From NCBI RefSeq assembly GCF_000379665.1, contig NZ_KB903368.1, positions 248,001-312,000 on the forward strand: a stretch of 64,000 nucleotides of DNA. The letters are read 5' to 3'. The DNA comes from Butyricimonas synergistica DSM 23225. Its GTDB lineage: Bacteria > Bacteroidota > Bacteroidia > Bacteroidales > Marinifilaceae. The position numbers were made by a program, and so were the translations under genes. Positions 1 to 64,000 of the stretch are shown here, one piece after another (within the stretch, counting starts at the first letter, position 1; every line of letters starts with the position of its first letter). Under the pieces are notes generated by a model. The model made no database searches and was not told the origin of the DNA. It worked only from the letters and a program-made list of their open reading frames with translations.

Positions 1-2137
1 GACAGGACGTGTTGGTGTTGGTATAAATTTACGCAAAAATGTGCGTGTGGATGCGAGTATCAGCGGAAGTACAACCACGAATAAGGGATTTGGGAAAGGC
101 GTTAATCCGATGTCGTATGCGACCACTATGAATCGGGCTGTGCCTGCGTATGATGAAAATGGAGAGCCTGTTTTTTATCAAATTGCTGGTGGATATAAAC
201 ACTCTAATGTAAGTTCGTTGGCTTATAATTTTATAAATGAACGGGATAATAGTGGTGCACGAGTTGAGGATACGCATTTGTCTGCTAATTTGAATTTTAG
301 CTGGGATATTCTTGATTGGTTGAAATACGAATTTACAGGAGGATACACCCGCGTGCAAAATAATAATGAAACATGGAGTTTGGAGAAAACTTACTACATT
401 GCATCGGAATATAGGGGATATGATTATGGAACAGTAGAACCGGGCAGTGCAGCATTTAAGTCTGCTATGTTGCCTTTTGGCGGAGTATTGGTAACTATGG
501 ATGGTTTGTCATCCTCGTATAATATACAAAATAAATTATTGATCTCTAAAAGTTTCAATGAAGAACATCGGCTGAATGTGATGTTGGGAATGGAACTTCG
601 TTCGTCTTCAGTGAAAAATAATGAGAATCGAGTATTTGGGTATGTGCCGGATCGTGGAGAGAGTTTGGTAAAACCGACACCACCTAGTGATTTTGATCCG
701 ATAGATGGATCATTTGAGGATTGGGGAATTTTAAGTGGTTTATATTCGGGAGATTGGAGAAGGACAAAAAATACAGATAATTTTCTTTCGTATTTTGCGA
801 CGATTGCTTATTCCTTGAAAAATAGATATGTTTTTAATTTTTCTATTCGTAATGATGAGTCTAATCGGTTTGGACAAGATGCGAACAATCGTTTTGACCC
901 GACTTATTCGTTTGGAGCTTCTTGGAGAGTTGTGGATGAACCGTGGATGGAAAGTATTGCGGGGTTAGTGAACTCACTGAATTTACGAGTTACTTATGGG
1001 ATACAGGGAAATGCAGCAACCAAGTTAGGACCCGATTTGATTCTTAAACAACAAGGGGTTGCAAATGTATATAATCAATACTATTCTAATATAAGTAGAT
1101 TGCCGAACCCTAATTTGTCATGGGAAAGGACAAAATCTTGGAATTTCGGTTTGGATATGCAGTTGATCGATATGTTTAATGTAGCATTGGATTATTACAC
1201 GAGAAGTTCTAATGCAATTGTTTCGCAGGATATTCCATTTGAGTATGGTAGAACTTCAATGGATATAAATGGAGGAAAAATTCGTAATAGTGGAGTGGAG
1301 TTTACGGTTAGTTTTAGTCCGATACAAACAAAAGATTGGGCGTTGAGCGTTTCTTTAAATTCATCTAAAAACTGGAATAAGGCGGGAAATCAGCAATATA
1401 CGGCTACTAGAGGAGAGTTGTTGGCTGGAGCTTCCGGGAAGATTTTGAAGAAAGGATATTCTGTTACTGGTTTTTGGTCTTATTCTTTTGCTGGTCTAAG
1501 TGCTGAAGACGGACATCCATTATTTAATTATCTTGATGTTCCGGAAGAGGAACGAGATTCGAAAGTGGATCCGACGACATTTTTGGTGTATTCCGGAGAT
1601 AAAGAACCTTCATTTACCGGAGGATTGAGTTTGGGGCTGCGTTGGAAAGACTTTTCTCTGTCAACGAACTTTTCTTTGTTGCTTGGAGCTAAAAAACGTT
1701 TGACTTCACCTTATACAGGTTTTCCCAATGGAGGATTAAGTGTACCAGGAGAATTGGATAATTTGAGCAAGGATTTGAATAAACGATGGAAAAAGCCGGG
1801 CGATGAGAAAAAAACAAATATTCCGGGAGTTGTGGTTGCCGGACAAAATTATTCGCAAATTTTGCCGGATAATGGGTCTGATTATTGGATTTCCATGTGG
1901 GAAAATTCGGATGCGATGGTGGTTGATGCTTCGTTCTTGCGTTGTAATCAATTGTCCTTATCTTGGAATGTAAATCGGGAATGGTGTAAAAAAGTGGGAT
2001 TAAAGACTCTTGGTGTGAATGCCGGAGTATCAAACTTGTTTGTTATTGCCAGCAAGCGTTTTAATGGTTTTGATCCGGAACTAGGCAATAGTGTACAACC
2101 GAAGAATTATTCATTTGGGATTAATATTGGATTTTAA
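1..2137 (+). CDS. SusC-family TonB-dependent outer membrane receptor, C-terminal part (5' end outside window)
   Basis: This is the beta-barrel part of a SusC-type TonB-dependent transporter that imports oligomers across the outer membrane with its SusD partner. The frame is open from base 2, so the N-terminus lies upstream; the GTG at 41 is only the first possible start inside the window. About 700 residues remain, and the 1201-residue SusC at 36163 matches throughout (shared blocks such as NRYVFNFS, NRFDPTYSFG, LPNPNLSWE, SKRFNGFDPELG). The protein ends in Phe within INIGF, as expected for an outer-membrane barrel. susD follows 12 bases later. STN, carboxypeptidase-like and plug domains are expected upstream but cannot be seen. 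Confidence 0.95.
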   Translation, partial: TGRVGVGINLRKNVRVDASISGSTTTNKGFGKGVNPMSYATTMNRAVPAYDENGEPVFYQIAGGYKHSNVSSLAYNFINERDNSGARVEDTHLSANLNFSWDILDWLKYEFTGGYTRVQNNNETWSLEKTYYIASEYRGYDYGTVEPGSAAFKSAMLPFGGVLVTMDGLSSSYNIQNKLLISKSFNEEHRLNVMLGMELRSSSVKNNENRVFGYVPDRGESLVKPTPPSDFDPIDGSFEDWGILSGLYSGDWRRTKNTDNFLSYFATIAYSLKNRYVFNFSIRNDESNRFGQDANNRFDPTYSFGASWRVVDEPWMESIAGLVNSLNLRVTYGIQGNAATKLGPDLILKQQGVANVYNQYYSNISRLPNPNLSWERTKSWNFGLDMQLIDMFNVALDYYTRSSNAIVSQDIPFEYGRTSMDINGGKIRNSGVEFTVSFSPIQTKDWALSVSLNSSKNWNKAGNQQYTATRGELLAGASGKILKKGYSVTGFWSYSFAGLSAEDGHPLFNYLDVPEEERDSKVDPTTFLVYSGDKEPSFTGGLSLGLRWKDFSLSTNFSLLLGAKKRLTSPYTGFPNGGLSVPGELDNLSKDLNKRWKKPGDEKKTNIPGVVVAGQNYSQILPDNGSDYWISMWENSDAMVVDASFLRCNQLSLSWNVNREWCKKVGLKTLGVNAGVSNLFVIASKRFNGFDPELGNSVQPKNYSFGINIGF

Positions 2138-2149
2138 ATAGGAAGAAAA

Positions 2150-3682
2150 ATGAAAAAGATATTAATAGTATTGTTTGCAGGAGTATTTGTGGCGTGTTCA
2201 GATTTTTTGGAACCGAAGTCGCAAAGTGAATATATACCCAAGGAAGCAACGGCTTTGAATGAAATGTTGCTGGGTGAAGCATATCCTATGTCATCTGGTT
2301 ATGGAAAAGAGATTTTGGATATTGTTTCTATATTGGATGATGATGTGATGTGCACGAATACGCCCGGAGTAATTGATGCTTCTATAACTGAATCGAATAC
2401 GGGAGATTTTTTAAAATTGCGGGCATTATATTCTTGGCAGCCAAATGTGAATGACATATTGAAGGATTATGGAGAATCGATTAATCGTTGGGCTAATTAT
2501 TATGCTTATGTTTTGGGAGCGAATGCGGCATTGGATTATTTGGATGGTGTGTCCGGTACAGAAGATGAAAAAAATTTGGTAAAAGCACAGGCTTTAGCTT
2601 TACGTGGTTTCTATTATTTTTATATGGTAAATATATGGGGAGAAGCTTACAGTCAAAATAAGGCAGGTTTGGGTGTCCCTTTAAAATTAACGAGTGGAAT
2701 GGAAGATCGGGATATCCCGAGAAATACGGTGGAAGAGGTATATGAACAGATATTGGAAGATTTGAATGAGGCAGAAAGGTTGTATGGGGAATTGCCTGAA
2801 AATTTGCGGTTTAAAAGAGATTATAGAACTAATTTACCTATGGTGCAATTATTGAAATCTCGTGTGTATTTGTACATGGAAGATTGGAAAAATGCGGTGA
2901 TTTATGCTAAAAAAGTAATAGAGGATTGGAATTTTGCTTTGACGGATTTGAAAAGTTTATCTGGGGGAACGTATTATAATTTTGTATCCATGGATTGTCC
3001 TGAAGCAGTTTGGGTATTCGGATCGATAAGTAAATACATGACTTATTTAGATACTCACGTATATATAGAAGATCCTATGGATGAAGAGGAACATATTTCT
3101 GTTAAGTTTTTTAATGCATCAGATGAATTGCTAAAAGAGTATGTAGAGGGAGATTTAAGAAAAGAAAATTATGTATTGCTCGAAAAATATAAAGATTCAT
3201 GGGGGAATCAGTATAATGGTAATTATTTGGCAGTAGGAAAGTTTGCAATTAATCCAGATCATAATGTCGCAGATAAGCAGGGATTTGGGCACGCATTTAG
3301 ATTACCGGAAGCTTATTTGAATTTGGCGGAGGCTGCAGCGATGGATAAAGATGATGATACGGCATTGTGGGCATTGAACGAATTGCGAAAAACTCGTTTT
3401 ACAGAAGAGAAATATAAGGCTGTTTCTGGAATTAGTGGAGAGGATTTGGTGGAAAGGATTCGTTTGGAAAGACGTTTGGAGCTTTGTTTTGAAGGACACC
3501 GTTGGTTTGATTTGAAACGTTATGGTACGACTTCTATTGAACACCAATGGAAAATAGAGGGAGAATTGGTTCAAGGATATGTATTGCCGGCGAACGATCC
3601 ATTTTATGCAATGCCAATTTCTCGAGAGGTTTTGGAACAGAATACAAGTTTAGAGCAAAATAAATTGCCTAATCCTAGATAG
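2150..3682 (+). CDS. RagB/SusD family outer-membrane lipoprotein
   Basis: This is the surface lipoprotein partner that caps SusC and binds substrate. It has 510 residues, usual for SusD. A lipobox (FVAC) places the lipidated Cys at residue 16. The start NxxLEPKSQSEY-type region and the C-terminal signature RIRLERRLELCFEGHRWFDL are typical of the RagB/SusD fold (TPR helices plus SusD domain). It is closely related to the SusD at 39778, with an almost identical first 50 residues. It lies directly after susC and before a small lipoprotein gene. Base composition is AT-rich (22 of 60 G+C in 2161-2220), unlike the later parts of the window. Confidence 0.95.
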   Translation: MKKILIVLFAGVFVACSDFLEPKSQSEYIPKEATALNEMLLGEAYPMSSGYGKEILDIVSILDDDVMCTNTPGVIDASITESNTGDFLKLRALYSWQPNVNDILKDYGESINRWANYYAYVLGANAALDYLDGVSGTEDEKNLVKAQALALRGFYYFYMVNIWGEAYSQNKAGLGVPLKLTSGMEDRDIPRNTVEEVYEQILEDLNEAERLYGELPENLRFKRDYRTNLPMVQLLKSRVYLYMEDWKNAVIYAKKVIEDWNFALTDLKSLSGGTYYNFVSMDCPEAVWVFGSISKYMTYLDTHVYIEDPMDEEEHISVKFFNASDELLKEYVEGDLRKENYVLLEKYKDSWGNQYNGNYLAVGKFAINPDHNVADKQGFGHAFRLPEAYLNLAEAAAMDKDDDTALWALNELRKTRFTEEKYKAVSGISGEDLVERIRLERRLELCFEGHRWFDLKRYGTTSIEHQWKIEGELVQGYVLPANDPFYAMPISREVLEQNTSLEQNKLPNPR

Positions 3683-3707
3683 TTGTTGAATATAAAAATG
3701 ATAGATT

Positions 3708-4691
3708 ATGAAATGGATATATATATTATATAGTATCATGGTCATTGGGGTGTTTACTTCTTGCTACGATGAAAAAGCATTGACACCTACAGAAGATGGG
3801 GAAGGAATGAGTCGATATGAATTTCCACAGGGGACAAATGCTTGGGATAAGGATATAGAAGAAATTTGGGAGAAATTTAACGTGTATTTGATATACAAGG
3901 ATTTTAAACATGCTGATTTTAATCGTTCTTGGACGGGTGGTGGTTTAGGTCTTGAAAATGACGGGGTGGATTTGACTGATGAACAAGTAGAAAGGACAAC
4001 TCGTTTTATGAAAGAACATATTTTTGCATACTTAAATGAGGAAATTGTACCTAAAGTCTTGCCAATGTATTGGTATATGACTTATGATTTTCATTCTTTT
4101 ATGGAGTTGGATTTAGGGTTTATGGTTCTAAAGTATAAAACTCCGATGAAAACTGCTTATGACGGTTTGGATTTTTGGGTTGTTTGTTTAGAGGGAGAAG
4201 ATCCGTCGCTTGAAAGTATGACAGAGGCTAGTGAGAAAATAAATTTTCCCGTGACCAAAAGGGACTTTTTTATAAGAAGAGGAGATATATTAGAGCATAT
4301 ATTGTTAACTTCTTTTGATAAAGGTAATATTGAAATACCCGCAAATTTTGAAACAGGATTTGATTATAAAACGGAAATTAAAAAAGAGGATTGGGAAATA
4401 GATGATGAGAATTACTATTTAACTCGAGGTTTCCCTGGTAGTTATAATGTTGCGGGTATTACATTCGGTTTTTCTCGCTTAGAAGGAATTGGCGACATAA
4501 GTAATAGTAAAAATTTCCAAAATTATATCAGGCTTTGTTTGTATTATTCTGTTGCAGAATTGGATGAGAAATATCCTCGTTCCAAGTATCCATTTTTAAG
4601 GGAAAAGAGAGATTTGGTTGCTAATTATTTTAAGATAACATATAATGTTGATTTTGATGCGATTGTTGAAGGTCCAGAGATCGGAGAATAA
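3708..4691 (+). CDS. SusCD-associated zinc-metallohydrolase-like lipoprotein, HExxH motif lost
   Basis: A 327-residue lipoprotein with a lipobox (FTSC, Cys19). The FPQGTN...YKDF...RSWTG region and the C-terminal helix YFKITYNVDFD resemble the SusCD-linked metallohydrolase lipoproteins (TIGR04549-type, recalled from family knowledge). Members normally carry HExxH. Here the matching segment reads GDILEHILLTSF and no HExxH exists anywhere, so zinc catalysis is unlikely. The paralogue at 41323 is also degenerate at this place. It lies 25 bases after susD and is followed by a strong hairpin. A substrate-binding or scaffold role is inferred. The family assignment is moderate; lipoprotein status and locus membership are clear. 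Confidence 0.7.
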   Translation: MKWIYILYSIMVIGVFTSCYDEKALTPTEDGEGMSRYEFPQGTNAWDKDIEEIWEKFNVYLIYKDFKHADFNRSWTGGGLGLENDGVDLTDEQVERTTRFMKEHIFAYLNEEIVPKVLPMYWYMTYDFHSFMELDLGFMVLKYKTPMKTAYDGLDFWVVCLEGEDPSLESMTEASEKINFPVTKRDFFIRRGDILEHILLTSFDKGNIEIPANFETGFDYKTEIKKEDWEIDDENYYLTRGFPGSYNVAGITFGFSRLEGIGDISNSKNFQNYIRLCLYYSVAELDEKYPRSKYPFLREKRDLVANYFKITYNVDFDAIVEGPEIGE

Positions 4692-4711
4692 TTAGAAAGT
4701 TGAGGAATAAA

Positions 4712-4735
4712 ATCGGGAGGGATTTTCCTCCCGAT
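4712..4735 (+). promoter_or_regulatory. Intercistronic hairpin between lipoprotein and tlpA genes
   Basis: A perfect 9-bp stem (ATCGGGAGG / CCTCCCGAT) with a 6-base loop lies between the lipoprotein gene and the TlpA gene. No T-run follows on the plus strand (an A-run does), so it is not a textbook terminator. It could act as an attenuator, an RNase barrier or a 3'-end stabiliser separating the SusCD-lipoprotein part of the mRNA from the processing genes. A hairpin of unrelated sequence sits at the same junction in the paralogous locus (42309-42341). Confidence 0.6.
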
Positions 4736-4749
4736 AAAAAACAAATGGT

Positions 4750-5754
4750 ATGTTTAAAATTGGGTATATACTTGTTATTTCGGTATTGATGAGTGTTACA
4801 ACTCTAGCTCAATCGGGATTAAGGATTTCCGGTAAAGTTAGGCTATTGCAACCGACAGAGATCGCATTAAAGACGATTGAGGGAGAGGCGTTGGTGTCGG
4901 CTTCGGTAAAGAGTGGCGAAGAGTTTGCGATGGGACCATTGGAGATCGAGCCGGATGTTTACTTGATTTGTTTTGGGGAAACGAGTCAACCGATTTATTT
5001 GACGAATACCGAAGTTACGATAAAGGGATTTTATGATTGCAAGCATGTAGGGAATAGTTCTTTGAATTTCACGGGGATTGAAAAGTATCACGAGTTGTTG
5101 AAGTGGTTGCCGAAGGAGCAATTTTCACAGGATAAAACGATAGACCCGGGGGTGAAGGGAAAGTTGGAGGGGAATATGTATAGTGCTTTGGCGTATATTG
5201 CGGATATGTCGGCTTATGAGCCGAATAAGATCCTGTTGGATTGTATGTCGGAAGAGGCGTTGAAGACGGTTTCCGGGAGATGGTTGCAATATCGGTCAGA
5301 TAGTTTGTATCATTATTCTATTGGGGCTCCGGCGTATGATTTTACTTTTCAGGATGCATCCGGGAAGAAGGTTAGTTTGAGTGATTTTCGGGGAAAGTTC
5401 GTGTTGGTTGATTTTTGGGCATCTTGGTGTGGTCCTTGTCGTCACGAGATGAAGAATTTGTTGCCGATATATAACGAGTTGAAGGGGGATGATCTTGAAT
5501 TTATCAGTGTATCGTTGGATTCCAAGGAGGCGAATTGGCGGAAAATGTTGGAAGAGGAAAAGCTACCTTGGGTGATGTTGTGGGATGAGGAAGGTTTTGT
5601 TATCGGCAATAAGCCCAATAAGATTCAACGGGCGTATGGTTTTTATAGTATCCCGTTTATTGTCTTGATAGACAAGGAAGGACGTTTATTGGCGAAAGAT
5701 TTGCGGGGGGAGAAAGTGAAGGAGGAGATTCTGAAAGCCAGAAAAAATTTATGA
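4750..5754 (+). CDS. TlpA-family periplasmic thioredoxin with N-terminal DUF4369-like domain
   Basis: A 334-residue exported disulfide oxidoreductase. An N-terminal hydrophobic signal (about residues 1-20) is followed by a beta-rich DUF4369-like region (about 24-110), a helical linker and a thioredoxin domain (about 190-330). The active site is WCGPC (Cys227, Cys230), and a cis-Pro loop appears as SIPFIV. TlpA proteins reduce or resolve disulfides of envelope proteins. This is the first of five thioredoxin-domain proteins in locus A. It lies after a hairpin and before the subtilisin-like gene. The substrate is unknown. Confidence 0.9.
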   Translation: MFKIGYILVISVLMSVTTLAQSGLRISGKVRLLQPTEIALKTIEGEALVSASVKSGEEFAMGPLEIEPDVYLICFGETSQPIYLTNTEVTIKGFYDCKHVGNSSLNFTGIEKYHELLKWLPKEQFSQDKTIDPGVKGKLEGNMYSALAYIADMSAYEPNKILLDCMSEEALKTVSGRWLQYRSDSLYHYSIGAPAYDFTFQDASGKKVSLSDFRGKFVLVDFWASWCGPCRHEMKNLLPIYNELKGDDLEFISVSLDSKEANWRKMLEEEKLPWVMLWDEEGFVIGNKPNKIQRAYGFYSIPFIVLIDKEGRLLAKDLRGEKVKEEILKARKNL

Positions 5755-5849
5755 TTTAAGATTTGAGATTTAAGATTGTAGTTTTGGATTAACGATTGGT
5801 GATTACGAGTCGTTTTGATATTGTATTGTAAAAAATAAAACTGTAAGAG
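5755..5849 (+). repeat. GATTTA-type intergenic short repeats
   Basis: The spacer between the TlpA and subtilisin-like genes starts with near-tandem copies of GATTTAAGATT / GATTTGA / GATTTAAGATT, followed by looser GATT-containing units up to about 5810. Similar low-complexity GATTTA/TAAATC words occur in the spacers near 58810 and 61497. No promoter is clear here. The pattern looks like an interspersed intergenic repeat rather than a coding region. Confidence 0.4.
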
Positions 5850-7550
5850 ATGAAAAAGTATTTTCTGTTATTGATGGCAAGTGCATGCATCAGTGTTGTA
5901 AATGCACAGTTGGTGAAACAGAACGATCAGGGAGAAAAGAAACAATCTGATTTGGATTGGTACAATTGCTCTTTTGATAAGGATAACGTGTATGGTGCGG
6001 AAGTGAATAAGGCGTATGATTTTTTGAAGGGAAAGAAAGTAAAGAAAAGACCGGTAGTTGCTTTAATCGGTTCCGGGATTGATGTTGAACACGAAGATTT
6101 GAAACAGGCAATTTGGTTTAACCCGAAAGAAAAAGCAGACGGGAAGGATAATGACAAGAATGGATTGGTGGATGACGTAAACGGTTGGAATTTCTTGGGC
6201 GGTAAGGATGGTCAGGTAATGGAGAGCACGATGCGTGAAGGTGACCGGGAATTTTTGCGGTTGAAAGATAAATACGCGGATTATGTATTTGACGGAAAGG
6301 ATTACTATAAGGTTATTAACGAAAAGTTGACAAAAGTGGCGGCTCCGGAGAATGTAGACGAGTATAACTATTTTCGCTATCAGGTGTTACCGGAGTCTCC
6401 GATGGCGAGCACATACGGTGGTTGGCAACTTACTTACGTGATAAGGGATTATGCCGGCAAGTTTGATAAAATGATGAGGGAGCGTTTCCCGAATAAGGAA
6501 TTGACACAGGAAGATTTCGGTATTTGTTATGACCCGAAAGCTCCCCGTGATTCTTTGGCTGAAGTTGCATTTATGATGTGTGCTTATGGTTTTACTGTTT
6601 ACCAAACGGATAAGTGGGATGCTGTTTACGCTGGGATTAAGAGTGGAGCTCAAATTCAACAATCTCAAGCAGATTACGAGAGAAAAGTGAACCAGTTCGG
6701 TGCGGATGGACGAAAAGAGATCGTGGGAGATAATTATTTGGATATAAATGACAATAAGTACGGGAATAATGTATTATTGACGACGGATGCCGCTATTGGG
6801 ACGATGGAAGCCGGTATTATTGCCGGTAAACGGGATAATGGTTTAGGAGGTAATGGCATTATGGATCAGGCTGAGATCATGACATTGCGGGTTGCTACTA
6901 ACGGGGAACCTTATTTGAAAGATATTGCTTTGGCTATCCGTTATGCCGTGGATCATGGTGCGGATATTATTTTATTGCCGGTGCAAAACAGTCTTTATCC
7001 TGAAGACCAGAAAAAATGGATTAGTGAGGCATTGGAATATGCGGAGAGTAAAGGCGTGTTGGCAATAACTCCAGCATGGGAAGCTTCTCAGGATTTGTCT
7101 AAAGATATTTATTTCCCCAATCGCTGGATGACGGGTAAGAAGGAGTTGACTAATTTGATGGTTGTTTCTTCTTCTAATAAAGAAGGCAATCCTTTGATGG
7201 AGTCCAACTATGGTGCGAAGGAGGTAGATTTGTATGCCCCAGGTATTGATATATACTCCGCTTACACGGGTGATACTTATCAAACGGGAACCGGAATCGG
7301 ATTTGCGGCAGCAACGACGGCAGGGGTGGCTGCTTTGTTGAAAGCGTATTATCCCGAGTTGACCGGAACTCAAATCCGGAATATTTTGCTGGAGTCTGTT
7401 ACTTCCAGAAAGGATGTAGAGGTCGAGAAGGGAATTAGAGTGAACGGGCAATCAACGCAGGATTTGTTCTTGTTTGGAGATTTGTGTCTTTCCGGCGGTA
7501 TATTGAATGCTCATCAGGCTGTAGTGGCTGCCGATAAGTTAGTAAAGTGA
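5850..7550 (+). CDS. S8 subtilisin-fold protein lacking the whole catalytic triad (pseudo-subtilase)
   Basis: A 566-residue exported protein with a signal peptide ending near VNAQ (residue 20). The S8 fold is recognisable from the strand around the Asp site, the AIRYAVDHGADII helix and AGVAALLKAYYPELTG. The Asp position of the usual VIDSG motif is Gly74 (LIGSGID). The His of HGTHVAG is Ile316 (AAIGTMEAG). The Ser of GTSxAAP is Gly484 (GFAAATTAG). The oxyanion Asn in AAGND is replaced (ITPAWEAS). It therefore cannot work as a serine peptidase. A large insert (about 100-290) lies between the Asp and His positions, as in the Bacteroidota family. Binding, inhibitor or chaperone roles are possible. 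Confidence 0.9.
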   Translation: MKKYFLLLMASACISVVNAQLVKQNDQGEKKQSDLDWYNCSFDKDNVYGAEVNKAYDFLKGKKVKKRPVVALIGSGIDVEHEDLKQAIWFNPKEKADGKDNDKNGLVDDVNGWNFLGGKDGQVMESTMREGDREFLRLKDKYADYVFDGKDYYKVINEKLTKVAAPENVDEYNYFRYQVLPESPMASTYGGWQLTYVIRDYAGKFDKMMRERFPNKELTQEDFGICYDPKAPRDSLAEVAFMMCAYGFTVYQTDKWDAVYAGIKSGAQIQQSQADYERKVNQFGADGRKEIVGDNYLDINDNKYGNNVLLTTDAAIGTMEAGIIAGKRDNGLGGNGIMDQAEIMTLRVATNGEPYLKDIALAIRYAVDHGADIILLPVQNSLYPEDQKKWISEALEYAESKGVLAITPAWEASQDLSKDIYFPNRWMTGKKELTNLMVVSSSNKEGNPLMESNYGAKEVDLYAPGIDIYSAYTGDTYQTGTGIGFAAATTAGVAALLKAYYPELTGTQIRNILLESVTSRKDVEVEKGIRVNGQSTQDLFLFGDLCLSGGILNAHQAVVAADKLVK

Positions 7551-7559
7551 TTGTAAATC

Positions 7560-7594
7560 AAGATATAGTCCCGGTAAACTCGGGACTATATCTT
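7560..7594 (+). promoter_or_regulatory. Strong intercistronic hairpin
   Basis: A perfect 14-bp stem (AAGATATAGTCCCG / CGGGACTATATCTT) with a 7-base loop lies between the pseudo-subtilase and the first retropepsin gene. There is no U-tract after the stem on the plus strand. It may partially terminate transcription or protect a 3' end. The next start codon follows 14 bases after the stem. Confidence 0.6.
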
Positions 7595-7608
7595 AAAAGG
7601 AATAAATT

Positions 7609-8757
7609 ATGCAATTGATGGCGAGGATCATTTTTTTGCTACTATTTGGAATGGCGGTTTTCCAAAGCAATGGACAACAGATACGATCAAAGATGCCTTA
7701 CCGGCTAGTCGGGGGAAAGATGATTGTTGAGATGAATGTAAACGGAACGCCTCGTTCGTTTATTTTTGACACGGGTGGGCGTACGGCGTTGACAGGGGAA
7801 TTGTGTGAGGAATTGGGGTTGGTTGTAAAGGATTCGATGGTTGTTACCGATGTGAATGGTAACAAAGGGGGGTATCCTTTGGTGCGAATCAAGAGTTTGA
7901 TGACTTTGGACGGAGTAATCAATTTTACTGATGTCCCGGCGATGAAACTAGCGGAACCTTCGCCGTTCGCATGTTTCCATGCCGATGGACTTATTGGCAG
8001 TGAACTTTTTGCCCAAATGCAGGCTATTGTAGAGATTGACGGTAAAACGAATACGATTACCATTACTTCCGCGGAGAGTCCTTCCACGATTTCTTTACGA
8101 AAGATGATCCCTTTTGCCCAGGGAGGCGGAATGCCGATTATTGCGATACAAGCTGGAATCGGCGAGGGAATAAAGGTTTTGTTCGATACGGGATGCCCCG
8201 GTTTTTTATCGTTGAAGGATACTGATTTCGAGAAATTGAAAGATAAAGGTGTTTGCTCGGTGTTGTCCGAAGGGTTTGGAGAAGGTTCAATCGGAGTGGC
8301 GGGAATGGCAGCAGCAGCAGAGTCCTATCGGGTTTTATTCCCGAGGGTTAATGTTGGTGCGACGAAATTTAATAACGTGACGGTAGAAACGTCAACGCCT
8401 CCTTTCACGTTGTTGGGTGTAAAATTATTGAATTATGGCAAGGTGACGATAGATTATCCCCGAGGACGTTTTTATTTTGAGGCTTATGAGCAGGAGAATG
8501 ATCTCACGAGTAAGCATTACGATGTTAATCTTCGGGTGAAGGATGGAGATTTGGTCGTGTCAACCGTGTGGACAGCCATGAAAGGGCTGGTGGAAGTGGG
8601 AGACTTGGTTACGCATATAAATGGGAAGCCGACGGGGACTTATGATTTCTGCGAGAGTATTATCAATGGGATTCCCGAGTTGAAAGCGAAGAAAAAAACG
8701 AAATTGACAATCCGGACAGAGGATGGAGAGAAGGTGATTATTTACGAGAAAAAATAA
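7609..8757 (+). CDS. Two-lobed retropepsin-like aspartic peptidase with C-terminal PDZ-like domain
   Basis: A 382-residue exported protein; the signal peptide runs to about residue 23 (SNGQ). Two aspartyl-protease lobes are joined in one chain: FDTGG with Asp54 and FDTGC with Asp193, each followed by a hydrophobic strand as in Asp_protease_2-type domains. The C-terminus (about 290-382) looks like a PDZ fold (GDLVTHINGKPTG). Both catalytic Asp and both DTG motifs are intact, so it is probably active in the periplasm. Met at 7618 is an alternative start. It is the first of three consecutive homologues; the third has lost DTG and gained a thioredoxin domain. Confidence 0.88.
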   Translation: MQLMARIIFLLLFGMAVFQSNGQQIRSKMPYRLVGGKMIVEMNVNGTPRSFIFDTGGRTALTGELCEELGLVVKDSMVVTDVNGNKGGYPLVRIKSLMTLDGVINFTDVPAMKLAEPSPFACFHADGLIGSELFAQMQAIVEIDGKTNTITITSAESPSTISLRKMIPFAQGGGMPIIAIQAGIGEGIKVLFDTGCPGFLSLKDTDFEKLKDKGVCSVLSEGFGEGSIGVAGMAAAAESYRVLFPRVNVGATKFNNVTVETSTPPFTLLGVKLLNYGKVTIDYPRGRFYFEAYEQENDLTSKHYDVNLRVKDGDLVVSTVWTAMKGLVEVGDLVTHINGKPTGTYDFCESIINGIPELKAKKKTKLTIRTEDGEKVIIYEKK

Positions 8758-8763
8758 GAAAGT

Positions 8764-9933
8764 ATGTGCTGTAATCTGAGATTCTTATCCATTGTTATCG
8801 TGTTCCTCGTTGGCGGGAGCACTGTTTTTGCACAACAAAAAACGAAACGGGTTTGTGATACCATTCCTTATGAATATATTCACGATAAAATTGTTATTCC
8901 GGTGATCGTGAATGGGGTGAAAGTGAAATATATCGTGGATACCGGGGGACAGACAGGAACAATGTGGGAATATGCCCAAGAAATGGGTGCGAAGGCAACC
9001 GGGGCAACGACAAATATATCCGATTTGAATGGAGTGGGGCAGAATTTTCAAATGGCGACGGTGGAGAATGTCGAGTTAGGACCAAATTATAAATTGGCTG
9101 AACTTAAGACTATGGTATTGGGGATAGTCGGTTTTTTTGAAGATTTGGAAGTTGCCGGTATTTTGGGAGGAGATGCTTTTGCCCAGTCGGTGATCACGTT
9201 TGATTCCCGGAAGCAAATCATGGTAATTAATTACCCGTATCGTCCGGAAGGATTGAAAGTCACCGACGGGGTGGAAATGTTTACCGGTAACACGCATCAT
9301 TCTATCGTGAATATGGATTTTGGTGGCGTGGAAAAGCAAGTGCTTTTTGATACGGGTGCCCAAGGTTTTTTGATTATCCCGAAGAATGATTTTCAAGATT
9401 TGCAACAACGGGGCGTGTGTGAAGAAGTTGCAAAGGCTTATGGTATAAGTGGTGTCGGATTGGCGGGATTAAGTGATCCCGGAGATATTTATAAGGGGAA
9501 TATTCGGGAAATGACCTTTTTAGGAAAAAGGTTTTCTGATGTCGGGTGCGTTACTTCTATCGGAAGTACAACCATTATTGGCGTGGATCTACTTAAATAC
9601 GGGAAGGTTGTTCTCGATTACATGAGAAAGCGTTTCTATTTTTTCCCGTTTGATGATTCCGTGCAAGATATGGGAGGAGCCCCTAAAACGTGGAACGTGG
9701 GTATTTTGCCTGCTAACGGGCGTTTCGAAGTCACCACTGTGTGGGAAAGTATGAAAGATGAAGTTTCCTTTGGAGATCAGGTTGTTGATATAAACGGGAC
9801 AAGCCTTGCCAACTTGCCGATGAGCCAGTTGGAAATCGATAAGATCATGAACGCTATAGAAGGCGATACTGGGTATATTATCGTGGTGAAAGAGGGGAAA
9901 GAAAAAAAGATAGAAATTAGAAGAGAAAGATAA
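8764..9933 (+). CDS. Two-lobed retropepsin-like aspartic peptidase with PDZ-like domain (second copy)
   Basis: A 389-residue exported homologue of the preceding gene, with a signal peptide ending around VFAQ (residue 24). The lobes carry VDTGG (Asp59) and FDTGA (Asp196), so the paired aspartates are kept. A PDZ-like tail contains FGDQVVDINGTSL. It begins 6 bases after its neighbour and ends 2 bases before the next gene, so the three are almost certainly cotranscribed. Divergence from the first copy is high, which suggests a different cleavage specificity or a heteromeric partner rather than a recent duplication. Confidence 0.88.
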   Translation: MCCNLRFLSIVIVFLVGGSTVFAQQKTKRVCDTIPYEYIHDKIVIPVIVNGVKVKYIVDTGGQTGTMWEYAQEMGAKATGATTNISDLNGVGQNFQMATVENVELGPNYKLAELKTMVLGIVGFFEDLEVAGILGGDAFAQSVITFDSRKQIMVINYPYRPEGLKVTDGVEMFTGNTHHSIVNMDFGGVEKQVLFDTGAQGFLIIPKNDFQDLQQRGVCEEVAKAYGISGVGLAGLSDPGDIYKGNIREMTFLGKRFSDVGCVTSIGSTTIIGVDLLKYGKVVLDYMRKRFYFFPFDDSVQDMGGAPKTWNVGILPANGRFEVTTVWESMKDEVSFGDQVVDINGTSLANLPMSQLEIDKIMNAIEGDTGYIIVVKEGKEKKIEIRRER

Positions 9934-9935
9934 TT

Positions 9936-11204
9936 ATGAAGAATTTATTTGTATGGTTGTTTTTGTGTGTATTGCCGGTAGCGGCAAGTGCACAAGTAAA
10001 GAATACGGCGACAGAGGTGAAGGATTACCGGGTGAAAGACGGTAAGATTATTCTGGAGATGGTGGTGAATGGCGTGATTGCCGATTTCGTGCTGGATTTG
10101 GCCGGGCATAACGCAATATTGCCTGAGTATGTAGAGAAATTTAAGATAGATCCGAACGAGAGTGGTAGATTTAGTTATAATACTTTTCAATACAAGAAAG
10201 TGCCGACGAGCAAGAGCGTATCTATTGAAAGTATTTCATTTGGCAATAGTGTATTCGGAAATGGTGTCGGGGCGTTTGTGCTGGAAGATGAACCTTACTT
10301 GCGCAAATTGGGAGTTGCCGGAGTTGTGGGTGGATCGTTATTCCGCAATATTGTGTTGACGATAGACGGCAAGAGGAAAAGGATCACGATGAGTATGCCT
10401 TATCGTCCGAATTATATGAAGTTGGATCACCGGGCAGATATAGATTTAATTGTAGGTTCGGGTATCGTGTGCCCGATAGAAATAGATGGTGAAAAATATT
10501 CATTGCTGCTTGATACTTGGAATGATGGTGTGATTACGATGAACGAGGCTGACTTTGCCCGTTTGAAAGGTACGAATGGAGGGAATGCCAAAATGAGTGT
10601 CGGATATGGTGCTTCCGTACAAGGGGAACAGGCGAAGACGGTGAATCAATGTACCTTTGTTAAAAGTGATTTAGGGCAGATTACGGTTGTGGAAAATAAG
10701 ACGCTTCCTCGTTCTGTATTGGGTAATGGTATTTTAGAGAAAGGATTGATTTCCGTGGATTACGGGAAGCAAAAAGTGTATTTCCAACCTTTTGATCTGG
10801 TGGAAGTGAAAGATGATATCGTGAAGGATGATGTCAAGATAGAACCCGGCAAGTTAAATCCGATTACCCGGGAGTATTTCTTGGAGCATGTGTATGATTA
10901 TCGCACGAGTAAAGAATTTGTCTTAAAAGGGGATAAGCCTGTCGTGATTGACTTTTGGGCAACCTGGTGCGGACCGTGTATGCGGTTGATTCCGGAAATG
11001 GAAAAACTGGCAGAGAAGTATAAAGACCGGGTGATTTTCTATAAGGTGAACGCGGACAAGGAAAAGGAGTTATGCGGAATGTTTAATGTTGTTGCTTTGC
11101 CTACGTTGTTTTTTATTCCTGTCGGGGGAGAGCCGATTATTGAAGTCGGGGCTACTCCCGAGAAATTCGAGAAAATTATTGAAGAGCAATTACTGAAAAA
11201 ATAG
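9936..11204 (+). CDS. Fusion of a degenerate retropepsin-like domain with a C-terminal thioredoxin
   Basis: A 422-residue exported protein. The first 290 residues follow the two-lobed retropepsin plan of the two genes upstream, but the motifs read LDLAG (Asp54) and LDTWN (Asp193): the aspartates remain while the DTG turns are broken, so peptidase activity is doubtful. The PDZ-like tail is replaced by a thioredoxin domain (about 320-422) with WCGPC (Cys345, Cys348) and cis-Pro in ALPTLFF. The junction is continuous in one frame, with no stop or slippery run. The fusion ties the redox and protease parts of the locus together: it may bind a peptide and reduce its disulfide. Confidence 0.9.
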   Translation: MKNLFVWLFLCVLPVAASAQVKNTATEVKDYRVKDGKIILEMVVNGVIADFVLDLAGHNAILPEYVEKFKIDPNESGRFSYNTFQYKKVPTSKSVSIESISFGNSVFGNGVGAFVLEDEPYLRKLGVAGVVGGSLFRNIVLTIDGKRKRITMSMPYRPNYMKLDHRADIDLIVGSGIVCPIEIDGEKYSLLLDTWNDGVITMNEADFARLKGTNGGNAKMSVGYGASVQGEQAKTVNQCTFVKSDLGQITVVENKTLPRSVLGNGILEKGLISVDYGKQKVYFQPFDLVEVKDDIVKDDVKIEPGKLNPITREYFLEHVYDYRTSKEFVLKGDKPVVIDFWATWCGPCMRLIPEMEKLAEKYKDRVIFYKVNADKEKELCGMFNVVALPTLFFIPVGGEPIIEVGATPEKFEKIIEEQLLKK

Positions 11205-11208
11205 CGTT

Positions 11209-12321
11209 ATGAAAGGAATAAAAGTATTGAGTGTTATTGTTTTTCTATTCTGTGTTTTGAGCGGACAAGCCCAGGTGGCAGATAGATTACAGGAGTACGT
11301 GTTAAAGGAATGGAATGATTTTCAAATGCCGAAAGAAAATGCGATAGGAGCGATTTTGGTTAAACAGAAAGAGATCGGGAAATATATAGCAACTCAAGAC
11401 CGGGATGCCATTCTTGCCCAATTAGAAAATGGGAATCAGGTTATTTATCGGGTTGCAACTTTGTACAAAGAGGATAAAGACACGAAAATTAAAAAATCCA
11501 TATTGAAAAAAGTACTAAACAATGTAGATTTAAAGCGACGAGAGGTGGTGCATTGTGATCGTATGGATTTCCTGATAGAGAATTATTATGGTTTGAAAGC
11601 CATTATGGAGGGGGCTCCGGTAGATGAGGCATGGGGAGGTATGTGGTTCAACACGTCGGTTGAGACGATCGGTAATGAATATGATTACGCGAGATACCGC
11701 CAAGTGTTCGAATTGAATAATCCGGAACTGACACAGGCATATATGTCTTGTTTAAGGTATGTATTCCGGTATAATGGTTACACGAAAGGTTTGGAGGAAC
11801 TTCGACCGTTCTTTGAAAAATATATGCCGGAAGGGGATTTGAAGAATGAAATTGAAGGATTGTATAAAAGCTATTATCATCTGAGAGAAGGGGCCGAGGC
11901 TCCGGCTTTTACCTTAAAGGATTTCAAGGGGAAGGAACATTCGTTGGCTGATTATAAAGGAAAAGTGTTGGTCATTGACGTGTGGGCAACCTGGTGTGGC
12001 GGTTGTATCGCCAAGTTGCCGGTCTATATGTCCATGAGCCAAAAATATACAGATCGGGATGATATAGAGTTTATCACGATTTCAATAGACGACAAGGGGT
12101 CTTTTAATAGCTGGAAATATGCTTTGCCCCGGTTGAAATTGTTAGGTATAACTAATTTGTTAGCTTCCAAGGAAGAATGTACTTTCCAAAAAGATTATAA
12201 TATCACAGGGATACCCCGTTATTTTTTGATTGATAAAGAAGGAAAGATCGTGTCCGTCTATGCACCTACTCCGGGAAAAGCGTTCGAGGCATTGATAAAC
12301 AAGACACTAAATCGTAAATAA
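11209..12321 (+). CDS. TlpA-like thioredoxin, CGGC type, with helical N-terminal domain
   Basis: A 370-residue exported protein with a signal peptide ending near GQAQ (residue 22). An alpha-helical region (about 23-220) without a recognised family precedes a thioredoxin domain with WATWCGGC (Cys263, Cys266) and the cis-Pro segment GIPRYFLID. The Gly in place of the usual Pro before the second Cys changes the expected redox potential. It begins 4 bases after the fusion gene. Its counterpart in the paralogous locus is at 42364, again directly before the same unknown gene. Confidence 0.88.
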   Translation: MKGIKVLSVIVFLFCVLSGQAQVADRLQEYVLKEWNDFQMPKENAIGAILVKQKEIGKYIATQDRDAILAQLENGNQVIYRVATLYKEDKDTKIKKSILKKVLNNVDLKRREVVHCDRMDFLIENYYGLKAIMEGAPVDEAWGGMWFNTSVETIGNEYDYARYRQVFELNNPELTQAYMSCLRYVFRYNGYTKGLEELRPFFEKYMPEGDLKNEIEGLYKSYYHLREGAEAPAFTLKDFKGKEHSLADYKGKVLVIDVWATWCGGCIAKLPVYMSMSQKYTDRDDIEFITISIDDKGSFNSWKYALPRLKLLGITNLLASKEECTFQKDYNITGIPRYFLIDKEGKIVSVYAPTPGKAFEALINKTLNRK

Positions 12322-12328
12322 ATAAGAT

Positions 12329-13156
12329 ATGAAGTCAATTGTATATTGTTTGGTACTGTGTCTTGTCGGGCTGGGACAATTTGCTAAAGCTCAAGGCAAG
12401 GTGACAGAACAACAGAAAACCGAGTTTGCTAAAGGAAATCAAGACCCGAAGTTTTTAAAGGAATATATTGAAGCTTTGAAAGCGGATGGGCGGGAAGATG
12501 CGCTAAATGAGGCTGTGGACCGTTATCTGATGGCACTGCCGTTAAACGAGCGGTATGCCGGCGAGAATCTGACTTATTTCTTGGAATATATTAACGGTTT
12601 GAATGCGAAGTCTTTCACGGATGTTATTGAACATTGGGGAGATATTCGTTTAACGGGAGAACAGGCAGAGAAAGTTACGGAAAAGATAAATGACGTGTGT
12701 AAGACAACGTTTTTTCAATCTCTGTTCCGGGAAAGAGAAGGAATTGAATGTCCGGATGTAGATTGCTCCTCGTTGGCGGCAGCCTTGAAAAAGTCCGCAA
12801 TTCCGGTTCCGGGGGTGCGACGCCAGTTTATTGAAATGTGGCAAAGCTGGAAAGAGAAAAAGGTTGATGATATGATTTGTGCTTTTGAACAACTGTTTTC
12901 TTACCCGATTGTTACGGAGGCAAACGAAAAAAAGGAAGGTGCTTTTCAGTTTGATACAATGATGGACGGTGTCATCTTGGGAAATATGATGAATTATATT
13001 TTGGAAAGGTGTAATTTTGACCAATGTTCGAGCATGTTTAAAATTATAGACCAAGTTATCGAGAAGAATGGACGGGACGGATTTTGGAGCACGATCGGGA
13101 AATCAAGAGATAATTTTGAAGGAAAGAAAATGATGATGGAGATGGGGGAAGAATGA
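12329..13156 (+). CDS. Exported protein of unknown family, paired with CGGC thioredoxins
   Basis: I do not recognise this family. It has 275 residues with a signal peptide ending near AKAQ (residue 22) and a mostly alpha-helical composition. The mature start has the pattern TEQQKTEFAKGNQD...FLKEYIEALK, and several Cys occur (IECPDVDCSS, ERCNFDQCSS). A homologue at 43470 shares EQQK-EF-G-D-FL-YI-LK and the ...LEMW/IEMWQ..K. helix. Both lie between a CGGC TlpA and a lipid-anchored CGPC TlpA. The repeated Cys pairs make it a candidate redox partner, which is inference only. Confidence 0.8.
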   Translation: MKSIVYCLVLCLVGLGQFAKAQGKVTEQQKTEFAKGNQDPKFLKEYIEALKADGREDALNEAVDRYLMALPLNERYAGENLTYFLEYINGLNAKSFTDVIEHWGDIRLTGEQAEKVTEKINDVCKTTFFQSLFREREGIECPDVDCSSLAAALKKSAIPVPGVRRQFIEMWQSWKEKKVDDMICAFEQLFSYPIVTEANEKKEGAFQFDTMMDGVILGNMMNYILERCNFDQCSSMFKIIDQVIEKNGRDGFWSTIGKSRDNFEGKKMMMEMGEE

Positions 13157-13198
13157 TGATATTTATTAGCAATCGTGGAACATTAAAATGAACGAGAT

Positions 13199-14287
13199 AT
13201 GAGATTATTCATTGCTTTACTAGTGATTTGTTGTGTCGGGTGTACACAATCGTCACGTTACGCTTTTACCTTGAAGGGCGATCTGGATGGGGTGAAGTAC
13301 GGGAAGGCTTTTTTGATCGCTCCCGGCGATAGTGCCAAGATTTTGTACACGGCAGAGATCGATGGGGGAAAATTTGAAATCAAGGGTGAATTGGATGAGC
13401 CGGGATCATATATCCTGAAAGTAAACCGTCGGCAATTCTATTTTTTCATGGACGGGAAAAATATGGAGGTCACGGGAGATTATTCAAAATTGGGAAACCG
13501 GAGCGTGAAAGGTTCTCCTGCCAATGATTTGGATGAGGAATATAATAAGATCGCACAAGTGCAGTTTTATGGCGTGCGAAATGATTTGCTGAACGAGTAT
13601 AAAGTAGCGTTAGATGCCGGTGATCAGAAGTTGGCGGATGAAAAGATGACGGAAGCGTTGAAGGCGGAAGAGATTCAATATCGCTTGACGAAAGAGTTTG
13701 TCCAGAAATATCCGGATAATGTATATTCCGCTTATATTTCCGATGTGGTGAAAGGAGAAAGTTTCGAGAAGGGGAAAGAATTATACGATTTACTTTCTGC
13801 AAAAAATCAATCCTCTTGTTACGGGCGCTTATTAAAGAAGCACACGGATGACTTAGCTGTTTCGGCATTGGGTGTCCCTTGTCCGGATTTTACTGCCACG
13901 GATGAGTCTGGAAACAAAGTGACATTAGACTCCCAAAAAGGCAATATTCTGGTGTTGGATTTTTGGGCTTCCTGGTGTGGTCCTTGCCGGCAGGAAATGA
14001 AAAATTTGCGGGAACAATATGCCGAGTTTAAAGATCAAGGCGTACATTTCATGAGTATTTCCCTGGATGATTCCTTGGATAAATGGAAAAAGGCTTGCGA
14101 GGAAGAGCAGATCCCATGGATCAGCGTGAGGGACGATAACGGGTGGTCGAAGTCCGAGATTCGGAAATTGTTCGGGATACAGGCTATTCCTTTTATCGTG
14201 TTGTTGGATAAAGAGGGAAATATCGTTGCTAAGAATATCCGGAGAAATAGTTTACGGGAGAAAATTGTCGAATTGTTGCAAAAATGA
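13199..14287 (+). CDS. Lipid-anchored TlpA-family thioredoxin with DUF4369 domain
   Basis: A 362-residue lipoprotein (lipobox CVGC, Cys15). A DUF4369-like beta domain (about 20-115; GDLDGVKYGKAFLI and NRRQFYFFMDGK) precedes a helical linker and a thioredoxin domain with FWASWCGPC (Cys260, Cys263) and cis-Pro in AIPFIVLL. It probably works as a membrane-tethered disulfide reductase. The counterpart at 44261 has the same length and lipobox. The stop overlaps the next start (ATGA), which indicates translational coupling. Confidence 0.9.
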   Translation: MRLFIALLVICCVGCTQSSRYAFTLKGDLDGVKYGKAFLIAPGDSAKILYTAEIDGGKFEIKGELDEPGSYILKVNRRQFYFFMDGKNMEVTGDYSKLGNRSVKGSPANDLDEEYNKIAQVQFYGVRNDLLNEYKVALDAGDQKLADEKMTEALKAEEIQYRLTKEFVQKYPDNVYSAYISDVVKGESFEKGKELYDLLSAKNQSSCYGRLLKKHTDDLAVSALGVPCPDFTATDESGNKVTLDSQKGNILVLDFWASWCGPCRQEMKNLREQYAEFKDQGVHFMSISLDDSLDKWKKACEEEQIPWISVRDDNGWSKSEIRKLFGIQAIPFIVLLDKEGNIVAKNIRRNSLREKIVELLQK

Positions 14288-15396
14288 AAGTTATGAGGAC
14301 AAGAAATATTATTCTGGCTTGTATCATGTTGTGCAGTGGGGTATGTGCCGTGTTACCCGGTTATGCCCAGCAACAAAAGTCAAAAGATCAAATCGTGTTT
14401 GATAAAATATATAACGCTTATAACCGGATTCCCGGAGGATTGAATAAAGACGAACTGGTTCAAAAAGTAAATGAGGTTGAACGAGAGGTGAAGTTATGTA
14501 TGGATTCGCTTTCAGGTAAAGAAGCACGGCAGAAGGCGGAATTGCTTTGCTATAACGGCGTGTTGTGGAGTATGGGTAGGCTGGCGATTGAAACGAAAGA
14601 CGAGGCTTTGAAGAACGAGATCGCTCAACGGGTGAAAGGTTTGGATTTGGATTCCCCGTCATTGGAGTTACTGGCAGATGTGGAGAGAACAAATTTATTG
14701 AACGGGTATTTCCAGTTGTTTATGCCGGATCTTTCAGCGTTAAATCGGGCTACTTATGTCTTGTATAATATCAAGAGCGAGGAGGTGCGTAATCCTTATG
14801 TGTTGTCGACTTTGGTTACCGAGTTGAAGCAAAGGGGATACACGGATGAGGTGAATGCCTTGATGGAGGATATTGAACTGTGTTCCAAAACGGAAGCAAC
14901 CCGCCGGCAAGCGATAGAATTGAAAGAGAGATACTATCCTGTGCGTGCAGGGGCTATGGCTCCGGATTTCGAGATGGAGGATGAAAACGGGAAAATGGTA
15001 AAGCTTTCGGATTTCAGGGGAAAAGCTGTTTTCATTGATGTATGGGCGACCTGGTGCGGTGGTTGCGTTGCCGGATTACCTGCGTTCATTGCGCTCAAGG
15101 AACAGTACAAAGATCAGAAAGATGTGGTATTCCTGACCATTTCGGATGACGGGATTGAGGCAAAAGCCCGTTGGAAAAATTTCTTAAAAGAGAAAAAATA
15201 TTCCGGGATTGTACCACATTTGATTATTAATAAAGAAAAAGATCAGTTCACGGAAAATTATTGTATCACGGGAATTCCCCGCTATATCTTGATCGATAAG
15301 CGAGGAAAAATCGTGAACGCATGGCATTTCGGGGCTAATCATGAGTTTTTTCCATTCTTTTTTTCAATGGAATTGGAGGGGATGAACCGGGAATGA
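14284..15396 (+). CDS. TlpA-like thioredoxin, CGGC type (last gene of locus A)
   Basis: A 370-residue exported protein with a signal peptide ending near GYAQ (residue 28). A helical N-terminal part (about 35-215, with the conserved ATYVLYNI segment) precedes a thioredoxin domain with WATWCGGC (Cys258, Cys261) and GIPRYILID. The start overlaps the previous stop by four bases; Met at 14293 is an alternative. The counterpart at 45341 shares the ATWVLYNIRSE segment but has lost the first Cys. A long palindrome follows 24 bases after the stop. Confidence 0.88.
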   Translation: MKVMRTRNIILACIMLCSGVCAVLPGYAQQQKSKDQIVFDKIYNAYNRIPGGLNKDELVQKVNEVEREVKLCMDSLSGKEARQKAELLCYNGVLWSMGRLAIETKDEALKNEIAQRVKGLDLDSPSLELLADVERTNLLNGYFQLFMPDLSALNRATYVLYNIKSEEVRNPYVLSTLVTELKQRGYTDEVNALMEDIELCSKTEATRRQAIELKERYYPVRAGAMAPDFEMEDENGKMVKLSDFRGKAVFIDVWATWCGGCVAGLPAFIALKEQYKDQKDVVFLTISDDGIEAKARWKNFLKEKKYSGIVPHLIINKEKDQFTENYCITGIPRYILIDKRGKIVNAWHFGANHEFFPFFFSMELEGMNRE

Positions 15397-15420
15397 GGGC
15401 AATTCTTTTGTAATTACAAG

Positions 15421-15478
15421 GTAATCCTCCTGTGATCCGATCTCTACCCGGGTAGAGATCGGATCACAGGAGGATTAC
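15421..15478 (+). terminator. 58-bp perfect palindrome, probable operon terminator
   Basis: The two 29-base halves are exact reverse complements, with CCCGGG at the centre, and TTTT follows on the plus strand (15479-15482). In RNA it would form about 27 pairs with a 4-base loop. Its place, after the last gene of locus A and before the sigma-factor promoter, fits a transcription terminator. Such a long gap-free palindrome is unusual for one. Confidence 0.8.
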
Positions 15479-15538
15479 TTTTGGATTGCTTTGGAATATT
15501 TCATGCTGAAAAAAAAGATGAGTGTTGTATAAATTTTG

Positions 15539-15569
15539 TTTGTTTTCTAATTTTTAATACATATTTTTG
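15539..15569 (+). promoter_or_regulatory. Bacteroidota-type promoter of the first ECF sigma gene
   Basis: TTTG at 15539-15542, a 19-base spacer, and TATTTTTG at 15562-15569 match the -33/-7 consensus (TTTG-N19-TAnnTTTG) of the primary sigma factor of this phylum. The predicted start is near 15576, about 20 bases before the ATG at 15596. This suggests constitutive expression of the sigma/FecR pair. Confidence 0.7.
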
Positions 15570-15595
15570 TTTTTACTTTATAGGTCATCTGTATT

Positions 15596-16174
15596 ATGGA
15601 GAAAACAAACAAGATTAACGACTTATTGTTGGAGCGTCTGCAACGAGGTGATGAGCGGGCTTTTCAGAGGTTATTTGAAGAATTTTATGCTTCCTTGTGT
15701 TTGTTTGCAACTCGTTATTTAGGTGACCGGGAAGAGGCTGCCGATGTTGTACAGGATGCATTTTTAAAATATTGGCATCGGCATACTGATTTTGATGATT
15801 TTCGAAAAATCAAGTCTTTTCTATACGTGGTGGTGCGCCATGCTTGTTTTAATTTACTTCGGAACAGAAATTTGCGTTTTCGTCTTTCGGATGAGTTGAT
15901 TCGGGATTCGGAACAAGATTTCCAAAACCGGGTGATGGAGGAAGAAGTTCACCGTATTTTTAATCGGGCGATAGATAATTTGCCCATGCAAATGCGGACA
16001 GTTATTAATTATGCTTTGGACGGATTGAAAAATGCGGAGATTGCAGAAAAGATGCAAATATCCGAAGGTACTGTGCATGCTTATAAAAAGGAGGCTTACA
16101 AGAAGTTGAGAGTCAACCTGAAAGAGTATTATTACCTATTGCCTGTTGTTTTATTTCTCTCGGAGAAATGTTAA
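15596..16174 (+). CDS. ECF-type RNA polymerase sigma factor
   Basis: A 192-residue extracytoplasmic-function sigma factor. Region 2 is at about residues 15-90 (FYASLCLFATRYLG...ADVVQDAFLKYW) and region 4 at about 125-180, a helix-turn-helix with LKNAEIAEKMQISEGTVHAYKKEAYKKL. It should direct transcription of the adjacent susCD genes when released by the FecR anti-sigma encoded 94 bases downstream. The sigma gene at 34260 is a clear homologue with the same layout. Confidence 0.93.
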   Translation: MEKTNKINDLLLERLQRGDERAFQRLFEEFYASLCLFATRYLGDREEAADVVQDAFLKYWHRHTDFDDFRKIKSFLYVVVRHACFNLLRNRNLRFRLSDELIRDSEQDFQNRVMEEEVHRIFNRAIDNLPMQMRTVINYALDGLKNAEIAEKMQISEGTVHAYKKEAYKKLRVNLKEYYYLLPVVLFLSEKC

Positions 16175-16268
16175 TAAAGATTAAACATTTGATATCCGAC
16201 ACTCCCTAAAATTGCCTTTTTGTGTTCTAGTTAAAAATTAAAGAAAAACCGTATAACTAGAATACAAT

Positions 16269-17456
16269 ATGAATGACGATTTCTTTGATATTGCCGAATT
16301 GGTTAGTAAATATCTGACAGGAGATTTGACTGTCGCCGAGCAAAAGTGTTTGGACGATTGGTTGGGACTTGCTGAAGAGAATCGGGAGTGGTTTCGTTTG
16401 GTGACCAGTGAAGAATTCGTGAGTCGCAAACGACAGGAATTGAAATCGATAGACGTGCAAGCCGGGTGGAGGGCTCTTTCCCGAAAGCGTGCCCGGGGAC
16501 ATAAGCGGTCTTTGTGGATTGACTTTTTGAAGTATGCTTGTATGTTTATCCTCGTAGTATCCCCCGTAATTTACTTTTGTATGCAGAATACAAGTAATTG
16601 TGTGGATATTAATGCGATGCAAGTGGAAATTAATCCGGGGATTCCTAAAGCCATGTTGCATATGGCAGACGGTTCTATTGTGGATTTAGCTGTTCGTTCA
16701 CGTGATACTTTGAAAGAGTTGGATGGTACGCTTATCGGTTTACACGGGGAGAGTATTGTTTATAAAAATATGGACGCATCAGAAAATACAGATACAGTTG
16801 GTAAGGTGAATTTGTATAACGAGCTTGTAGTTCCCCGGGGAGGTGAGTTTGTGTTGGAGCTTTCGGATGGAACTTCGGTATGCTTGAACGCGGGATCAAA
16901 GCTTAAGTTCCCGGTGAGGTTTTGTGGGGATAAGAGACAGGTGGAATTGGAAGGAGAGGGATATTTTCAAGTGGCACGAAACGAGAAGATGCCTTTCGTT
17001 GTACAGGCTTCCGGAATGGATATAACGGTGTTGGGTACGGAATTCAATATATCTAATTATCCGGAAAATGCGGAGGTTCAAACAACTTTGATCAAGGGTG
17101 CGGTGAAAGTAACTAATTTGAAAAATGAGGATAGTTTCGTGTTGAAACCGGGAGAACAGGCGGTTCTTAATAAACAAAACGGGAAAATGACGGTGGCAGA
17201 AGTAGATGTTTCTTATGCCATAGCGTGGAAAGAAGGATACCTTCGGTTCCGGGATCGTCCGTTGAAGGAGATCATGGACTTTATTGCCCGCTGGTATGAT
17301 GTTGACGTGGTGTACGAGGATGAAGAGGTGAAAGACTATCTTTTCGGGTGTAATTTTGATCGGCAGGAAACGATTGAACCCTTGCTGGGATTCTTTGAAC
17401 GTACCGGGACGGTACATTTCAGAATTCGTGACAGGCAAATTGTAGTAAGTAAATAA
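16269..17456 (+). CDS. FecR-family anti-sigma factor
   Basis: A 395-residue single-pass inner-membrane protein. The N-terminal cytoplasmic sigma-binding part (about 1-85) precedes a transmembrane helix (about 89-105) and a periplasmic FecR domain (about 120-310; VPRGGEFVLELSDGTSVCLNAGSKL and GEGYFQVARNE). The C-terminal DUF4974-type domain has LKEIMDFIARWYDVDVVYED. It should hold the sigma factor inactive until the STN domain of the following SusC signals substrate binding. Two hairpins separate it from susC. Confidence 0.93.
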   Translation: MNDDFFDIAELVSKYLTGDLTVAEQKCLDDWLGLAEENREWFRLVTSEEFVSRKRQELKSIDVQAGWRALSRKRARGHKRSLWIDFLKYACMFILVVSPVIYFCMQNTSNCVDINAMQVEINPGIPKAMLHMADGSIVDLAVRSRDTLKELDGTLIGLHGESIVYKNMDASENTDTVGKVNLYNELVVPRGGEFVLELSDGTSVCLNAGSKLKFPVRFCGDKRQVELEGEGYFQVARNEKMPFVVQASGMDITVLGTEFNISNYPENAEVQTTLIKGAVKVTNLKNEDSFVLKPGEQAVLNKQNGKMTVAEVDVSYAIAWKEGYLRFRDRPLKEIMDFIARWYDVDVVYEDEEVKDYLFGCNFDRQETIEPLLGFFERTGTVHFRIRDRQIVVSK

Positions 17457-17474
17457 GTTGTAATTACATAAAAA

Positions 17475-17528
17475 TAGCGAAGGATATGCGACTATCCCCC
17501 GCTAGTTGATAAGCCTCTTGCCGGAGGC
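17475..17528 (+). promoter_or_regulatory. Two-hairpin leader between fecR and susC (locus B)
   Basis: The first hairpin is TAGCG / CGCTA plus GGATA / TATCC around a 6-base loop, with a 2x2 internal loop (17475-17504). The second is GCCTC / GAGGC with a 6-base loop (17513-17528). The spacer before the second susC (36083-36136) has the same two-hairpin plan. It may lower readthrough, set the ratio of regulator to receptor, or mark an mRNA 5' end. Confidence 0.5.
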
Positions 17529-17559
17529 ATAACTTTAAACTTAAATCAATTTCAAAAGT

Positions 17560-20500
17560 ATGAAAAAAAAACGTAGGTGTACTCATTTATGGGTGACAAA
17601 AGTGAAAAATTTGTTGCTTGGTGTGCAAGTGGCAGTTTGCTTATTCCTATCAGGAGGTCGAGTTGCACAGGCTATGACGGATGAGCCGTTGATCAATCTT
17701 TCGATGAAGGATGTGCCGGTAAAGGATGTCATTTGGGCTATCGAGAAACAGTCGAAACTGGTGTTCGTGTATAACACCAGGGATTTGGACCAAGCGGGTA
17801 AGATTGATATTGAGATCAAGGACAAAACGGTGCGGGAGGCTCTTGATATTTGTTTGAAAAACACGGGACTAGAGTATGAAATACAACAGAATACCGTGAT
17901 TATTAAACGTAAACAAGAGAAAGCTCCGGAGATAGAGAAATTTGTGGTCAAAGGAAAGGTCGTGGATCGGGATAGCGTGCCCTTGCCGGGGGTAACGATT
18001 GTCTTGAAGGGAACCGCATTGGGCGTTGTTTCCGATAAAGACGGAAAGTTTAATTTCGAAATCCCGAAGATGGATCATCCGATACTTGTTTTTTCATTTG
18101 TCGGGATGCAGACACAAGAACATCAATACACGGGGAAGTCGGAGATCCGGATCACGATGATCGAGGATGTAAAGAGTATGGAAGAGGTCGTGGTAACCGG
18201 AATTTTTACCCGGAAAGCGGAGAGCTTTACCGGGGCGGCAAAAACATTCCGGAAAGACGAGTTAAAACGGGTTGGGAATACCAATATATTTCAAAGTTTG
18301 AAGAACTTGGATCCTTCTCTTAAAATTTTGGAAAACAGAACAATGGGCTCCGATCCGAATTCCTTACCGGATATGAGGTTGCGAGGAACTTCTTCTTTTC
18401 CTGCAGAAGGTGGTGATATTAATCTGAAAGGGAATTACCAGTCGCAGCCCAATCAGCCATTGTTTATCCTGGACGGTTTTGAAACGACGGTGGAAACCGT
18501 GTTCGACCTGGATATGAACCGGGTAGAGAGTATCACGATATTGAAAGATGCAGCTTCTAAAGCGATTTACGGTTCAAAAGCCGCTAATGGAGTGGTGGTT
18601 ATCGAAACGGTGGGGCTCGGAGTAGAAGGAGTGCGGGTGACTTACACGGGCAATCTGGATTTGGAAATGCCCGATTTGACTAGTTATAATTTGTGTAATG
18701 CCGCAGAGAAACTGGAAGCCGAAAGGCTTGAAGGGAGTGTATACGGGGATTCGTATACCGGGATGAGCAAGTATTACGAACGATTGAAGCTTGTTAAGGA
18801 AGGTTTGGATGAGTATTGGTTGTCTAAACCTTTGCGTGTTGGCGTTGGACAGAAACATGCTCTCACGTTCGAAATGGGAAACAAGGAGATGAAAACGCTT
18901 TTTAACGTGGCGTATAGTAACGTGGAAGGTGTCATGAAAGAATCTTATCGCAATACTTTCTCGGGAACAGCACAAATATCTTATCGCAAATCGAATTTTT
19001 TGTTTCGGGATATAGCCACGATTACCCGAAATAAAACACAGGATTCACCTTACGGTACTTTCAGTGAATACGCAAAGGCTAATCCTTATTCCCCGGCATA
19101 TGATGAAAAGGGTGAACCGATGGAAGATTATGCACGGGGTACTTATTCGGAAAAGTCTCCCTTGTATAATGCTAAAACGAATACTAAAGACCAGACTTCT
19201 TATTTGAGTTTCACGAATAATTTTTATATCGAGTGGACGATTATTGAGGGGCTGAAAGCGACGGGACGGGTAAGTTTTACGACAAAACGGAGTGATGCGG
19301 ACGAGTATTATCCTTATAATCATACCAGTCAAAACAATTATAGCCGGGACGTGTATTACAAGAGAGGCGCTTATACCTTGAACACGGGAAAAAGCAACTC
19401 GGTATCGAGTGATATCTATTTGAATTTTTCAAGGACATGGGGTAAACATACTTTGTTTGCCAATGCGGGATGGAATATTTCGGAGAATGAGTATATGGAG
19501 ATTATAAACGAAGCGCAGGGTTACAAGACAGGCAGTATGGACGAGTATATCTTCGGGATGATGTATAAAGAAGACGGTAAACCTTCCGGTAGCAGTTCTA
19601 AAAACAGGAATGTCGGGGTGTTGGGAGTTTTTGCCTATACTTATGACGATCGATTTTTATTGGATGCTACTTTGCGTGGAAGTGCGGCGTCTGTGTTCGG
19701 GACTGATAAGCCTTGGGCTACTTTCTGGAGTGTCGGGTTAGGTTGGAACCTGCATAACGAGAAGTTTATTCGGGATTGGGGGTTCTTGGAGCAATTTAAA
19801 GTAAGGGGTTCTATCGGTTACACGGGTAACCAGAATTTCCAGTCCAATAAAGCGGTGGCAACTTATAAATATTATATGAAGGAAAATTACAATTACTATT
19901 GGAGTGGTGCTTATTTGAGTAATATGGAAAATCCGGCGCTTCAATGGGAGTTGAAAAAAGATTATAACGTGGGACTTGATATGAAAATAAAAGGTGTTAC
20001 GCTGACTTTTGATTGGTATACTTCCAACACGGAAAATCTTGTATCACAGATCACAATACCTGCTTCAACCGGATTTACTTCTGTTAGCGAGAACCTTGGG
20101 TTGGTGCAGAACCGGGGTGTGGAGATTTCATTGGGTGTTAACGTTATCAATCGTAGGGACTTCTTTTTGAATGTGAATGGTAATATAACCACGAATAATA
20201 ATAAATTGAAGAAGTTGTCGGATGCGATGAAGACGTTCAACGAGAATCAGCGGGCTTTGGCTGCCAAGGAAGATCGAGTTACACCGGTGGAGATGTATTA
20301 TGATGGGATGCACATGAATACGATTTGGGCTGTTCCTTCCCTGGGAATCGATCCGTCTGATGGTTATGAGATTTATTTGAACCGGGACGGACAGATGACA
20401 AAACAATGGAAAGCCGAAGATATGGTTGCAGCCGGGGTTGCTGATTCTAAATATAACGGTAATTTCGGTTTGAACGGCGAGTACAAAGGGGTTGGTTTGA

Positions 20501-20931
20501 GTGTCGTGTTCACTTTTCTCGGAGGAGGAGAACTTTACAATCAGACGTTGGTAGATCGGGTCGAAAATGTCAATATTACTTATAACGTGGATAAACGGGT
20601 TTTGTCGGGGAGATGGAAACAACGGGGAGATCAAACACAATTCCGGAGGATTAAGAATTTAGGTGATACATATATCATGGGAAATATGCAGGAATCGGAT
20701 TATACGCGAGCCACGACTCGTTTCGTGCAGAAGGATAACGAGTTGAATTTATCTTCTTTGAGTGTGTATTATGATTTTCCGCGTGCATGGATGAAGCATA
20801 TTGGGTTTGAGAGAGTGAGATTACAAGCCAATATGAATGATGTTTACAAGTGGTCATCGATTAAGATCGAACGGGGGACATCCTATCCGTTTGCTCGGAC
20901 GTTGAGTTTTTCTTTAACAGCAACTTTTTAA
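17560..20931 (+). CDS. SusC-family TonB-dependent receptor with STN signalling domain
   Basis: A 1123-residue outer-membrane importer. In order: a signal region (about 1-40), an STN domain that contacts FecR (about 45-115; INLSMKDVPVKDVIW), a carboxypeptidase-like beta domain (about 128-205; GKVVDRDSVPLPGVTI), a plug (about 210-350; the LKDAASKAIYGSKAANGVVVIET signature in parts) and a 22-strand barrel ending in Phe (SLTATF). It forms the locus B importer with the SusD that starts 12 bases later. It is clearly different from the SusC at 36163, so its substrate probably differs. Confidence 0.95.
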   Translation: MKKKRRCTHLWVTKVKNLLLGVQVAVCLFLSGGRVAQAMTDEPLINLSMKDVPVKDVIWAIEKQSKLVFVYNTRDLDQAGKIDIEIKDKTVREALDICLKNTGLEYEIQQNTVIIKRKQEKAPEIEKFVVKGKVVDRDSVPLPGVTIVLKGTALGVVSDKDGKFNFEIPKMDHPILVFSFVGMQTQEHQYTGKSEIRITMIEDVKSMEEVVVTGIFTRKAESFTGAAKTFRKDELKRVGNTNIFQSLKNLDPSLKILENRTMGSDPNSLPDMRLRGTSSFPAEGGDINLKGNYQSQPNQPLFILDGFETTVETVFDLDMNRVESITILKDAASKAIYGSKAANGVVVIETVGLGVEGVRVTYTGNLDLEMPDLTSYNLCNAAEKLEAERLEGSVYGDSYTGMSKYYERLKLVKEGLDEYWLSKPLRVGVGQKHALTFEMGNKEMKTLFNVAYSNVEGVMKESYRNTFSGTAQISYRKSNFLFRDIATITRNKTQDSPYGTFSEYAKANPYSPAYDEKGEPMEDYARGTYSEKSPLYNAKTNTKDQTSYLSFTNNFYIEWTIIEGLKATGRVSFTTKRSDADEYYPYNHTSQNNYSRDVYYKRGAYTLNTGKSNSVSSDIYLNFSRTWGKHTLFANAGWNISENEYMEIINEAQGYKTGSMDEYIFGMMYKEDGKPSGSSSKNRNVGVLGVFAYTYDDRFLLDATLRGSAASVFGTDKPWATFWSVGLGWNLHNEKFIRDWGFLEQFKVRGSIGYTGNQNFQSNKAVATYKYYMKENYNYYWSGAYLSNMENPALQWELKKDYNVGLDMKIKGVTLTFDWYTSNTENLVSQITIPASTGFTSVSENLGLVQNRGVEISLGVNVINRRDFFLNVNGNITTNNNKLKKLSDAMKTFNENQRALAAKEDRVTPVEMYYDGMHMNTIWAVPSLGIDPSDGYEIYLNRDGQMTKQWKAEDMVAAGVADSKYNGNFGLNGEYKGVGLSVVFTFLGGGELYNQTLVDRVENVNITYNVDKRVLSGRWKQRGDQTQFRRIKNLGDTYIMGNMQESDYTRATTRFVQKDNELNLSSLSVYYDFPRAWMKHIGFERVRLQANMNDVYKWSSIKIERGTSYPFARTLSFSLTATF

Positions 20932-20943
20932 CGGGTAACCTTT

Positions 20944-22482
20944 ATGAAAACGAGATTATTAATTTTATTGACAGTGTTCAGCCTTGTCTTTATTTCTTGC
21001 GAGGACTGGTTGAAAGTAGATTCCTCAACGGAAGTATCACAGGATGATATGTTTTCTTCGGACGAGGGTTTCCATGCAGCATTGACGGGCGTGTATATCG
21101 GGATGACTTCGAAGGATTTGTACGGAATGCATTTAAGCTGGCATATGTTGGATTATTTGGCGCATTATTATTGTTTGATTTCGGGAAGTAATGATATATA
21201 CTTGCATAGCCATCAATACAAGAATGCCCGGGTGTACCCGTATGTAAAAAATGCGTGGAACGGTTTGTATAATTTGATAGCGAACTGTAACAATATTTTA
21301 GCCAAGTTGGAAGAGCATAAATCGGAGTTAGATCCGGTAAATTATCAGTTGGTAAAAGGTGAAGCATTGACCTTAAGAGCCTTTTTCCACTTCGATTTGA
21401 TGAGGATGTTCGGGTACGGTAATTTGAGAAATCGGGATGTGTCCTCCAAGAAGGCAATTCCGTACGTGACTACGTTTAGTAAAGATGTTACGCCTCAGTT
21501 GTCTTATGCCGAAACGTTTAAGTTGCTGAAAGATGATTTGCTGGAAGCCATTGAGTTACTTTACGGGGAAGACGGAAAAAATTGTTACCGGATTACAGGG
21601 GATGATGATTTTTTTGATAATGGTCCGAATGGGAGTGACTACGGTTTCTTTAATTATTTTAGTTACCAAGACTCTCCCCGGGTGGATTATTATGTGGCAA
21701 AGGCTCTTTTGGCTCGTGTCTATATGTGGGAAGGAACAGACGAGGGATACGCCAAAGCCGTGGAGATTGCCGAAGAGTGGTTCTTGACAGAAGATGATTT
21801 AGGACAGGATAGTTGGGATTGGGTGTCTCGTTCCCGGGTGACGCATTCAAATGTGCTTTATCGAGATAGAACGTTTTCCCAAGAACATATTTGGCATCTT
21901 GCCGTGAACAAGTTGAATGATATTATGGGTCAATGGTTGGATGCATCGAACCCGAATGCGACATATGAACGCGTGTTTTTGACTCAGAATGTAGCATTTA
22001 CTATTTTTGAAGTGGGGCAAGGGAATGACGTTGGCGTGGATGATTATCGTTATTCTTATTTGTTGCAGCCCCAGGGATCCGGTTTGAATAATTATGCCAC
22101 GTTGAAGCTGGATCAATGTGACGGGGAAACGCAGTATGGGGAAATAATACCTTTGATCAGTACTCCGGAAATGTATTATATCTGTGCAGAAGTGTTTGCT
22201 GAACAAGGAAACCTGAAAAAGGCCATTGGTTATTTGAATACGGTACGGCAGGCACGGGGGATTATGCGGGATTTGGATGAAAATCTGAGTTATCAGGAAG
22301 TGAAAGAAGAAATACTGAAAGAGTACCGGAAAGAATTCGTGAGTTTGGGGCAACTTTTCTATTTCTATAAACGCTGGGGCGTGGAGAACGTTGTCGGGTA
22401 TGCCAATCCGATGGGTGATTCCGAGTATATTCTGCCTTATCCTGACGAAGAGGTAATATCAGGAAATAGAGTACAGTTTTAA
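20944..22482 (+). CDS. RagB/SusD family lipoprotein (locus B)
   Basis: A 512-residue lipoprotein (lipobox FISC, Cys19) with SusD-like TPR helices: the LVKGEALTLRAFFHFDLMRMFG segment is the family hallmark, and the C-terminus has YICAEVFAEQGN...LNTVRQARG. It binds substrate at the cell surface and closes the SusC barrel. It lies between susC and a DUF4843 lipoprotein gene, a common order in this phylum. It is only distantly similar to the two other SusD proteins of the window. Confidence 0.95.
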   Translation: MKTRLLILLTVFSLVFISCEDWLKVDSSTEVSQDDMFSSDEGFHAALTGVYIGMTSKDLYGMHLSWHMLDYLAHYYCLISGSNDIYLHSHQYKNARVYPYVKNAWNGLYNLIANCNNILAKLEEHKSELDPVNYQLVKGEALTLRAFFHFDLMRMFGYGNLRNRDVSSKKAIPYVTTFSKDVTPQLSYAETFKLLKDDLLEAIELLYGEDGKNCYRITGDDDFFDNGPNGSDYGFFNYFSYQDSPRVDYYVAKALLARVYMWEGTDEGYAKAVEIAEEWFLTEDDLGQDSWDWVSRSRVTHSNVLYRDRTFSQEHIWHLAVNKLNDIMGQWLDASNPNATYERVFLTQNVAFTIFEVGQGNDVGVDDYRYSYLLQPQGSGLNNYATLKLDQCDGETQYGEIIPLISTPEMYYICAEVFAEQGNLKKAIGYLNTVRQARGIMRDLDENLSYQEVKEEILKEYRKEFVSLGQLFYFYKRWGVENVVGYANPMGDSEYILPYPDEEVISGNRVQF

Positions 22483-22500
22483 CATTAAAAATGTATAATC

Positions 22501-23241
22501 ATGAAATATTTGATAAAACAATATTTTGTCTTGTTTGTTATCACGTGCGTGGGGATATATGGATGTTCCGACAGTGATATCATGTATTACGAGGGTGGGA
22601 ATGCCTTGCATTTCATGAAACTTCGACAGGGGTTGTCGTTTATGACGAACATGGAAGCCGAGAAGGATACGATGTTTATTAAAGTATTGCTCGTGGGGAA
22701 TCCCGTGAATGTGGAACGGGAGTTCGCCGTGGAGGTGGTGAGTGATTCCAACACGACAGCAACATCCGACCAGTATCGCATCGTGAAGGCGACAGTACCA
22801 GCAAATGATACTATTGGTACTCTCGCCTTGGAAGTGTGTAATCCGGAATTTTTAAATATAGAGGAGTCGACGTTAAAGTTGAAATTGGCTGTGAAAGATA
22901 ACGAGTATTTTAAAGCCGGAGGATGGTTGAATTATGTCACGATTCAATTAACATGGACCACAGATTTAGTACAACCTGAAACATGGAATGCGATGCGTTT
23001 CTTCTTTACTTCGAAATATTCTTCTAATGTTTATCGGGCTATTATAGCGTCTACGGGTTTGACGGAATTCTGGTATTATGATCCGGATCCAGAAACGGGT
23101 TACCGGTTAGATCAATACGAAGGATGGGTGTATGGGAAAAAATTTGCAGATTGGGTTCGGGAATACAATCGAACGCATGATGACGTGTATCGCCATGATG
23201 ATGGTGCATATAAAGGTGAGGAAATTATACCTATATATTAA
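22501..23241 (+). CDS. DUF4843-type lipoprotein
   Basis: A 246-residue lipoprotein (GIYGC, Cys22). The beta-rich body resembles the DUF4843 family found next to SusCD pairs: a start with YYEGGNALHF, then DTMFIKVLLVGNPVNVEREFAVEVV and a later WLNYVTIQLTW. These proteins are thought to be surface-exposed helpers of the SusCD complex; the exact role is unknown. It begins 18 bases after susD and is followed 12 bases later by the PKD-like lipoprotein. Confidence 0.82.
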   Translation: MKYLIKQYFVLFVITCVGIYGCSDSDIMYYEGGNALHFMKLRQGLSFMTNMEAEKDTMFIKVLLVGNPVNVEREFAVEVVSDSNTTATSDQYRIVKATVPANDTIGTLALEVCNPEFLNIEESTLKLKLAVKDNEYFKAGGWLNYVTIQLTWTTDLVQPETWNAMRFFFTSKYSSNVYRAIIASTGLTEFWYYDPDPETGYRLDQYEGWVYGKKFADWVREYNRTHDDVYRHDDGAYKGEEIIPIY

Positions 23242-23253
23242 TCTAAAAAATAG

Positions 23254-24867
23254 ATGGATATGAAAAGATATTTATTATATATGCTGTTGATTCTTTGGAA
23301 TGTGAGTTTCTTTACAGCGTGTTTTGATGATAAAAGTACGGATGCCGATCATCCGATTCCGGATATTGTGATAGATACTACTGGAATACCGGAAACATCT
23401 AAAGTCGTGCAATATGGGCGTTTGAGTATTCGACCGAAAGTTACACGGGATAATGGGGATAATTCTGATTTGTCATATAAATGGATGTTGAATACTATCG
23501 CGGATGATAATCTGAATTCGGGAGCAAAATCTCATTATATATGTATAGGGGAGAATGAAGTACTGGATACAACCATATTTTTAACACCTAACGAAACGTC
23601 TTATTTTTTGTGGTACCAAGTTACGGACAATAAAACACAATATCGGCGGGATATCTTGTGGAATGTACTTGTGCAGTCGGCTTATAACGAGGGAATATTA
23701 ATTGTGGAAACGAAAGACGGGAGGAATACGGATTTCTCTTTGATTGAGGGGAAACAATTTACCGAGGGGTGGACTGCTGCAGATAGAATCAGTCATGATT
23801 TATATAGTTCTGTAAACGGTAGTACAATGGAAGGTTTGGTTAAACAGGTGTGCCATTCGTATAATACCAATAATCAGGTGAAATCAAAACGGTTGTATTG
23901 CATCGGGGATGATTTTTACACTTTGGTGGATGGTTTGGAATATGAACTTGTGGGACGGGATTTTGAGGTGATCTATGATAATACGCTTACCATGAAACCG
24001 AATCAGATATTTTATTGTGGCTCTAATGTGGTTTGGGTAAATGATGGAAATATTTATCCTTTTTCGGCTAATTTGGCTCGGGATTATCCGAATATACAGA
24101 TTCCGATGAAGTATGCGGTGCAAGAGGGGGAAGCGCAGGTGATGAAAGTTTCCAGCGTGGATAAATGTATAGCATATACACATCAATCTTCCAGTTCTAC
24201 TACGGCTTGGGGGGTGTGGTATGATAAGGAGGGTGGTCGATTCTTGTGCCAAAAGAGTAATCCTTATGTAAAAAGTAATATAGCGACTTTAGAATCCGAT
24301 GCGGAAAGACCTTTTGATCCGAATAATGTACCAGGATTGGAAACCGCATATGCTGCCATTGGAGTGGATGATAATTTCTTTATGGTGATGAGGAACACAA
24401 TCACAGGTGCTTATCAAATTTACGTGATTGAGCGAACTACTTCCAAGGCAAAATATCTTTATGATATTTCTGGAAATGAGATGGATGATGCCGTGGGGTA
24501 TGTGGTGAGTGAAGATGGAAACGTGGTGTATTTTGCCACTTCAACACAGATTTACGCTATTGTGTTGGGAGGTGTGGCGCCACAAGTAAATTTGCTTTAC
24601 ACGGTGACTTCCGGTGAAATTACTCATTTCTCGATGTTCCGGCAGGCATGGTATCTTTTGGATCCTCGGAAGTATGTTTCCGGGGTCGGGTATAAAACGC
24701 CGATTGATACGCATGAGCATTTGTTGTTAGCGGGAGTGTGGAATGGTAACGAAGGGACTCTTTACACGATTCCGATCGTGAGTCCTAGTGGTGGAACGAT
24801 AGATGCGAATGGTATTAAACCTTATACTGGGTTTGGAAAGATTTTAACGGTTGTTTCTCAACAGTAA
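23254..24867 (+). CDS. PKD-like family surface lipoprotein
   Basis: A 537-residue lipoprotein (lipobox FTAC, Cys23). An Ig/PKD-like N-terminal region (about 35-140; GRLSIRPKVTRDNGDNSDLSYKWML) is followed by a beta-propeller-like body with repeated strand patterns (about 150-530). This matches the PKD-like lipoproteins that accompany SusCD and DUF4843 genes. It is probably a substrate-binding protein on the surface. It is the last gene of locus B. Met at 23260 is an alternative start. Confidence 0.8.
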   Translation: MDMKRYLLYMLLILWNVSFFTACFDDKSTDADHPIPDIVIDTTGIPETSKVVQYGRLSIRPKVTRDNGDNSDLSYKWMLNTIADDNLNSGAKSHYICIGENEVLDTTIFLTPNETSYFLWYQVTDNKTQYRRDILWNVLVQSAYNEGILIVETKDGRNTDFSLIEGKQFTEGWTAADRISHDLYSSVNGSTMEGLVKQVCHSYNTNNQVKSKRLYCIGDDFYTLVDGLEYELVGRDFEVIYDNTLTMKPNQIFYCGSNVVWVNDGNIYPFSANLARDYPNIQIPMKYAVQEGEAQVMKVSSVDKCIAYTHQSSSSTTAWGVWYDKEGGRFLCQKSNPYVKSNIATLESDAERPFDPNNVPGLETAYAAIGVDDNFFMVMRNTITGAYQIYVIERTTSKAKYLYDISGNEMDDAVGYVVSEDGNVVYFATSTQIYAIVLGGVAPQVNLLYTVTSGEITHFSMFRQAWYLLDPRKYVSGVGYKTPIDTHEHLLLAGVWNGNEGTLYTIPIVSPSGGTIDANGIKPYTGFGKILTVVSQQ

Positions 24868-24900
24868 AATTTGTAGTGTGTTTTGATTTAGACTGAATTC

Positions 24901-24916
24901 CCGTCGGTATTGACGG
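24901..24916 (+). terminator. Weak hairpin terminator after locus B
   Basis: CCGTC / GACGG with a 6-base loop lies 34 bases after the PKD-like gene, and a TTTTT run follows at a short distance. A second inverted repeat, TACCGG / CCGGTA (24971-24988), lies in the same 160-base spacer before the ABC genes. Either could end locus B transcription. Confidence 0.4.
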
Positions 24917-25027
24917 AAGGTGTTTTTGGGATTTTCCGAAAGACCGATGGGATTCTTTATTTTATACTCGTACCGGGTTTGACCGGTATGATATGGATGT
25001 ATTGTGTTTGTGAATTACTAAAAAATT

Positions 25028-25960
25028 ATGGAAAAAGCAATTGTAAAAGTAGAACACTTATCCCATCGCTATAGTGCGCAGTGGGCAATTCGGGATATTA
25101 ATTTCGAAATCAGTCAAAAAGGTGTAGTCGGGCTATTAGGCTCTAATGGTGCGGGAAAATCGACCACGATGAATATTATTTGTGGCGTGTTGAATCAGAC
25201 AGAAGGCGAGGTGTACATTAACGGAATCAGCTTGAGTGAACATCCGGTGGAAGCGAAGCAAAATATCGGATTCCTCCCGCAAAAGCCGCCTCTGTACGGA
25301 GATCTTAACGTGGACGAGTATTTGACGTATTGTGCCAATTTGAGATTGATGGACGAGAAACAGGTGAAACCGGCAGTGGAAGAAGCGAAACGGAGATGCG
25401 GAATTGCCCATTTCAGCCATCGTTTGATACGTAATTTGTCCGGGGGATACCAGCAACGCGTGGGAATAGCCCAAGCGATTGTTCATAATCCCGCCTTTGT
25501 CGTACTGGATGAGCCCACGAATGGTTTGGACCCGAATCAGATTGTAGAGATCCGGGAGTTGATTAAAGAGATCGCGAAAGACCGTTCCGTTTTGTTATCC
25601 ACGCATATTCTTTCGGAGGTACAGGCTACTTGTAATTATATCCGCATGATTGAAAACGGGCAAGTCGTGTTTGCCGGTACAATAGACGAGTTTGATAATT
25701 ACATCGAACCCGATACGTTTGTGGCGGAGTTTGAAAATAATCCTATTGCGGAAGAATTGGCTCGAGTGCCGGGAATCATTCGGGTAATTCCATTAACGGA
25801 AAGAAAATTCCGATTCCGTTTTGACGGGGGGCGTGATGTGATGCAACGTGTCATTGAGACAAGCGTGGCTAATGGATGGGGATTGAGTGAGATTACCTTG
25901 GAGAAGATTTCTCTAGACGAGATTTTTGCCCAGCTTTCCGGAAAGAGAGACAATAAATAA
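25028..25960 (+). CDS. GldA-like ABC transporter ATP-binding protein (first)
   Basis: A 310-residue ATPase. Walker A is GSNGAGKST (about residues 39-47), the signature is LSGGYQQR, and Walker B is FVVLDEPTNGLDP. The C-terminal 80 residues form the extra domain of the GldA/CcmA-type drug-export or motility class. It should drive the GldF-GldG fusion proteins that follow. The next start is 16 bases downstream. It is paralogous to the ATPase at 30621, sharing the opening VKVENLSHRYS-type motif. Confidence 0.93.
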   Translation: MEKAIVKVEHLSHRYSAQWAIRDINFEISQKGVVGLLGSNGAGKSTTMNIICGVLNQTEGEVYINGISLSEHPVEAKQNIGFLPQKPPLYGDLNVDEYLTYCANLRLMDEKQVKPAVEEAKRRCGIAHFSHRLIRNLSGGYQQRVGIAQAIVHNPAFVVLDEPTNGLDPNQIVEIRELIKEIAKDRSVLLSTHILSEVQATCNYIRMIENGQVVFAGTIDEFDNYIEPDTFVAEFENNPIAEELARVPGIIRVIPLTERKFRFRFDGGRDVMQRVIETSVANGWGLSEITLEKISLDEIFAQLSGKRDNK

Positions 25961-25976
25961 TTTAGAAAGGAAGTGT

Positions 25977-28277
25977 ATGAAAGTAATATTTAAAATAGCC
26001 AAGTCGGAATTGAGTATGTTGTTTTACTCTCCCGTGGCTTGGTTGATTCTGGTGATTTTTACTTTTCAGTCCAGTATGGCTTTTTCCAATTTGTTTAGTG
26101 ATTTGGTTGTGGATCAGGCTGTCGGGAATCGTCTTTGGGATGTGACAGAAAAAGTATTTTCTAGTTTTCGGGGGCTTTTGTCCCAGGTGCAACAATACTT
26201 GTATCTTTATATTCCTTTGTTGACAATGGGGTTGATGAGTAAGGAGCGTAATAACGGATCAATTAAACTTTTGTTTTCTTCTCCGATCACGAACACACAG
26301 ATTATACTCGGGAAGTATTTTGCCATGATGATTTATGCCCTGGTTTTGATTGCGATTTTGTTCGTGTATGCCATTTTCGGGATGTGTACAATAAAGGATA
26401 TGGATGTGCCTTATGTTTTATCCGGTTTATTGGGGCTTTATTTGTTGATTTGTGCTTATGCAGCAATCGGGTTGTTCATGTCGAGTTTGACTTCTTACCA
26501 AGTGGTGGCAGCAATGTGTACGCTAGGTCTATTAGCCGTGTTGAATTTTATTGGAGGGGTAGGACAAGATATTCCTTTTGTGCGGGATGTAACGTATTGG
26601 TTGTCTATAAGAGGACGCTCCAATGAATTGATCGGTGGGTTGATCTGTAGTGAAGACGTGCTGTACTTTACCATTGTTGTGGTCCTTTTTTTGATGCTTT
26701 CTATATTGAAATTGAGGGGGGAGCGGAAAAAGGTTTCCCGGAAGATTGTTATCAGCCGTTATGTCGGGGTGGTTGCGCTTGCCGTGTTCTTGGGATATTT
26801 GTCTTCAATTCCGGTACTTATGGGATTTTATGATGCGACGGTTACCAAACAGAGAACATTGACTCCTAATAGCCAGAACGTGATGAGGCAATTGAACGGG
26901 GGACTGAAAATAACGACCTACGTCAATTTGTTGGAGCCAAATTACGCTTCGGGATTACCACAAAATCTGAATCAGGATAAACGGCTTTTCAGACAATATC
27001 TCCGTTTTAAGCCGGAATTGAAAATGAAGTATGTTTATTATTACGATAAAACAAAAAATGAATCTCTGGATCAGCGCTATCCTTTATTAAGTGACCGAGA
27101 GAGGGCGCAGGAGATCGCAAACGGGTTGGAATTGGATTTCAAAATGTTCTTGTCTCCGGAAGAACTTAAAAAGCAGATAGATTTGTCCGAAGAACGAAAT
27201 CGTTTTGTTCGTCTTATAGAACGTGAAAATGGGCAGAAATCTTTTTTACGGATATTTGACGATATGTCTCGCCAACCGGCTGAAAAAGAAATCACAGCAG
27301 CCATGAAACGTATGGTTGTTCCGGCGATGCAGGTGGCATTTCTTGCCGGTCATGGTGAGAGGGACATTGACCGGAAAGGAGACCGAGGATATTATGTGAT
27401 GTCACAGGATATTACTTATCGGGAAGCGTTAATTAATAACGGTTTCGATAGTTATAAATTGTTTTTGAATGACGGGCAGAAGATTCCGGAGAACACGAAT
27501 ATTTTGATTATTGCAGATGTAAGGCAACCTTTCGAGCAAGAGGAATTAGAGGAAATCCAACGTTATATCGATAGAGGTGGCAATTTAATTATTGCCGGGG
27601 AACCTGGAAAGCAGGATATAATGAATCCTTTATTGTCTTCTTTGGGTGTTCAGTTTATGCCAGGGCAGATGGTACAGGAGAGTGAGAATTTCACGCAGAA
27701 TTTGGTTTTTGGGAAAATTACCCGGGAGGCGGCGGGGATATATTCCTGGTTCCGTTGGATGTTGCGCTGGAATTACCGGGTACCGATGCCTGATGCTGTT
27801 GGTTTGGAGTATTCTAAGGATGCCGGTTTTGACGTGATGCCCATACTGGAAACAGATACAACGGGATGCTGGAATGAGTTGGAAACGATTGATTTTGGTG
27901 AAGGTAAAGCTGAGCTTCATGCTGAAGCAGGGGAGAAGGAGCAAACGTATGCTTTGGCTCTTGCATTAAGCCGGAAAGTAGGAGAAAAAGAACAACGGAT
28001 ATTCGTTATGGGAGATGCCGATTGCTTTAGTAACGGAGAATTTTTCATGAAACGGAGAGGCGTGAATACGGAGAATCAAATCTTACCGCGTTATGTGTTC
28101 TTTTGGTTATCCGGTGGAGAATATCCGATAGATACAACTCGTCCCCATTCTCCGGATACGAAAATTTATATGGGATTGGAGGGAATCACCTGGATGAATA
28201 TCGGACTTATGGGCTTATTCCCGCTCGCATTGGCAGTTTGTGGTATTGTAATATGGGCAAAAAGAAGGAGAAAATAA
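25977..28277 (+). CDS. GldF-GldG fusion: ABC-2 permease joined to periplasmic GldG-type domain (first)
   Basis: A 766-residue membrane protein from the ATG at 25977; an upstream in-frame codon at 25926 overlaps the ATPase gene and is less likely. The N-terminal 250 residues form six membrane helices of an ABC-2 permease (SSLTSYQVVAAMCTLGLLAVLNF). After another helix (about 265-285), a large periplasmic GldG/ABC-auxiliary domain follows (KMKYVYYYDKT; FLAGHGERD; NILIIADVRQPF). A final helix ends the protein. In gliding bacteria GldF and GldG are separate; here they are one chain. The function outside gliding is unknown. Confidence 0.88.
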   Translation: MKVIFKIAKSELSMLFYSPVAWLILVIFTFQSSMAFSNLFSDLVVDQAVGNRLWDVTEKVFSSFRGLLSQVQQYLYLYIPLLTMGLMSKERNNGSIKLLFSSPITNTQIILGKYFAMMIYALVLIAILFVYAIFGMCTIKDMDVPYVLSGLLGLYLLICAYAAIGLFMSSLTSYQVVAAMCTLGLLAVLNFIGGVGQDIPFVRDVTYWLSIRGRSNELIGGLICSEDVLYFTIVVVLFLMLSILKLRGERKKVSRKIVISRYVGVVALAVFLGYLSSIPVLMGFYDATVTKQRTLTPNSQNVMRQLNGGLKITTYVNLLEPNYASGLPQNLNQDKRLFRQYLRFKPELKMKYVYYYDKTKNESLDQRYPLLSDRERAQEIANGLELDFKMFLSPEELKKQIDLSEERNRFVRLIERENGQKSFLRIFDDMSRQPAEKEITAAMKRMVVPAMQVAFLAGHGERDIDRKGDRGYYVMSQDITYREALINNGFDSYKLFLNDGQKIPENTNILIIADVRQPFEQEELEEIQRYIDRGGNLIIAGEPGKQDIMNPLLSSLGVQFMPGQMVQESENFTQNLVFGKITREAAGIYSWFRWMLRWNYRVPMPDAVGLEYSKDAGFDVMPILETDTTGCWNELETIDFGEGKAELHAEAGEKEQTYALALALSRKVGEKEQRIFVMGDADCFSNGEFFMKRRGVNTENQILPRYVFFWLSGGEYPIDTTRPHSPDTKIYMGLEGITWMNIGLMGLFPLALAVCGIVIWAKRRRK

Positions 28278-28278
28278 T

Positions 28279-30582
28279 ATGAAAACAATCTATAAAATAG
28301 CGAAGAACGAGCTGAGTATGCTGTTCTGTTCGCCGATAGCTTGGTTGATACTTGTGATTTTTATTTTTCAGGTCGGAATGGAGTATGCGGATGTGTTGAC
28401 CTCGGACTTGCGGGCTAAGGCTACCGGATATAGTTTGATGGATGAAACTGCCAGTGTATTTTCCGGCATATGGGGGTTGTATTCTCGGGTACAAGGTTAT
28501 CTTTATTTGTATATTCCTTTGCTGACGATGGGGATTATGAGCCGGGAATTCAGTACGGGGTCTATAAAATTACTGTTTTCTTCGCCTATCACGAATAAAC
28601 AGATCGTGTTGGGAAAGTTTTATGCCTTGATGGTTTATGCATTATTTTTGATCGGAGGCTTGGTATTGACGGTCCTTTTCAGTTGTATCATTATAAAATC
28701 GATTGATTTTCCGTTGGTATTGTCCGGGTTGTTAGGATTGTATCTGTTGACTTGTGCCTATATTGCCATTGGACTTTTCATGTCGAGCCTGACTTCTTAC
28801 CAGGTAGTTGCGGCAATGGGAACGCTTGCGGTGCTCGCCGTGTTGAACTTTATAGGGGGAGTGGGTCAGGAGATTGCATTAGTTAGGGATATTACCTATT
28901 GGCTGTCTATTTCTGGACGTTCAAAGGAAATGATTGACGGCTTGATATGTAGCGAGGATGTTTTATATTTTCTGATCGTGATTGTATTGTTTGTCATGTT
29001 GACAATTCTGCGATTGCGTTTTGACCGGAAAAGAGGTTCTCGGGCAGCACGTGTCGGATGGTATACCCTAGTAGTTGGTGGAGCCATGTTGTTGGGATAC
29101 GTGAGTTCTCGCCCGGCTTGTATGACATATTATGATACGACAGCGATGAAATCGCAGACTTTAACTCTTAATAGCCAGTCGGTTATGGAGAAAATGAAAG
29201 GGGGGTTGACGATCACGACTTACGTGAATTTGTTGGATGATAATTATTGGTGTGCTTTGCCCCGTTCCGTGAATGATGATTTCAAGCGATTTAAGCAATA
29301 CGTGCGGTTTAAGCCGGAGATAAAGATGAAATACGTTTATTATTACGATAAAACGGATAATCCGTCTTTAGATCAACGTTTCCCGGGATTAAGCGATAAG
29401 GAACGGGCACAGGAGATAGCCAAAGGAATCAGAATGAAGTTTGATAGATTGTTGTCCCCGGAAGAGGTGCGGAAACAGGTGGATTTGTCTTCCGAGGGAA
29501 ACCGTTTCGTGAGGTTGGTAGAAAGAGAGAACGGGCAAAAGACTTTCTTGCGGATTTTTAACGATATGTCAAAGCATCCTTCCGAAAGTGAGATTACAGC
29601 CGCATTGAAAAGATTGGTTGAAGTTTCTCCAAAAGTCGCTTTTTTGACCGGTCATGGCGAGCGGGATGTTTACCGGGGAGGAGATGCCGATTATTCTACT
29701 TTCACGAAAAATCTGGCATTCCGTCACGCTTTGATTAATCAAGGGTTTGACACGGAAGCTCTTTCTTTGGCAGATGGCAGAACAATACCCGAGGAGATTA
29801 GTATATTGGTTATAGCCGATCCCCGGGAAAAGTTGACCGAATGGGAAAAGAGCGAAATTAACCGTTATATTGCTTCCGGACGGCATTTGTTAATTGCGGC
29901 TAAGCCGGGCAGACAAGCAATACTGAATGAAATAACGGAACCGCTTGGTGTTCATTTTACAGACGGAATTTTGGTTCATCCCAGTGAGGATTTTGCCCCG
30001 GATTTAATACAGGGACGTTTTACTCCTGATGCAGAAAGTTTTTCCGGTAATTTAGCTTATTTGAGCCGGAATAATTATAGAATTACCGCACCGGGAACAG
30101 CGGGTATTCTTTGTCATCTGCCGGAAGGTTTCGGAATGCTTCCTTTGGTCGTAACTGATAGTGTCGGGAACTGGAATGAAAAAGAAACAACCGATTTCGT
30201 GAATGAGGTTCTTGAATTCGCTCCAGAAAAGGGTGATGAAGAATGGAACGGACAACCCATTGTGTTAGCCATGGGGCGTCATATAGGAGGGAAGGAACAG
30301 AAAATCATGATATTGGGAAATGCAGATTGTTTGAGTAACGGGGAACTGGTAAGATCGAGAAAAGACGTGAAGTCTGCAAACTTTAATTTGATTCTTGAGA
30401 TGTTTCGGTGGTTCACAAATGGGGAATATCCTGTAAATACCAGTCGTTCTTACGGACCGGATAATGACCTTCGCATGGAGTACAAGGATTTGATCTGGGT
30501 GAAGGTCGGTTTCATGGGGGTGTTGCCTTTGTTGTTGATAGCGGCGGGGATTGTCGTTTGGCTCAGACGTAGAGAAAAATAA
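28279..30582 (+). CDS. GldF-GldG fusion protein (second)
   Basis: A 767-residue paralogue of the preceding protein with the same architecture: N-terminal ABC-2 permease helices (MSSLTSYQVVAAMGTLAVL), a periplasmic GldG-type domain (FLTGHGERDVYRG; ILVIADPREKL) and a terminal helix. It starts one base after the stop of the first copy, so the two are probably made in equal amounts and could form a heterodimeric permease with the single upstream ATPase. The second ATPase gene follows 38 bases later. Confidence 0.88.
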   Translation: MKTIYKIAKNELSMLFCSPIAWLILVIFIFQVGMEYADVLTSDLRAKATGYSLMDETASVFSGIWGLYSRVQGYLYLYIPLLTMGIMSREFSTGSIKLLFSSPITNKQIVLGKFYALMVYALFLIGGLVLTVLFSCIIIKSIDFPLVLSGLLGLYLLTCAYIAIGLFMSSLTSYQVVAAMGTLAVLAVLNFIGGVGQEIALVRDITYWLSISGRSKEMIDGLICSEDVLYFLIVIVLFVMLTILRLRFDRKRGSRAARVGWYTLVVGGAMLLGYVSSRPACMTYYDTTAMKSQTLTLNSQSVMEKMKGGLTITTYVNLLDDNYWCALPRSVNDDFKRFKQYVRFKPEIKMKYVYYYDKTDNPSLDQRFPGLSDKERAQEIAKGIRMKFDRLLSPEEVRKQVDLSSEGNRFVRLVERENGQKTFLRIFNDMSKHPSESEITAALKRLVEVSPKVAFLTGHGERDVYRGGDADYSTFTKNLAFRHALINQGFDTEALSLADGRTIPEEISILVIADPREKLTEWEKSEINRYIASGRHLLIAAKPGRQAILNEITEPLGVHFTDGILVHPSEDFAPDLIQGRFTPDAESFSGNLAYLSRNNYRITAPGTAGILCHLPEGFGMLPLVVTDSVGNWNEKETTDFVNEVLEFAPEKGDEEWNGQPIVLAMGRHIGGKEQKIMILGNADCLSNGELVRSRKDVKSANFNLILEMFRWFTNGEYPVNTSRSYGPDNDLRMEYKDLIWVKVGFMGVLPLLLIAAGIVVWLRRREK

Positions 30583-30620
30583 GAAATAATAGGGATGTAT
30601 TATATAAATCATGTAGTTTT

Positions 30621-31541
30621 ATGAAAGAACCAATCGTGAAAGTCGAGAATCTATCTCATCGCTACAGTATTCAGTGGGCTATACGAGATATAAATTTTGA
30701 GATTAATCACCACGGGGTATATGGTTTGCTCGGATCAAACGGGGCGGGTAAATCAACCACCATGAATATCATGTGTGGCGTGTTGAAACAGACCAGCGGA
30801 AATGTTTTTATCAAGGGTATCGATTTGCGGAAAGATCCGGTGAAAGCTAAAATGCACGTGGGTTTTCTCCCTCAACAACCGCCTTTGCATACCGATCTGA
30901 CGGTGGAAGAATATCTGGTGCATTGTGCTTTTCTGCGTCGTTTGTCGGGAAAAGAAGTGGACCATGCCGTGCGGGAGGTCATGGGAAAATGTGGTATCGC
31001 CCATTTTAGACGTCGTTTGGTACGTAATCTTTCCGGGGGATACCAGCAACGTCTTGGAATAGCCCAGGCGATTATTCATAATCCGGATTTTGTCGTTTTG
31101 GATGAACCTACGAACGGGTTGGATCCGAATCAGATTGTAGAGATTCGCCATCTGGTGAAGGAGATTGCACAGGAACGAACAGTGGTACTATCGACACATA
31201 TCTTGCCGGAAGTACAAGCAACTTGTGACTATATTCAAATGATTGAAGAGGGACAAATGGTGTTTAGCGGGACGGTTGACGATTTTGATAACTATATTAC
31301 GCCAAATTCTTTGATTGTATCTTTGGCTGCACCTCCAGTTCTGGATGAATTGAAAAATATTCCGGGCATTTGTGGGGCGGAAGAGTTAGGAGGGCATCGT
31401 TTCCGGCTTCAGTTTGTCGATGCGCAGGATATTACCGAGCGAGTTGTAGAAACTAGTATGGCAAGGGGATGGCGGTTGACGGAAATCAATATCGAACGCA
31501 GTTCCCTGGATGCCGTGTTTGCCGAGTTATCGAAAAAGTAG
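30621..31541 (+). CDS. GldA-like ABC transporter ATP-binding protein (second)
   Basis: A 306-residue ATPase. Walker A is GSNGAGKST, the signature LSGGYQQRLGIAQ and Walker B FVVLDEPTNGLDP; a C-terminal accessory domain follows. It is strongly similar to the ATPase at 25028, including HRYS-QWAIRDINFEI, which shows tandem duplication of the whole unit. It should serve the third fusion permease starting 21 bases downstream, or be shared by all three. Confidence 0.93.
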   Translation: MKEPIVKVENLSHRYSIQWAIRDINFEINHHGVYGLLGSNGAGKSTTMNIMCGVLKQTSGNVFIKGIDLRKDPVKAKMHVGFLPQQPPLHTDLTVEEYLVHCAFLRRLSGKEVDHAVREVMGKCGIAHFRRRLVRNLSGGYQQRLGIAQAIIHNPDFVVLDEPTNGLDPNQIVEIRHLVKEIAQERTVVLSTHILPEVQATCDYIQMIEEGQMVFSGTVDDFDNYITPNSLIVSLAAPPVLDELKNIPGICGAEELGGHRFRLQFVDAQDITERVVETSMARGWRLTEINIERSSLDAVFAELSKK

Positions 31542-31562
31542 AACTTTATAAGAACGAAAGAT

Positions 31563-33857
31563 ATGAAGATGATATATAGAATTGCCCGGACGGAGATGCA
31601 AACTTTGTTTTATTCGCCCGTGGCTTGGTTGATTATCGTGATTTTCACCTTTCAGGTGGGGATGTATTTTTCCGATATATTCGGGGGAATGGTTCGGAAT
31701 CAGGAATTGGGATACACGTTGCGGAGTGTAACGCTGAACGTGTTTTCCGGTCGGTTCGGGTTGTTCACGGCAGTGCAGCAATATCTCTATTTCTATATTC
31801 CTTTGTTGACCATGGGGTTGATGAGCCGGGAGTTAGGTAGTGGTTCCATTAGATTACTTTATTCTTCTCCGGTGACGAATATACAAATCATTTTGGGTAA
31901 ATTTTTATCCATGATGTTCTATGGTTTGATATTGATGTTCATCCTTTTCATTTTTGGTCTTTATGGTGCATTCACGATTAAAATGGTTGATTTCCCAGTT
32001 ATTCTTTCCGGAATATTGGGATTATATCTGTTAACATGCGCTTATGCGGCGATCGGGCTTTTCATGTCAAGCCTGACTTCTTACCAGGTGGTTGCGGCAA
32101 TGGGAACGTTAGCGGTATTGGCAGTATTGAATTTTGTCGGGGGAATGTGGCAGGAGATAGAGTTTGTCCGTGATATAACCTATTGGTTGTCAATTAACGG
32201 TCGTGCTGCGGAATTTATCAACGGGTTGATCTGTAGTGAAGATGTTCTTTATTTTTTAATTGTAATCGCTCTTTTCCTTACGTTGGCCGTGTTGAGGTTG
32301 AAGTCTATCCGCCAAAAAAGTTCAGTTGTTATTTCTTTCGGGAGATATATGGGGGTAGTCTGTCTTGCTATGCTTTTGGGATATTTGAGTTCCCGTCCGA
32401 AGCTGATGGGATTTTATGATTCCACCCGTACAAAAGTAAGAACACTGACGCCTAACAGCCAGGAGATCGTGAATAAAATGGAAGGCGGGTTGACGATTAC
32501 GACTTATACCAATTTGTTGGACGAATATTACACGGTTGCTTTACCTCGTTACGTGAATCAGGATTTGGACCGCTTTAAACAATACCGGAGATTCAAGCCT
32601 GAAATTAGAATGAAGTACGTGTATTATTACGATAAGGCGAATAATCCGCAACTGGACAGGCGCTTCCCGGAGTTGAGCGATCGGGAACGGATGGTAAAGA
32701 CTGCCAATTCGTGGGATTTGGACACGAATATGTTTTTAACGCCGGAGCAGATTCGGGAACAGATAGATTTGCGTCCCGAGGGAAATCGTTTCGTGCGTCA
32801 ATTGAAGCGGGATAATGGGCAGCAGACTTTCTTGCGGATATTTGATGATATGTATCGCCATCCTTTCGAGAGTGAAATCACGGCTGCTTTCAAGCGACTG
32901 GTGATGCGGCTTCCGGTTGTCGGGTTCATCAAGGGACACGGGGAGCGGGATTGTGTTCGGGAAGGTGACCGGGATTATAATCGTTTTGCCCAGGATAAAC
33001 CGTTCCGGTATTCATTGATTAATCAGGGTTTTGATTTTGAGGAAATAACACTTGATAAGGATATCCCGGAACATTTGGCGATATTGGTGCTTGCCGATGT
33101 AAGGACTCCTTTCTCCGGGGAAGAAATGCAGCGACTGAACCGGTATATCGAGAAAGGCGGTAATATTTTGATCGCGGGGGAACCCCGCAGGCAGGAGATC
33201 ATGAATCCGATTATCCGGTCTCTGGGGGTTCAATTTATGCCGGGGCGACTGGTGCGTCCGAGTGAGAATTTCCAGGCTGATTTTATCATGGCTTGCCCAA
33301 CTCCCGAGGCGGGAGAATTGTCTTATATTTTTAAGGAGATGATTGACCGGGAAAGAGTGTTAACGATGCCCGGTTGTGCGGGATTGGAATACACGACAGA
33401 CAAGGGTTTCCGGGTGACGCCGCTTTTTGTCAGTGATACTGTGGGATGTTGGAATGAAGTGGAAACAACGGATTTCGTCGATGACACAGTGCGGCTCAAT
33501 CCCGCCGTCGGTGAAGTGGAACGGACGTACACGACAGCTTTGGCACTTTCCCGGAAGGTGGGAGATAAAGAACAAAAAATAGTTATCTTGGGAGATGCGG
33601 ATTGCATCAGTAACGGGGAGATTAGCATTAGCCGCAAGAACGTCAGGGCGGCAAATTATTCGTTGATCAGCGGGGCATTCTTCTGGATGTCCGACGAAGA
33701 AGTGCCTATTGATGTCCGGCGTCCGACAGCTCCCGATAATGCCGTGAATATCGGGGACACGGGAATGTATATTTCCAAGATCGGTTTTATGGGATGTTTA
33801 CCGGTAGCCTTGGCGATCTGGGCTATTTTTATCTGGGTGAGAAGACGGGGGCGTTAG
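31563..33857 (+). CDS. GldF-GldG fusion protein (third)
   Basis: A 764-residue paralogue with an N-terminal ABC-2 permease (SSLTSYQVVAAMGTLAVLAVLNFVGG), a periplasmic GldG-type domain (FIKGHGERDCVRE; ILVLADVRTPF; NILIAGEPRRQEIMNPI) and a terminal membrane helix followed by basic residues. The DNA around the SYQVVAA helix is almost identical to that of the second copy, which suggests a recent exchange or strong constraint. It is the last gene of the ABC cluster; a hairpin follows. Confidence 0.88.
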   Translation: MKMIYRIARTEMQTLFYSPVAWLIIVIFTFQVGMYFSDIFGGMVRNQELGYTLRSVTLNVFSGRFGLFTAVQQYLYFYIPLLTMGLMSRELGSGSIRLLYSSPVTNIQIILGKFLSMMFYGLILMFILFIFGLYGAFTIKMVDFPVILSGILGLYLLTCAYAAIGLFMSSLTSYQVVAAMGTLAVLAVLNFVGGMWQEIEFVRDITYWLSINGRAAEFINGLICSEDVLYFLIVIALFLTLAVLRLKSIRQKSSVVISFGRYMGVVCLAMLLGYLSSRPKLMGFYDSTRTKVRTLTPNSQEIVNKMEGGLTITTYTNLLDEYYTVALPRYVNQDLDRFKQYRRFKPEIRMKYVYYYDKANNPQLDRRFPELSDRERMVKTANSWDLDTNMFLTPEQIREQIDLRPEGNRFVRQLKRDNGQQTFLRIFDDMYRHPFESEITAAFKRLVMRLPVVGFIKGHGERDCVREGDRDYNRFAQDKPFRYSLINQGFDFEEITLDKDIPEHLAILVLADVRTPFSGEEMQRLNRYIEKGGNILIAGEPRRQEIMNPIIRSLGVQFMPGRLVRPSENFQADFIMACPTPEAGELSYIFKEMIDRERVLTMPGCAGLEYTTDKGFRVTPLFVSDTVGCWNEVETTDFVDDTVRLNPAVGEVERTYTTALALSRKVGDKEQKIVILGDADCISNGEISISRKNVRAANYSLISGAFFWMSDEEVPIDVRRPTAPDNAVNIGDTGMYISKIGFMGCLPVALAIWAIFIWVRRRGR

Positions 33858-33893
33858 GGTAAACTGAATCGAAATATTATCGTAGTGTGTCAT

Positions 33894-33919
33894 TAAGCCT
33901 AGTGTTGCGTATAGGCTTA
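33894..33919 (+). terminator. Hairpin terminator after the ABC cluster
   Basis: TAAGCCTA / TAGGCTTA form a perfect 8-bp stem with a 10-base loop, 36 bases after the last ABC gene, followed by a T-rich TTTCTT stretch. It fits a rho-independent terminator. The rest of 33858-34259 holds the kinase remnant (minus strand) and the promoter of the next sigma gene; no intact gene is seen. Confidence 0.6.
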
Positions 33920-33974
33920 TTTCTTGATAAGAATCGTATAAATATAAATTATTTACGCGATTCTTTTTTGATTA

Positions 33975-34100
33975 TTACAAGTGGGAACCCGGAACGGTCA
34001 AAGGCAGAATCATTGTAAAGCAACAACCTTTTCCGACTTCGGAATTTACTTCTATGCGTCCTGCCAGCTTCTCGATGATAACTTGGCATATATGGTTTAT
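33975..34100 (-). pseudogene. Remnant of a sensor histidine kinase (C-terminal tip of the ATPase domain)
   Basis: About 40 residues on the minus strand read ICQVIIEKLAGRIEVNSEVGKG and then CCFTMILPL, ending at a stop at 33975. This is the last part of a HATPase_c domain (the I-V-E-K-L-G-G-x-I-x-V-x-S-E-x-G-K-G-S-x-F pattern with G-to-A and G-to-C changes). The preceding GLGL box and everything before it are missing: the frame upstream is AT-rich and unrelated. It is a decayed gene end left between the ABC cluster and locus C. Confidence 0.65.
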
Positions 34101-34218
34101 CTGGTTGAATTGCTTATTATCTGCTTTTGAATTATTTTTATATTTATTAGGATGAGCTTGCAATATTTTCATGTTCATGGGCTTTTATCACTTGATAATT
34201 TTTTACAGATTAATTTGT

Positions 34219-34226
34219 TATCTTTG
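34219..34226 (+). promoter_or_regulatory. -7 element of the second ECF sigma gene
   Basis: TATCTTTG matches TAnnTTTG. The start point would be near 34233, about 27 bases before the ATG at 34260. The -33 element is poor (T-rich region near 34196-34204). Its presence supports independent transcription of locus C. Confidence 0.55.
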
Positions 34227-34259
34227 TAGGCGTATTGGGTATTTTAATAAAAGGAATAT

Positions 34260-34817
34260 ATGGAGATGTTCTTGAGTGCATTGCAAAAAGGGGATGAAAA
34301 AGCTTTCCGTTTGCTGTTCGATGAATTTTATATTGCACTTTGTTTGTTCGCAGAGCGTTTCTTGAAAGATCGGGAAGCGGCAGCAGATGTGGTGCAAGAG
34401 TCTTTTTTGAAATACTGGGATCGCCATGCAGACTTTGATAATTACTATAAAATAAAATCATTTCTTTATGTAGTGGTTCGTCACGCATGTTTGAATCAAC
34501 TCCGGAACAAGCGAGTGAAGGTGGAGATAGAGGAAGATATGGCAATCGAATCGGATGAATTTTTTCAAGAACAAATGATGGAGGAAGAGGCTTATCGAGT
34601 GTTTTACAGATCCATAGAAGAGTTGCCCCAGCAGATGCGGAATGTAATTCATTATGCGTTGGAAGGATTGAAAAATTCGGAGATTGCGGAGAAGATGGGT
34701 GTTTCCGTTCATGCTGTCCATGCTTATAAAAAGGAAGCATATAAAAAATTGAAAGACAACATGAAAGGTCATTATTATTTGTTGGAAGTGATTCTTTGCA
34801 TATTCTTGAATAGTTAA
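34260..34817 (+). CDS. ECF-type RNA polymerase sigma factor (locus C)
   Basis: A 185-residue ECF sigma factor with region 2 (FYIALCLFAERFLKDREAAADVVQESFLKYW) and region 4 (LKNSEIAEKMGVSVHAVHAYKKEAYKKL). It is highly similar to the sigma at 15596, especially in region 4, so promoter recognition may overlap between loci B and C. The FecR partner follows 89 bases downstream. Cross-talk between the two cassettes is possible. Confidence 0.93.
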   Translation: MEMFLSALQKGDEKAFRLLFDEFYIALCLFAERFLKDREAAADVVQESFLKYWDRHADFDNYYKIKSFLYVVVRHACLNQLRNKRVKVEIEEDMAIESDEFFQEQMMEEEAYRVFYRSIEELPQQMRNVIHYALEGLKNSEIAEKMGVSVHAVHAYKKEAYKKLKDNMKGHYYLLEVILCIFLNS

Positions 34818-34906
34818 TAAATAATAAAATTTCAAAGACTGACATACCCGATATTCTATTTCTTATGTTGTAAGAGTAAAGATAAAAAACTCTTTACAAG
34901 TAAAAA

Positions 34907-36082
34907 ATGGATAAGGCTTATTTTGATATAGCAATTTTAGTCGGGAAGTATTTGGCAGGGAATTTGACAGGGGAGGAACGCATACGTTTGGATGATTGGT
35001 TGATTGCTTCCGAACGGCATCAGAAATGGTTCAGAAGAGTGACTTCAGATGCTTATAAGCAGGAAAAAGGAAAAGTTTCATGCTCCATAGACATAGATGC
35101 TGGATGGAAAGATTTGCAGGCAAAACGCTTTTCAAAGCGGCATAAGATGCGGTGGCTTCGTTTGGGAAAATATGCTGCTGTATTGTTGATCCCTTTATTG
35201 GTAGTCGGGGGGATGTATTGGCTGTTTTACGAGCATGAGTCAGGAACGGAGATCGTGGAAACCATAGTGGCAGGTACCCGTAAAGCTTATTTGATAATGG
35301 GCGACGGTACTTCTATATCCGTAGAAGATCAGCAGCAACGCTTGTTGGAAGAAAAAGACGGTACTAAAATTGATTTGCAGAAAGAACATATTACTTATAA
35401 AAATGCTGTCGATAATAAAAATGCTGATCTGATTTATAATGAATTAGTGATTCCGCGTGGCGGGGAGTTTTCATTAACCCTGTCTGATGGTACCATCGTT
35501 TTTTTAAATGCGGAATCAAAACTTCGTTTCCCGGTGAAATTTGATGCTAATAATCGAATTGTAGAACTTGAGGGAGAGGGATACTTTCAGGTAGCTCGTG
35601 ATGAGAATGCCCCGTTTGTCGTGAAAACTTCCAAAGTGAATGTACAAGTTTTAGGAACAGAATTTAATGTAGCCGCTTATACTGAAGATACTGTAATTCA
35701 AACTACTTTGGTGAGTGGTTCCGTGCGGGTTTCCTTGGAGGATAGTGATAAAACAGTTGTTTTAAAACCGGGAGAACAAGTTGAATGTAGCCGTCGGGGA
35801 AATAGCTTACAAGTGAGTCATGTTGATGTGGCTAGCATTATTGCATGGAAAGATGGGCGGCTTCGTTTTGAAGAAAAATCTTTGTGTGAGGTTATGAAGA
35901 TTGTAGCTCGTTGGTATGATGTGGAGGTCATATATTTGGATGAGGAGGTAAAGTGGTATCCTTTCGGGTGTAATTTTAATCGTCATTCTACCATTGAGCC
36001 TTTGCTGAAAGTATTTGAAGCCACGGGAACGGTGGAAACTCGTGTCGAGGGACGGAAGATATTTATAAAAAAACGAAAATAA
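34907..36082 (+). CDS. FecR-family anti-sigma factor (locus C)
   Basis: A 391-residue inner-membrane protein with an N-terminal cytoplasmic part (about 1-85), a transmembrane helix (about 89-107), a periplasmic FecR domain (IPRGGEFSLTLSDGTIVFLNAESKL; GEGYFQVARDE) and a C-terminal DUF4974-type domain (VMKIVARWYDVEVIYLDEE). It pairs with the sigma factor upstream and should receive the signal from the STN domain of the SusC downstream. Confidence 0.93.
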   Translation: MDKAYFDIAILVGKYLAGNLTGEERIRLDDWLIASERHQKWFRRVTSDAYKQEKGKVSCSIDIDAGWKDLQAKRFSKRHKMRWLRLGKYAAVLLIPLLVVGGMYWLFYEHESGTEIVETIVAGTRKAYLIMGDGTSISVEDQQQRLLEEKDGTKIDLQKEHITYKNAVDNKNADLIYNELVIPRGGEFSLTLSDGTIVFLNAESKLRFPVKFDANNRIVELEGEGYFQVARDENAPFVVKTSKVNVQVLGTEFNVAAYTEDTVIQTTLVSGSVRVSLEDSDKTVVLKPGEQVECSRRGNSLQVSHVDVASIIAWKDGRLRFEEKSLCEVMKIVARWYDVEVIYLDEEVKWYPFGCNFNRHSTIEPLLKVFEATGTVETRVEGRKIFIKKRK

Positions 36083-36136
36083 AACGGAAGATGGTGGCAC
36101 ATCTCCCGTTCACGGCACTTCATGTTGAAGTGCTGT
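36083..36136 (+). promoter_or_regulatory. Two-hairpin leader between fecR and susC (locus C)
   Basis: The first hairpin (36083-36110) is AACGG / CCGTT plus AGAT / ATCT with one internal mismatch. The second (36112-36136) is an 11-bp stem, ACGGCACTTCA / TGAAGTGCTGT, with one G-U pair and a 3-base loop. The plan matches that of 17475-17528, and both first hairpins end in an ATC...CCCG-type 3' arm. Confidence 0.55.
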
Positions 36137-36162
36137 AATTTAAATAATAAACATTCAAAGTT

Positions 36163-39100
36163 ATGAAAAAAAATCATTGGTTTCCCTATCCTTGGGGAAT
36201 AAAAATGAAGTACGCGTTACTATTTTGTCGGGTAACCTTATTTCTATGTTTGTTTTGTCCTGGATTGATAATGGCACAAGATCAGAAAAGTGTTATTAAT
36301 CTGTCCATGAAGGATGCAACCTTGAAAGAGGTCATTTGGAATATCGAGAAGCAATCCGGTTTTGTCTTTGCTTATAATGCTAATGATTTGGCAAGAGTGG
36401 GCAAAGTGAGTGTGAACATTAAAGAAAAAACTGTACTGGAAGCATTGAATATCTGTTTGAAAGGTACGGGACTATCTTATGTTGTGCAGGAAAACATCAT
36501 CGTGATCAAGCAAAAGGAAACTAAGGCTTCCAAGATTGAAAAAGTTACGGTTCGAGGTAAGGTGGTGGATAAGGACGGTGCGCCTCTGCCCGGGGTGACT
36601 ATTTTAATCAAGGGGACTACCGTGGGTGTTTCCACGAATGGGGACGGACAATATGCTATAAGTGTCGCGAAACAGGATAGTCTTGTCTTTGTGTTCTCGT
36701 TTATCGGGCTGAAGACCAAAGAAGTCAAGTGGAATGGACAGGAAGCATTGAATGTGGTGTTGGAGGAAGATTCCCAGGTTATGGATGAGGTGGTTGTATC
36801 GACGGGATATAATACAGTCAACCGCAGGGATATGGTAGGTTCCTACACAAGCGTAAAAGCCGCTGATATTATGATGCCGGCGTATAACTCGATAGACCAG
36901 ATGTTGCAGGGGCAAATAGCCGGCATGGTCGTGATGAACACCAGTTCCCGGGTTGGGACGACACCGAAAATCAAGTTGAGAGGGACAACGACTATTTTTG
37001 GAAATCAATCCCCGTTGTGGGTGGTAGACGGTATTGTGCAGGAGGATCCTTTAGAATTGGAAACTGCAGACATTATGACTCAGGATCTGAAAGATATTGT
37101 CGGAAGTCAGATTTCTTGGTTGAATCCGATGGATATAGAAACGATTACTGTGCTAAAAGATGCTTCTGCCACGGCTGTTTATGGTTCAAAAGCTTCTAAT
37201 GGAGTAATCGTGATTACCACGAAGAAAGGAAAAGTGGGGAGGTTAACCGTGAATTACACGGGCAATATGACTATCAATACCCGTCCTAATTATGGGATGT
37301 TCAATTACATGAATTCTAAGGAGCGGGTGCAGTTTTCGCAAGACGTGTATAATGCTGGGGTATATTATATGGAAGAACCTATATCTCAGCCGTATACTTA
37401 TGAGGGAGCAATGAAAATGTATTTGGCTGGTGATTTAAGTTATGATGAATTCATGAAGAGAAAAACTTTTTTGTCGACGGTTAATACGGATTGGTTTGAT
37501 TTATTGACCCGTTCGGCTGTCAGTCATAGTCATAATGTAAGTTTGGCTGGAGGTACGGAAGCGGTAACTTACAATGTTTCTTTGGGGTATAATAACACGT
37601 TGGGACAGGAGATCGGAAACTCCAACGAGAGAATGACCGGTCGGGTTGCGGTGAATGTTCGTTTACATGAGAAAGTGCGTTTGAATGCCAGCCTGAATGC
37701 AACTTCCAGTACTACGAAGGCTTTTGGCGAAGAAGTGAATCCGATGTCGTATGCCACGACAACAAGTCGTTCTATTCCGGCTTATGATGAAGAAGGAAAT
37801 CCGGTATATTATCAAAAACGGAAGTCTTATTTATATAATAGAAATGTTCAAAGTTTGAGTTATAATTTTATCAATGAACGGAATAATAGTGGCTCTACCA
37901 ACAAGAATTTGCATGTATCTGCTGCCCTTAATTTCAAATGGGATATATTGGATTGGTTGAGTTATGAATTTACCGGGGGATATACGGCCTCGAATACGAA
38001 CGGGGAAACTTATAACACGGAGAGAACATTCCGTGTAGCTTGGAGGTATCGCGGGTATGATTATGGAGCGGCAGAACCGAATAGCACTTTATTTAAAGCG
38101 GCACTTTTGCCTTTTGGAGGTGTGATGTTCACTACCGATGCTTCACAACGTGCGTATAATATTCAGAATAAGATTTTGATTTCGAAATCCTTTAATGATG
38201 AGCATCGCTTGAATGCCATGCTGGCAATGGAACTTCGTTCCTCTGCTGTTGCCAACAATGCTAATAAAGTATGGGGATATATGCCTGACCGGGGAGAAAC
38301 TTTGGTAAGACCTACGCCGCCGGATGAATTGCGGCCAATTAGTAATGCTGTTTCCGGTTGGGGAATACTGGATGAAATTTATGGAACAGGATGGAAGCGG
38401 ACCAAAAATACGGATAATTACCTTTCTTTCTTTGCAACGGTTGCTTATTCGTTAAAAAATCGTTACGTGTTTAATTTCTCGATGCGAAATGACGAGTCCA
38501 ATCGTTTCGGGCAGGACGTGAATAATCGGTTTGATCCGACATATTCTTTCGGTTTGTCTTGGAAAATGATGGATGAGCCATGGCTCGAGGGGATGAAAAA
38601 ATGGCTGAATGCCTTTAACGTTCGTGCTACCTATGGAATACAAGGAAATGCGATGACTAAATTGGGACCGGATTTGACATTGAGGCAATATGGAATTCTT
38701 TCGGTTTATAATCAGCATTACTCGAAGATCTCTAGTTTGCCGAACCCGAATCTTTCTTGGGAAAAAACAAAGTCTTGGGATTGGGGAGTGGATATGACAT
38801 TGTTTAATATATTTGATGTTGTCGTTGATTATTATAGAAGAAATTCGAACGTTATTGTTACCCAAGATTTGCCTTCCGAGTATGGGATATCAACAATGAA
38901 TATGAATGGCGGGAAAATAACGAACGAAGGAGTTGAGTTTACGGTTAGTTTTACTCCGGTGAAGACTAAAGATTGGGCTTTAAGTATCTCATTGAACTCT
39001 TCTAAAAACTGGAATGAAACGGGAAAAGAAGAATACGAAGCCACTAGAGATGAGCTACTTGCTGGTAATAGCGAGAAGATTCTGAAGAAAGGCTATCCGG

Positions 39101-39768
39101 TTGGTGGTTTCTGGTCTTATTCTTTTGCCGGGTTAAGTAGTGAGGACGGTCGTCCATTGTTTAATTACTTTGATGTGCCGGAAGCAGATAGAAATTCTAG
39201 TGTAGATCCGACAACTTATCTGGTATATTCCGGTACGAAAGAACCGAATTTTACCGGGGGATTGAATTTCAGTTTGCGTTGGAAGACGTTGACCCTCTCA
39301 TCCGGTTTTTCCCTATTGTTAGGATGCAAAAAACGTTTGCCTTCTCCATATGCCAATATACCTAATGGAGCGAAAATTCCGGATCCGGATGTGAATTTGA
39401 GTAAGGATTTAACCAAACGTTGGAAGAAACCGGGAGATGAGAATTACACGAAAATACCCGGATTGGTGACGACGCTGAGTAGTAATGTTGTTTTACCGAA
39501 TGGTTCGGAGGAACAGTGGATGAGAGTATGGGAACAATCTGATGCTTTGGTTGCGGATGCTTCATTCTTGCGTTGCAGGCAATTGTCATTGTCTTGGCGG
39601 ATTGGTGAAGATTGGTGCAAACGGATGGGGTTGAAGACGCTTTCCTTGAACGCTACGGTGTCAAATTTATTTGTTATAGCAAGTAAACGCTTTAATGGTT
39701 TTGATCCGGAATTGGGGGATAGCGTGCATCCGAAGAATTATTCCGTGGGAATTAATATTGGATTTTAA
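36163..39768 (+). CDS. SusC-family TonB-dependent receptor with STN domain (locus C)
   Basis: A 1201-residue outer-membrane importer with an N-terminal export region (about 1-40), STN (about 45-115; INLSMKDATLKEVIWNIEKQ), a carboxypeptidase-like domain (about 127-205), a plug (about 208-360; LKDASATAVYGSKASNGVIVITT in parts) and a barrel to the C-terminal Phe (INIGF). It is the full-length relative of the truncated SusC at the window start, with long near-identical blocks, so the two importers likely take related substrates. Synonymous sites differ widely, so the duplication is not recent. susD starts 9 bases later. Confidence 0.95.
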   Translation: MKKNHWFPYPWGIKMKYALLFCRVTLFLCLFCPGLIMAQDQKSVINLSMKDATLKEVIWNIEKQSGFVFAYNANDLARVGKVSVNIKEKTVLEALNICLKGTGLSYVVQENIIVIKQKETKASKIEKVTVRGKVVDKDGAPLPGVTILIKGTTVGVSTNGDGQYAISVAKQDSLVFVFSFIGLKTKEVKWNGQEALNVVLEEDSQVMDEVVVSTGYNTVNRRDMVGSYTSVKAADIMMPAYNSIDQMLQGQIAGMVVMNTSSRVGTTPKIKLRGTTTIFGNQSPLWVVDGIVQEDPLELETADIMTQDLKDIVGSQISWLNPMDIETITVLKDASATAVYGSKASNGVIVITTKKGKVGRLTVNYTGNMTINTRPNYGMFNYMNSKERVQFSQDVYNAGVYYMEEPISQPYTYEGAMKMYLAGDLSYDEFMKRKTFLSTVNTDWFDLLTRSAVSHSHNVSLAGGTEAVTYNVSLGYNNTLGQEIGNSNERMTGRVAVNVRLHEKVRLNASLNATSSTTKAFGEEVNPMSYATTTSRSIPAYDEEGNPVYYQKRKSYLYNRNVQSLSYNFINERNNSGSTNKNLHVSAALNFKWDILDWLSYEFTGGYTASNTNGETYNTERTFRVAWRYRGYDYGAAEPNSTLFKAALLPFGGVMFTTDASQRAYNIQNKILISKSFNDEHRLNAMLAMELRSSAVANNANKVWGYMPDRGETLVRPTPPDELRPISNAVSGWGILDEIYGTGWKRTKNTDNYLSFFATVAYSLKNRYVFNFSMRNDESNRFGQDVNNRFDPTYSFGLSWKMMDEPWLEGMKKWLNAFNVRATYGIQGNAMTKLGPDLTLRQYGILSVYNQHYSKISSLPNPNLSWEKTKSWDWGVDMTLFNIFDVVVDYYRRNSNVIVTQDLPSEYGISTMNMNGGKITNEGVEFTVSFTPVKTKDWALSISLNSSKNWNETGKEEYEATRDELLAGNSEKILKKGYPVGGFWSYSFAGLSSEDGRPLFNYFDVPEADRNSSVDPTTYLVYSGTKEPNFTGGLNFSLRWKTLTLSSGFSLLLGCKKRLPSPYANIPNGAKIPDPDVNLSKDLTKRWKKPGDENYTKIPGLVTTLSSNVVLPNGSEEQWMRVWEQSDALVADASFLRCRQLSLSWRIGEDWCKRMGLKTLSLNATVSNLFVIASKRFNGFDPELGDSVHPKNYSVGINIGF

Positions 39769-39777
39769 AAATGTAGG

Positions 39778-41310
39778 ATGATGAAAAAGTTATTGATTGT
39801 ATTATTTGCGGGTTTATTAGCCGCTTGTTCGGATTTCTTGGAACCCAAATCGCAAAGTGAATATATTCCTAGAGAAGCTACTGCTTTGAATGAGATGTTA
39901 TTGGGGAATGCTTACATACAGGCGGCAGGAGGAGAAGAAGTTATGAATCTGTTGTTGATGTTTGACGATGATATCATGTGTTCGGATTCGTCGGGAGCTT
40001 TAAACACGATGACGATGACGGGGGATAATTTGCAGTTATTGGAAAAACTTTATGCATGGCAGCCGGATATATTCATCCAAGAGGGAACTTTGATGTATCA
40101 AACGCCTTGGGATTGGTTCTATTCTTATATTTTGGGGGCGAACGCGGCGTTGGATTACATTGATGGTGTTTCGGGAACCGATGATGAAAGAAATATCGTG
40201 AAAGCTCAGGCTTTCGCTTTACGTGCTTACTATTATTTTCAATTAGTAAATATGTGGGGGGCTCCTTATAATTATGACAAGAAAGCCTTGGGGGTACCCT
40301 TGAAAATAACCAGTGCGTTGGAAGCGAAAGAACTCCCGCGAAACACGGTTGAAGAAGTGTACGCTCAGATTGTGGCGGATTTGGATGAAGCCGAGAAAAC
40401 ATACGAGAAGTTGCCCAAGGAACAACAATACCGGAAGGATTACAGAACCAGTTTGCCCATGGTGCAACTATTGAAATCCAGGGTTTACTTGTACATGGAG
40501 GATTGGAAGAATGCGGCTATTTACGCACGGAAAGTGATTGATGATTGGGATTTCATGTTGACGGATTTGAATACCTTGCCCCAGAAAACGACAGCGCAAC
40601 CGTACTACAATTTCATTTCGCAAGATTGTTCGGAAGTGATCTGGGTGTTCGGGAAGATAGCTAACTTCGTGAATTTAGTGAAGCAGGAGATGGTGTTCCC
40701 CGATCCTTATAAACCGGGACAAAACTTGGAAACTAATTTCTTTAATGCTTCTTCCGGGTTGCTTGAAGCCTTTAAAGCCGGGGATCTTCGCAAAGAAAAT
40801 TATATCGTGCGTTCTCCCTATACCGATTCCGAAGGTAATGAGCATCTTGGCGGATACGCTCCTTACGGGAAATTTGCGGTGAACTATGCTCATGAACCTA
40901 TTAGCAACACGAACTTCGCTCACGCGTTTCGGTTGCCGGAAGCTTATTTAAATTTGGCAGAGGCTGCCGCGCAGGATAAGGATGAGAAAACAGCTAAATG
41001 GGCATTGGAAACATTGTTGGAGAAGCGTTTTGTGCCGGGAACAGTTTCGGTGACGGAAACGGGAAGTGCTTTAGTTGAGCGTATCCGTCAGGAAAGGCGG
41101 TTGGAACTATGTTTCGAGGGGCATCGTTGGTTTGACTTGCGTCGTTACGGGATGCCATCCATCACTCACGAGTGGAAGAGCGATGGAAAGGTTATCAAGC
41201 GTTACACGCTGAAAGAAAAAGACCCGTTCTACACGTGGCCAATTCCACAGGATGTGATGGAAGAGAATAGAAAGTTGGTACAAAATCCGTTACCGGAAGT
41301 AAGAAATTAA
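39778..41310 (+). CDS. RagB/SusD family lipoprotein (locus C)
   Basis: A 510-residue SusD lipoprotein (lipobox LAAC, Cys17; Met at 39781 is an alternative start). It is paralogous to the SusD at 2150, sharing SDFLEPKSQSEYIP, ATALNEMLLG and the C-terminal RIRQERRLELCFEGHRWFDL. Differences concentrate in the middle (about residues 45-100 and 270-340), which in SusD proteins form ligand-facing loops, so specificity may have diverged. It follows susC and precedes the metallohydrolase-like lipoprotein gene. Confidence 0.95.
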   Translation: MMKKLLIVLFAGLLAACSDFLEPKSQSEYIPREATALNEMLLGNAYIQAAGGEEVMNLLLMFDDDIMCSDSSGALNTMTMTGDNLQLLEKLYAWQPDIFIQEGTLMYQTPWDWFYSYILGANAALDYIDGVSGTDDERNIVKAQAFALRAYYYFQLVNMWGAPYNYDKKALGVPLKITSALEAKELPRNTVEEVYAQIVADLDEAEKTYEKLPKEQQYRKDYRTSLPMVQLLKSRVYLYMEDWKNAAIYARKVIDDWDFMLTDLNTLPQKTTAQPYYNFISQDCSEVIWVFGKIANFVNLVKQEMVFPDPYKPGQNLETNFFNASSGLLEAFKAGDLRKENYIVRSPYTDSEGNEHLGGYAPYGKFAVNYAHEPISNTNFAHAFRLPEAYLNLAEAAAQDKDEKTAKWALETLLEKRFVPGTVSVTETGSALVERIRQERRLELCFEGHRWFDLRRYGMPSITHEWKSDGKVIKRYTLKEKDPFYTWPIPQDVMEENRKLVQNPLPEVRN

Positions 41311-41322
41311 AGAGAATATACT

Positions 41323-42282
41323 ATGAAATGGAGATATTATTTATATAGTTTGCTAGGCTGCATGTTGTTTTTTGCTTGTTATAATGAAGATACATTGACA
41401 GCCGACGAGAGTGGCGAAGATTTAGTCCGCTTTGAATTCCCTCAAGGAACCAATTCATGGGATGATGACGTTGTGGCAATCAAGGAGAAATTCAATGTCT
41501 GTATTATTTATAAGGATTTTCAAGCGTCTGATTTAAATCGGACATGGACGGGAACTATTGGAAGTCAGACTTATTTTGGGGAAGGATTGAAGAATGATGA
41601 ACAAGCCGAGTTCATGATTAGTTTTATGAAGAATTATGTTTTTGCCTATTTGAGCCCGGCGATTACTCAAAAAGTGTTGCCGATGTATTATTACATGGTT
41701 TATGATTGTCATGCTCCATTAGTGTTTGGACCTTACAATTTGAAAGCGCCCATGAAAAATATTTTTGACGGAATGGATTATTGGTCGCTTTGTATGTTCT
41801 ACGGGGAATCGGATCCCATGTCGGATATGTTCTACGGTAAATTTGAAACTCCGGAAACACCGGAAGATTTTTGGGAGTGGAGAGGAGTTATTTTGTATGA
41901 AATTTTAGAGAAAGCGTATGAAAAGGGAAATATCGTTATGCCGGAAGAATTTCAAGCGGGGATTGACTATAAAACAGAGGTTGAATCCGATCCGGGTACA
42001 GAGGGAGATCCCAATTATTACGCGAAACGGGGTTTCCCGGGGGCATCGGTTAGTTACACGAGGTTGGATAAGTTGAAAAGGATTGGAAACACGAACCCGA
42101 GCAAGAACTTTTTCGCTTATATACATTTGGGTATGAGGTACACATCGGAAGCGTTGGAAGCACTGCATCCGAAAGCAAATAATCCCTTGTTGTGGGAGAA
42201 ACGTCAATATGTTCTTAATTACATGAAGACTAAATACGATTTGGATCTGGAGGCAATAGCCAAGATTCCGACTATGAATTAA
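41323..42282 (+). CDS. SusCD-associated zinc-metallohydrolase-like lipoprotein, HExxH motif lost (second copy)
   Basis: A 319-residue lipoprotein (FFAC, Cys19), paralogous to 3708: FPQGTNSWDDD, YKDFQASDLNRTWTG and a C-terminal MKTKYDLDLEAI. The segment expected to hold HExxH reads GVILYEILEKAYEKGNI: the Glu is kept while both His are lost. The first copy reads ILEHILL at the same place. Loss in both paralogues suggests that the non-catalytic form is the one retained. A strong hairpin lies between this gene and the next. Confidence 0.7.
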   Translation: MKWRYYLYSLLGCMLFFACYNEDTLTADESGEDLVRFEFPQGTNSWDDDVVAIKEKFNVCIIYKDFQASDLNRTWTGTIGSQTYFGEGLKNDEQAEFMISFMKNYVFAYLSPAITQKVLPMYYYMVYDCHAPLVFGPYNLKAPMKNIFDGMDYWSLCMFYGESDPMSDMFYGKFETPETPEDFWEWRGVILYEILEKAYEKGNIVMPEEFQAGIDYKTEVESDPGTEGDPNYYAKRGFPGASVSYTRLDKLKRIGNTNPSKNFFAYIHLGMRYTSEALEALHPKANNPLLWEKRQYVLNYMKTKYDLDLEAIAKIPTMN

Positions 42283-42308
42283 TTATCAAAAGAAATGTTT
42301 TAAATAAT

Positions 42309-42341
42309 GGAACTGTCTAATGCTTTTTGTTAGACAGTTCC
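42309..42341 (+). promoter_or_regulatory. Intercistronic hairpin between lipoprotein and tlpA genes (locus C)
   Basis: A perfect 12-bp stem (GGAACTGTCTAA / TTAGACAGTTCC) with a 9-base loop that contains TTTTT. It sits at the same junction as the hairpin at 4712-4735 but has an unrelated sequence. It may be a partial terminator or mRNA-stability element that separates transport genes from processing genes. Confidence 0.6.
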
Positions 42342-42363
42342 CACTCTAATATTGATAAAAAAA

Positions 42364-43458
42364 ATGTATTGTATGAATTATTGGTATGTAAATTTACTGG
42401 GATTACTCTTTTTTCTTTTCCCGAGTATTGGGAATGCTCAATCCCGGACTTCATTGCAAGATGAGGTAATCAAAGAATGGAATAACTACAGTCTTGAGGG
42501 AGCAACGGTAGAATCAATTTTAAAGCAGAAGGCAGCCATCGAGAAAATGATCCTTGCCCGTGACAAGAAAGATGAAATGGCACGTCTTGCCAATCAGGTT
42601 AAGGCAATAAATTCGATTGCCGATTATTATAGAGAGCACAAGAATGCTAGTGTGAATAAAAGTGCGTTGCGGAAGGTATTAAAAGGCGTGCGTTTTGATT
42701 CGCGGGAATTTTTGGCGCTTCCCAATCTTGAAAGAAATATAGATACTTATTTCAACGTGAAAGCCTTGGCGGACGGTTACGAGGCATCCCAGATTCTAGA
42801 CGCTAAACGGGATGAAGTGGAGTACGAAAGATACAAACAAATACTGGAATCCCGAAATCCAGATTTGATATTGTCTTATTTTAAAGGAATCAGAAGTGAT
42901 TTTATACTCAACTACACGGGGGCGTTGAAAAAAGCCCGTCCTCTATTCGAGCAATACATGCCGGAGGGAGAACTACGACAATTGGTAATGGACTTGTATG
43001 CCGCGAAGGAACGTTTAAGTCCGGGAAAGGACGCCCCTCTCTTTACTTTAATAGATTATAAAAAGCAAAAGCATTCTCTTCAAGACTTCAGGGGTAAAAT
43101 ATTAATAATCGACGTGTGGGCGACGTGGTGTGGAGGGTGTATCCGTAAATTACCTTATTTTATGAAAGTTGCGGAGAAGTATAAAGATCGCACGGATGTG
43201 GAATTTATCACGATATCCATCGACGAGGAGGGTAAATTTAATCATTGGAAGTACTCTTTGCCAAGGTACAAACTGTTAGGAGTTAAGAATTTGATCGCAT
43301 TCCCGAAAACGACACCCTTCCAGGATGATTATGATGTACATGGTATACCCCGGTATATCATAATAGATAAAGACGGGAAAATAATTGATACCGATGTCCC
43401 CGGTCCGGGCGCTGGTTTCGAAGAATTTGTGGATAAGTTATTAGGTAGTTCAATTTAA
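42364..43458 (+). CDS. TlpA-like thioredoxin, CGGC type (locus C)
   Basis: A 364-residue exported protein counted from the ATG at 42364; an in-frame TTG at 42352 lies closer to the hairpin and is unlikely, and the ATG at 42373 is also possible. A signal peptide ending near GNAQ precedes a helical domain and a thioredoxin domain with WATWCGGC (Cys256, Cys259) and GIPRYIIID. It is the counterpart of 11209, sharing a start of the type EVIKEWNNY / YVLKEWNDF and the LFEQYMPEG segment. In both loci the next gene is the same unknown exported family. Confidence 0.88.
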   Translation: MYCMNYWYVNLLGLLFFLFPSIGNAQSRTSLQDEVIKEWNNYSLEGATVESILKQKAAIEKMILARDKKDEMARLANQVKAINSIADYYREHKNASVNKSALRKVLKGVRFDSREFLALPNLERNIDTYFNVKALADGYEASQILDAKRDEVEYERYKQILESRNPDLILSYFKGIRSDFILNYTGALKKARPLFEQYMPEGELRQLVMDLYAAKERLSPGKDAPLFTLIDYKKQKHSLQDFRGKILIIDVWATWCGGCIRKLPYFMKVAEKYKDRTDVEFITISIDEEGKFNHWKYSLPRYKLLGVKNLIAFPKTTPFQDDYDVHGIPRYIIIDKDGKIIDTDVPGPGAGFEEFVDKLLGSSI

Positions 43459-43469
43459 GCGTACGAGAT

Positions 43470-44264
43470 ATGGATAATTGTATAAAGAAAGGCGTTTTGC
43501 TGGTTGTTGCTGTTTTTGCTTTCATGAGTGGCTGGGGACAAGCGAACGTGTTGGAACAGCAAAAGAAAGAATTCGAGCGGGGAAAACGTGATGTCGATTT
43601 TTTAGCGTCTTATATCGCTAATTTAAAAGAGAGTAAAGACCGTCAGGCACTGAGTCGGGCATTGGATTGTTATATCGTGCTTTTGCCCGGGGAACAACGG
43701 TACGCGGAACAAAGTGTACAGGACTTTATCAATTACATCGATTACCAGGAAAGTCAAGTTTGCCTGGATTATATAAAGAATTGGAATAAACTGAATTTGC
43801 GGGAAGAACAGGTGAAACAGATGAGTCCAAAAATGGAAGTGATGCTTTTATGGCCGGTATTTCATTGGATGACTTCTCCCGCCGAGGAAAAGCCGGCACA
43901 ACCCGATTGTGAAGAAGTCGTGTTATTATTGGCAAATAATAACGTGGCAGCCGTCTCTCCGACTTGTAAGACCTTGTTGGAAATGTGGCAATTATACAAG
44001 CGGAAAGATGTCGATAAAATGGTGGAATTGTTCGTCGGGATGCTACAATCCGGGGGGACTGTAAGCGGGATCATAGACTTGGGTGTAATAGGTTATTTAG
44101 TGGATTACCTGCTGGAGGAAACCAGCGTGTCACAGGCACGGGAAATACAATCTGTCTTGGAAAACCTCTTGAAGGACGATTCGTTGGAAAAATCTAAAGC
44201 CGGCTTGCTAAAAGGATGGAATGATGATTTTACCGGTAAAATCTTACTAGAAGAGGAAGAATGA
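43470..44264 (+). CDS. Exported protein of unknown family (counterpart of 12329)
   Basis: I do not recognise the family. It has 264 residues with a signal peptide ending near GWGQ (residue 24) and a predominantly helical body. It shares the mature N-terminal pattern LEQQKKEFERGKRDVDFLASYIANLK with the protein at 12329 and the LLEMWQLYKRKDVDKM helix. It keeps fewer Cys than its homologue. Its stop overlaps the start of the next gene (ATGA), so the two are translationally coupled and may act together. Confidence 0.8.
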   Translation: MDNCIKKGVLLVVAVFAFMSGWGQANVLEQQKKEFERGKRDVDFLASYIANLKESKDRQALSRALDCYIVLLPGEQRYAEQSVQDFINYIDYQESQVCLDYIKNWNKLNLREEQVKQMSPKMEVMLLWPVFHWMTSPAEEKPAQPDCEEVVLLLANNNVAAVSPTCKTLLEMWQLYKRKDVDKMVELFVGMLQSGGTVSGIIDLGVIGYLVDYLLEETSVSQAREIQSVLENLLKDDSLEKSKAGLLKGWNDDFTGKILLEEEE

Positions 44265-45340
44265 AAATAGGGATTATTTTTATCATGTTGGTGTGTATCG
44301 GGTGTTCCGGTGCACAGCAATATTCCTTCTCGATTCAGGGAAACGTGGAAGGAGCCAAGTACGGCAAAGCGTTCTTGTTAACCCCCAAGGAGGAAGTCAT
44401 TTGTTCCACGAAAATAGAGGGAAGGGGATTTGAATTGAAGGGTATTTTAAAGGAACCCGGGCAATATGTGTTGAGAGTGAACCGGCGGCAATTCATGTTC
44501 TTCATGGATGGAAAGAGCATGAGAATAGAGTGCCCCTATCGTTCCTTTTCTTCCGGCTACTTGCAAGGATCTCCGGCAAACGATTTGTCCGTGGAGTATG
44601 GCCAACTCCAGGAGGACTACACGGCAAGGCGAGAGCGTTTTTTAAAAGAATACAAAAAAGCGATGGACGCCGGGGATCAAAAAGCGGCAGACGAGGCGAT
44701 GACTCAAGTACTGTTAGTGGGAGAAGAGGAATTTGCCCTCACGCGGGAATTCGTGCGCGAGCATCCCGACAATATCTTTTCGGCTTACATCTCGGAGAAA
44801 GCGGGGAGAGAGAATTACGCGAAGGCAAAAGAATTGTACGGGTTGCTGACCCCGCGGGCACAACAATATTCATGGGGATGCCTCTTGAAACAGCACCTTG
44901 ACGGTTTATCTGCGTCCGCCGAAGGAGTGATGTGCCCGGAGTTTACCGTGTCGGACGAGGAGGGGAATCCGGTTACCATGAGTTCCTTGAAGGGAGATAT
45001 TCTCGTTCTCGACTTTTGGGCGTCCTGGTGTGGACCGTGTCGCCAGGAGATGAAAAGTTTGCGGGAACAGTACAAGGAGTTCAAGGACAAAGGCGTACGT
45101 TTCGTGAGTATCTCTTTGGATGCCTCGTCGGATAAATGGAAAGAAGCGTGCGAGGAAGAGAATATCCCTTGGCTCAGCACGTTGGCGGATGGCGGATGGG
45201 ACGATTCCGAGGTGCGCGAACTGTTCGGCATACAATCCATCCCTCACATCGTGCTGGTTGGCAAAGACGGGAGGATCGTGGGTAAAAACGTGCGTCGCAA
45301 TATTTTGCGGGATAAAATCATCGAGTTGTTAAACAAGTAA
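44261..45340 (+). CDS. Lipid-anchored TlpA-family thioredoxin with DUF4369 domain (locus C)
   Basis: A 359-residue lipoprotein (CIGC, Cys15). A DUF4369-like domain (about 20-115; GNVEGAKYGKAFLL, NRRQFMFFMDGK) is followed by a helical linker and a thioredoxin domain with FWASWCGPC (Cys257, Cys260) and cis-Pro in SIPHIVLV. It is the counterpart of 13199. From about here the DNA becomes visibly richer in G+C than the first half of locus C. The next gene starts directly at the following base. Confidence 0.9.
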   Translation: MKIGIIFIMLVCIGCSGAQQYSFSIQGNVEGAKYGKAFLLTPKEEVICSTKIEGRGFELKGILKEPGQYVLRVNRRQFMFFMDGKSMRIECPYRSFSSGYLQGSPANDLSVEYGQLQEDYTARRERFLKEYKKAMDAGDQKAADEAMTQVLLVGEEEFALTREFVREHPDNIFSAYISEKAGRENYAKAKELYGLLTPRAQQYSWGCLLKQHLDGLSASAEGVMCPEFTVSDEEGNPVTMSSLKGDILVLDFWASWCGPCRQEMKSLREQYKEFKDKGVRFVSISLDASSDKWKEACEEENIPWLSTLADGGWDDSEVRELFGIQSIPHIVLVGKDGRIVGKNVRRNILRDKIIELLNK

Positions 45341-46234
45341 ATGGTATTCCAAATGGGGAAAAAATTATTGATACAATTTATGATTGTATGGGGAATTTGC
45401 CTGTCCGCTCATGCACGGGAGCAACAAACCTCTGACACGAGTACGGTCGTGAAAACGAATCGCTTGAATGATCGCTTGATAAACGGGGATACGGATCTCG
45501 ACACCCCGGGCTTGGAGTCGTTGCGGGAATCCGAAATCATTCGCCTCGTGAATCGCGTCTTGGATCTTAAGGAACCCAAGCTGGACGTGCTGGAACGTGC
45601 CACGTGGGTATTGTATAACATCCGGAGCGAGCGGGTGAGAGAATGCTACGTCATGTGGGCATTAGCTGAAAAATTGGATCGGGGGGAGAATACTTTTATC
45701 GATAATATATTCACGGACATGGATTTGTGTTCCGTCTCCGAGAGATTGAAAAACAGAGCCCGGGAATTGGTCGCCTGGTACGAACCTTTGCGGCCCGGGA
45801 AAGACGCCCCGGACTTTGAACTCGAGTCGAGCGATGGGACAACCGTTCGTTTGCACGATTTACAAGGGCAACCGTTATTCATAGAGGTATGGAAATTGGA
45901 TTCCGCGAATTGCCGGGAAGATCTGGCACGCCTGGAAGAATTGAAGGCGGAGTATAAAAACGTACGGTTCGTGACGGTTGCCGTTGAACCGCTAGGCAGG
46001 AAAGAGGCATGGAAACAATTTTTAAGGGACAACGGTCACGAGGGCAAAGGCATTCATCTTTTTGCCGACGAGAACGCTGCTTTTCGCGAGAGCTATCGTG
46101 TCAAGACCATTCCCCGTTGTATATTGCTTGACGCGACAGGGAAATTCCTGATCCCGTGGAGTGTATCGCCGGGGCACGAGTATTTCCCCTATTTCCTTTC
46201 CATGCTGAAGCAACACCGGGAAAACGGGAATTGA
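45341..46234 (+). CDS. TlpA-like protein with broken active site (SANC)
   Basis: A 297-residue exported protein with a signal peptide ending near AHAR (Met at 45353 is an alternative start). It is the counterpart of 14284, with the shared ATWVLYNIRSE helix and thioredoxin fold, but shorter by about 70 residues at the N-terminal side. Where the homologue has ATWCGGC, this one has KLDSANC: Ser188 replaces the nucleophilic Cys and only Cys191 remains. The cis-Pro loop (TIPRCILLD) is kept and now carries a Cys. It cannot cycle as a normal dithiol oxidoreductase. Confidence 0.85.
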   Translation: MVFQMGKKLLIQFMIVWGICLSAHAREQQTSDTSTVVKTNRLNDRLINGDTDLDTPGLESLRESEIIRLVNRVLDLKEPKLDVLERATWVLYNIRSERVRECYVMWALAEKLDRGENTFIDNIFTDMDLCSVSERLKNRARELVAWYEPLRPGKDAPDFELESSDGTTVRLHDLQGQPLFIEVWKLDSANCREDLARLEELKAEYKNVRFVTVAVEPLGRKEAWKQFLRDNGHEGKGIHLFADENAAFRESYRVKTIPRCILLDATGKFLIPWSVSPGHEYFPYFLSMLKQHRENGN

Positions 46235-46262
46235 GTAATTAACGTATTAAATAAATCGAGAG

Positions 46263-47891
46263 ATGAAAAGAAAGAAATTATTCGGAATCGTATTATTCAC
46301 GTGTGCCATGCTGGCGGCGGAAGCCCAGACCCGTGTCGACTGGCATTTATTGTCGCCTGCCCGGGACAGTGTTTACGGGGCGGGTATTCTAGAGGCTTAC
46401 TGCGAGTTGGGGGACAACGCCCCCAGGCGAAAAGTGGTAGTGGCGGTAATTGACGCGGGGTTCGACGTGCAACACGAGGCTCTGGCTAACGTCCTATGGC
46501 GTAACGGGAAAGAAATCGCCGGGAACGCGAAAGACGACGACAAGAACGGCTACCCCGACGATTTGCACGGGTGGAATTTCCTCGCCTCCCCCGACGGTAA
46601 GTTGATCGAGAGAACTTCCGACGAAGCATTCCGCCAATTCTTGAAAGTGAAGGACCGTTTTGACGAACTCCACGGGAAGAAGAGAAGCGAGGAAGAGAAC
46701 AACGAGTATATCGACTACCTTAAATGGGCGAAGAACAGTCCGTTAGTATCCTTGTACGTGGGGGCAAGTTTTAACTACAATTTGGCTAAAAGCGTCGAAG
46801 AACTAGATCGCCTGTTGCGGGAAAAATGTCCAGATCGTGAGCCCACGCAAGAAGATTTTGCCGCGTTGAACCCGATCGTGCAACAATCCGGGGACACGCT
46901 TCAGAAGATCGCCTACTATACTTACAGCATCGTGTGGAGCTTCGGGAATAAAAACAAGAAATGGGATGACTTGTATCGGAACCGTTACAGGAGCTGCGAG
47001 GCTCAGCGCCAGGAATGCGAGAAAGCGTGGGCGGCACTGGTCGACGAGAGAAGTTTGGTGAACGACGATCTCAACTCCTTGTCAGACCGCTATTACGGGA
47101 ACCACGACTTCCTCTCCGCTGCCGCCGACGAGGGGACTGCCGTGGCGGGCATCATAGCCGCCGCGTCCGGTATCACCAGGGGGATAAAGGGAATCTCCGA
47201 CCAGGTGGAACTGATGCTCCTCCGTGCTCTTCCCTCTTCCGGTGACGCGTACGATAAAGACATAGCCCTGGCTATCCGCTACGCGGTGGACCAAGGGGCG
47301 GATATCATCAACATGAGTTTCGGCAAATACGTGTTGGATAACCGCGAATGGATTGATGATGCCATCGCTTACGCCGAGAAACACGATGTATTGATCGTGC
47401 ACGCTGCCGGCGATAACTACCGTGACACGGGGAAAGACCCCTATTTCCCCGTGAAACAAGGGCTGGGGCGCGAACGTGCGTTCACCAATATCATCACGGT
47501 CGGTGCCTCGGACATGGAGGGCAATCCTTATATTAACAGTAACCACGGGACGGGCAGTGTCGACCTCTTCGCGCCCGGCGTGCAATTGTACACGACGGTC
47601 TGCGGGGACAACTACAGGAAAGTGACTGGCACGAGAATCGCGGCTCCCGTGGTTGCCGGCATCGCCGCCATGTTGAAGTCTTATTACCCGTCGCTCGAGG
47701 CCTCGCGGATAAGGGATATTCTCGTCCGTACGGCCCGGCAGACACCCTCGGCAACCGTTCCCTTCCCGCGTGATCCGACCAATAGCGGGGGGGCGCCGAC
47801 CGGGGGATACGACCAACTATGTGTATCGGGAGGTATTATTGATGCCGCCGCCGCTGTTAAGCTGGCGCATGAAATTTGCGAGGGAAAGTAA
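46263..47891 (+). CDS. S8 subtilisin-fold protein with lost His and Ser (pseudo-subtilase, locus C)
   Basis: A 542-residue exported protein with a signal peptide ending near AEAQ (residue 22). The catalytic Asp remains (VIDAG, Asp64). The His site is Glu290 (ADEGTAVAG for the usual HGTHVAG), the Ser site is Arg458 (GTRIAAP for GTSxAAP), and the oxyanion Asn is Asp (AAGDNY). The fold segments AIRYAVDQGADIINMSFGK and VVAGIAAMLKSYYPSLEASRIRDIL are otherwise very typical, so the gene is under constraint. It is the counterpart of 5850, inactivated by different substitutions. It lies next to a retropepsin gene, as in locus A. Confidence 0.9.
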   Translation: MKRKKLFGIVLFTCAMLAAEAQTRVDWHLLSPARDSVYGAGILEAYCELGDNAPRRKVVVAVIDAGFDVQHEALANVLWRNGKEIAGNAKDDDKNGYPDDLHGWNFLASPDGKLIERTSDEAFRQFLKVKDRFDELHGKKRSEEENNEYIDYLKWAKNSPLVSLYVGASFNYNLAKSVEELDRLLREKCPDREPTQEDFAALNPIVQQSGDTLQKIAYYTYSIVWSFGNKNKKWDDLYRNRYRSCEAQRQECEKAWAALVDERSLVNDDLNSLSDRYYGNHDFLSAAADEGTAVAGIIAAASGITRGIKGISDQVELMLLRALPSSGDAYDKDIALAIRYAVDQGADIINMSFGKYVLDNREWIDDAIAYAEKHDVLIVHAAGDNYRDTGKDPYFPVKQGLGRERAFTNIITVGASDMEGNPYINSNHGTGSVDLFAPGVQLYTTVCGDNYRKVTGTRIAAPVVAGIAAMLKSYYPSLEASRIRDILVRTARQTPSATVPFPRDPTNSGGAPTGGYDQLCVSGGIIDAAAAVKLAHEICEGK

Positions 47892-47906
47892 TTAAAAACA
47901 TTCAGT

Positions 47907-49070
47907 ATGAAATTCAAACAATTGTATATTAGCTTGCTGGTCATTTGTTCCGCGGCCTTGCACCTCACGGCCAAGGCGGAAACACCGGCTTTTTACGTGG
48001 AAGTGCCATACACGACAGTCAATGGAAAGATAATCATTGAAGCGCGCGTGGAAGGCATCCCCGGGAAATTCATTTTCGACACGGGAGCCCCTACCTACAT
48101 CACCCGTTCTTTGGCTCGACGTCTCGCCTTGCAATCCACTGGTAAGCAAGCGATTCTTGACGCCCACGATCAATCGATGACTTTGGAAAAAGCGCGATTG
48201 AAACGTTTGTCAATGGGCGTGGCCCCGGGAATTAATATCGAGGATATACCGGTCACGATCATGCCTGAAGGGCACCTGATCGAGCGATTCGGCGTGGTGG
48301 GGATGGTCGGTTGCGACTTGTTCCCGGGGGCTGTCGTGCGGATTGATTCCCGGCAAAAGAAGATTATTATAACCGACGGCATCGCCCCTTTTCATATTAA
48401 CCCGAGGAATCGTCTGCCGCTGGTACGCGTGCAAGGGCAGATCCCTTTTATCGAGTTGAACGTGGGTGCGGGGGTGATAGAAACCGTCATGTTCGATAGC
48501 GGCTCGGGCGCTTTCTATGAAATGATCGAGGCGACTGCGGCGGAAGCCCTTCGCGAGGATGCGGCAGAATTATTAGCCAAGGGATACGGTAGTAGCGGCA
48601 TCGGGATGGCTGGCGAAGCCTCTGCCAGGGAGCGTAGTCTGATCCGTTTGCGGGAATTGCGTGTCAGCACGGGACGTTTCCGGAATATCGTCACGGGATC
48701 CGTCTCTGCGCCTTATTCCCGCTTGGGCTCACGATTATTGGACTATGGCACGGTGACGCTTGATTACGCTTCAAACGCTTTTTACTTCGAGCCTTTTGAA
48801 ACGGCTTCTCGTGATTTGCACGAGAAAAAGTGGAACGTGGACTTCACCGTGGCGGATGGTCATGTCGTGGTAGCTTGCGTGTGGGGGGATTTAGTGGGGA
48901 AGATTTTCCCGGGAGAACGTCTTTTAAAGATAGACGGGGAGCCTGTCGGAGAGGTAAATGTCGCCGATGCGTTACAATCTTCGCTCGTGAAAATCAAGAA
49001 CGAGAAAGCCGTCATCACCGTCTTGCGGCGGGATGGCACTGAAGTAGAGGTCGCTATCGAGAAGAAGTAA
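47907..49070 (+). CDS. Two-lobed retropepsin-like aspartic peptidase with PDZ-like domain (locus C)
   Basis: A 387-residue exported protein with a signal peptide ending around AKAE (residue 23). The lobes carry FDTGA (Asp58) and FDSGS (Asp197); both are acceptable D-T/S-G motifs, so it is likely active. The C-terminal PDZ-like part has PGERLLKIDGEPVG. It is the counterpart of the genes at 7609 and 8764. It begins 15 bases after the pseudo-subtilase gene and is the last gene of locus C; a terminator hairpin follows. Confidence 0.88.
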   Translation: MKFKQLYISLLVICSAALHLTAKAETPAFYVEVPYTTVNGKIIIEARVEGIPGKFIFDTGAPTYITRSLARRLALQSTGKQAILDAHDQSMTLEKARLKRLSMGVAPGINIEDIPVTIMPEGHLIERFGVVGMVGCDLFPGAVVRIDSRQKKIIITDGIAPFHINPRNRLPLVRVQGQIPFIELNVGAGVIETVMFDSGSGAFYEMIEATAAEALREDAAELLAKGYGSSGIGMAGEASARERSLIRLRELRVSTGRFRNIVTGSVSAPYSRLGSRLLDYGTVTLDYASNAFYFEPFETASRDLHEKKWNVDFTVADGHVVVACVWGDLVGKIFPGERLLKIDGEPVGEVNVADALQSSLVKIKNEKAVITVLRRDGTEVEVAIEKK

Positions 49071-49086
49071 ACAGTTGATATGTTGT

Positions 49087-49117
49087 TAAAGTGAGGTTGC
49101 CGTGCAATCTCACTTTA
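49087..49117 (+). terminator. Terminator of locus C
   Basis: A 14-bp stem, TAAAGTGAGGTTGC / GCAATCTCACTTTA with one G-U pair, has a CGT loop and is followed by TTTATTTATT. It lies 16 bases after the last stop of locus C and fits a rho-independent terminator. Confidence 0.75.
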
Positions 49118-49196
49118 TTTATTATCCTTTAAATCTATTCCTCTGGAGATTGAGGGTTGAATATTTATTTTCTAACCGATCATCAAAATATTTCAC

Positions 49197-49204
49197 TACA
49201 TTTG
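49197..49204 (+). promoter_or_regulatory. -7 promoter element of the GH85 gene
   Basis: TACATTTG matches TAnnTTTG. The start point would be near 49211, which lies downstream of the in-frame TTG at 49157 and therefore favours the ATG at 49232 or 49241 as the real start. Confidence 0.55.
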
Positions 49205-49231
49205 AAGCCTTGTGTAACGTGTTTGTGTAAT

Positions 49232-51391
49232 ATGATTTGTATGAGGAAAGTATTTTGTTGTGTTTTGTTTAGTTGGCTATTTGCGAATGCTTATAGCCAA
49301 CAGCCGGAAGATATTCGCTGGAATCCCTCGAACGGGATGAATTTCGTGGAATTTCTGGAAGCGTGGGAACCAGGTGTTCCCGTCAACGAAGATGACAACT
49401 TTTTTATATCCCGGGTGAAATTGAAGGAGCGGTTCGAGAACGCGAAGACGCAGGTGCACCCGGAGTTGAATACGGCACGGCAGTTGTGCTGGTGGACTCC
49501 CATGGGGGACGGGAAAAAGCAATGGAAGTCGTTTCCCCGCAACTGCTTCGAGGCGGATAACTTCAATATGTGGCAATACGTCGATATTCACGGGAATTGG
49601 GGTGACGGCTGGTTTCGTGTCCCGGGGGTGTTCAATGATGTGGCGCATAAGAATGGAGTCCGCACGGGATGCGTGTTGTTTATCAATTGGGGAGAACCCG
49701 TGAAGGCTCCCGGCGATCGGGTGTATGACCTTTTGTCCCGGTTGACGGCGAAGGACGAGTACGGTCGGTTCAAGTATGCCGGGAAATTGATTCGATTCTT
49801 GAAATATTACAGGATAGACGGTATCGGTATAAACCCGGAAGGAATATGGGATGCCGACATCGCCGCGGAAGTGCAGGATTTCTTTGCCGAGTTGCACGTG
49901 CAGGCGGAACGTTTGGGGTTGAAAGGCTTCCATGTCGATTGGTACGATAGCAATGGAAACCTCGGGCGTTTGAGTTTCGGGCAGAATGCCTTGCAAGACC
50001 GCAACCGGGATTGGTTCCAGAAGGAAAGCCGCGTGGTAACCAATATGTTCATGCTGAATTATAATATCGACACGTGGGGAGGCAACAACGACCCGATGGG
50101 CGAATCGGCACGTAACGCCGTTCGCTACGGGAGAAGTTCTTATGACGTGTACGCCGGATTCTACCTGAGAGGACGGGGGCTTTCCAGTTACGATGCGGAA
50201 CCTCGCGCGGGGAAAGGCTGGGAAGTGTTGAAAGACAAGTCCGTGTCCGTCTGCCTGTGGGGTGAACATGACCGGAATAACATTCATAACGCCTCTTACG
50301 AGTACGGTAACGACCCGCTCACGGTGCAAAACACTTACCTGCGGAAGTTAGAGTACTTCTTCACGGGCGGGACGAGAAATCCCGCGAACGTGCCCGCCGT
50401 CACCAACACGATCACGACGGTCAACGAGAAAGATATGCGGCGTTTCCACGGGATTTCCACCTTTTTCCCTGCCAGAAGTACCATACAGGAGTTGCCTTTC
50501 GTTACCCGTTTTAACCTGGGCAACGGGCTTTTCTTTAATAAAGAAGGACAGTCTGTCAATAATTTGCCCTGGTACAACGTGGGAATGCAGGATTGGATGC
50601 CTTCTTGGCGCTGGTGGATCACGGGGCGGGACGGGCGTGTCCCGGCAGATGCCATAGCGTGTGATTTTGTCTTTGAAGATTCCTGGTTTGGTGGGTCGTG
50701 TTTGAAATTACACGGGGCTACCGGCTATTCCAAAGTGCGTCTGTTTAAAACAAATATTCCCGTGCACGGGAAAGTAGAACTAGCCTTTACCTATAAGGCA
50801 AATGATAACACTGGAAGCCGATTGAAAGTGCTGCTTTCGAAAGTCGGGACTGAGGATCAGTTTATAGAGATTCCGGTGGGGCAGGCTGTAAAACCGAATA
50901 AATGGCAGACCATGGAATGCAAGTTGGAGGATTGGGGAATACGGGAGGGTGACCGGATAGCCTGTCTCGGTCTGTTGGTCGAGAATACGACGGAAGATTA
51001 CGAGATGTTTGTTGGCGAATTGTCTTTAGCCGACCCGCGGGTGCGGTATAAACCCGTGCGTCCGGGAATCTCGACGGCAAAGGTCATTCGGGAATATCGT
51101 GATTCTATGGACTTTAAACTGGTATGGAACGTGCTACCCCTTGTCAATCGGGAGAAGGATATGCCTGTGATGAACGAGGCGGTGGACACGTGGTATTTTG
51201 AAGTGTACGTGAAAGAGTCGCCCCGGGGGAAGCCTCGTCTGGTGGCGACCACCACTTCTTGGGCGGCTTACGTGTGTGGCGTGCCGGTAGCCCCGGGTGG
51301 CAACGTGCTTTGGTTGGGGGTACGGGCGATAGCCCCCGACGGGAAGCGGATGTCTAGGATGACGTGGGAAAAGATTGAACGTGTGCGGTGA
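49232..51391 (+). CDS. GH85 endo-beta-N-acetylglucosaminidase
   Basis: About 719 residues from the ATG at 49232 (the ATG at 49241 gives MRKVFCCVLF and is as likely). A signal peptide ends at AYSQ. GH85 enzymes cut the GlcNAc-GlcNAc core of N-glycans. The TIM barrel is visible from the mature start, with TPMGDGKKQWKSF, QYVDIHGNWG and VLFINWG. The catalytic NxE pair lies in DGIGINPEG, followed by the YDSNG strand. The C-terminal about 250 residues are beta-rich, of the carbohydrate-binding or Ig type. The gene is monocistronic. It could supply glycans to the neighbouring sugar genes, though none is in the same operon. Confidence 0.9.
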   Translation: MICMRKVFCCVLFSWLFANAYSQQPEDIRWNPSNGMNFVEFLEAWEPGVPVNEDDNFFISRVKLKERFENAKTQVHPELNTARQLCWWTPMGDGKKQWKSFPRNCFEADNFNMWQYVDIHGNWGDGWFRVPGVFNDVAHKNGVRTGCVLFINWGEPVKAPGDRVYDLLSRLTAKDEYGRFKYAGKLIRFLKYYRIDGIGINPEGIWDADIAAEVQDFFAELHVQAERLGLKGFHVDWYDSNGNLGRLSFGQNALQDRNRDWFQKESRVVTNMFMLNYNIDTWGGNNDPMGESARNAVRYGRSSYDVYAGFYLRGRGLSSYDAEPRAGKGWEVLKDKSVSVCLWGEHDRNNIHNASYEYGNDPLTVQNTYLRKLEYFFTGGTRNPANVPAVTNTITTVNEKDMRRFHGISTFFPARSTIQELPFVTRFNLGNGLFFNKEGQSVNNLPWYNVGMQDWMPSWRWWITGRDGRVPADAIACDFVFEDSWFGGSCLKLHGATGYSKVRLFKTNIPVHGKVELAFTYKANDNTGSRLKVLLSKVGTEDQFIEIPVGQAVKPNKWQTMECKLEDWGIREGDRIACLGLLVENTTEDYEMFVGELSLADPRVRYKPVRPGISTAKVIREYRDSMDFKLVWNVLPLVNREKDMPVMNEAVDTWYFEVYVKESPRGKPRLVATTTSWAAYVCGVPVAPGGNVLWLGVRAIAPDGKRMSRMTWEKIERVR

Positions 51392-51442
51392 TTTTAACGT
51401 AAATTTAACCTATTCCATCGTGTAAAGAGAAGTATTGATGCT

Positions 51443-51450
51443 TACATTTG
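51443..51450 (+). promoter_or_regulatory. -7 promoter element of the C25-like gene
   Basis: TACATTTG matches TAnnTTTG; the start point would be near 51457, about 35 bases before the ATG at 51492. The -33 element is weak. Confidence 0.5.
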
Positions 51451-51491
51451 GAAATTAATTATTTTGTGTTTTATATATTATTTATTGCGAG

Positions 51492-52973
51492 ATGAAACAA
51501 ATTTACCGAGTATCAATTTTGTTGTGTTTACTGGTTTCGGTGATGCCGTCGTTTGCCCAAAAGAAAAAGGGGGACGGCAATGCCCGAAGCGAGTATGTTG
51601 TGTTGGCATCCCAAAGCGTGCAGAAAGATGCAGCGTGGATGCAAGTAGTGGATGCTTTGAAAAAGAAGCATAATGCCGAGGTCTTCTTTTACGAGAAAGC
51701 TCCCCGCGAAAATCTGGCAGACCTCCAGCGGGTGCGTCCCCGTTACGTGGCAATCGTGGAAAAGCCCGAGAACCTGGGACGGGATTACGTGATCGATATG
51801 CACCACGTGAGCCGTGAAGTGGATGGGGATATTTTTGCCGATTTCCTGTGGGGAATAATCACGGGATATGACGCGGAAGCGGCAATGAAGATGGTGAACA
51901 ACAGCACGGAACCCCTGCTGGTGAAGGATGCCGTCGCCACGATCATGGAGTTGAACAGTGCCAAGTGGTTCGACAACTATGCCTGGGTGGACGACCATAA
52001 CCGGGGATTGTGGGGCGAGAAGAAAGGTCGGGATGCCAAGATACAGACCGCCCAGATCGACCCGAAGACCGTCCTGAAGAAATTCACGGATATTTATGCC
52101 GAGTATAACCCGGATTTGGTTGTAACGGCAGCTCACGCCACGGAGAGAAACCTGGAAATGCCTTACTCGTTGGGTAATATTATGGCGAAGGATGGCAAGC
52201 TGTACGCGCGGGATCATTTTGCCAACACCACGTGGGATTTGAAAGAAAGCGGGAAACGCAAGGTGTATTTTGCCGTGGGCAATTGCCTGATCGGTAACGT
52301 GAACAACACCAAAGAGAGTATGGCTATCGCTTGGATGAACAGCGGGAACGCGGCCACGATGATCGGTTACGTGGTCACCACGTGGCACGGTCGTAACGGT
52401 TGGGGTGGTTTGAAGTATTGGGTGACCAACCCGGGACGCTACACCCTGGCGGAAGCGATCTACATGAACCAGCAGGATTTCCTGTACCAGCAAAACGAGT
52501 GGTATCCTTCTTTAATCAAGGAGAACTATAACTTTGACGGTAATGAGTTCCAGATTGCCGGGCAGAAGATCGCGAATGCGATAAAGGGACAACCCACCCA
52601 AGACCAGATCGGGTTCTGGCACGACCGTGACGTATTGGCTTATTACGGCGACCCGAAGTGGGAGGTACGTTTGCAGGAAGTGCCGGGAGAAACGGATTTC
52701 ACGGTAACTTCCAAGGTAAAAGGCAAGAAATGTATCATCACGATCAACACGAAAGAGAATTTCAGCCTCGAACGCATGAAGGGCGACAAGTTCAAACAGG
52801 AGCACGTGTTGGATTTGCCTTTCAGCTATTTCTTCCCCACGCGCTTGAACAATCCCCGCCTGGCTGCCGGACAGGACTGGAAAGCGGCAGTGGACGAGAA
52901 CTTCCTGATTATTTACAACCCGGAGTTCAAACCGAATTCAACGTACGAGATCGTGTTGGATATAGACAAGTAG
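51492..52973 (+). CDS. Exported protein resembling clan CD (C25/gingipain-like) cysteine peptidases
   Basis: A 493-residue exported protein with a signal peptide ending near SFAQ (residue 23). No family name is certain. A His in VVTAAHATERN (His215) and a Cys 50 residues later in YFAVGNCLIGNV (Cys265), each after a hydrophobic strand, resemble the His-Cys dyad of gingipain/caspase-like peptidases. The next helix, ESMAIAWMNSG followed by ATMIGYVVTTWHG, matches the gingipain pattern of an AEAW helix and an IGS strand. The last 120 residues look like a beta-sandwich. A terminator hairpin lies 28 bases after the stop. Confidence 0.5.
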   Translation: MKQIYRVSILLCLLVSVMPSFAQKKKGDGNARSEYVVLASQSVQKDAAWMQVVDALKKKHNAEVFFYEKAPRENLADLQRVRPRYVAIVEKPENLGRDYVIDMHHVSREVDGDIFADFLWGIITGYDAEAAMKMVNNSTEPLLVKDAVATIMELNSAKWFDNYAWVDDHNRGLWGEKKGRDAKIQTAQIDPKTVLKKFTDIYAEYNPDLVVTAAHATERNLEMPYSLGNIMAKDGKLYARDHFANTTWDLKESGKRKVYFAVGNCLIGNVNNTKESMAIAWMNSGNAATMIGYVVTTWHGRNGWGGLKYWVTNPGRYTLAEAIYMNQQDFLYQQNEWYPSLIKENYNFDGNEFQIAGQKIANAIKGQPTQDQIGFWHDRDVLAYYGDPKWEVRLQEVPGETDFTVTSKVKGKKCIITINTKENFSLERMKGDKFKQEHVLDLPFSYFFPTRLNNPRLAAGQDWKAAVDENFLIIYNPEFKPNSTYEIVLDIDK

Positions 52974-53000
52974 CGTTGGGAATAATCTCATAAATCACCG

Positions 53001-53040
53001 GAAGTGGCAAAAGTAATCAGGCTTTTGCCACTTCTTTTTT
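53001..53040. terminator. Bidirectional terminator overlapping the end of the EamA gene
   Basis: A perfect 13-bp stem (GAAGTGGCAAAAG / CTTTTGCCACTTC) with an 8-base loop is followed by six T on the plus strand. The right arm and T-run also encode the last residues of the convergent minus-strand gene (stop at 53017-53019), so the terminator is embedded in coding sequence. Confidence 0.8.
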
Positions 53041-53937
53041 CCCGAAGTTCGGGAACCCTTTTTCAGCGACGTATACCCCGCAGATGATCAACAAGGCGCC
53101 GCCGATGGCGATAAACGTGATATGCTCGTGCAGGACAATGGCGGAAGCGATAAGCGTGACAAGCGGGGTAAGATAGATGTAATTGTTTGCCCGGATGCCT
53201 CCCAGCACCTTCACGGTCTTGTTCCACGCGATGAAGCAGATAAAGGAAGCGATAATCCCCAGGAACAAGAGGTTACCCCATACTTGCGGCAAGGCAAAGA
53301 GTTCCGCGTTCCAGCGCAACGGGTAGAAGTGAAACATAGGCAATAACGTCACCAGCCCGTAGAAAAACACTTTGCGGGTAATAAACACGGTCGGGTAGGC
53401 GTCCAGCTTCTTCAGGATGATCGTGTAAAACGCCCAGCACAAGGCGGCGGCAAGTGTGAGCAAGTCCCCAATCGGCTTTACTTGCAAGACGATGCTTCCG
53501 TTGAACACGACAAGCACTACTCCCGCGAGAGCCACGAGTGAGCCCCAGACGAGTGATTTCTTTATCTTTTCCCCCCGGATAAACAGGCGGGACAGCAAGG
53601 CTGTCAGAATGGGAGCGGTACACAGGATGATCGACACGTTGGATGCCAGCGTGTAGTCGATAGCGATGTTCTCCGTGACGAAATAAAGGGAACCTCCCGT
53701 GATACCGGATGCAATGAATAATAATTCGTCTTTCATGCTGTTTGCCCACAAGCGGCGATGTTCCAGCAGGCAGAGGAGGAGGTACGCGATAGCGAAGCGG
53801 TATAGCATGATTTCCACCGGACTCATTCCGTTGTTTAATAATACTTTCGTGGACACGAAAGTGACTCCCCAAATGGAGATGATTAGAAAGGCGGATACAT
53901 GGTATAACGTGTTGGAACCGGATTTTATTTGTTGCAT
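53017..53937 (-). CDS. EamA/DMT-family transporter
   Basis: A 306-residue inner-membrane protein with about ten helices arranged as two EamA repeats (first about 12-140, second about 155-285). Typical pieces are IIWGVTFVSTK-like (IISIWGVTFVSTK), SPVEIMLYRF and the second-repeat ALCWAFYTIILKK. Members export metabolites or amino acids; the substrate cannot be told. It stands alone between convergent and divergent neighbours. Its C-terminal codons overlap a terminator hairpin. Confidence 0.92.
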   Translation of the reverse strand: MQQIKSGSNTLYHVSAFLIISIWGVTFVSTKVLLNNGMSPVEIMLYRFAIAYLLLCLLEHRRLWANSMKDELLFIASGITGGSLYFVTENIAIDYTLASNVSIILCTAPILTALLSRLFIRGEKIKKSLVWGSLVALAGVVLVVFNGSIVLQVKPIGDLLTLAAALCWAFYTIILKKLDAYPTVFITRKVFFYGLVTLLPMFHFYPLRWNAELFALPQVWGNLLFLGIIASFICFIAWNKTVKVLGGIRANNYIYLTPLVTLIASAIVLHEHITFIAIGGALLIICGVYVAEKGFPNFGKKEVAKA

Positions 53938-53959
53938 AAATATTTGTTTAAAATGAATG

Positions 53960-53967
53960 CAAATGTA
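53960..53967 (-). promoter_or_regulatory. -7 promoter element of the EamA transporter gene
   Basis: On the minus strand this reads TACATTTG (TAnnTTTG), with a TTG-containing -33-like segment 17 bases further upstream. The predicted start lies about 15 bases before the ATG, giving a very short leader. Confidence 0.5.
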
Positions 53968-54418
53968 TAAAAGAAAAATGTAATCAAGTCAACGTATGGA
54001 TAGATTATTTTTCCGGCGGGAAGATCAAGGGTAGCGAGGCGCTACTCTCGGGGCAAATCCGGTAAGTTCTCGATAACTTCTCGACAAGTCTTCGATACAG
54101 CATCGAGAAGTTGTCAAGAAGTTATCGAAAATGAATGAATATTATATTAAATGTACATCCGCTCTGGTAGGAAGGTGCACCGGAAAAGAAGGGGATATAT
54201 GCATTGATAATGAACATGTTATTCCGGTGGAGAGGTGCGGCGATATGTCGTGAATTAAGATTTTTATTTTCCACGTTTATGTAGCGTATAGTCGAAGAAA
54301 TGATGCGTTTTATCGAAGAATCTCGTGCAAGTGGTTGTCTTGTAGATAGTTGCGAATGATAAAAATATTTAATTTCTATTTATTTGTTGTATTTTTCCCG
54401 GGTATCGCCAACTTTATC
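53968..54418 (+). other. Long non-coding spacer with a large hairpin
   Basis: About 450 bases without a credible gene. The main structure is an inverted repeat with outer arms TCGATAACTTCT (54070-54081) and AGAAGTTATCGA (54117-54128) and inner pairing GACAA / TTGTC; the arm contains repeated TCTCGA / TTCGAT words. A further 8-base inverted repeat, CACCGGAA / TTCCGGTG (54178-54229), follows. The region separates two divergent genes and could hold regulatory sites or a small RNA, but I see no firm evidence. Confidence 0.4.
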
Positions 54419-54426
54419 TATCTTTG
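54419..54426 (+). promoter_or_regulatory. -7 promoter element of the transglutaminase-like gene
   Basis: TATCTTTG matches TAnnTTTG. The start point would be near 54433, about 14 bases before the ATG at 54447. No good -33 element is visible. Confidence 0.5.
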
Positions 54427-54446
54427 AGAGATAAAATTAAAATACC

Positions 54447-57098
54447 ATGAAACGAATTGTGTCTATCTGTTTACTTGTGCTGGTGTTGGGGGCTTGCGAG
54501 AGGGAGCATTTTATTACCGATCCGGCTTACCGGGCGATGGTGGAGGAAGATTTTCAAAGAAAGAGGGCGGTGTTCGGGGAGTCCGGGGCGGCTTTGTTTG
54601 GTGTGTTCGACAGCGTGATGACGCTCCCCGAGCGGGAGGCGTTGACTTTTCTTTACGCTTATTCCCCGCTGGTAGATATTTCCTTCTCGGGCGGGGAGTA
54701 CCTGCTCGACAACGTGCGCTTGGCTTTCCGTGCGCGGGAGGAGATGCCGTGGGGGCTTTCCGTGCCGGAGAATATCTTCCGTCATTTCGTGCTTCCCGCG
54801 CGGGGAGGCAAGGAGTACTTGGACACGGCAAGGGCGGTCTTTTTCCGGGAATTGAAGGAGCGGGTTGCCGCTCGCGGGAACATGGAGCAGGCGGCGCTGG
54901 AAGTGAACCACTGGTGTCACGAGAACGTGATCTACAAGCCGACGAATGCACGTACGTCCTCGCCTCTTGCCACGAGGCTGCGGGCTTACGGGCGGTGTGG
55001 CGAGGAATCGGTGTTCACGCTGGCGGCATTGCGTGCCGTGGGCATTCCCGCCCGGCAGATATACACGCCCCGCTGGGCGCATTGCGACGACAATCACGCT
55101 TGGATAGAGGTCTGGATTGACGGCGAGTGGAAGTATCTTGGTGCTTGCGAGCCGGAACCCCGGTTGAATATAGCGTGGTTCACGCTGCCCGTGCAGCGGG
55201 CGATGTACGTGGAAGCGGAGGTGTTCGGGAAGTATGGTGGCGACGAGGAGATTGTCTTCACGAACGACAACGCCTTGGCGGTGAACGTGACCTCCCGTTA
55301 TACCCGGACGAAACGGACGGTGGTACGGGTAACGGACTCGCTCGGGCGTCCCGCGGGGGGAGCCCGGGTGGAGTACAAGATATTTAATTACGGGGAATAT
55401 TATCCTGTGGTGACGCTCGTTGCCGATGCCCGCGGGGAAACGGCGTTGACTCTCGGGGAGGGTGACATCATGGTGTGGGCAAGCGATGGCGGGTGCTTCG
55501 GGTTCGGGCGATTTCCCGTGGGGGAGCGAGATACGCTCGTGATAGCTTTGGACAAGGGGGCGGGTGACGCGTTCGCCACGGAGTTCGATCTGGTGCCTCC
55601 CGTGCAGCGGGATATAGAGGCATTGTCGACCGCGGGCGAAAGGGCGGCGAACGACCGCCGCCTCGTGTGCGAGGATTCGTTACGGAATGCTTACGCCGCC
55701 ACGTTCATGACGGCAGAGGCAGCACGGGGCAGGGCGGTTGAGCTGGGCGTGGATACCGCTCGTTTCGCCCGTTACGTTCGTTTGGCGAGAGGTAATTACG
55801 CGGAGATCGAACGGTTGTTCCGAGAGGTCGGGGATAAGGAACGGGCAATGCAGCTGTTGGATGTGGTTGCCGAGAAGGATTTGCAGGATACTCCGGCGGA
55901 GGTGTGGCTGGATCACGTGGCGGGTACGCGGGATTTCCCGGACGGCGAGCTTTTCCGGGAATACGTGCTGAACCCGAGGGTGCAGAACGAGTTGATTACC
56001 GCTTTCCGGCAGCCTGTCCGCGAAGCCTTGTCGCGGGATAGCGTGCTTGTCGACGGGGAGCGTATCGCACCCCGTGAACTTGCCGAGCGGTTGTTGCGTT
56101 ATATCGAGAAAGTACGGGTAGCGGACTACCCGGCAAAGGTGACAACTCCTCCTGTCGGCGTGCTTCGTGCGGGAGTGACCGACGCTCTTTCCCGGAATAT
56201 CTTTTTCGTGGCGCTTTGCCGCACGGTAGGGCTTCCGGCGAGGTTGAATCCCGTTTCCGGCAAGCCGGAATGTTGCTTGGAAGATATGTGGTACACGGTG
56301 GATTTTGCCGCCCGACAAGCCGTGCCGAAAGGACAATTTATGCTCCATTACCCGGGGACACCTGTTGGTGACCCGAAATATTTCTTGAATTTCACGGTCG
56401 GGAAGATCGAGAACGGACAGGTGCGCACGATCGACCTCGGGAGTAACGCGGCGGTAGACATGGGGGCGGGTGCTTCCTACAGCCAGATATTCGCCGCTCC
56501 CGTCCTGTTGGAGGCGGGGGATTACGTTCTTTCTACCGGCAATCGCCGTGGTGACGGCGCGGTATTCGCCGGGATGACTTCTTTCCGCGTGGAAGCGGAC
56601 GGGCAGACCGGCATGGAGTTGCGGGTACGTCCCGTGGAGGAACGGACGGAGATTGTCGGCAAAGTACGGTTGCCTTTGTCTTTCGTGCCGGAGGGCGCGG
56701 GGTCCCCGGTGAAAATCACTCTCCCGCGGGAGGGGTACACCGCTATCGCTATCGTGGAGGCGGAGAAAGAACCTACCAATCATCTTTTGCGCGACATGGG
56801 GAGCATGAAGGAGGAATTTGACCGGTTGGGCTTGCCGCTTTATTTCGTGTTCCAGGACAAGGATAACTCGCATAAATTCCACCGCTCGGACTTTCGTCCT
56901 TTCCCGTCGGGCGTGTGCTGGGGGTACGATCATGACGGGGTGCTGCTCGGGCAGTTGGCGGAGGATTTGCAATTCCGTGACACGAGCACGCTTCCATTGG
57001 TGGTGCTGCTCAACGGCGACGGTGAGGTGGCTTTCGTGTCAAGGGGCTACCGCGTGGGATTGGGGACGCAGATCATGAACGTGATGAGCCGGAAATGA
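54447..57098 (+). CDS. Transglutaminase-like domain lipoprotein
   Basis: An 883-residue lipoprotein (LGAC, Cys17). A transglutaminase-like core lies at about 150-240: the Cys is in YGRCGEES (Cys184) and the His in DDNHAWIEVW (His217), with LGACEPEP at the place of the usual Asp strand. Ig-like (about 285-365) and further beta domains follow, then a second helical region and a thioredoxin-like tail. Members of this Bacteroidota family are envelope proteins, probably peptidases or amidases rather than cross-linkers. It overlaps the next start by four bases. The DNA is very GC-rich. Confidence 0.85.
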   Translation: MKRIVSICLLVLVLGACEREHFITDPAYRAMVEEDFQRKRAVFGESGAALFGVFDSVMTLPEREALTFLYAYSPLVDISFSGGEYLLDNVRLAFRAREEMPWGLSVPENIFRHFVLPARGGKEYLDTARAVFFRELKERVAARGNMEQAALEVNHWCHENVIYKPTNARTSSPLATRLRAYGRCGEESVFTLAALRAVGIPARQIYTPRWAHCDDNHAWIEVWIDGEWKYLGACEPEPRLNIAWFTLPVQRAMYVEAEVFGKYGGDEEIVFTNDNALAVNVTSRYTRTKRTVVRVTDSLGRPAGGARVEYKIFNYGEYYPVVTLVADARGETALTLGEGDIMVWASDGGCFGFGRFPVGERDTLVIALDKGAGDAFATEFDLVPPVQRDIEALSTAGERAANDRRLVCEDSLRNAYAATFMTAEAARGRAVELGVDTARFARYVRLARGNYAEIERLFREVGDKERAMQLLDVVAEKDLQDTPAEVWLDHVAGTRDFPDGELFREYVLNPRVQNELITAFRQPVREALSRDSVLVDGERIAPRELAERLLRYIEKVRVADYPAKVTTPPVGVLRAGVTDALSRNIFFVALCRTVGLPARLNPVSGKPECCLEDMWYTVDFAARQAVPKGQFMLHYPGTPVGDPKYFLNFTVGKIENGQVRTIDLGSNAAVDMGAGASYSQIFAAPVLLEAGDYVLSTGNRRGDGAVFAGMTSFRVEADGQTGMELRVRPVEERTEIVGKVRLPLSFVPEGAGSPVKITLPREGYTAIAIVEAEKEPTNHLLRDMGSMKEEFDRLGLPLYFVFQDKDNSHKFHRSDFRPFPSGVCWGYDHDGVLLGQLAEDLQFRDTSTLPLVVLLNGDGEVAFVSRGYRVGLGTQIMNVMSRK

Positions 57099-57559
57099 TG
57101 CAGACGATCATACGCCTTTTTGACGAACGGGACGCCGAAGCCGTGTCCCGTTTGATCCGGGATAACTTGTTGCACGTGAATAGCCGGGATTATGATGCTT
57201 CGGTCATCGATTATATGTGCCGTATGTTCACGCCCTCGTACTTGCGCGAAACCGCCGTGACCCGTACTATGTTCGTGGCAGAAATAAACGGGCAGGTAGT
57301 GGGTACCGTCGGTTTGGAGGGGGACGAGGTGTGTGCCCTTTACGTGTCCCCCGGGGAGCACGGGCAACGGATCGGCGAACGGCTGCTGCGCCACGTCGAG
57401 GATGTCGCCCTCGAGCGGAACATCCACTGGCTGCAACTGTCCGCCAGCCTCACGGCTGTCCGTTTTTACGAGAAGATGGGATACGTTGCCCGTGAACGCG
57501 AGGAATCCGAATACTTCGGACCCGCATACATAATGACGAAATTAATTAGATTGGAGTAG
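57095..57559 (+). CDS. GNAT-family N-acetyltransferase
   Basis: A 154-residue cytoplasmic acetyltransferase. The acetyl-CoA binding motif is around residues 75-100 (YVSPGEHGQRIGERLLRHVE), preceded by MFVAEINGQVVGTVGLEGDEV and followed by LQLSASLTAVRFYEKMGYV, a complete GNAT fold. The substrate is unknown. The ATGA overlap with the preceding lipoprotein gene implies coupled translation, although the products should be in different compartments. Confidence 0.92.
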   Translation: MMQTIIRLFDERDAEAVSRLIRDNLLHVNSRDYDASVIDYMCRMFTPSYLRETAVTRTMFVAEINGQVVGTVGLEGDEVCALYVSPGEHGQRIGERLLRHVEDVALERNIHWLQLSASLTAVRFYEKMGYVAREREESEYFGPAYIMTKLIRLE

Positions 57560-57651
57560 TTGAAGAAACTAACACAATTTTCTCTTTTAACTTTCAATGG
57601 AATTCCGTACATTGGCATCCTCTTTAGTTGTTTTGTGTTAAATTGTATATT

Positions 57652-58809
57652 ATGAAAGAGAAGTCTACAAATGTAAAGGCTTTATTGCCTGTGTTATTCG
57701 GGTTTTTCATCATGGGATTTTGTGATGTGGTGGGAATATCCGTGGGTTTCGTGAAGAAAGATTTTCAATTGAGTGAAACGGTTGCCAATTTCCTGCCTTC
57801 CATGGTATTCCTGTGGTTTTTGCTGTTGGCGGTTCCGGCGGCGATATTCATGAATCGTGTGGGGCGGAAGAAGACGGTACTGGTGAGTATGCTCGTGACC
57901 ATCGTGGGAATGCTGATTCCCTTTGTCGAGTACAACATGGTCACTTGTTTCGTGGCATTTGCCCTGCTGGGTATCGGTAACACGATTTTGCAAGTATCGC
58001 TGAACCCGCTCTTGACCAACGTGGTGAAGGGCAACGTGCTAGCGAGCTCGCTCACTGCCGGGCAGGTGTTGAAGGCGGTTTCCTCGTTTTGCGGTCCGTT
58101 CATCGCCGCTTTCGCCGCTTCCGTGCTGGGAAATTGGCAGTACTTGTTCCCGATATTCGCGGTGCTGACGTTGCTGTCCACGCTTTGGCTGATGTCCGCG
58201 CGTATCCATGAAGATGGCGCGGAGCCGGAAGTTTCCTCGTGGGGCGGGACGTTCGGGTTGTTGAAGGACAGGACGATCTTCTTGCTTTTTCTCGGCATCG
58301 TGTTCGTGGTCGGCGTGGACGTGGGGACGAACATGGTAGCTCCCAAGCTGTTGATCGAGCGGTGCGGGTTTACCGAGATCGAGTCGGCGGTGGGACCGAG
58401 TACCTATTTCGCCTTCCGCACGATCGGGGCGTTTATCGGGACATTTCTGCTTGCCCGCGTGTCGTGCCGGAAGTATTTCCAGGTGAATATTATGGTGGCT
58501 ATCGCCGGGCTGCTGGCGTTGTTCTTCGTTGGCGGGCAATACGCTATTTTGGCGTTGGTCGCTCTCGTGGGGTTCACTTGTTCCAGCATTTTCTCGCTCG
58601 TTTTCTCCATGGCTATACAAGCCCGCCCGGAGAAAGCAAACGGCATATCCGGTCTGATGGTAACCGGTATATTCGGGGGAGCCGTCGTGCCGCCGCTGAT
58701 GGGTTACCTTACCGATCTGCTTGGCAGCCAGGCGGGGTCGCTTCTGGTGATCCTCGGTTGCCTCTGTTACCTGCTTTACTGCTCCTTCGGGATCAAGGTG
58801 AAAGCGTGA
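57652..58809 (+). CDS. MFS transporter, sugar-type (FucP-like)
   Basis: A 385-residue permease from the ATG at 57652; an in-frame TTG at 57628 lacks merit. Twelve predicted helices are present. The motif NRVGRKKTVL lies after helix 2, as in MFS proteins, and LLGIGNTILQVSLNPLLTNV resembles the FucP/glucose-galactose branch. The ROK kinase gene starts 28 bases downstream, so import followed by phosphorylation of a hexose is the natural reading. The identity of the sugar is not evident. Confidence 0.88.
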   Translation: MKEKSTNVKALLPVLFGFFIMGFCDVVGISVGFVKKDFQLSETVANFLPSMVFLWFLLLAVPAAIFMNRVGRKKTVLVSMLVTIVGMLIPFVEYNMVTCFVAFALLGIGNTILQVSLNPLLTNVVKGNVLASSLTAGQVLKAVSSFCGPFIAAFAASVLGNWQYLFPIFAVLTLLSTLWLMSARIHEDGAEPEVSSWGGTFGLLKDRTIFLLFLGIVFVVGVDVGTNMVAPKLLIERCGFTEIESAVGPSTYFAFRTIGAFIGTFLLARVSCRKYFQVNIMVAIAGLLALFFVGGQYAILALVALVGFTCSSIFSLVFSMAIQARPEKANGISGLMVTGIFGGAVVPPLMGYLTDLLGSQAGSLLVILGCLCYLLYCSFGIKVKA

Positions 58810-58837
58810 ATCGTCAATCTTAAATCATAAATATAGC

Positions 58838-59935
58838 ATGTACCAGTTTGACAAAAGAATAGTGATGACGTTGGATGCCGGGGGAACGAATTTCGTGTTC
58901 TCGGCGATACAGTCCAACGAGGAGATCGTGGAACCGCTCACGTTGCCTTCCAACGGGAATGATCTTGAAAAATGCCTGGCGACGATGGTCACGGGCTTCT
59001 CGGCAATCCGCGAGAGGCTGGCGGACGCTCCCGTGGCGATCAGTTTCGCCTTTCCCGGTCCGGCGGATTACGTGAACGGGATTATCGGTGACTTGAAGAA
59101 TCTGCCCGCTTTCCAGGGAGGCGTGGCGTTGAAGGCTTTCCTTGAACGGGAGTTCGGGATACCCGTGTTTATCAATAATGACGGCGACCTTTTCGCTTAC
59201 GGCGAGGCGTTGGCGGGTGCACTGCCCGAGGTGAACCGGATGTTGCAGGAGGCGGGAAAAGGCAAGGTGTACAAGAATTTGATCGGCATCACGCTGGGCA
59301 CGGGGTTCGGGGGCGGCGTGGTCCGTGATCGGGAACTGTTTCTCGGGGACAACGGGGTCGCCGCCGAGGTATGGGTGTTGCGCGACAAGCGGGAACCCCG
59401 CTACGGCGTGGAGGAAGGAATCTCTATCCGTGCCATCCGGCGTGGATATGCCCGGTTGTCGGGTGACGAGCGGGATTTGACACCGAGGGATATTTTCGAT
59501 ATAGCCGAGGGTACGCTCGACGGCGACCGGGAGGCGGCTCGCGAGGCTTTCGCCCGTGCCGGGGAGGTGCTGGGAGAGGCTATCGCCTCGATGAACGCCG
59601 TGGTGGACGGGGTCATCGTGATCGGTGGCGGCATCGTGGCGGCACATAAATACTTGATGCCCGCCGTGATGCGAGAGTTGAACGGCTCGTTGTGCATGTA
59701 TGACGGCAGCCCGGTGGATCGCATGGAGATGAAAGCTTTCTTCCTCGACGACCCGCGTGACCGGGAAGCGTTTCTCGCCCCAACCACGAAACAAATCCTT
59801 ATCCCCGGGACGACGGAAACTGTGGATTACGACCCCGTGAAACGTGCTGCCGTCCTCGTCACGCGGCTGGGCACGAGCAAGGCAATCGCTTTCGGGGCTT
59901 ACGCCTTTGCGCTGAACGAGTTGGATAGAGGATAG
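58838..59935 (+). CDS. ROK-family sugar kinase
   Basis: A 365-residue ROK protein with an N-terminal ATP-binding phosphate loop (LDAGGTNFVF), the sugar-site and catalytic Asp region FINNDGDLFAYGEA, GITLGTGFGGGVV, and a late glycine-rich segment VIVIGGGIVAAHKYL. The usual zinc-binding CxCGxxGC cluster and the preceding E-x-GH are absent: the region reads DNGVAAEVWVLRDKREPRYG, without Cys. A kinase for glucose or an amino sugar is likely but unproven. It probably forms an operon with the MFS permease upstream. Confidence 0.88.
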   Translation: MYQFDKRIVMTLDAGGTNFVFSAIQSNEEIVEPLTLPSNGNDLEKCLATMVTGFSAIRERLADAPVAISFAFPGPADYVNGIIGDLKNLPAFQGGVALKAFLEREFGIPVFINNDGDLFAYGEALAGALPEVNRMLQEAGKGKVYKNLIGITLGTGFGGGVVRDRELFLGDNGVAAEVWVLRDKREPRYGVEEGISIRAIRRGYARLSGDERDLTPRDIFDIAEGTLDGDREAAREAFARAGEVLGEAIASMNAVVDGVIVIGGGIVAAHKYLMPAVMRELNGSLCMYDGSPVDRMEMKAFFLDDPRDREAFLAPTTKQILIPGTTETVDYDPVKRAAVLVTRLGTSKAIAFGAYAFALNELDRG

Positions 59936-59976
59936 CTTACATTTTACTCTAAACTTTAAATTTAAAACTTACTTGT

Positions 59977-61482
59977 ATGAACTCGGATTATTCATTGAAC
60001 CCGCACGTTTTGTCGCGTTACTTGCATAAGGAACCGAAGTATTTTACCAAAGAAGATATCATTCGTTACGTTAGAGAGAATGATATCGAGATGATTAATT
60101 TCCGTTATCCCGGGGCAGACGGGCGGTTGAAGACGCTGAATTTTATTATTAACAGTCTTGAGCATCTTGACAATATACTGACCTGCGGGGAACGGGTGGA
60201 CGGGTCGAGCCTTTTCCCTTATATCGAGGCGGGATCGAGTGACCTTTACGTGTTGCCCCGTTATCGTACGGCATTCCTCAACCCGTTCAGCGATATCCCG
60301 GCGGTAGATATACTTTGCAGTTTTTACACGAAGGATGGCAAGCCTCTCGAGATGTCACCGGAGTACACGATGCGAAAGGCGCACGAGGCGTTGCGGCAGG
60401 TGACAGGGTTGGAATACGAGGTGATGGGCGAGTTGGAATACTACGTGGTTACCGATACGGAGCCGTTGTACGGGACTCCCGACCAGCGGGGATACCACGA
60501 GTCGACGCCATTCTGTAAGGGACAGGAGTTGCGCACGTTGGCGATGAAGTATATCGCTTCTACCGGGGGACTGATCAAATACGGGCATTCCGAGGTCGGT
60601 AATTTCACGTTGGACGCGCGATCGTTCGAGCAGAACGAGATTGAATTTCTACCCACGCGCATGGAGGACGCCGCCGACCAGTTGATGATTGCCAAATGGA
60701 TTCTCCGCACGCTGGCGCACGAGTACGGGGTAGACCTGACGTTTGCCCCGAAGATCACCGTGGGCAAGGCGGGTAGCGGTATGCATATTCACACCCGCCT
60801 CACCCGTGACGGCAAGAACGTGCTGGTGGAGAACGGCAAGCTGACGGATACCGCCCTGAAGGCGATCGCCGGGTATCTCGACCTGGCTCCCTCGTTGACG
60901 GCTTTCGGCAACACGAACCCGTCGTCATATTTCCGTTTGGTTCCTCACCAGGAGGCTCCCACGAATATCTGCTGGGGTGACCGCAACCGTTCGGTGCTGG
61001 TGCGCGTGCCTCTCGGCTGGACGAGCGGGGCTGCCAATATGTTGCAGGATGCTAACCCGCGGGAACTGGTGGAAGAGCGTGATTATAGCAACAAGCAAAC
61101 CGTGGAATTCCGTTGCCCGGACGGATCGGCGGATGTCTATCTGCTGATAGCGGGACTTGCCGTTGCCGCCCGCCACGGTTTCGAGATGGAGAACGCCTTG
61201 CAATACGCCCGTGACCGTTACGTGGACGTGAATATCTTCGATGATGCCAACAAGGCGGTTGCCGACCGGTTGAGCCATCTCCCTGCTTCCTGTCACGAGT
61301 CAGCCCTCTGCCTGGAACAACAGCGCGGCGTGTACGAGGAATACGACGTGTTCGCCCCCGGGTTGATTGACGGTGTTATCGCCATGCTCCGGAAATACAA
61401 TGATGCTAATCTTCGTGAACAACTCAAGAATGAGGAGGTGGGGATGGAGGAACTCGTGGAGAGGTATTATTATTGCGGATGA
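59977..61482 (+). CDS. Glutamine synthetase family protein
   Basis: A 501-residue protein of the type I glutamine synthetase superfamily. It has the beta-grasp region DGSSLFPYIEAGSSDLYVLP, the metal-site VMGELEYYVV, the KAGSGMHIH His motif, and NPSSYFRLVPHQEAPTNICWGDRNRS (glutamate/nucleotide loop). The NLY adenylylation site of enteric enzymes is not seen. It could be true glutamine synthetase or a gamma-glutamyl ligase relative. It begins 41 bases after the kinase gene and ends before a strong terminator. Confidence 0.9.
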   Translation: MNSDYSLNPHVLSRYLHKEPKYFTKEDIIRYVRENDIEMINFRYPGADGRLKTLNFIINSLEHLDNILTCGERVDGSSLFPYIEAGSSDLYVLPRYRTAFLNPFSDIPAVDILCSFYTKDGKPLEMSPEYTMRKAHEALRQVTGLEYEVMGELEYYVVTDTEPLYGTPDQRGYHESTPFCKGQELRTLAMKYIASTGGLIKYGHSEVGNFTLDARSFEQNEIEFLPTRMEDAADQLMIAKWILRTLAHEYGVDLTFAPKITVGKAGSGMHIHTRLTRDGKNVLVENGKLTDTALKAIAGYLDLAPSLTAFGNTNPSSYFRLVPHQEAPTNICWGDRNRSVLVRVPLGWTSGAANMLQDANPRELVEERDYSNKQTVEFRCPDGSADVYLLIAGLAVAARHGFEMENALQYARDRYVDVNIFDDANKAVADRLSHLPASCHESALCLEQQRGVYEEYDVFAPGLIDGVIAMLRKYNDANLREQLKNEEVGMEELVERYYYCG

Positions 61483-61530
61483 AGCGATCGATGCTGTGAT
61501 TTAGTGATTGCCGATTTGGTGATTTTAGAT

Positions 61531-61580
61531 TAAAAAGATTACCGAAGCTGGAATACTCTCCGGCTTCGGTAATCTTTTTA
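61531..61580. terminator. Bidirectional terminator between glutamine synthetase and M3 peptidase genes
   Basis: An 18-bp perfect stem extends to 22 pairs with one G-U (TAAAAAGATTACCGAAGC... / ...GCTTCGGTAATCTTTTTA), with loop AATACTCT. The A-run on one side and T-run on the other make it functional for both convergent genes. Confidence 0.88.
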
Positions 61581-61595
61581 ATTTGCGTCTAAAAA

Positions 61596-63686
61596 TTAAT
61601 TCAGTCCGCTTCGTTCCAGTAACGCGTCGACGGTCGGTTCCTGTCCGCGGAAACGCTTGTAGAGCGTCATCGGGTTCTCGGAAGCGCCTTTCTCCAACAC
61701 TTCATGGCGGAATGACTCGGCGGTTGCCCGGTCGAAAATACCGCGTTGTTTGAACAGCGAGAAGGCATCGGCATCGAGTACTTCCGCCCACTTGTAGCCA
61801 TAGTAACCGGCGGCGTATCCCCCGGCAAAGATGTGCCCGAAGGCGGGCGAGAAGGCGGTGCCTTTCACGAGGGGCATGATCTCCGTGCGTCCCATGGCTC
61901 GTTGTTCGAAGTCAACGAGGGATTCGGTAACGGGAGCGGTGATCGTGTGCCATGCCATGTCCACCATGCCGAAGCTCAGCTGGCGGTCGCTGCCGTATCC
62001 CGCTTGGAAGTTGGACGAACGTTTGATCTTGTCGATGTACTCTTGCGGGATGGTTTCGCCCGTCTGGTAGTGGGTTGCCCACGTGTCCAGCCATTCTTTT
62101 TCGAGGGCGTAGTTTTCCATGAATTGCGAGGGCAATTCCACGAAGTCGCGGGACACGCCGTCCATCGAGGTTGAACCGTAGGTGCATTTACCGAAGATGC
62201 CGTGCAGGGCGTGACCGAACTCGTGGAGAAAGGTAGTTACCTCGCTGAACGTCAGTAACGACGGTTTCGTGTCGGTCGGTTTCGTGAAGTTCATCACGAG
62301 GGATACCAGCGGGCGTTGGTCTTTGCCGTCTACCATTTTTTGTCCCCGGAAAGCGGTCATCCACGCGCCCCCGCCCTTGCTCTCGCGCGGGAAGAAGTCG
62401 GTGTAAAGCACGGCGAGGAACGAACCGTCATTGTCGTAGACCTCGTAGGTTTTCACCTCGGGGTGGTACAGCGGGATGTTCGTCACTTCCTTGAAGGTGA
62501 TGCCGTAGAGGCGCGTGGCAAGGTCGAACACGCCGCGTTGCGCGTTTTCCAGCTTGAAATAGGGGCGCAGCATCTCGTCGTCGAGGGCGTATTTTTCTTG
62601 CATCAGTTTATTGGAATAGTACGACCAGTCCCAACGTTGCAGTTCGCCCTTGAGTCCCTGTGCACGGGCGTATTTCTCCACTTCCGCCTTGTCCGCCAGG
62701 GCGTGGCGGTGCGATGCCTCGTGCAGTTGGTCGATGAAGTCGTTGACGATCTCGGGGGTATTCGCCATGCGGTCGGTCAGGGCGTAGTCGGCGTAGGTGG
62801 GGTATCCCAGCAATTTCGCCTTTTCGAGGCGCAGTGCCGTGATGCGTTTTACCACGCTTTCGTTGTTGTATTCATTGTCGCGGTACGCGCGGGAGGCGTT
62901 GGCACGGTACATTTGCTCGCGGAGGGCACGGTTGTCGGCGTATTTCATGAAGGGTGCCATGCTGGGGTAGTGGAGGGTGAACACCCATCCTTCTTTACCG
63001 CGTTGCTTGGCGGTCATCGCTGCCATTTCCTTCACTCCCTCGGGAAGTCCCGCGAGGTCTTTCTCGTCGGTGACGAGCATCTCGAAATCGTTCGTTTCCG
63101 CCAGTTCGTTCTTGTCGAACGTGAGGCTTAGTTTCGACAGTTCCACGGAGATTTCCTTGAAACGTTCCTTGGCGTCGCCCTCTAGGTTCGCCCCCCCGTC
63201 GATGAAGGATTTCCACGTGTTCTCGAGCAGGGTAGCCTGTTCCGTCGTGAGGTTCAGACCCTCTTTTTGCTCGTGTACTTGTTTCACGCGGGCGAATAAT
63301 GCCGGGTTCATGTATATCGCGTTGCTGTAAGCGGTGAGCTTCGGCGACACGTTTTGCGCTATATCTTGCATCACGCTGTCCGTGAGGCAGGCGTTCAGGT
63401 TGAAAAATATACCTGCCACGTCGCCCAGACGTTTGCCGGCGCCGTCCAGTGCCGCGATGGTGTTGTCGAAAGTGGGTGTTTCCTTCGAGTTGGCGATAAG
63501 GTCGATTTCCCGTTGTGCTTCCTCGATGGCAGCATCAAAAGCAGGTTCGTAATGTTCCGCCTTGATCTTATCGAAAGGCGGCGTCTGGTGGGGAGTGGCG
63601 AAATCCGTCAGCAACGGGTTCTGCTCTGTCTTCCCGCAAGATGCCACAAGTAAAATAATTGCAGCCATAGATAATGTTTTTCTCAT
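61596..63686 (-). CDS. M3-family metallopeptidase (peptidyl-dipeptidase Dcp-like) lipoprotein
   Basis: A 696-residue zinc peptidase with the motif HEFGH (His488, Glu489, His492) and the downstream ligand-containing FVELPSQFMENY. The N-terminal helical half has the typical DFATPHQTPPFDKIK start. A lipobox (VASC, Cys17) predicts an envelope-anchored form, common for the Dcp branch in this phylum, where it trims short peptides. It is transcribed leftward, convergent with the glutamine synthetase gene. The enzyme looks intact, unlike several protease-like proteins of loci A and C. Confidence 0.93.
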   Translation of the reverse strand: MRKTLSMAAIILLVASCGKTEQNPLLTDFATPHQTPPFDKIKAEHYEPAFDAAIEEAQREIDLIANSKETPTFDNTIAALDGAGKRLGDVAGIFFNLNACLTDSVMQDIAQNVSPKLTAYSNAIYMNPALFARVKQVHEQKEGLNLTTEQATLLENTWKSFIDGGANLEGDAKERFKEISVELSKLSLTFDKNELAETNDFEMLVTDEKDLAGLPEGVKEMAAMTAKQRGKEGWVFTLHYPSMAPFMKYADNRALREQMYRANASRAYRDNEYNNESVVKRITALRLEKAKLLGYPTYADYALTDRMANTPEIVNDFIDQLHEASHRHALADKAEVEKYARAQGLKGELQRWDWSYYSNKLMQEKYALDDEMLRPYFKLENAQRGVFDLATRLYGITFKEVTNIPLYHPEVKTYEVYDNDGSFLAVLYTDFFPRESKGGGAWMTAFRGQKMVDGKDQRPLVSLVMNFTKPTDTKPSLLTFSEVTTFLHEFGHALHGIFGKCTYGSTSMDGVSRDFVELPSQFMENYALEKEWLDTWATHYQTGETIPQEYIDKIKRSSNFQAGYGSDRQLSFGMVDMAWHTITAPVTESLVDFEQRAMGRTEIMPLVKGTAFSPAFGHIFAGGYAAGYYGYKWAEVLDADAFSLFKQRGIFDRATAESFRHEVLEKGASENPMTLYKRFRGQEPTVDALLERSGLN

Positions 63687-63721
63687 GTTATAATAATTTG
63701 TTATTACTCTAATTCGAGGTG

Positions 63722-63729
63722 CGAAGTTA
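63722..63729 (-). promoter_or_regulatory. -7 promoter element of the M3 peptidase gene
   Basis: On the minus strand this reads TAACTTCG, one base from TAnnTTTG and a common variant in this phylum. The start point would be near 63715, giving a leader of about 29 bases. The -33 element is weak. Confidence 0.4.
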
Positions 63730-63819
63730 CGAAAAGTTTATAAAGTTACGAGGTTTGGCGGGTAATAGATTAAGGTTAGGCTATCTTTCCTCTATCTTAT
63801 GGAGGAATCATGAACCAAG

Positions 63820-63865
63820 CATAAACGTAGCATAGACGATGATTTACGTTTATGCTACGTTTATG
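63820..63865. promoter_or_regulatory. 15-bp inverted repeat upstream of the M3 gene
   Basis: CATAAACGTAGCATA (63820-63834) and TATGCTACGTTTATG (63851-63865) are exact reverse complements around a 16-base loop. The loop ends with a further ACGTT that makes an ACGTTTATG-type direct repeat with the right arm. It could be a terminator of the leftward gene entering from the right edge, or a regulatory site. Confidence 0.45.
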
Positions 63866-63927
63866 GTTCGAAGATGCCACGTTCATGGGGTAGGGAATGG
63901 GTAGCCCCGCCATGGGTGACAGGTAGG

Positions 63928-64000
63928 TTAACGATTTTTCTTTCCCTTGAACACGATCTTCGGTTCCACGACGAAGGGAATGATCGAAACCGTGGCATTT
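63928..64000 (-). CDS. C-terminal end of an unidentified protein (5' end outside window)
   Basis: The minus-strand frame ending with TAA at 63928-63930 is open to the window edge and encodes about 23 residues ending VVEPKIVFKGKKNR. Codon use is like that of the neighbouring genes. The fragment is too short to name. An inverted repeat follows it at 63820-63865, as expected after a gene end. Confidence 0.4.
   Translation of the reverse strand, partial: NATVSIIPFVVEPKIVFKGKKNR

Follow-up and report, generated by a model that had tools for sequence, protein, structure and literature searches.

A 64,000-nucleotide stretch of the Butyricimonas synergistica genome (the window) contains two SusCD loci, here called A and C, both of which continue into genes for subtilase-like, retropepsin-like and TlpA-type proteins. 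What such genes do beside a SusC/SusD pair, and whether they belong to one system, is the question considered here. The original prediction listed the genes of the two loci and described them as the same accessory genes in permuted order. Its gene content and order were borne out by open reading frames, Pfam searches and pairwise matches (Table 1). From SusC on, each locus runs on a single strand, and no gap exceeds 95 bases in A or 69 in C. The region separating them (15596-33857) is occupied by a further SusCD locus and ABC-type genes, named by eye.

Table 1. Genes of loci A and C and possible additional members of locus C. Percentages are amino acid identities.
Feature	Position	Strand	Evidence
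Locus A sigma and FecR genes	L009 15583-17442, just upstream of window
Locus A SusC, C-terminal part within window	41..2137	+	Gene start upstream in L009; 1202 aa total; 66% to C SusC
Locus A SusD lipoprotein	2150..3682	+	Pfam SusD-like_3 4.8e-23, SusD_RagB 2.5e-22
Locus A SusCD-linked lipoprotein	3708..4691	+	Lipobox FTSC; weak Peptidase_Mx1 likeness, without HExxH
Locus A TlpA0, thioredoxin-fold, WCGPC	4750..5754	+	AhpC-TSA 1.1e-21
Locus A pseudo-subtilase	5850..7550	+	Peptidase_S8 1e-25; triad Asp/His/Ser replaced by G/I/G
Locus A bilobal aspartic protease rp1, PDZ-like C-terminus, two FDTG	7609..8757	+	Asp_protease_2 1.3e-8, PDZ_6 0.0072
Locus A bilobal aspartic protease rp2	8764..9933	+	Asp_protease_2 6.5e-10; VDTG and FDTG
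Locus A pseudo-retropepsin/thioredoxin fusion, WCGPC	9936..11204	+	Thioredoxin 1.7e-24; without D[TS]G
Locus A block gene 1, TlpA1, WCGGC	11209..12321	+	Redoxin 1.9e-20; 43% to C
Locus A block gene 2, unknown, predicted all-helical, signal peptide by eye	12329..13156	+
Locus A block gene 3, TlpA2 with DUF4369, probable lipoprotein	13199..14287	+	56% to C
Locus A block gene 4, TlpA3, WCGGC	14284..15396	+	40% to C TlpA3; named by match to other TlpAs
Locus C ECF-type sigma factor	34260..34817	+	By eye; 61% to sigma-like gene at 15596
Locus C FecR-type anti-sigma	34907..36082	+	By eye; 47% to gene at 16269
Locus C SusC	36163..39768	+	Best solved relatives 8ypu_C 6.2e-106, RagA 2.6e-62
Locus C SusD	39778..41310	+	56% to A SusD
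Locus C SusCD-linked lipoprotein	41323..42282	+	Lipobox FFAC; 43% to A
Locus C block gene 1, TlpA1, WCGGC	42352..43458	+
Locus C block gene 2, unknown helical protein	43470..44264	+	27% to A
Locus C block gene 3, TlpA2, probable lipoprotein	44261..45340	+	By eye; lipobox pattern unmatched
Locus C block gene 4, TlpA3 without WCxxC	45341..46234	+	AhpC-TSA 7.4e-14
C-type pseudo-subtilase	46263..47891	+	Peptidase_S8 4.1e-41; Asp kept, His to Glu, Ser to Arg
C-type bilobal aspartic protease, FDTG and FDSG	47907..49070	+	Asp_protease_2 2.2e-10
GH85 endo-beta-N-acetylglucosaminidase, possible locus C member	49157..51391	+	Glyco_hydro_85 4.5e-33; equivalent neighbor in G009 (L112)
Unknown-family protein, signal peptide by eye, possible locus C member	51492..52973	+	Without Pfam match; equivalent neighbor in L112

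Relationship Between Loci A and C

The part of the prediction that stands is the four-gene TlpA block, which A and C share as a unit: for each of its genes the counterpart in the other locus is the best match, at the identities given in Table 1. All seven strong matches of its second gene among 56 genomes of the same family also sit in such blocks. The protease pair has a different history. The subtilase homologs of the two loci are 36% identical and the retropepsin homologs 31%, below the SusC identity, and sisterhood of the A and C proteins is rejected by trees for both (AU p 3e-30 and 1e-64, respectively), although the SusCs do group together. The pair in C is thus a separate lineage, and shuffling of a subtilase-retropepsin module between A and C, as originally proposed, is ruled out; movement as a module holds just for the four-gene block. 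Better evidence of modularity comes from two near-identical loci in other genomes (G008 and G010), where a nine-gene processing block of the A type lies 3′ of a different SusC, SusD and lipoprotein. Uptake genes have been exchanged against processing genes at least once.

Distribution of the Gene Set

Co-occurrence of these families proved to be conserved outside this genome as well. The set recurs in 28 core loci spread over 14 genomes of Butyricimonas, Odoribacter and Pedobacter type, in agreement with the prediction that the accessory genes are not random neighbors. Within core runs of other loci, the genes named are those similar to the query set from this genome. SusC and SusD are in the same run in 25 of the 28 (L120 is a core locus without adjoining SusCD), TlpA0 is found in 22, and 182 of 195 gaps between neighboring genes are shorter than 100 bases. 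One locus (L134) has the fusion and a dead subtilase, with no aspartic protease found. By family, core loci are present in 10 of 56 genomes of the Butyricimonas family and in at least 4 of 301 sampled Pedobacter-family genomes (13 of the 31 matching genomes were inspected); retropepsin matches occur in all six genomes of the genus, this one included. Two further such loci are found in this genome besides A and C; the four contain all nine of its retropepsin-like matches.

Related aspartic proteases are also found without the set (L119, L122-L124, L127, L131-L133, L175-L183, L185, and L186, some of these stretches being short or cut off where a contig ends), so the presence of a protease of this family is not by itself a sign of the system. 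In three variant loci (L121, L126, and L129) SusCD is accompanied by an aspartic protease of the C-like kind and a large protein of thioredoxin type, and subtilase is absent; L118 is another variant. These four were left out of the 28 core loci.

Predicted Active and Inactive Protease Folds

In 27 of the 28 core loci the subtilase has lost residues of the catalytic triad, and neither A (G/I/G at the triad columns) nor C (D/E/R) has the complete Asp-His-Ser set of an active subtilase. The exception, L130, has an intact triad beside its aspartic protease. The five subtilases of this genome that are distant from any retropepsin still have the triad, including two (L037 and L039) within SusCD loci, so triad loss tracks the aspartic protease rather than SusCD. 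One and two losses of the triad are indistinguishable by tree test (AU p 0.43). With NCBIfam models, the locus A homolog scores 33.9 bits against CspC_non_triad (cut-off 675) and 109.9 bits against a mycosin model, also far under its cut-off; since the mycosin model scores higher, the likeness to CspC is that of the subtilase fold.

The aspartic proteases, by comparison, keep both D[TS]G motifs in 35 of 36 cases in the core loci. A true retropepsin is single-lobed and dimeric, each chain contributing a single D[TS]G lobe; the two motifs per chain, and alignment of the structure model to two-lobed pepsin-type enzymes, rule out that identity. The model of rp1 (pLDDT 90) has as its best Foldseek match 9iy9, a putative endopeptidase of Bacteroides fragilis (1.3e-13, 301 columns), which is also its best PDB sequence match (3.7e-11), and alignments to pepsin-type enzymes cover ~310-360 columns; TM-scores of these structural matches are about 0.4-0.5 on the query, at 10-18% identity. 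The paired motifs and these long alignments would fit a pepsin-type enzyme with two lobes in a single chain. From 9iy9 and the pepsin-type proteases rp1 differs in its PDZ-like C-terminus and its setting in a SusCD locus. The retropepsin-like/thioredoxin fusions of the core loci are the converse: all 25 are missing both catalytic Asp motifs, and all 25 have WCxxC.

In two Mucilaginibacter loci (L050 and L059) the gene of a related aspartic protease separates sigma from FecR, and an intact subtilase is found between sigma and FecR of the SusCD locus L039 in this genome.

Other Proteins of the Loci

WCxxC is present in every TlpA0 (22/22), TlpA1 (8/8) and TlpA2 (8/8), and in five of seven TlpA3, both C-type copies being without it. 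TlpA genes downstream of SusC are common in this genome: 40 of its 84 AhpC-TSA matches follow a plug match at a distance of ≤10 kb, where random placement predicts 11.6, so that TlpA alone is weak evidence of a special system. Block gene 2 of locus A has no Pfam or NCBIfam match. Its model (pLDDT 83.6) is all-helical, with no Foldseek match at 0.001; the top structural matches suggested a likeness to 14-3-3 proteins, but at a TM-score of ~0.2 this was disbelieved.

The lipoprotein following SusD had been called metallohydrolase-like, which did not hold up. It scores 13.0 bits with Peptidase_Mx1 (E 0.066), where the cut-off is 25.6; HExxH, the motif expected of a zinc metallopeptidase of this family, is absent from both the A and C copies; and none of this genome's seven matches to PF15890 is at either locus. 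A zinc metallopeptidase identity was rejected on these grounds. Lipoboxes are present in SusD and in this lipoprotein, which in locus A is probably surface exposed; most of the other proteins have plain signal peptides by eye.

Of the possible additional members of locus C, the protein at 51492..52973 has a 41% homolog adjoining a core locus in L134; a PDB search with this 493-aa protein gave just one doubtful match (0.0085).

Comparison with Known Systems

Where a polysaccharide utilization locus is controlled by sigma/FecR, a single run takes in the regulator, SusC and SusD, a lipoprotein and, downstream of these, the genes for processing. Loci A and C have the same layout, but encode proteases, pseudoproteases and thioredoxins in the processing positions, and the glycoside hydrolase recognized beside them is the GH85 after C. 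A second comparison is the Gpd complex of Capnocytophaga canimorsus, presumably SusCD-like. It is an outer-membrane complex that deglycosylates N-glycoproteins, according to the opening of the abstract of PMC3128124, where aspartic proteases and pseudo-subtilases, both present in these loci, go unmentioned; locus C is followed by the GH85, a candidate member.

RagAB of Porphyromonas gingivalis and the BT2263/BT2264-type systems are likewise SusC/SusD pairs. The solved relatives nearest to the locus C SusC include RagA, and BT2264 is also matched (1.1e-34), but for both SusC and SusD 8ypu/8ypt score above RagA/RagB among solved structures, and RagAB is not the closest relative. RagAB is described as an importer of protease-made peptides; the passages on it in PMC11817032 do not mention a linked set of periplasmic aspartic protease, pseudo-subtilase and thioredoxins such as these loci have. 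In Clostridioides difficile, a subtilisin homolog of the CspC/CspBA system is a pseudoprotease with a signaling role, as reported in the abstract of PMC6636752. This too is a subtilisin-family pseudoprotease, but organism, partners and gene context differ from those of loci A and C. Among the matches listed in a search of open-licence literature (titles and abstract beginnings), no description of the gene set was found.

Possible Functions

If the proteins of these loci have a common function, the one favored here is nutrition: with a probability of roughly 0.5, judged from sequence, A and C would be members of a family of sigma/FecR-SusCD loci for polypeptide import and breakdown. This may be a way of polypeptide uptake and breakdown not described before, and the polypeptides imported are perhaps disulfide-bonded. 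At the surface, a peptide or a fragment of a protein would be captured and imported by SusC, SusD and the lipoprotein; the TlpA proteins and the thioredoxin fusion would reduce its disulfides in the periplasm; the pseudo-subtilase and pseudo-retropepsin could bind the chain and present it uncut; and the PDZ-bearing bilobal aspartic proteases would then cut it. The uptake part would decide what is imported, while the processing part could be reused. In favor of this reading are the recurrence of the set, the motif patterns of the protease folds, the exchange of uptake genes in G008 and G010 and the relationship of the locus C SusC to RagA. Weighing against it are the patchy distribution of core loci, the exceptions L130, L134 and L120, the abundance of TlpA beside SusCD in this genome, and the fact that 8ypu/8ypt are closer than RagAB. 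Extended to a general scheme, modular protein utilization with exchangeable SusCD importers and a standard periplasmic kit (unfolding by disulfide reduction, holding on dead subtilase- and pepsin-like proteins, cutting by PDZ-bearing bilobal aspartic proteases), the idea is tentative.

The same proteins could conceivably serve defense rather than feeding: antimicrobial peptides rich in disulfides, either defensins of the host or bacteriocins, would be captured, and their reduction and cleavage would follow in the periplasm. Several disulfide-handling proteins do stand beside proteases in one run, and the genus is gut-type, but the set is also found in Pedobacter-type genomes and active import of a toxin would be an odd strategy; detoxification is considered unlikely. 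So is a role in upkeep of the transporter itself, in which proteases and thioredoxins would act in its regulation or assembly (FecR or SusC processing, folding of surface lipoproteins) instead of on imported cargo. Sigma and FecR genes precede the loci, and protease genes intervene between them in L050, L059 and L039; however, 128 plug matches in this genome against four retropepsin clusters argue that there is no general need for such proteases, and the processing block is retained where SusC and SusD differ. A third alternative, rather improbable, is import of a non-nutrient peptide-like compound (for instance a metal-binding peptide or a natural product of ribosomal origin), whose bound cargo would be released by redox chemistry and proteolysis. 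TonB systems of the siderophore type are typically under sigma/FecR control, and the nearest solved SusCD is 8ypu/8ypt, not the peptide importer RagAB; but no metal-handling or biosynthetic genes were recognized in the core runs, where naming was limited to genes resembling the query set. Chance neighborhood, conceivable in a genome with as many plug and AhpC-TSA matches as this one, is contradicted by recurrence of the set, conserved across genera including Pedobacter-type and with subtilase and SusCD adjoining all four retropepsin clusters of this genome.

SusCD loci have been read mainly as glycan systems, and import and digestion of polypeptides by Bacteroidota is far less known. For the polypeptide reading, the recurring kit, with its consistently dead and consistently live protease folds, provides a concrete and testable set of proteins, and the natural swap of uptake genes a handle to separate substrate choice from processing. 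If the reading is true, a live protease whose substrate is received by dead proteases of another class would be a new working principle in nutrient import.

Gene content and further copies in the genome

What the original prediction gave as the genes of SusCD loci A and C, and their order, was borne out by gene calling and Pfam searches; locus A in addition has sigma and FecR genes, named by eye and by similarity, just beyond the window edge. Between positional counterparts, blastp identity is 66% for SusC, 56% for SusD, and 43% for the lipoprotein following SusD; 43, 27, 56, and 40%, respectively, for the four-gene block (TlpA1, a predicted helical protein, TlpA2, and TlpA3); and, for the proteases, 36% for the subtilase and 31% for rp1, one of the two retropepsin-like aspartic proteases of A, against the aspartic protease of C. 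Signal peptides were called by eye and by a simple lipobox pattern.

In the genome as a whole (4.77 Mb), a profile of four retropepsin-like proteins hits nine times at E 0.001, and these hits form four clusters: A, C, and two further loci, E and F. All four adjoin a subtilase homologue and SusC, SusD, and lipoprotein genes. E and F keep the gene order of A: TlpA0 (the separate TlpA after the lipoprotein), subtilase, rp1, in E also rp2, and a pseudo-retropepsin–thioredoxin fusion. The four-gene block is absent from both, its helical-protein gene matching only A and C in this genome. Five more subtilase homologues (L036–L040) have intact catalytic triads and no retropepsin within the fetched 14–20 kb; those of L037 and L039 sit inside SusCD loci, and that of L036 is within a few kb of one. 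This genome often has TlpA genes close to SusC: of its 84 AhpC-TSA matches, 40 lie no more than 10 kb downstream of one of the 128 plug-domain matches, where 11.6 would be expected from random placement using approximated contig sizes.

Coordinates of loci and side features (C numbers are contigs of the B. synergistica genome; L numbers are fetched stretches)
Feature	Sequence	Positions	Content
Window	C10	248001-312000	
Locus A	window	41-15396 (part in window)	
Between A and C	window	15596-33857	Separate sigma/FecR/SusC/SusD locus and two further genes; after these, two ABC ATPase-like and three large ABC-2-permease-like genes (by eye)
Locus C	window	34260-49070	
493-aa protein	window	51492-52973	Without a Pfam family; also kept next to locus C in G009, and G007 has a homologue next to a different core locus
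Locus E	C16	96.9-100.4 kb	Retropepsin-like cluster
Locus F	C2	453.2-455.5 kb	Retropepsin-like cluster
SusCD locus without retropepsin	L039 (C3)	6908-10318	Intact-triad subtilase gene flanked by sigma and FecR
SusCD-type locus, Mucilaginibacter	L050	8993-12420	Distant bilobal aspartic protease gene flanked by sigma and FecR
Mucilaginibacter	L059	8552-11744	Same sigma/aspartic protease/FecR arrangement in a SusCD-type locus, protease gene on opposite strand
C-like short run	L130	3-5516	Lipoprotein, TlpA1, subtilase, unknown, aspartic protease; cut by contig edge

Occurrence in relatives

If a core locus is taken to be any run that joins a subtilase homologue to an aspartic protease or the fusion, there are 28, spread over 14 genomes and including the near copies L107/L113 and L105/L115; doubly named stretches, recognized by identical contig size or like content, were counted once (L041/L125, L042/L106, L043/L109, L044/L110, L045/L111, L049/L112, L046/L120). 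In 25, the run also includes SusC and SusD; of the rest, L115 has both further upstream, L120 has neither, and L130 starts right at the edge of its contig. Aspartic protease genes were found in 27, the one in L135 being a fragment where the contig ends, and none was found in the L134 core locus. The fusion occurs in 25 and TlpA0 in 22, and 182 of 195 intergenic gaps are under 100 bases.

Scanning named genomes yielded 28 loci, a different tally from the core loci. Six loci in records named Butyricimonas (L041–L045, L049), one in a record named Odoribacter (L046), and two of Pedobacter sp. PLR have the set or its C form; among the matches listed, it was not seen in the distant loci L050–L052, L059–L068, and part of L058. 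In the family, 14 of 56 genomes have a retropepsin match at 1e-30, including all six of the genus (the present one among them). Stretches from all 14 were examined, and ten have core loci; family subtilase matches were inspected apart from those in G019, G020, and G024. Of 395 genomes sampled from the phylum, 7 match, and the set is absent from the stretches fetched for the six besides this genome. The Pedobacter-family search matched 31 genomes out of 301 at 1e-45, and 13 of these were inspected (15 regions from 12 genomes, plus two G450 loci; the G502 and G523 matches have coordinates identical to L122 and L123), and at least four of the 301 have core loci: two each in G450 and G714, and one each in G719 and G654. 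The phylum-sample and Pedobacter-family searches scored only four or six candidates per genome, and since members of this family were the source of the profiles, such searches could overlook other lineages of the system.

The Odoribacter-named record, a MAG, has a lipoprotein-TlpA-subtilase-protease-fusion run without adjoining SusCD, and integrase- and mobilization-like genes upstream (by eye). A variant SusCD locus (L121, L126, L129) encodes a ~712-aa thioredoxin-type protein and a C-like aspartic protease, their genes overlapping by 4 bases, without a subtilase.

Catalytic residues and predicted structures

Triad residues are missing in 27 of the 28 core-locus subtilases: His in all 27, Asp in 25, and Ser in 26. 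Asp is kept in the two C-type proteins, and the Ser column reads Ser in L174, a long-branched row. The intact one is in L130, whose run may represent a state before triad loss. The other nine subtilases of the set are also intact: five in this genome, L139 and L140 in a Pedobacter genome, and two more that lie close to core loci, one in L134 and one in L174. Of 36 aspartic proteases longer than 300 aa, 35 have two D[TS]G motifs; all 25 fusions lack D[TS]G and have WCxxC.

For rp1, the predicted structure has high confidence (mean pLDDT 90) and best matches 9iy9, a Bacteroides fragilis protein annotated as a putative endopeptidase, followed by two-lobed pepsin-type proteases, so that "bilobal aspartic protease" is a better name than "retropepsin." The helical block protein is modeled as all-helical (pLDDT 83.6), and a search with this model gave no confident structural relative. 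One portion of the sequence has weak matches to the large thioredoxin-type proteins encoded at variant loci in G011:C79 (L126, 6.5e-8) and G041:C157 (L128, 2.5e-6), hinting at a link with thioredoxins.

Histories of the uptake and processing parts

In the subtilase tree, the C type is separate from 25 A/E/F/Pedobacter-type rows. A single clade of A- and C-type subtilases is rejected (p 3e-30), as is one of A and C aspartic proteases (p 1e-64, quick tree); a single clade of all dead subtilases is not rejected (p 0.43). Yet in a quick tree one starred set unites the SusC proteins of A and C with the G009 counterpart of A. G008 and G010 have an A-type processing block (subtilase 82–83% and TlpA2 75% identical to A), upstream of which is a SusC grouping with the E and Pedobacter types, together with a SusD and a lipoprotein that are each closest to a Pedobacter one (40 and 31%). 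An A-type block thus stands behind non-A SusC, SusD, and lipoprotein genes, so at least one exchange between uptake and processing parts has taken place; the loci of G008 and G010 being near copies, a single event may account for both. The four-gene block marker, the helical-protein gene, has seven strong matches in the 56 family genomes, every one belonging to a block of A or C type. L130 has a weaker match (4e-27), and nine others elsewhere fall between 6e-9 and 5e-6.

Possible function

A GH85 gene lies 3' of locus C, as it does in G009; it would fit glycopeptides, yet may be a mere neighbor. The set of parts, the signals, and the pattern of kept and replaced residues agree with a scheme in which polypeptides would be imported, then reduced and cut in the periplasm. 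The dead proteases may act as binders, a suggestion helped by the precedent of CspC, described as a subtilisin-family pseudoprotease with a signaling role (PMC6636752).
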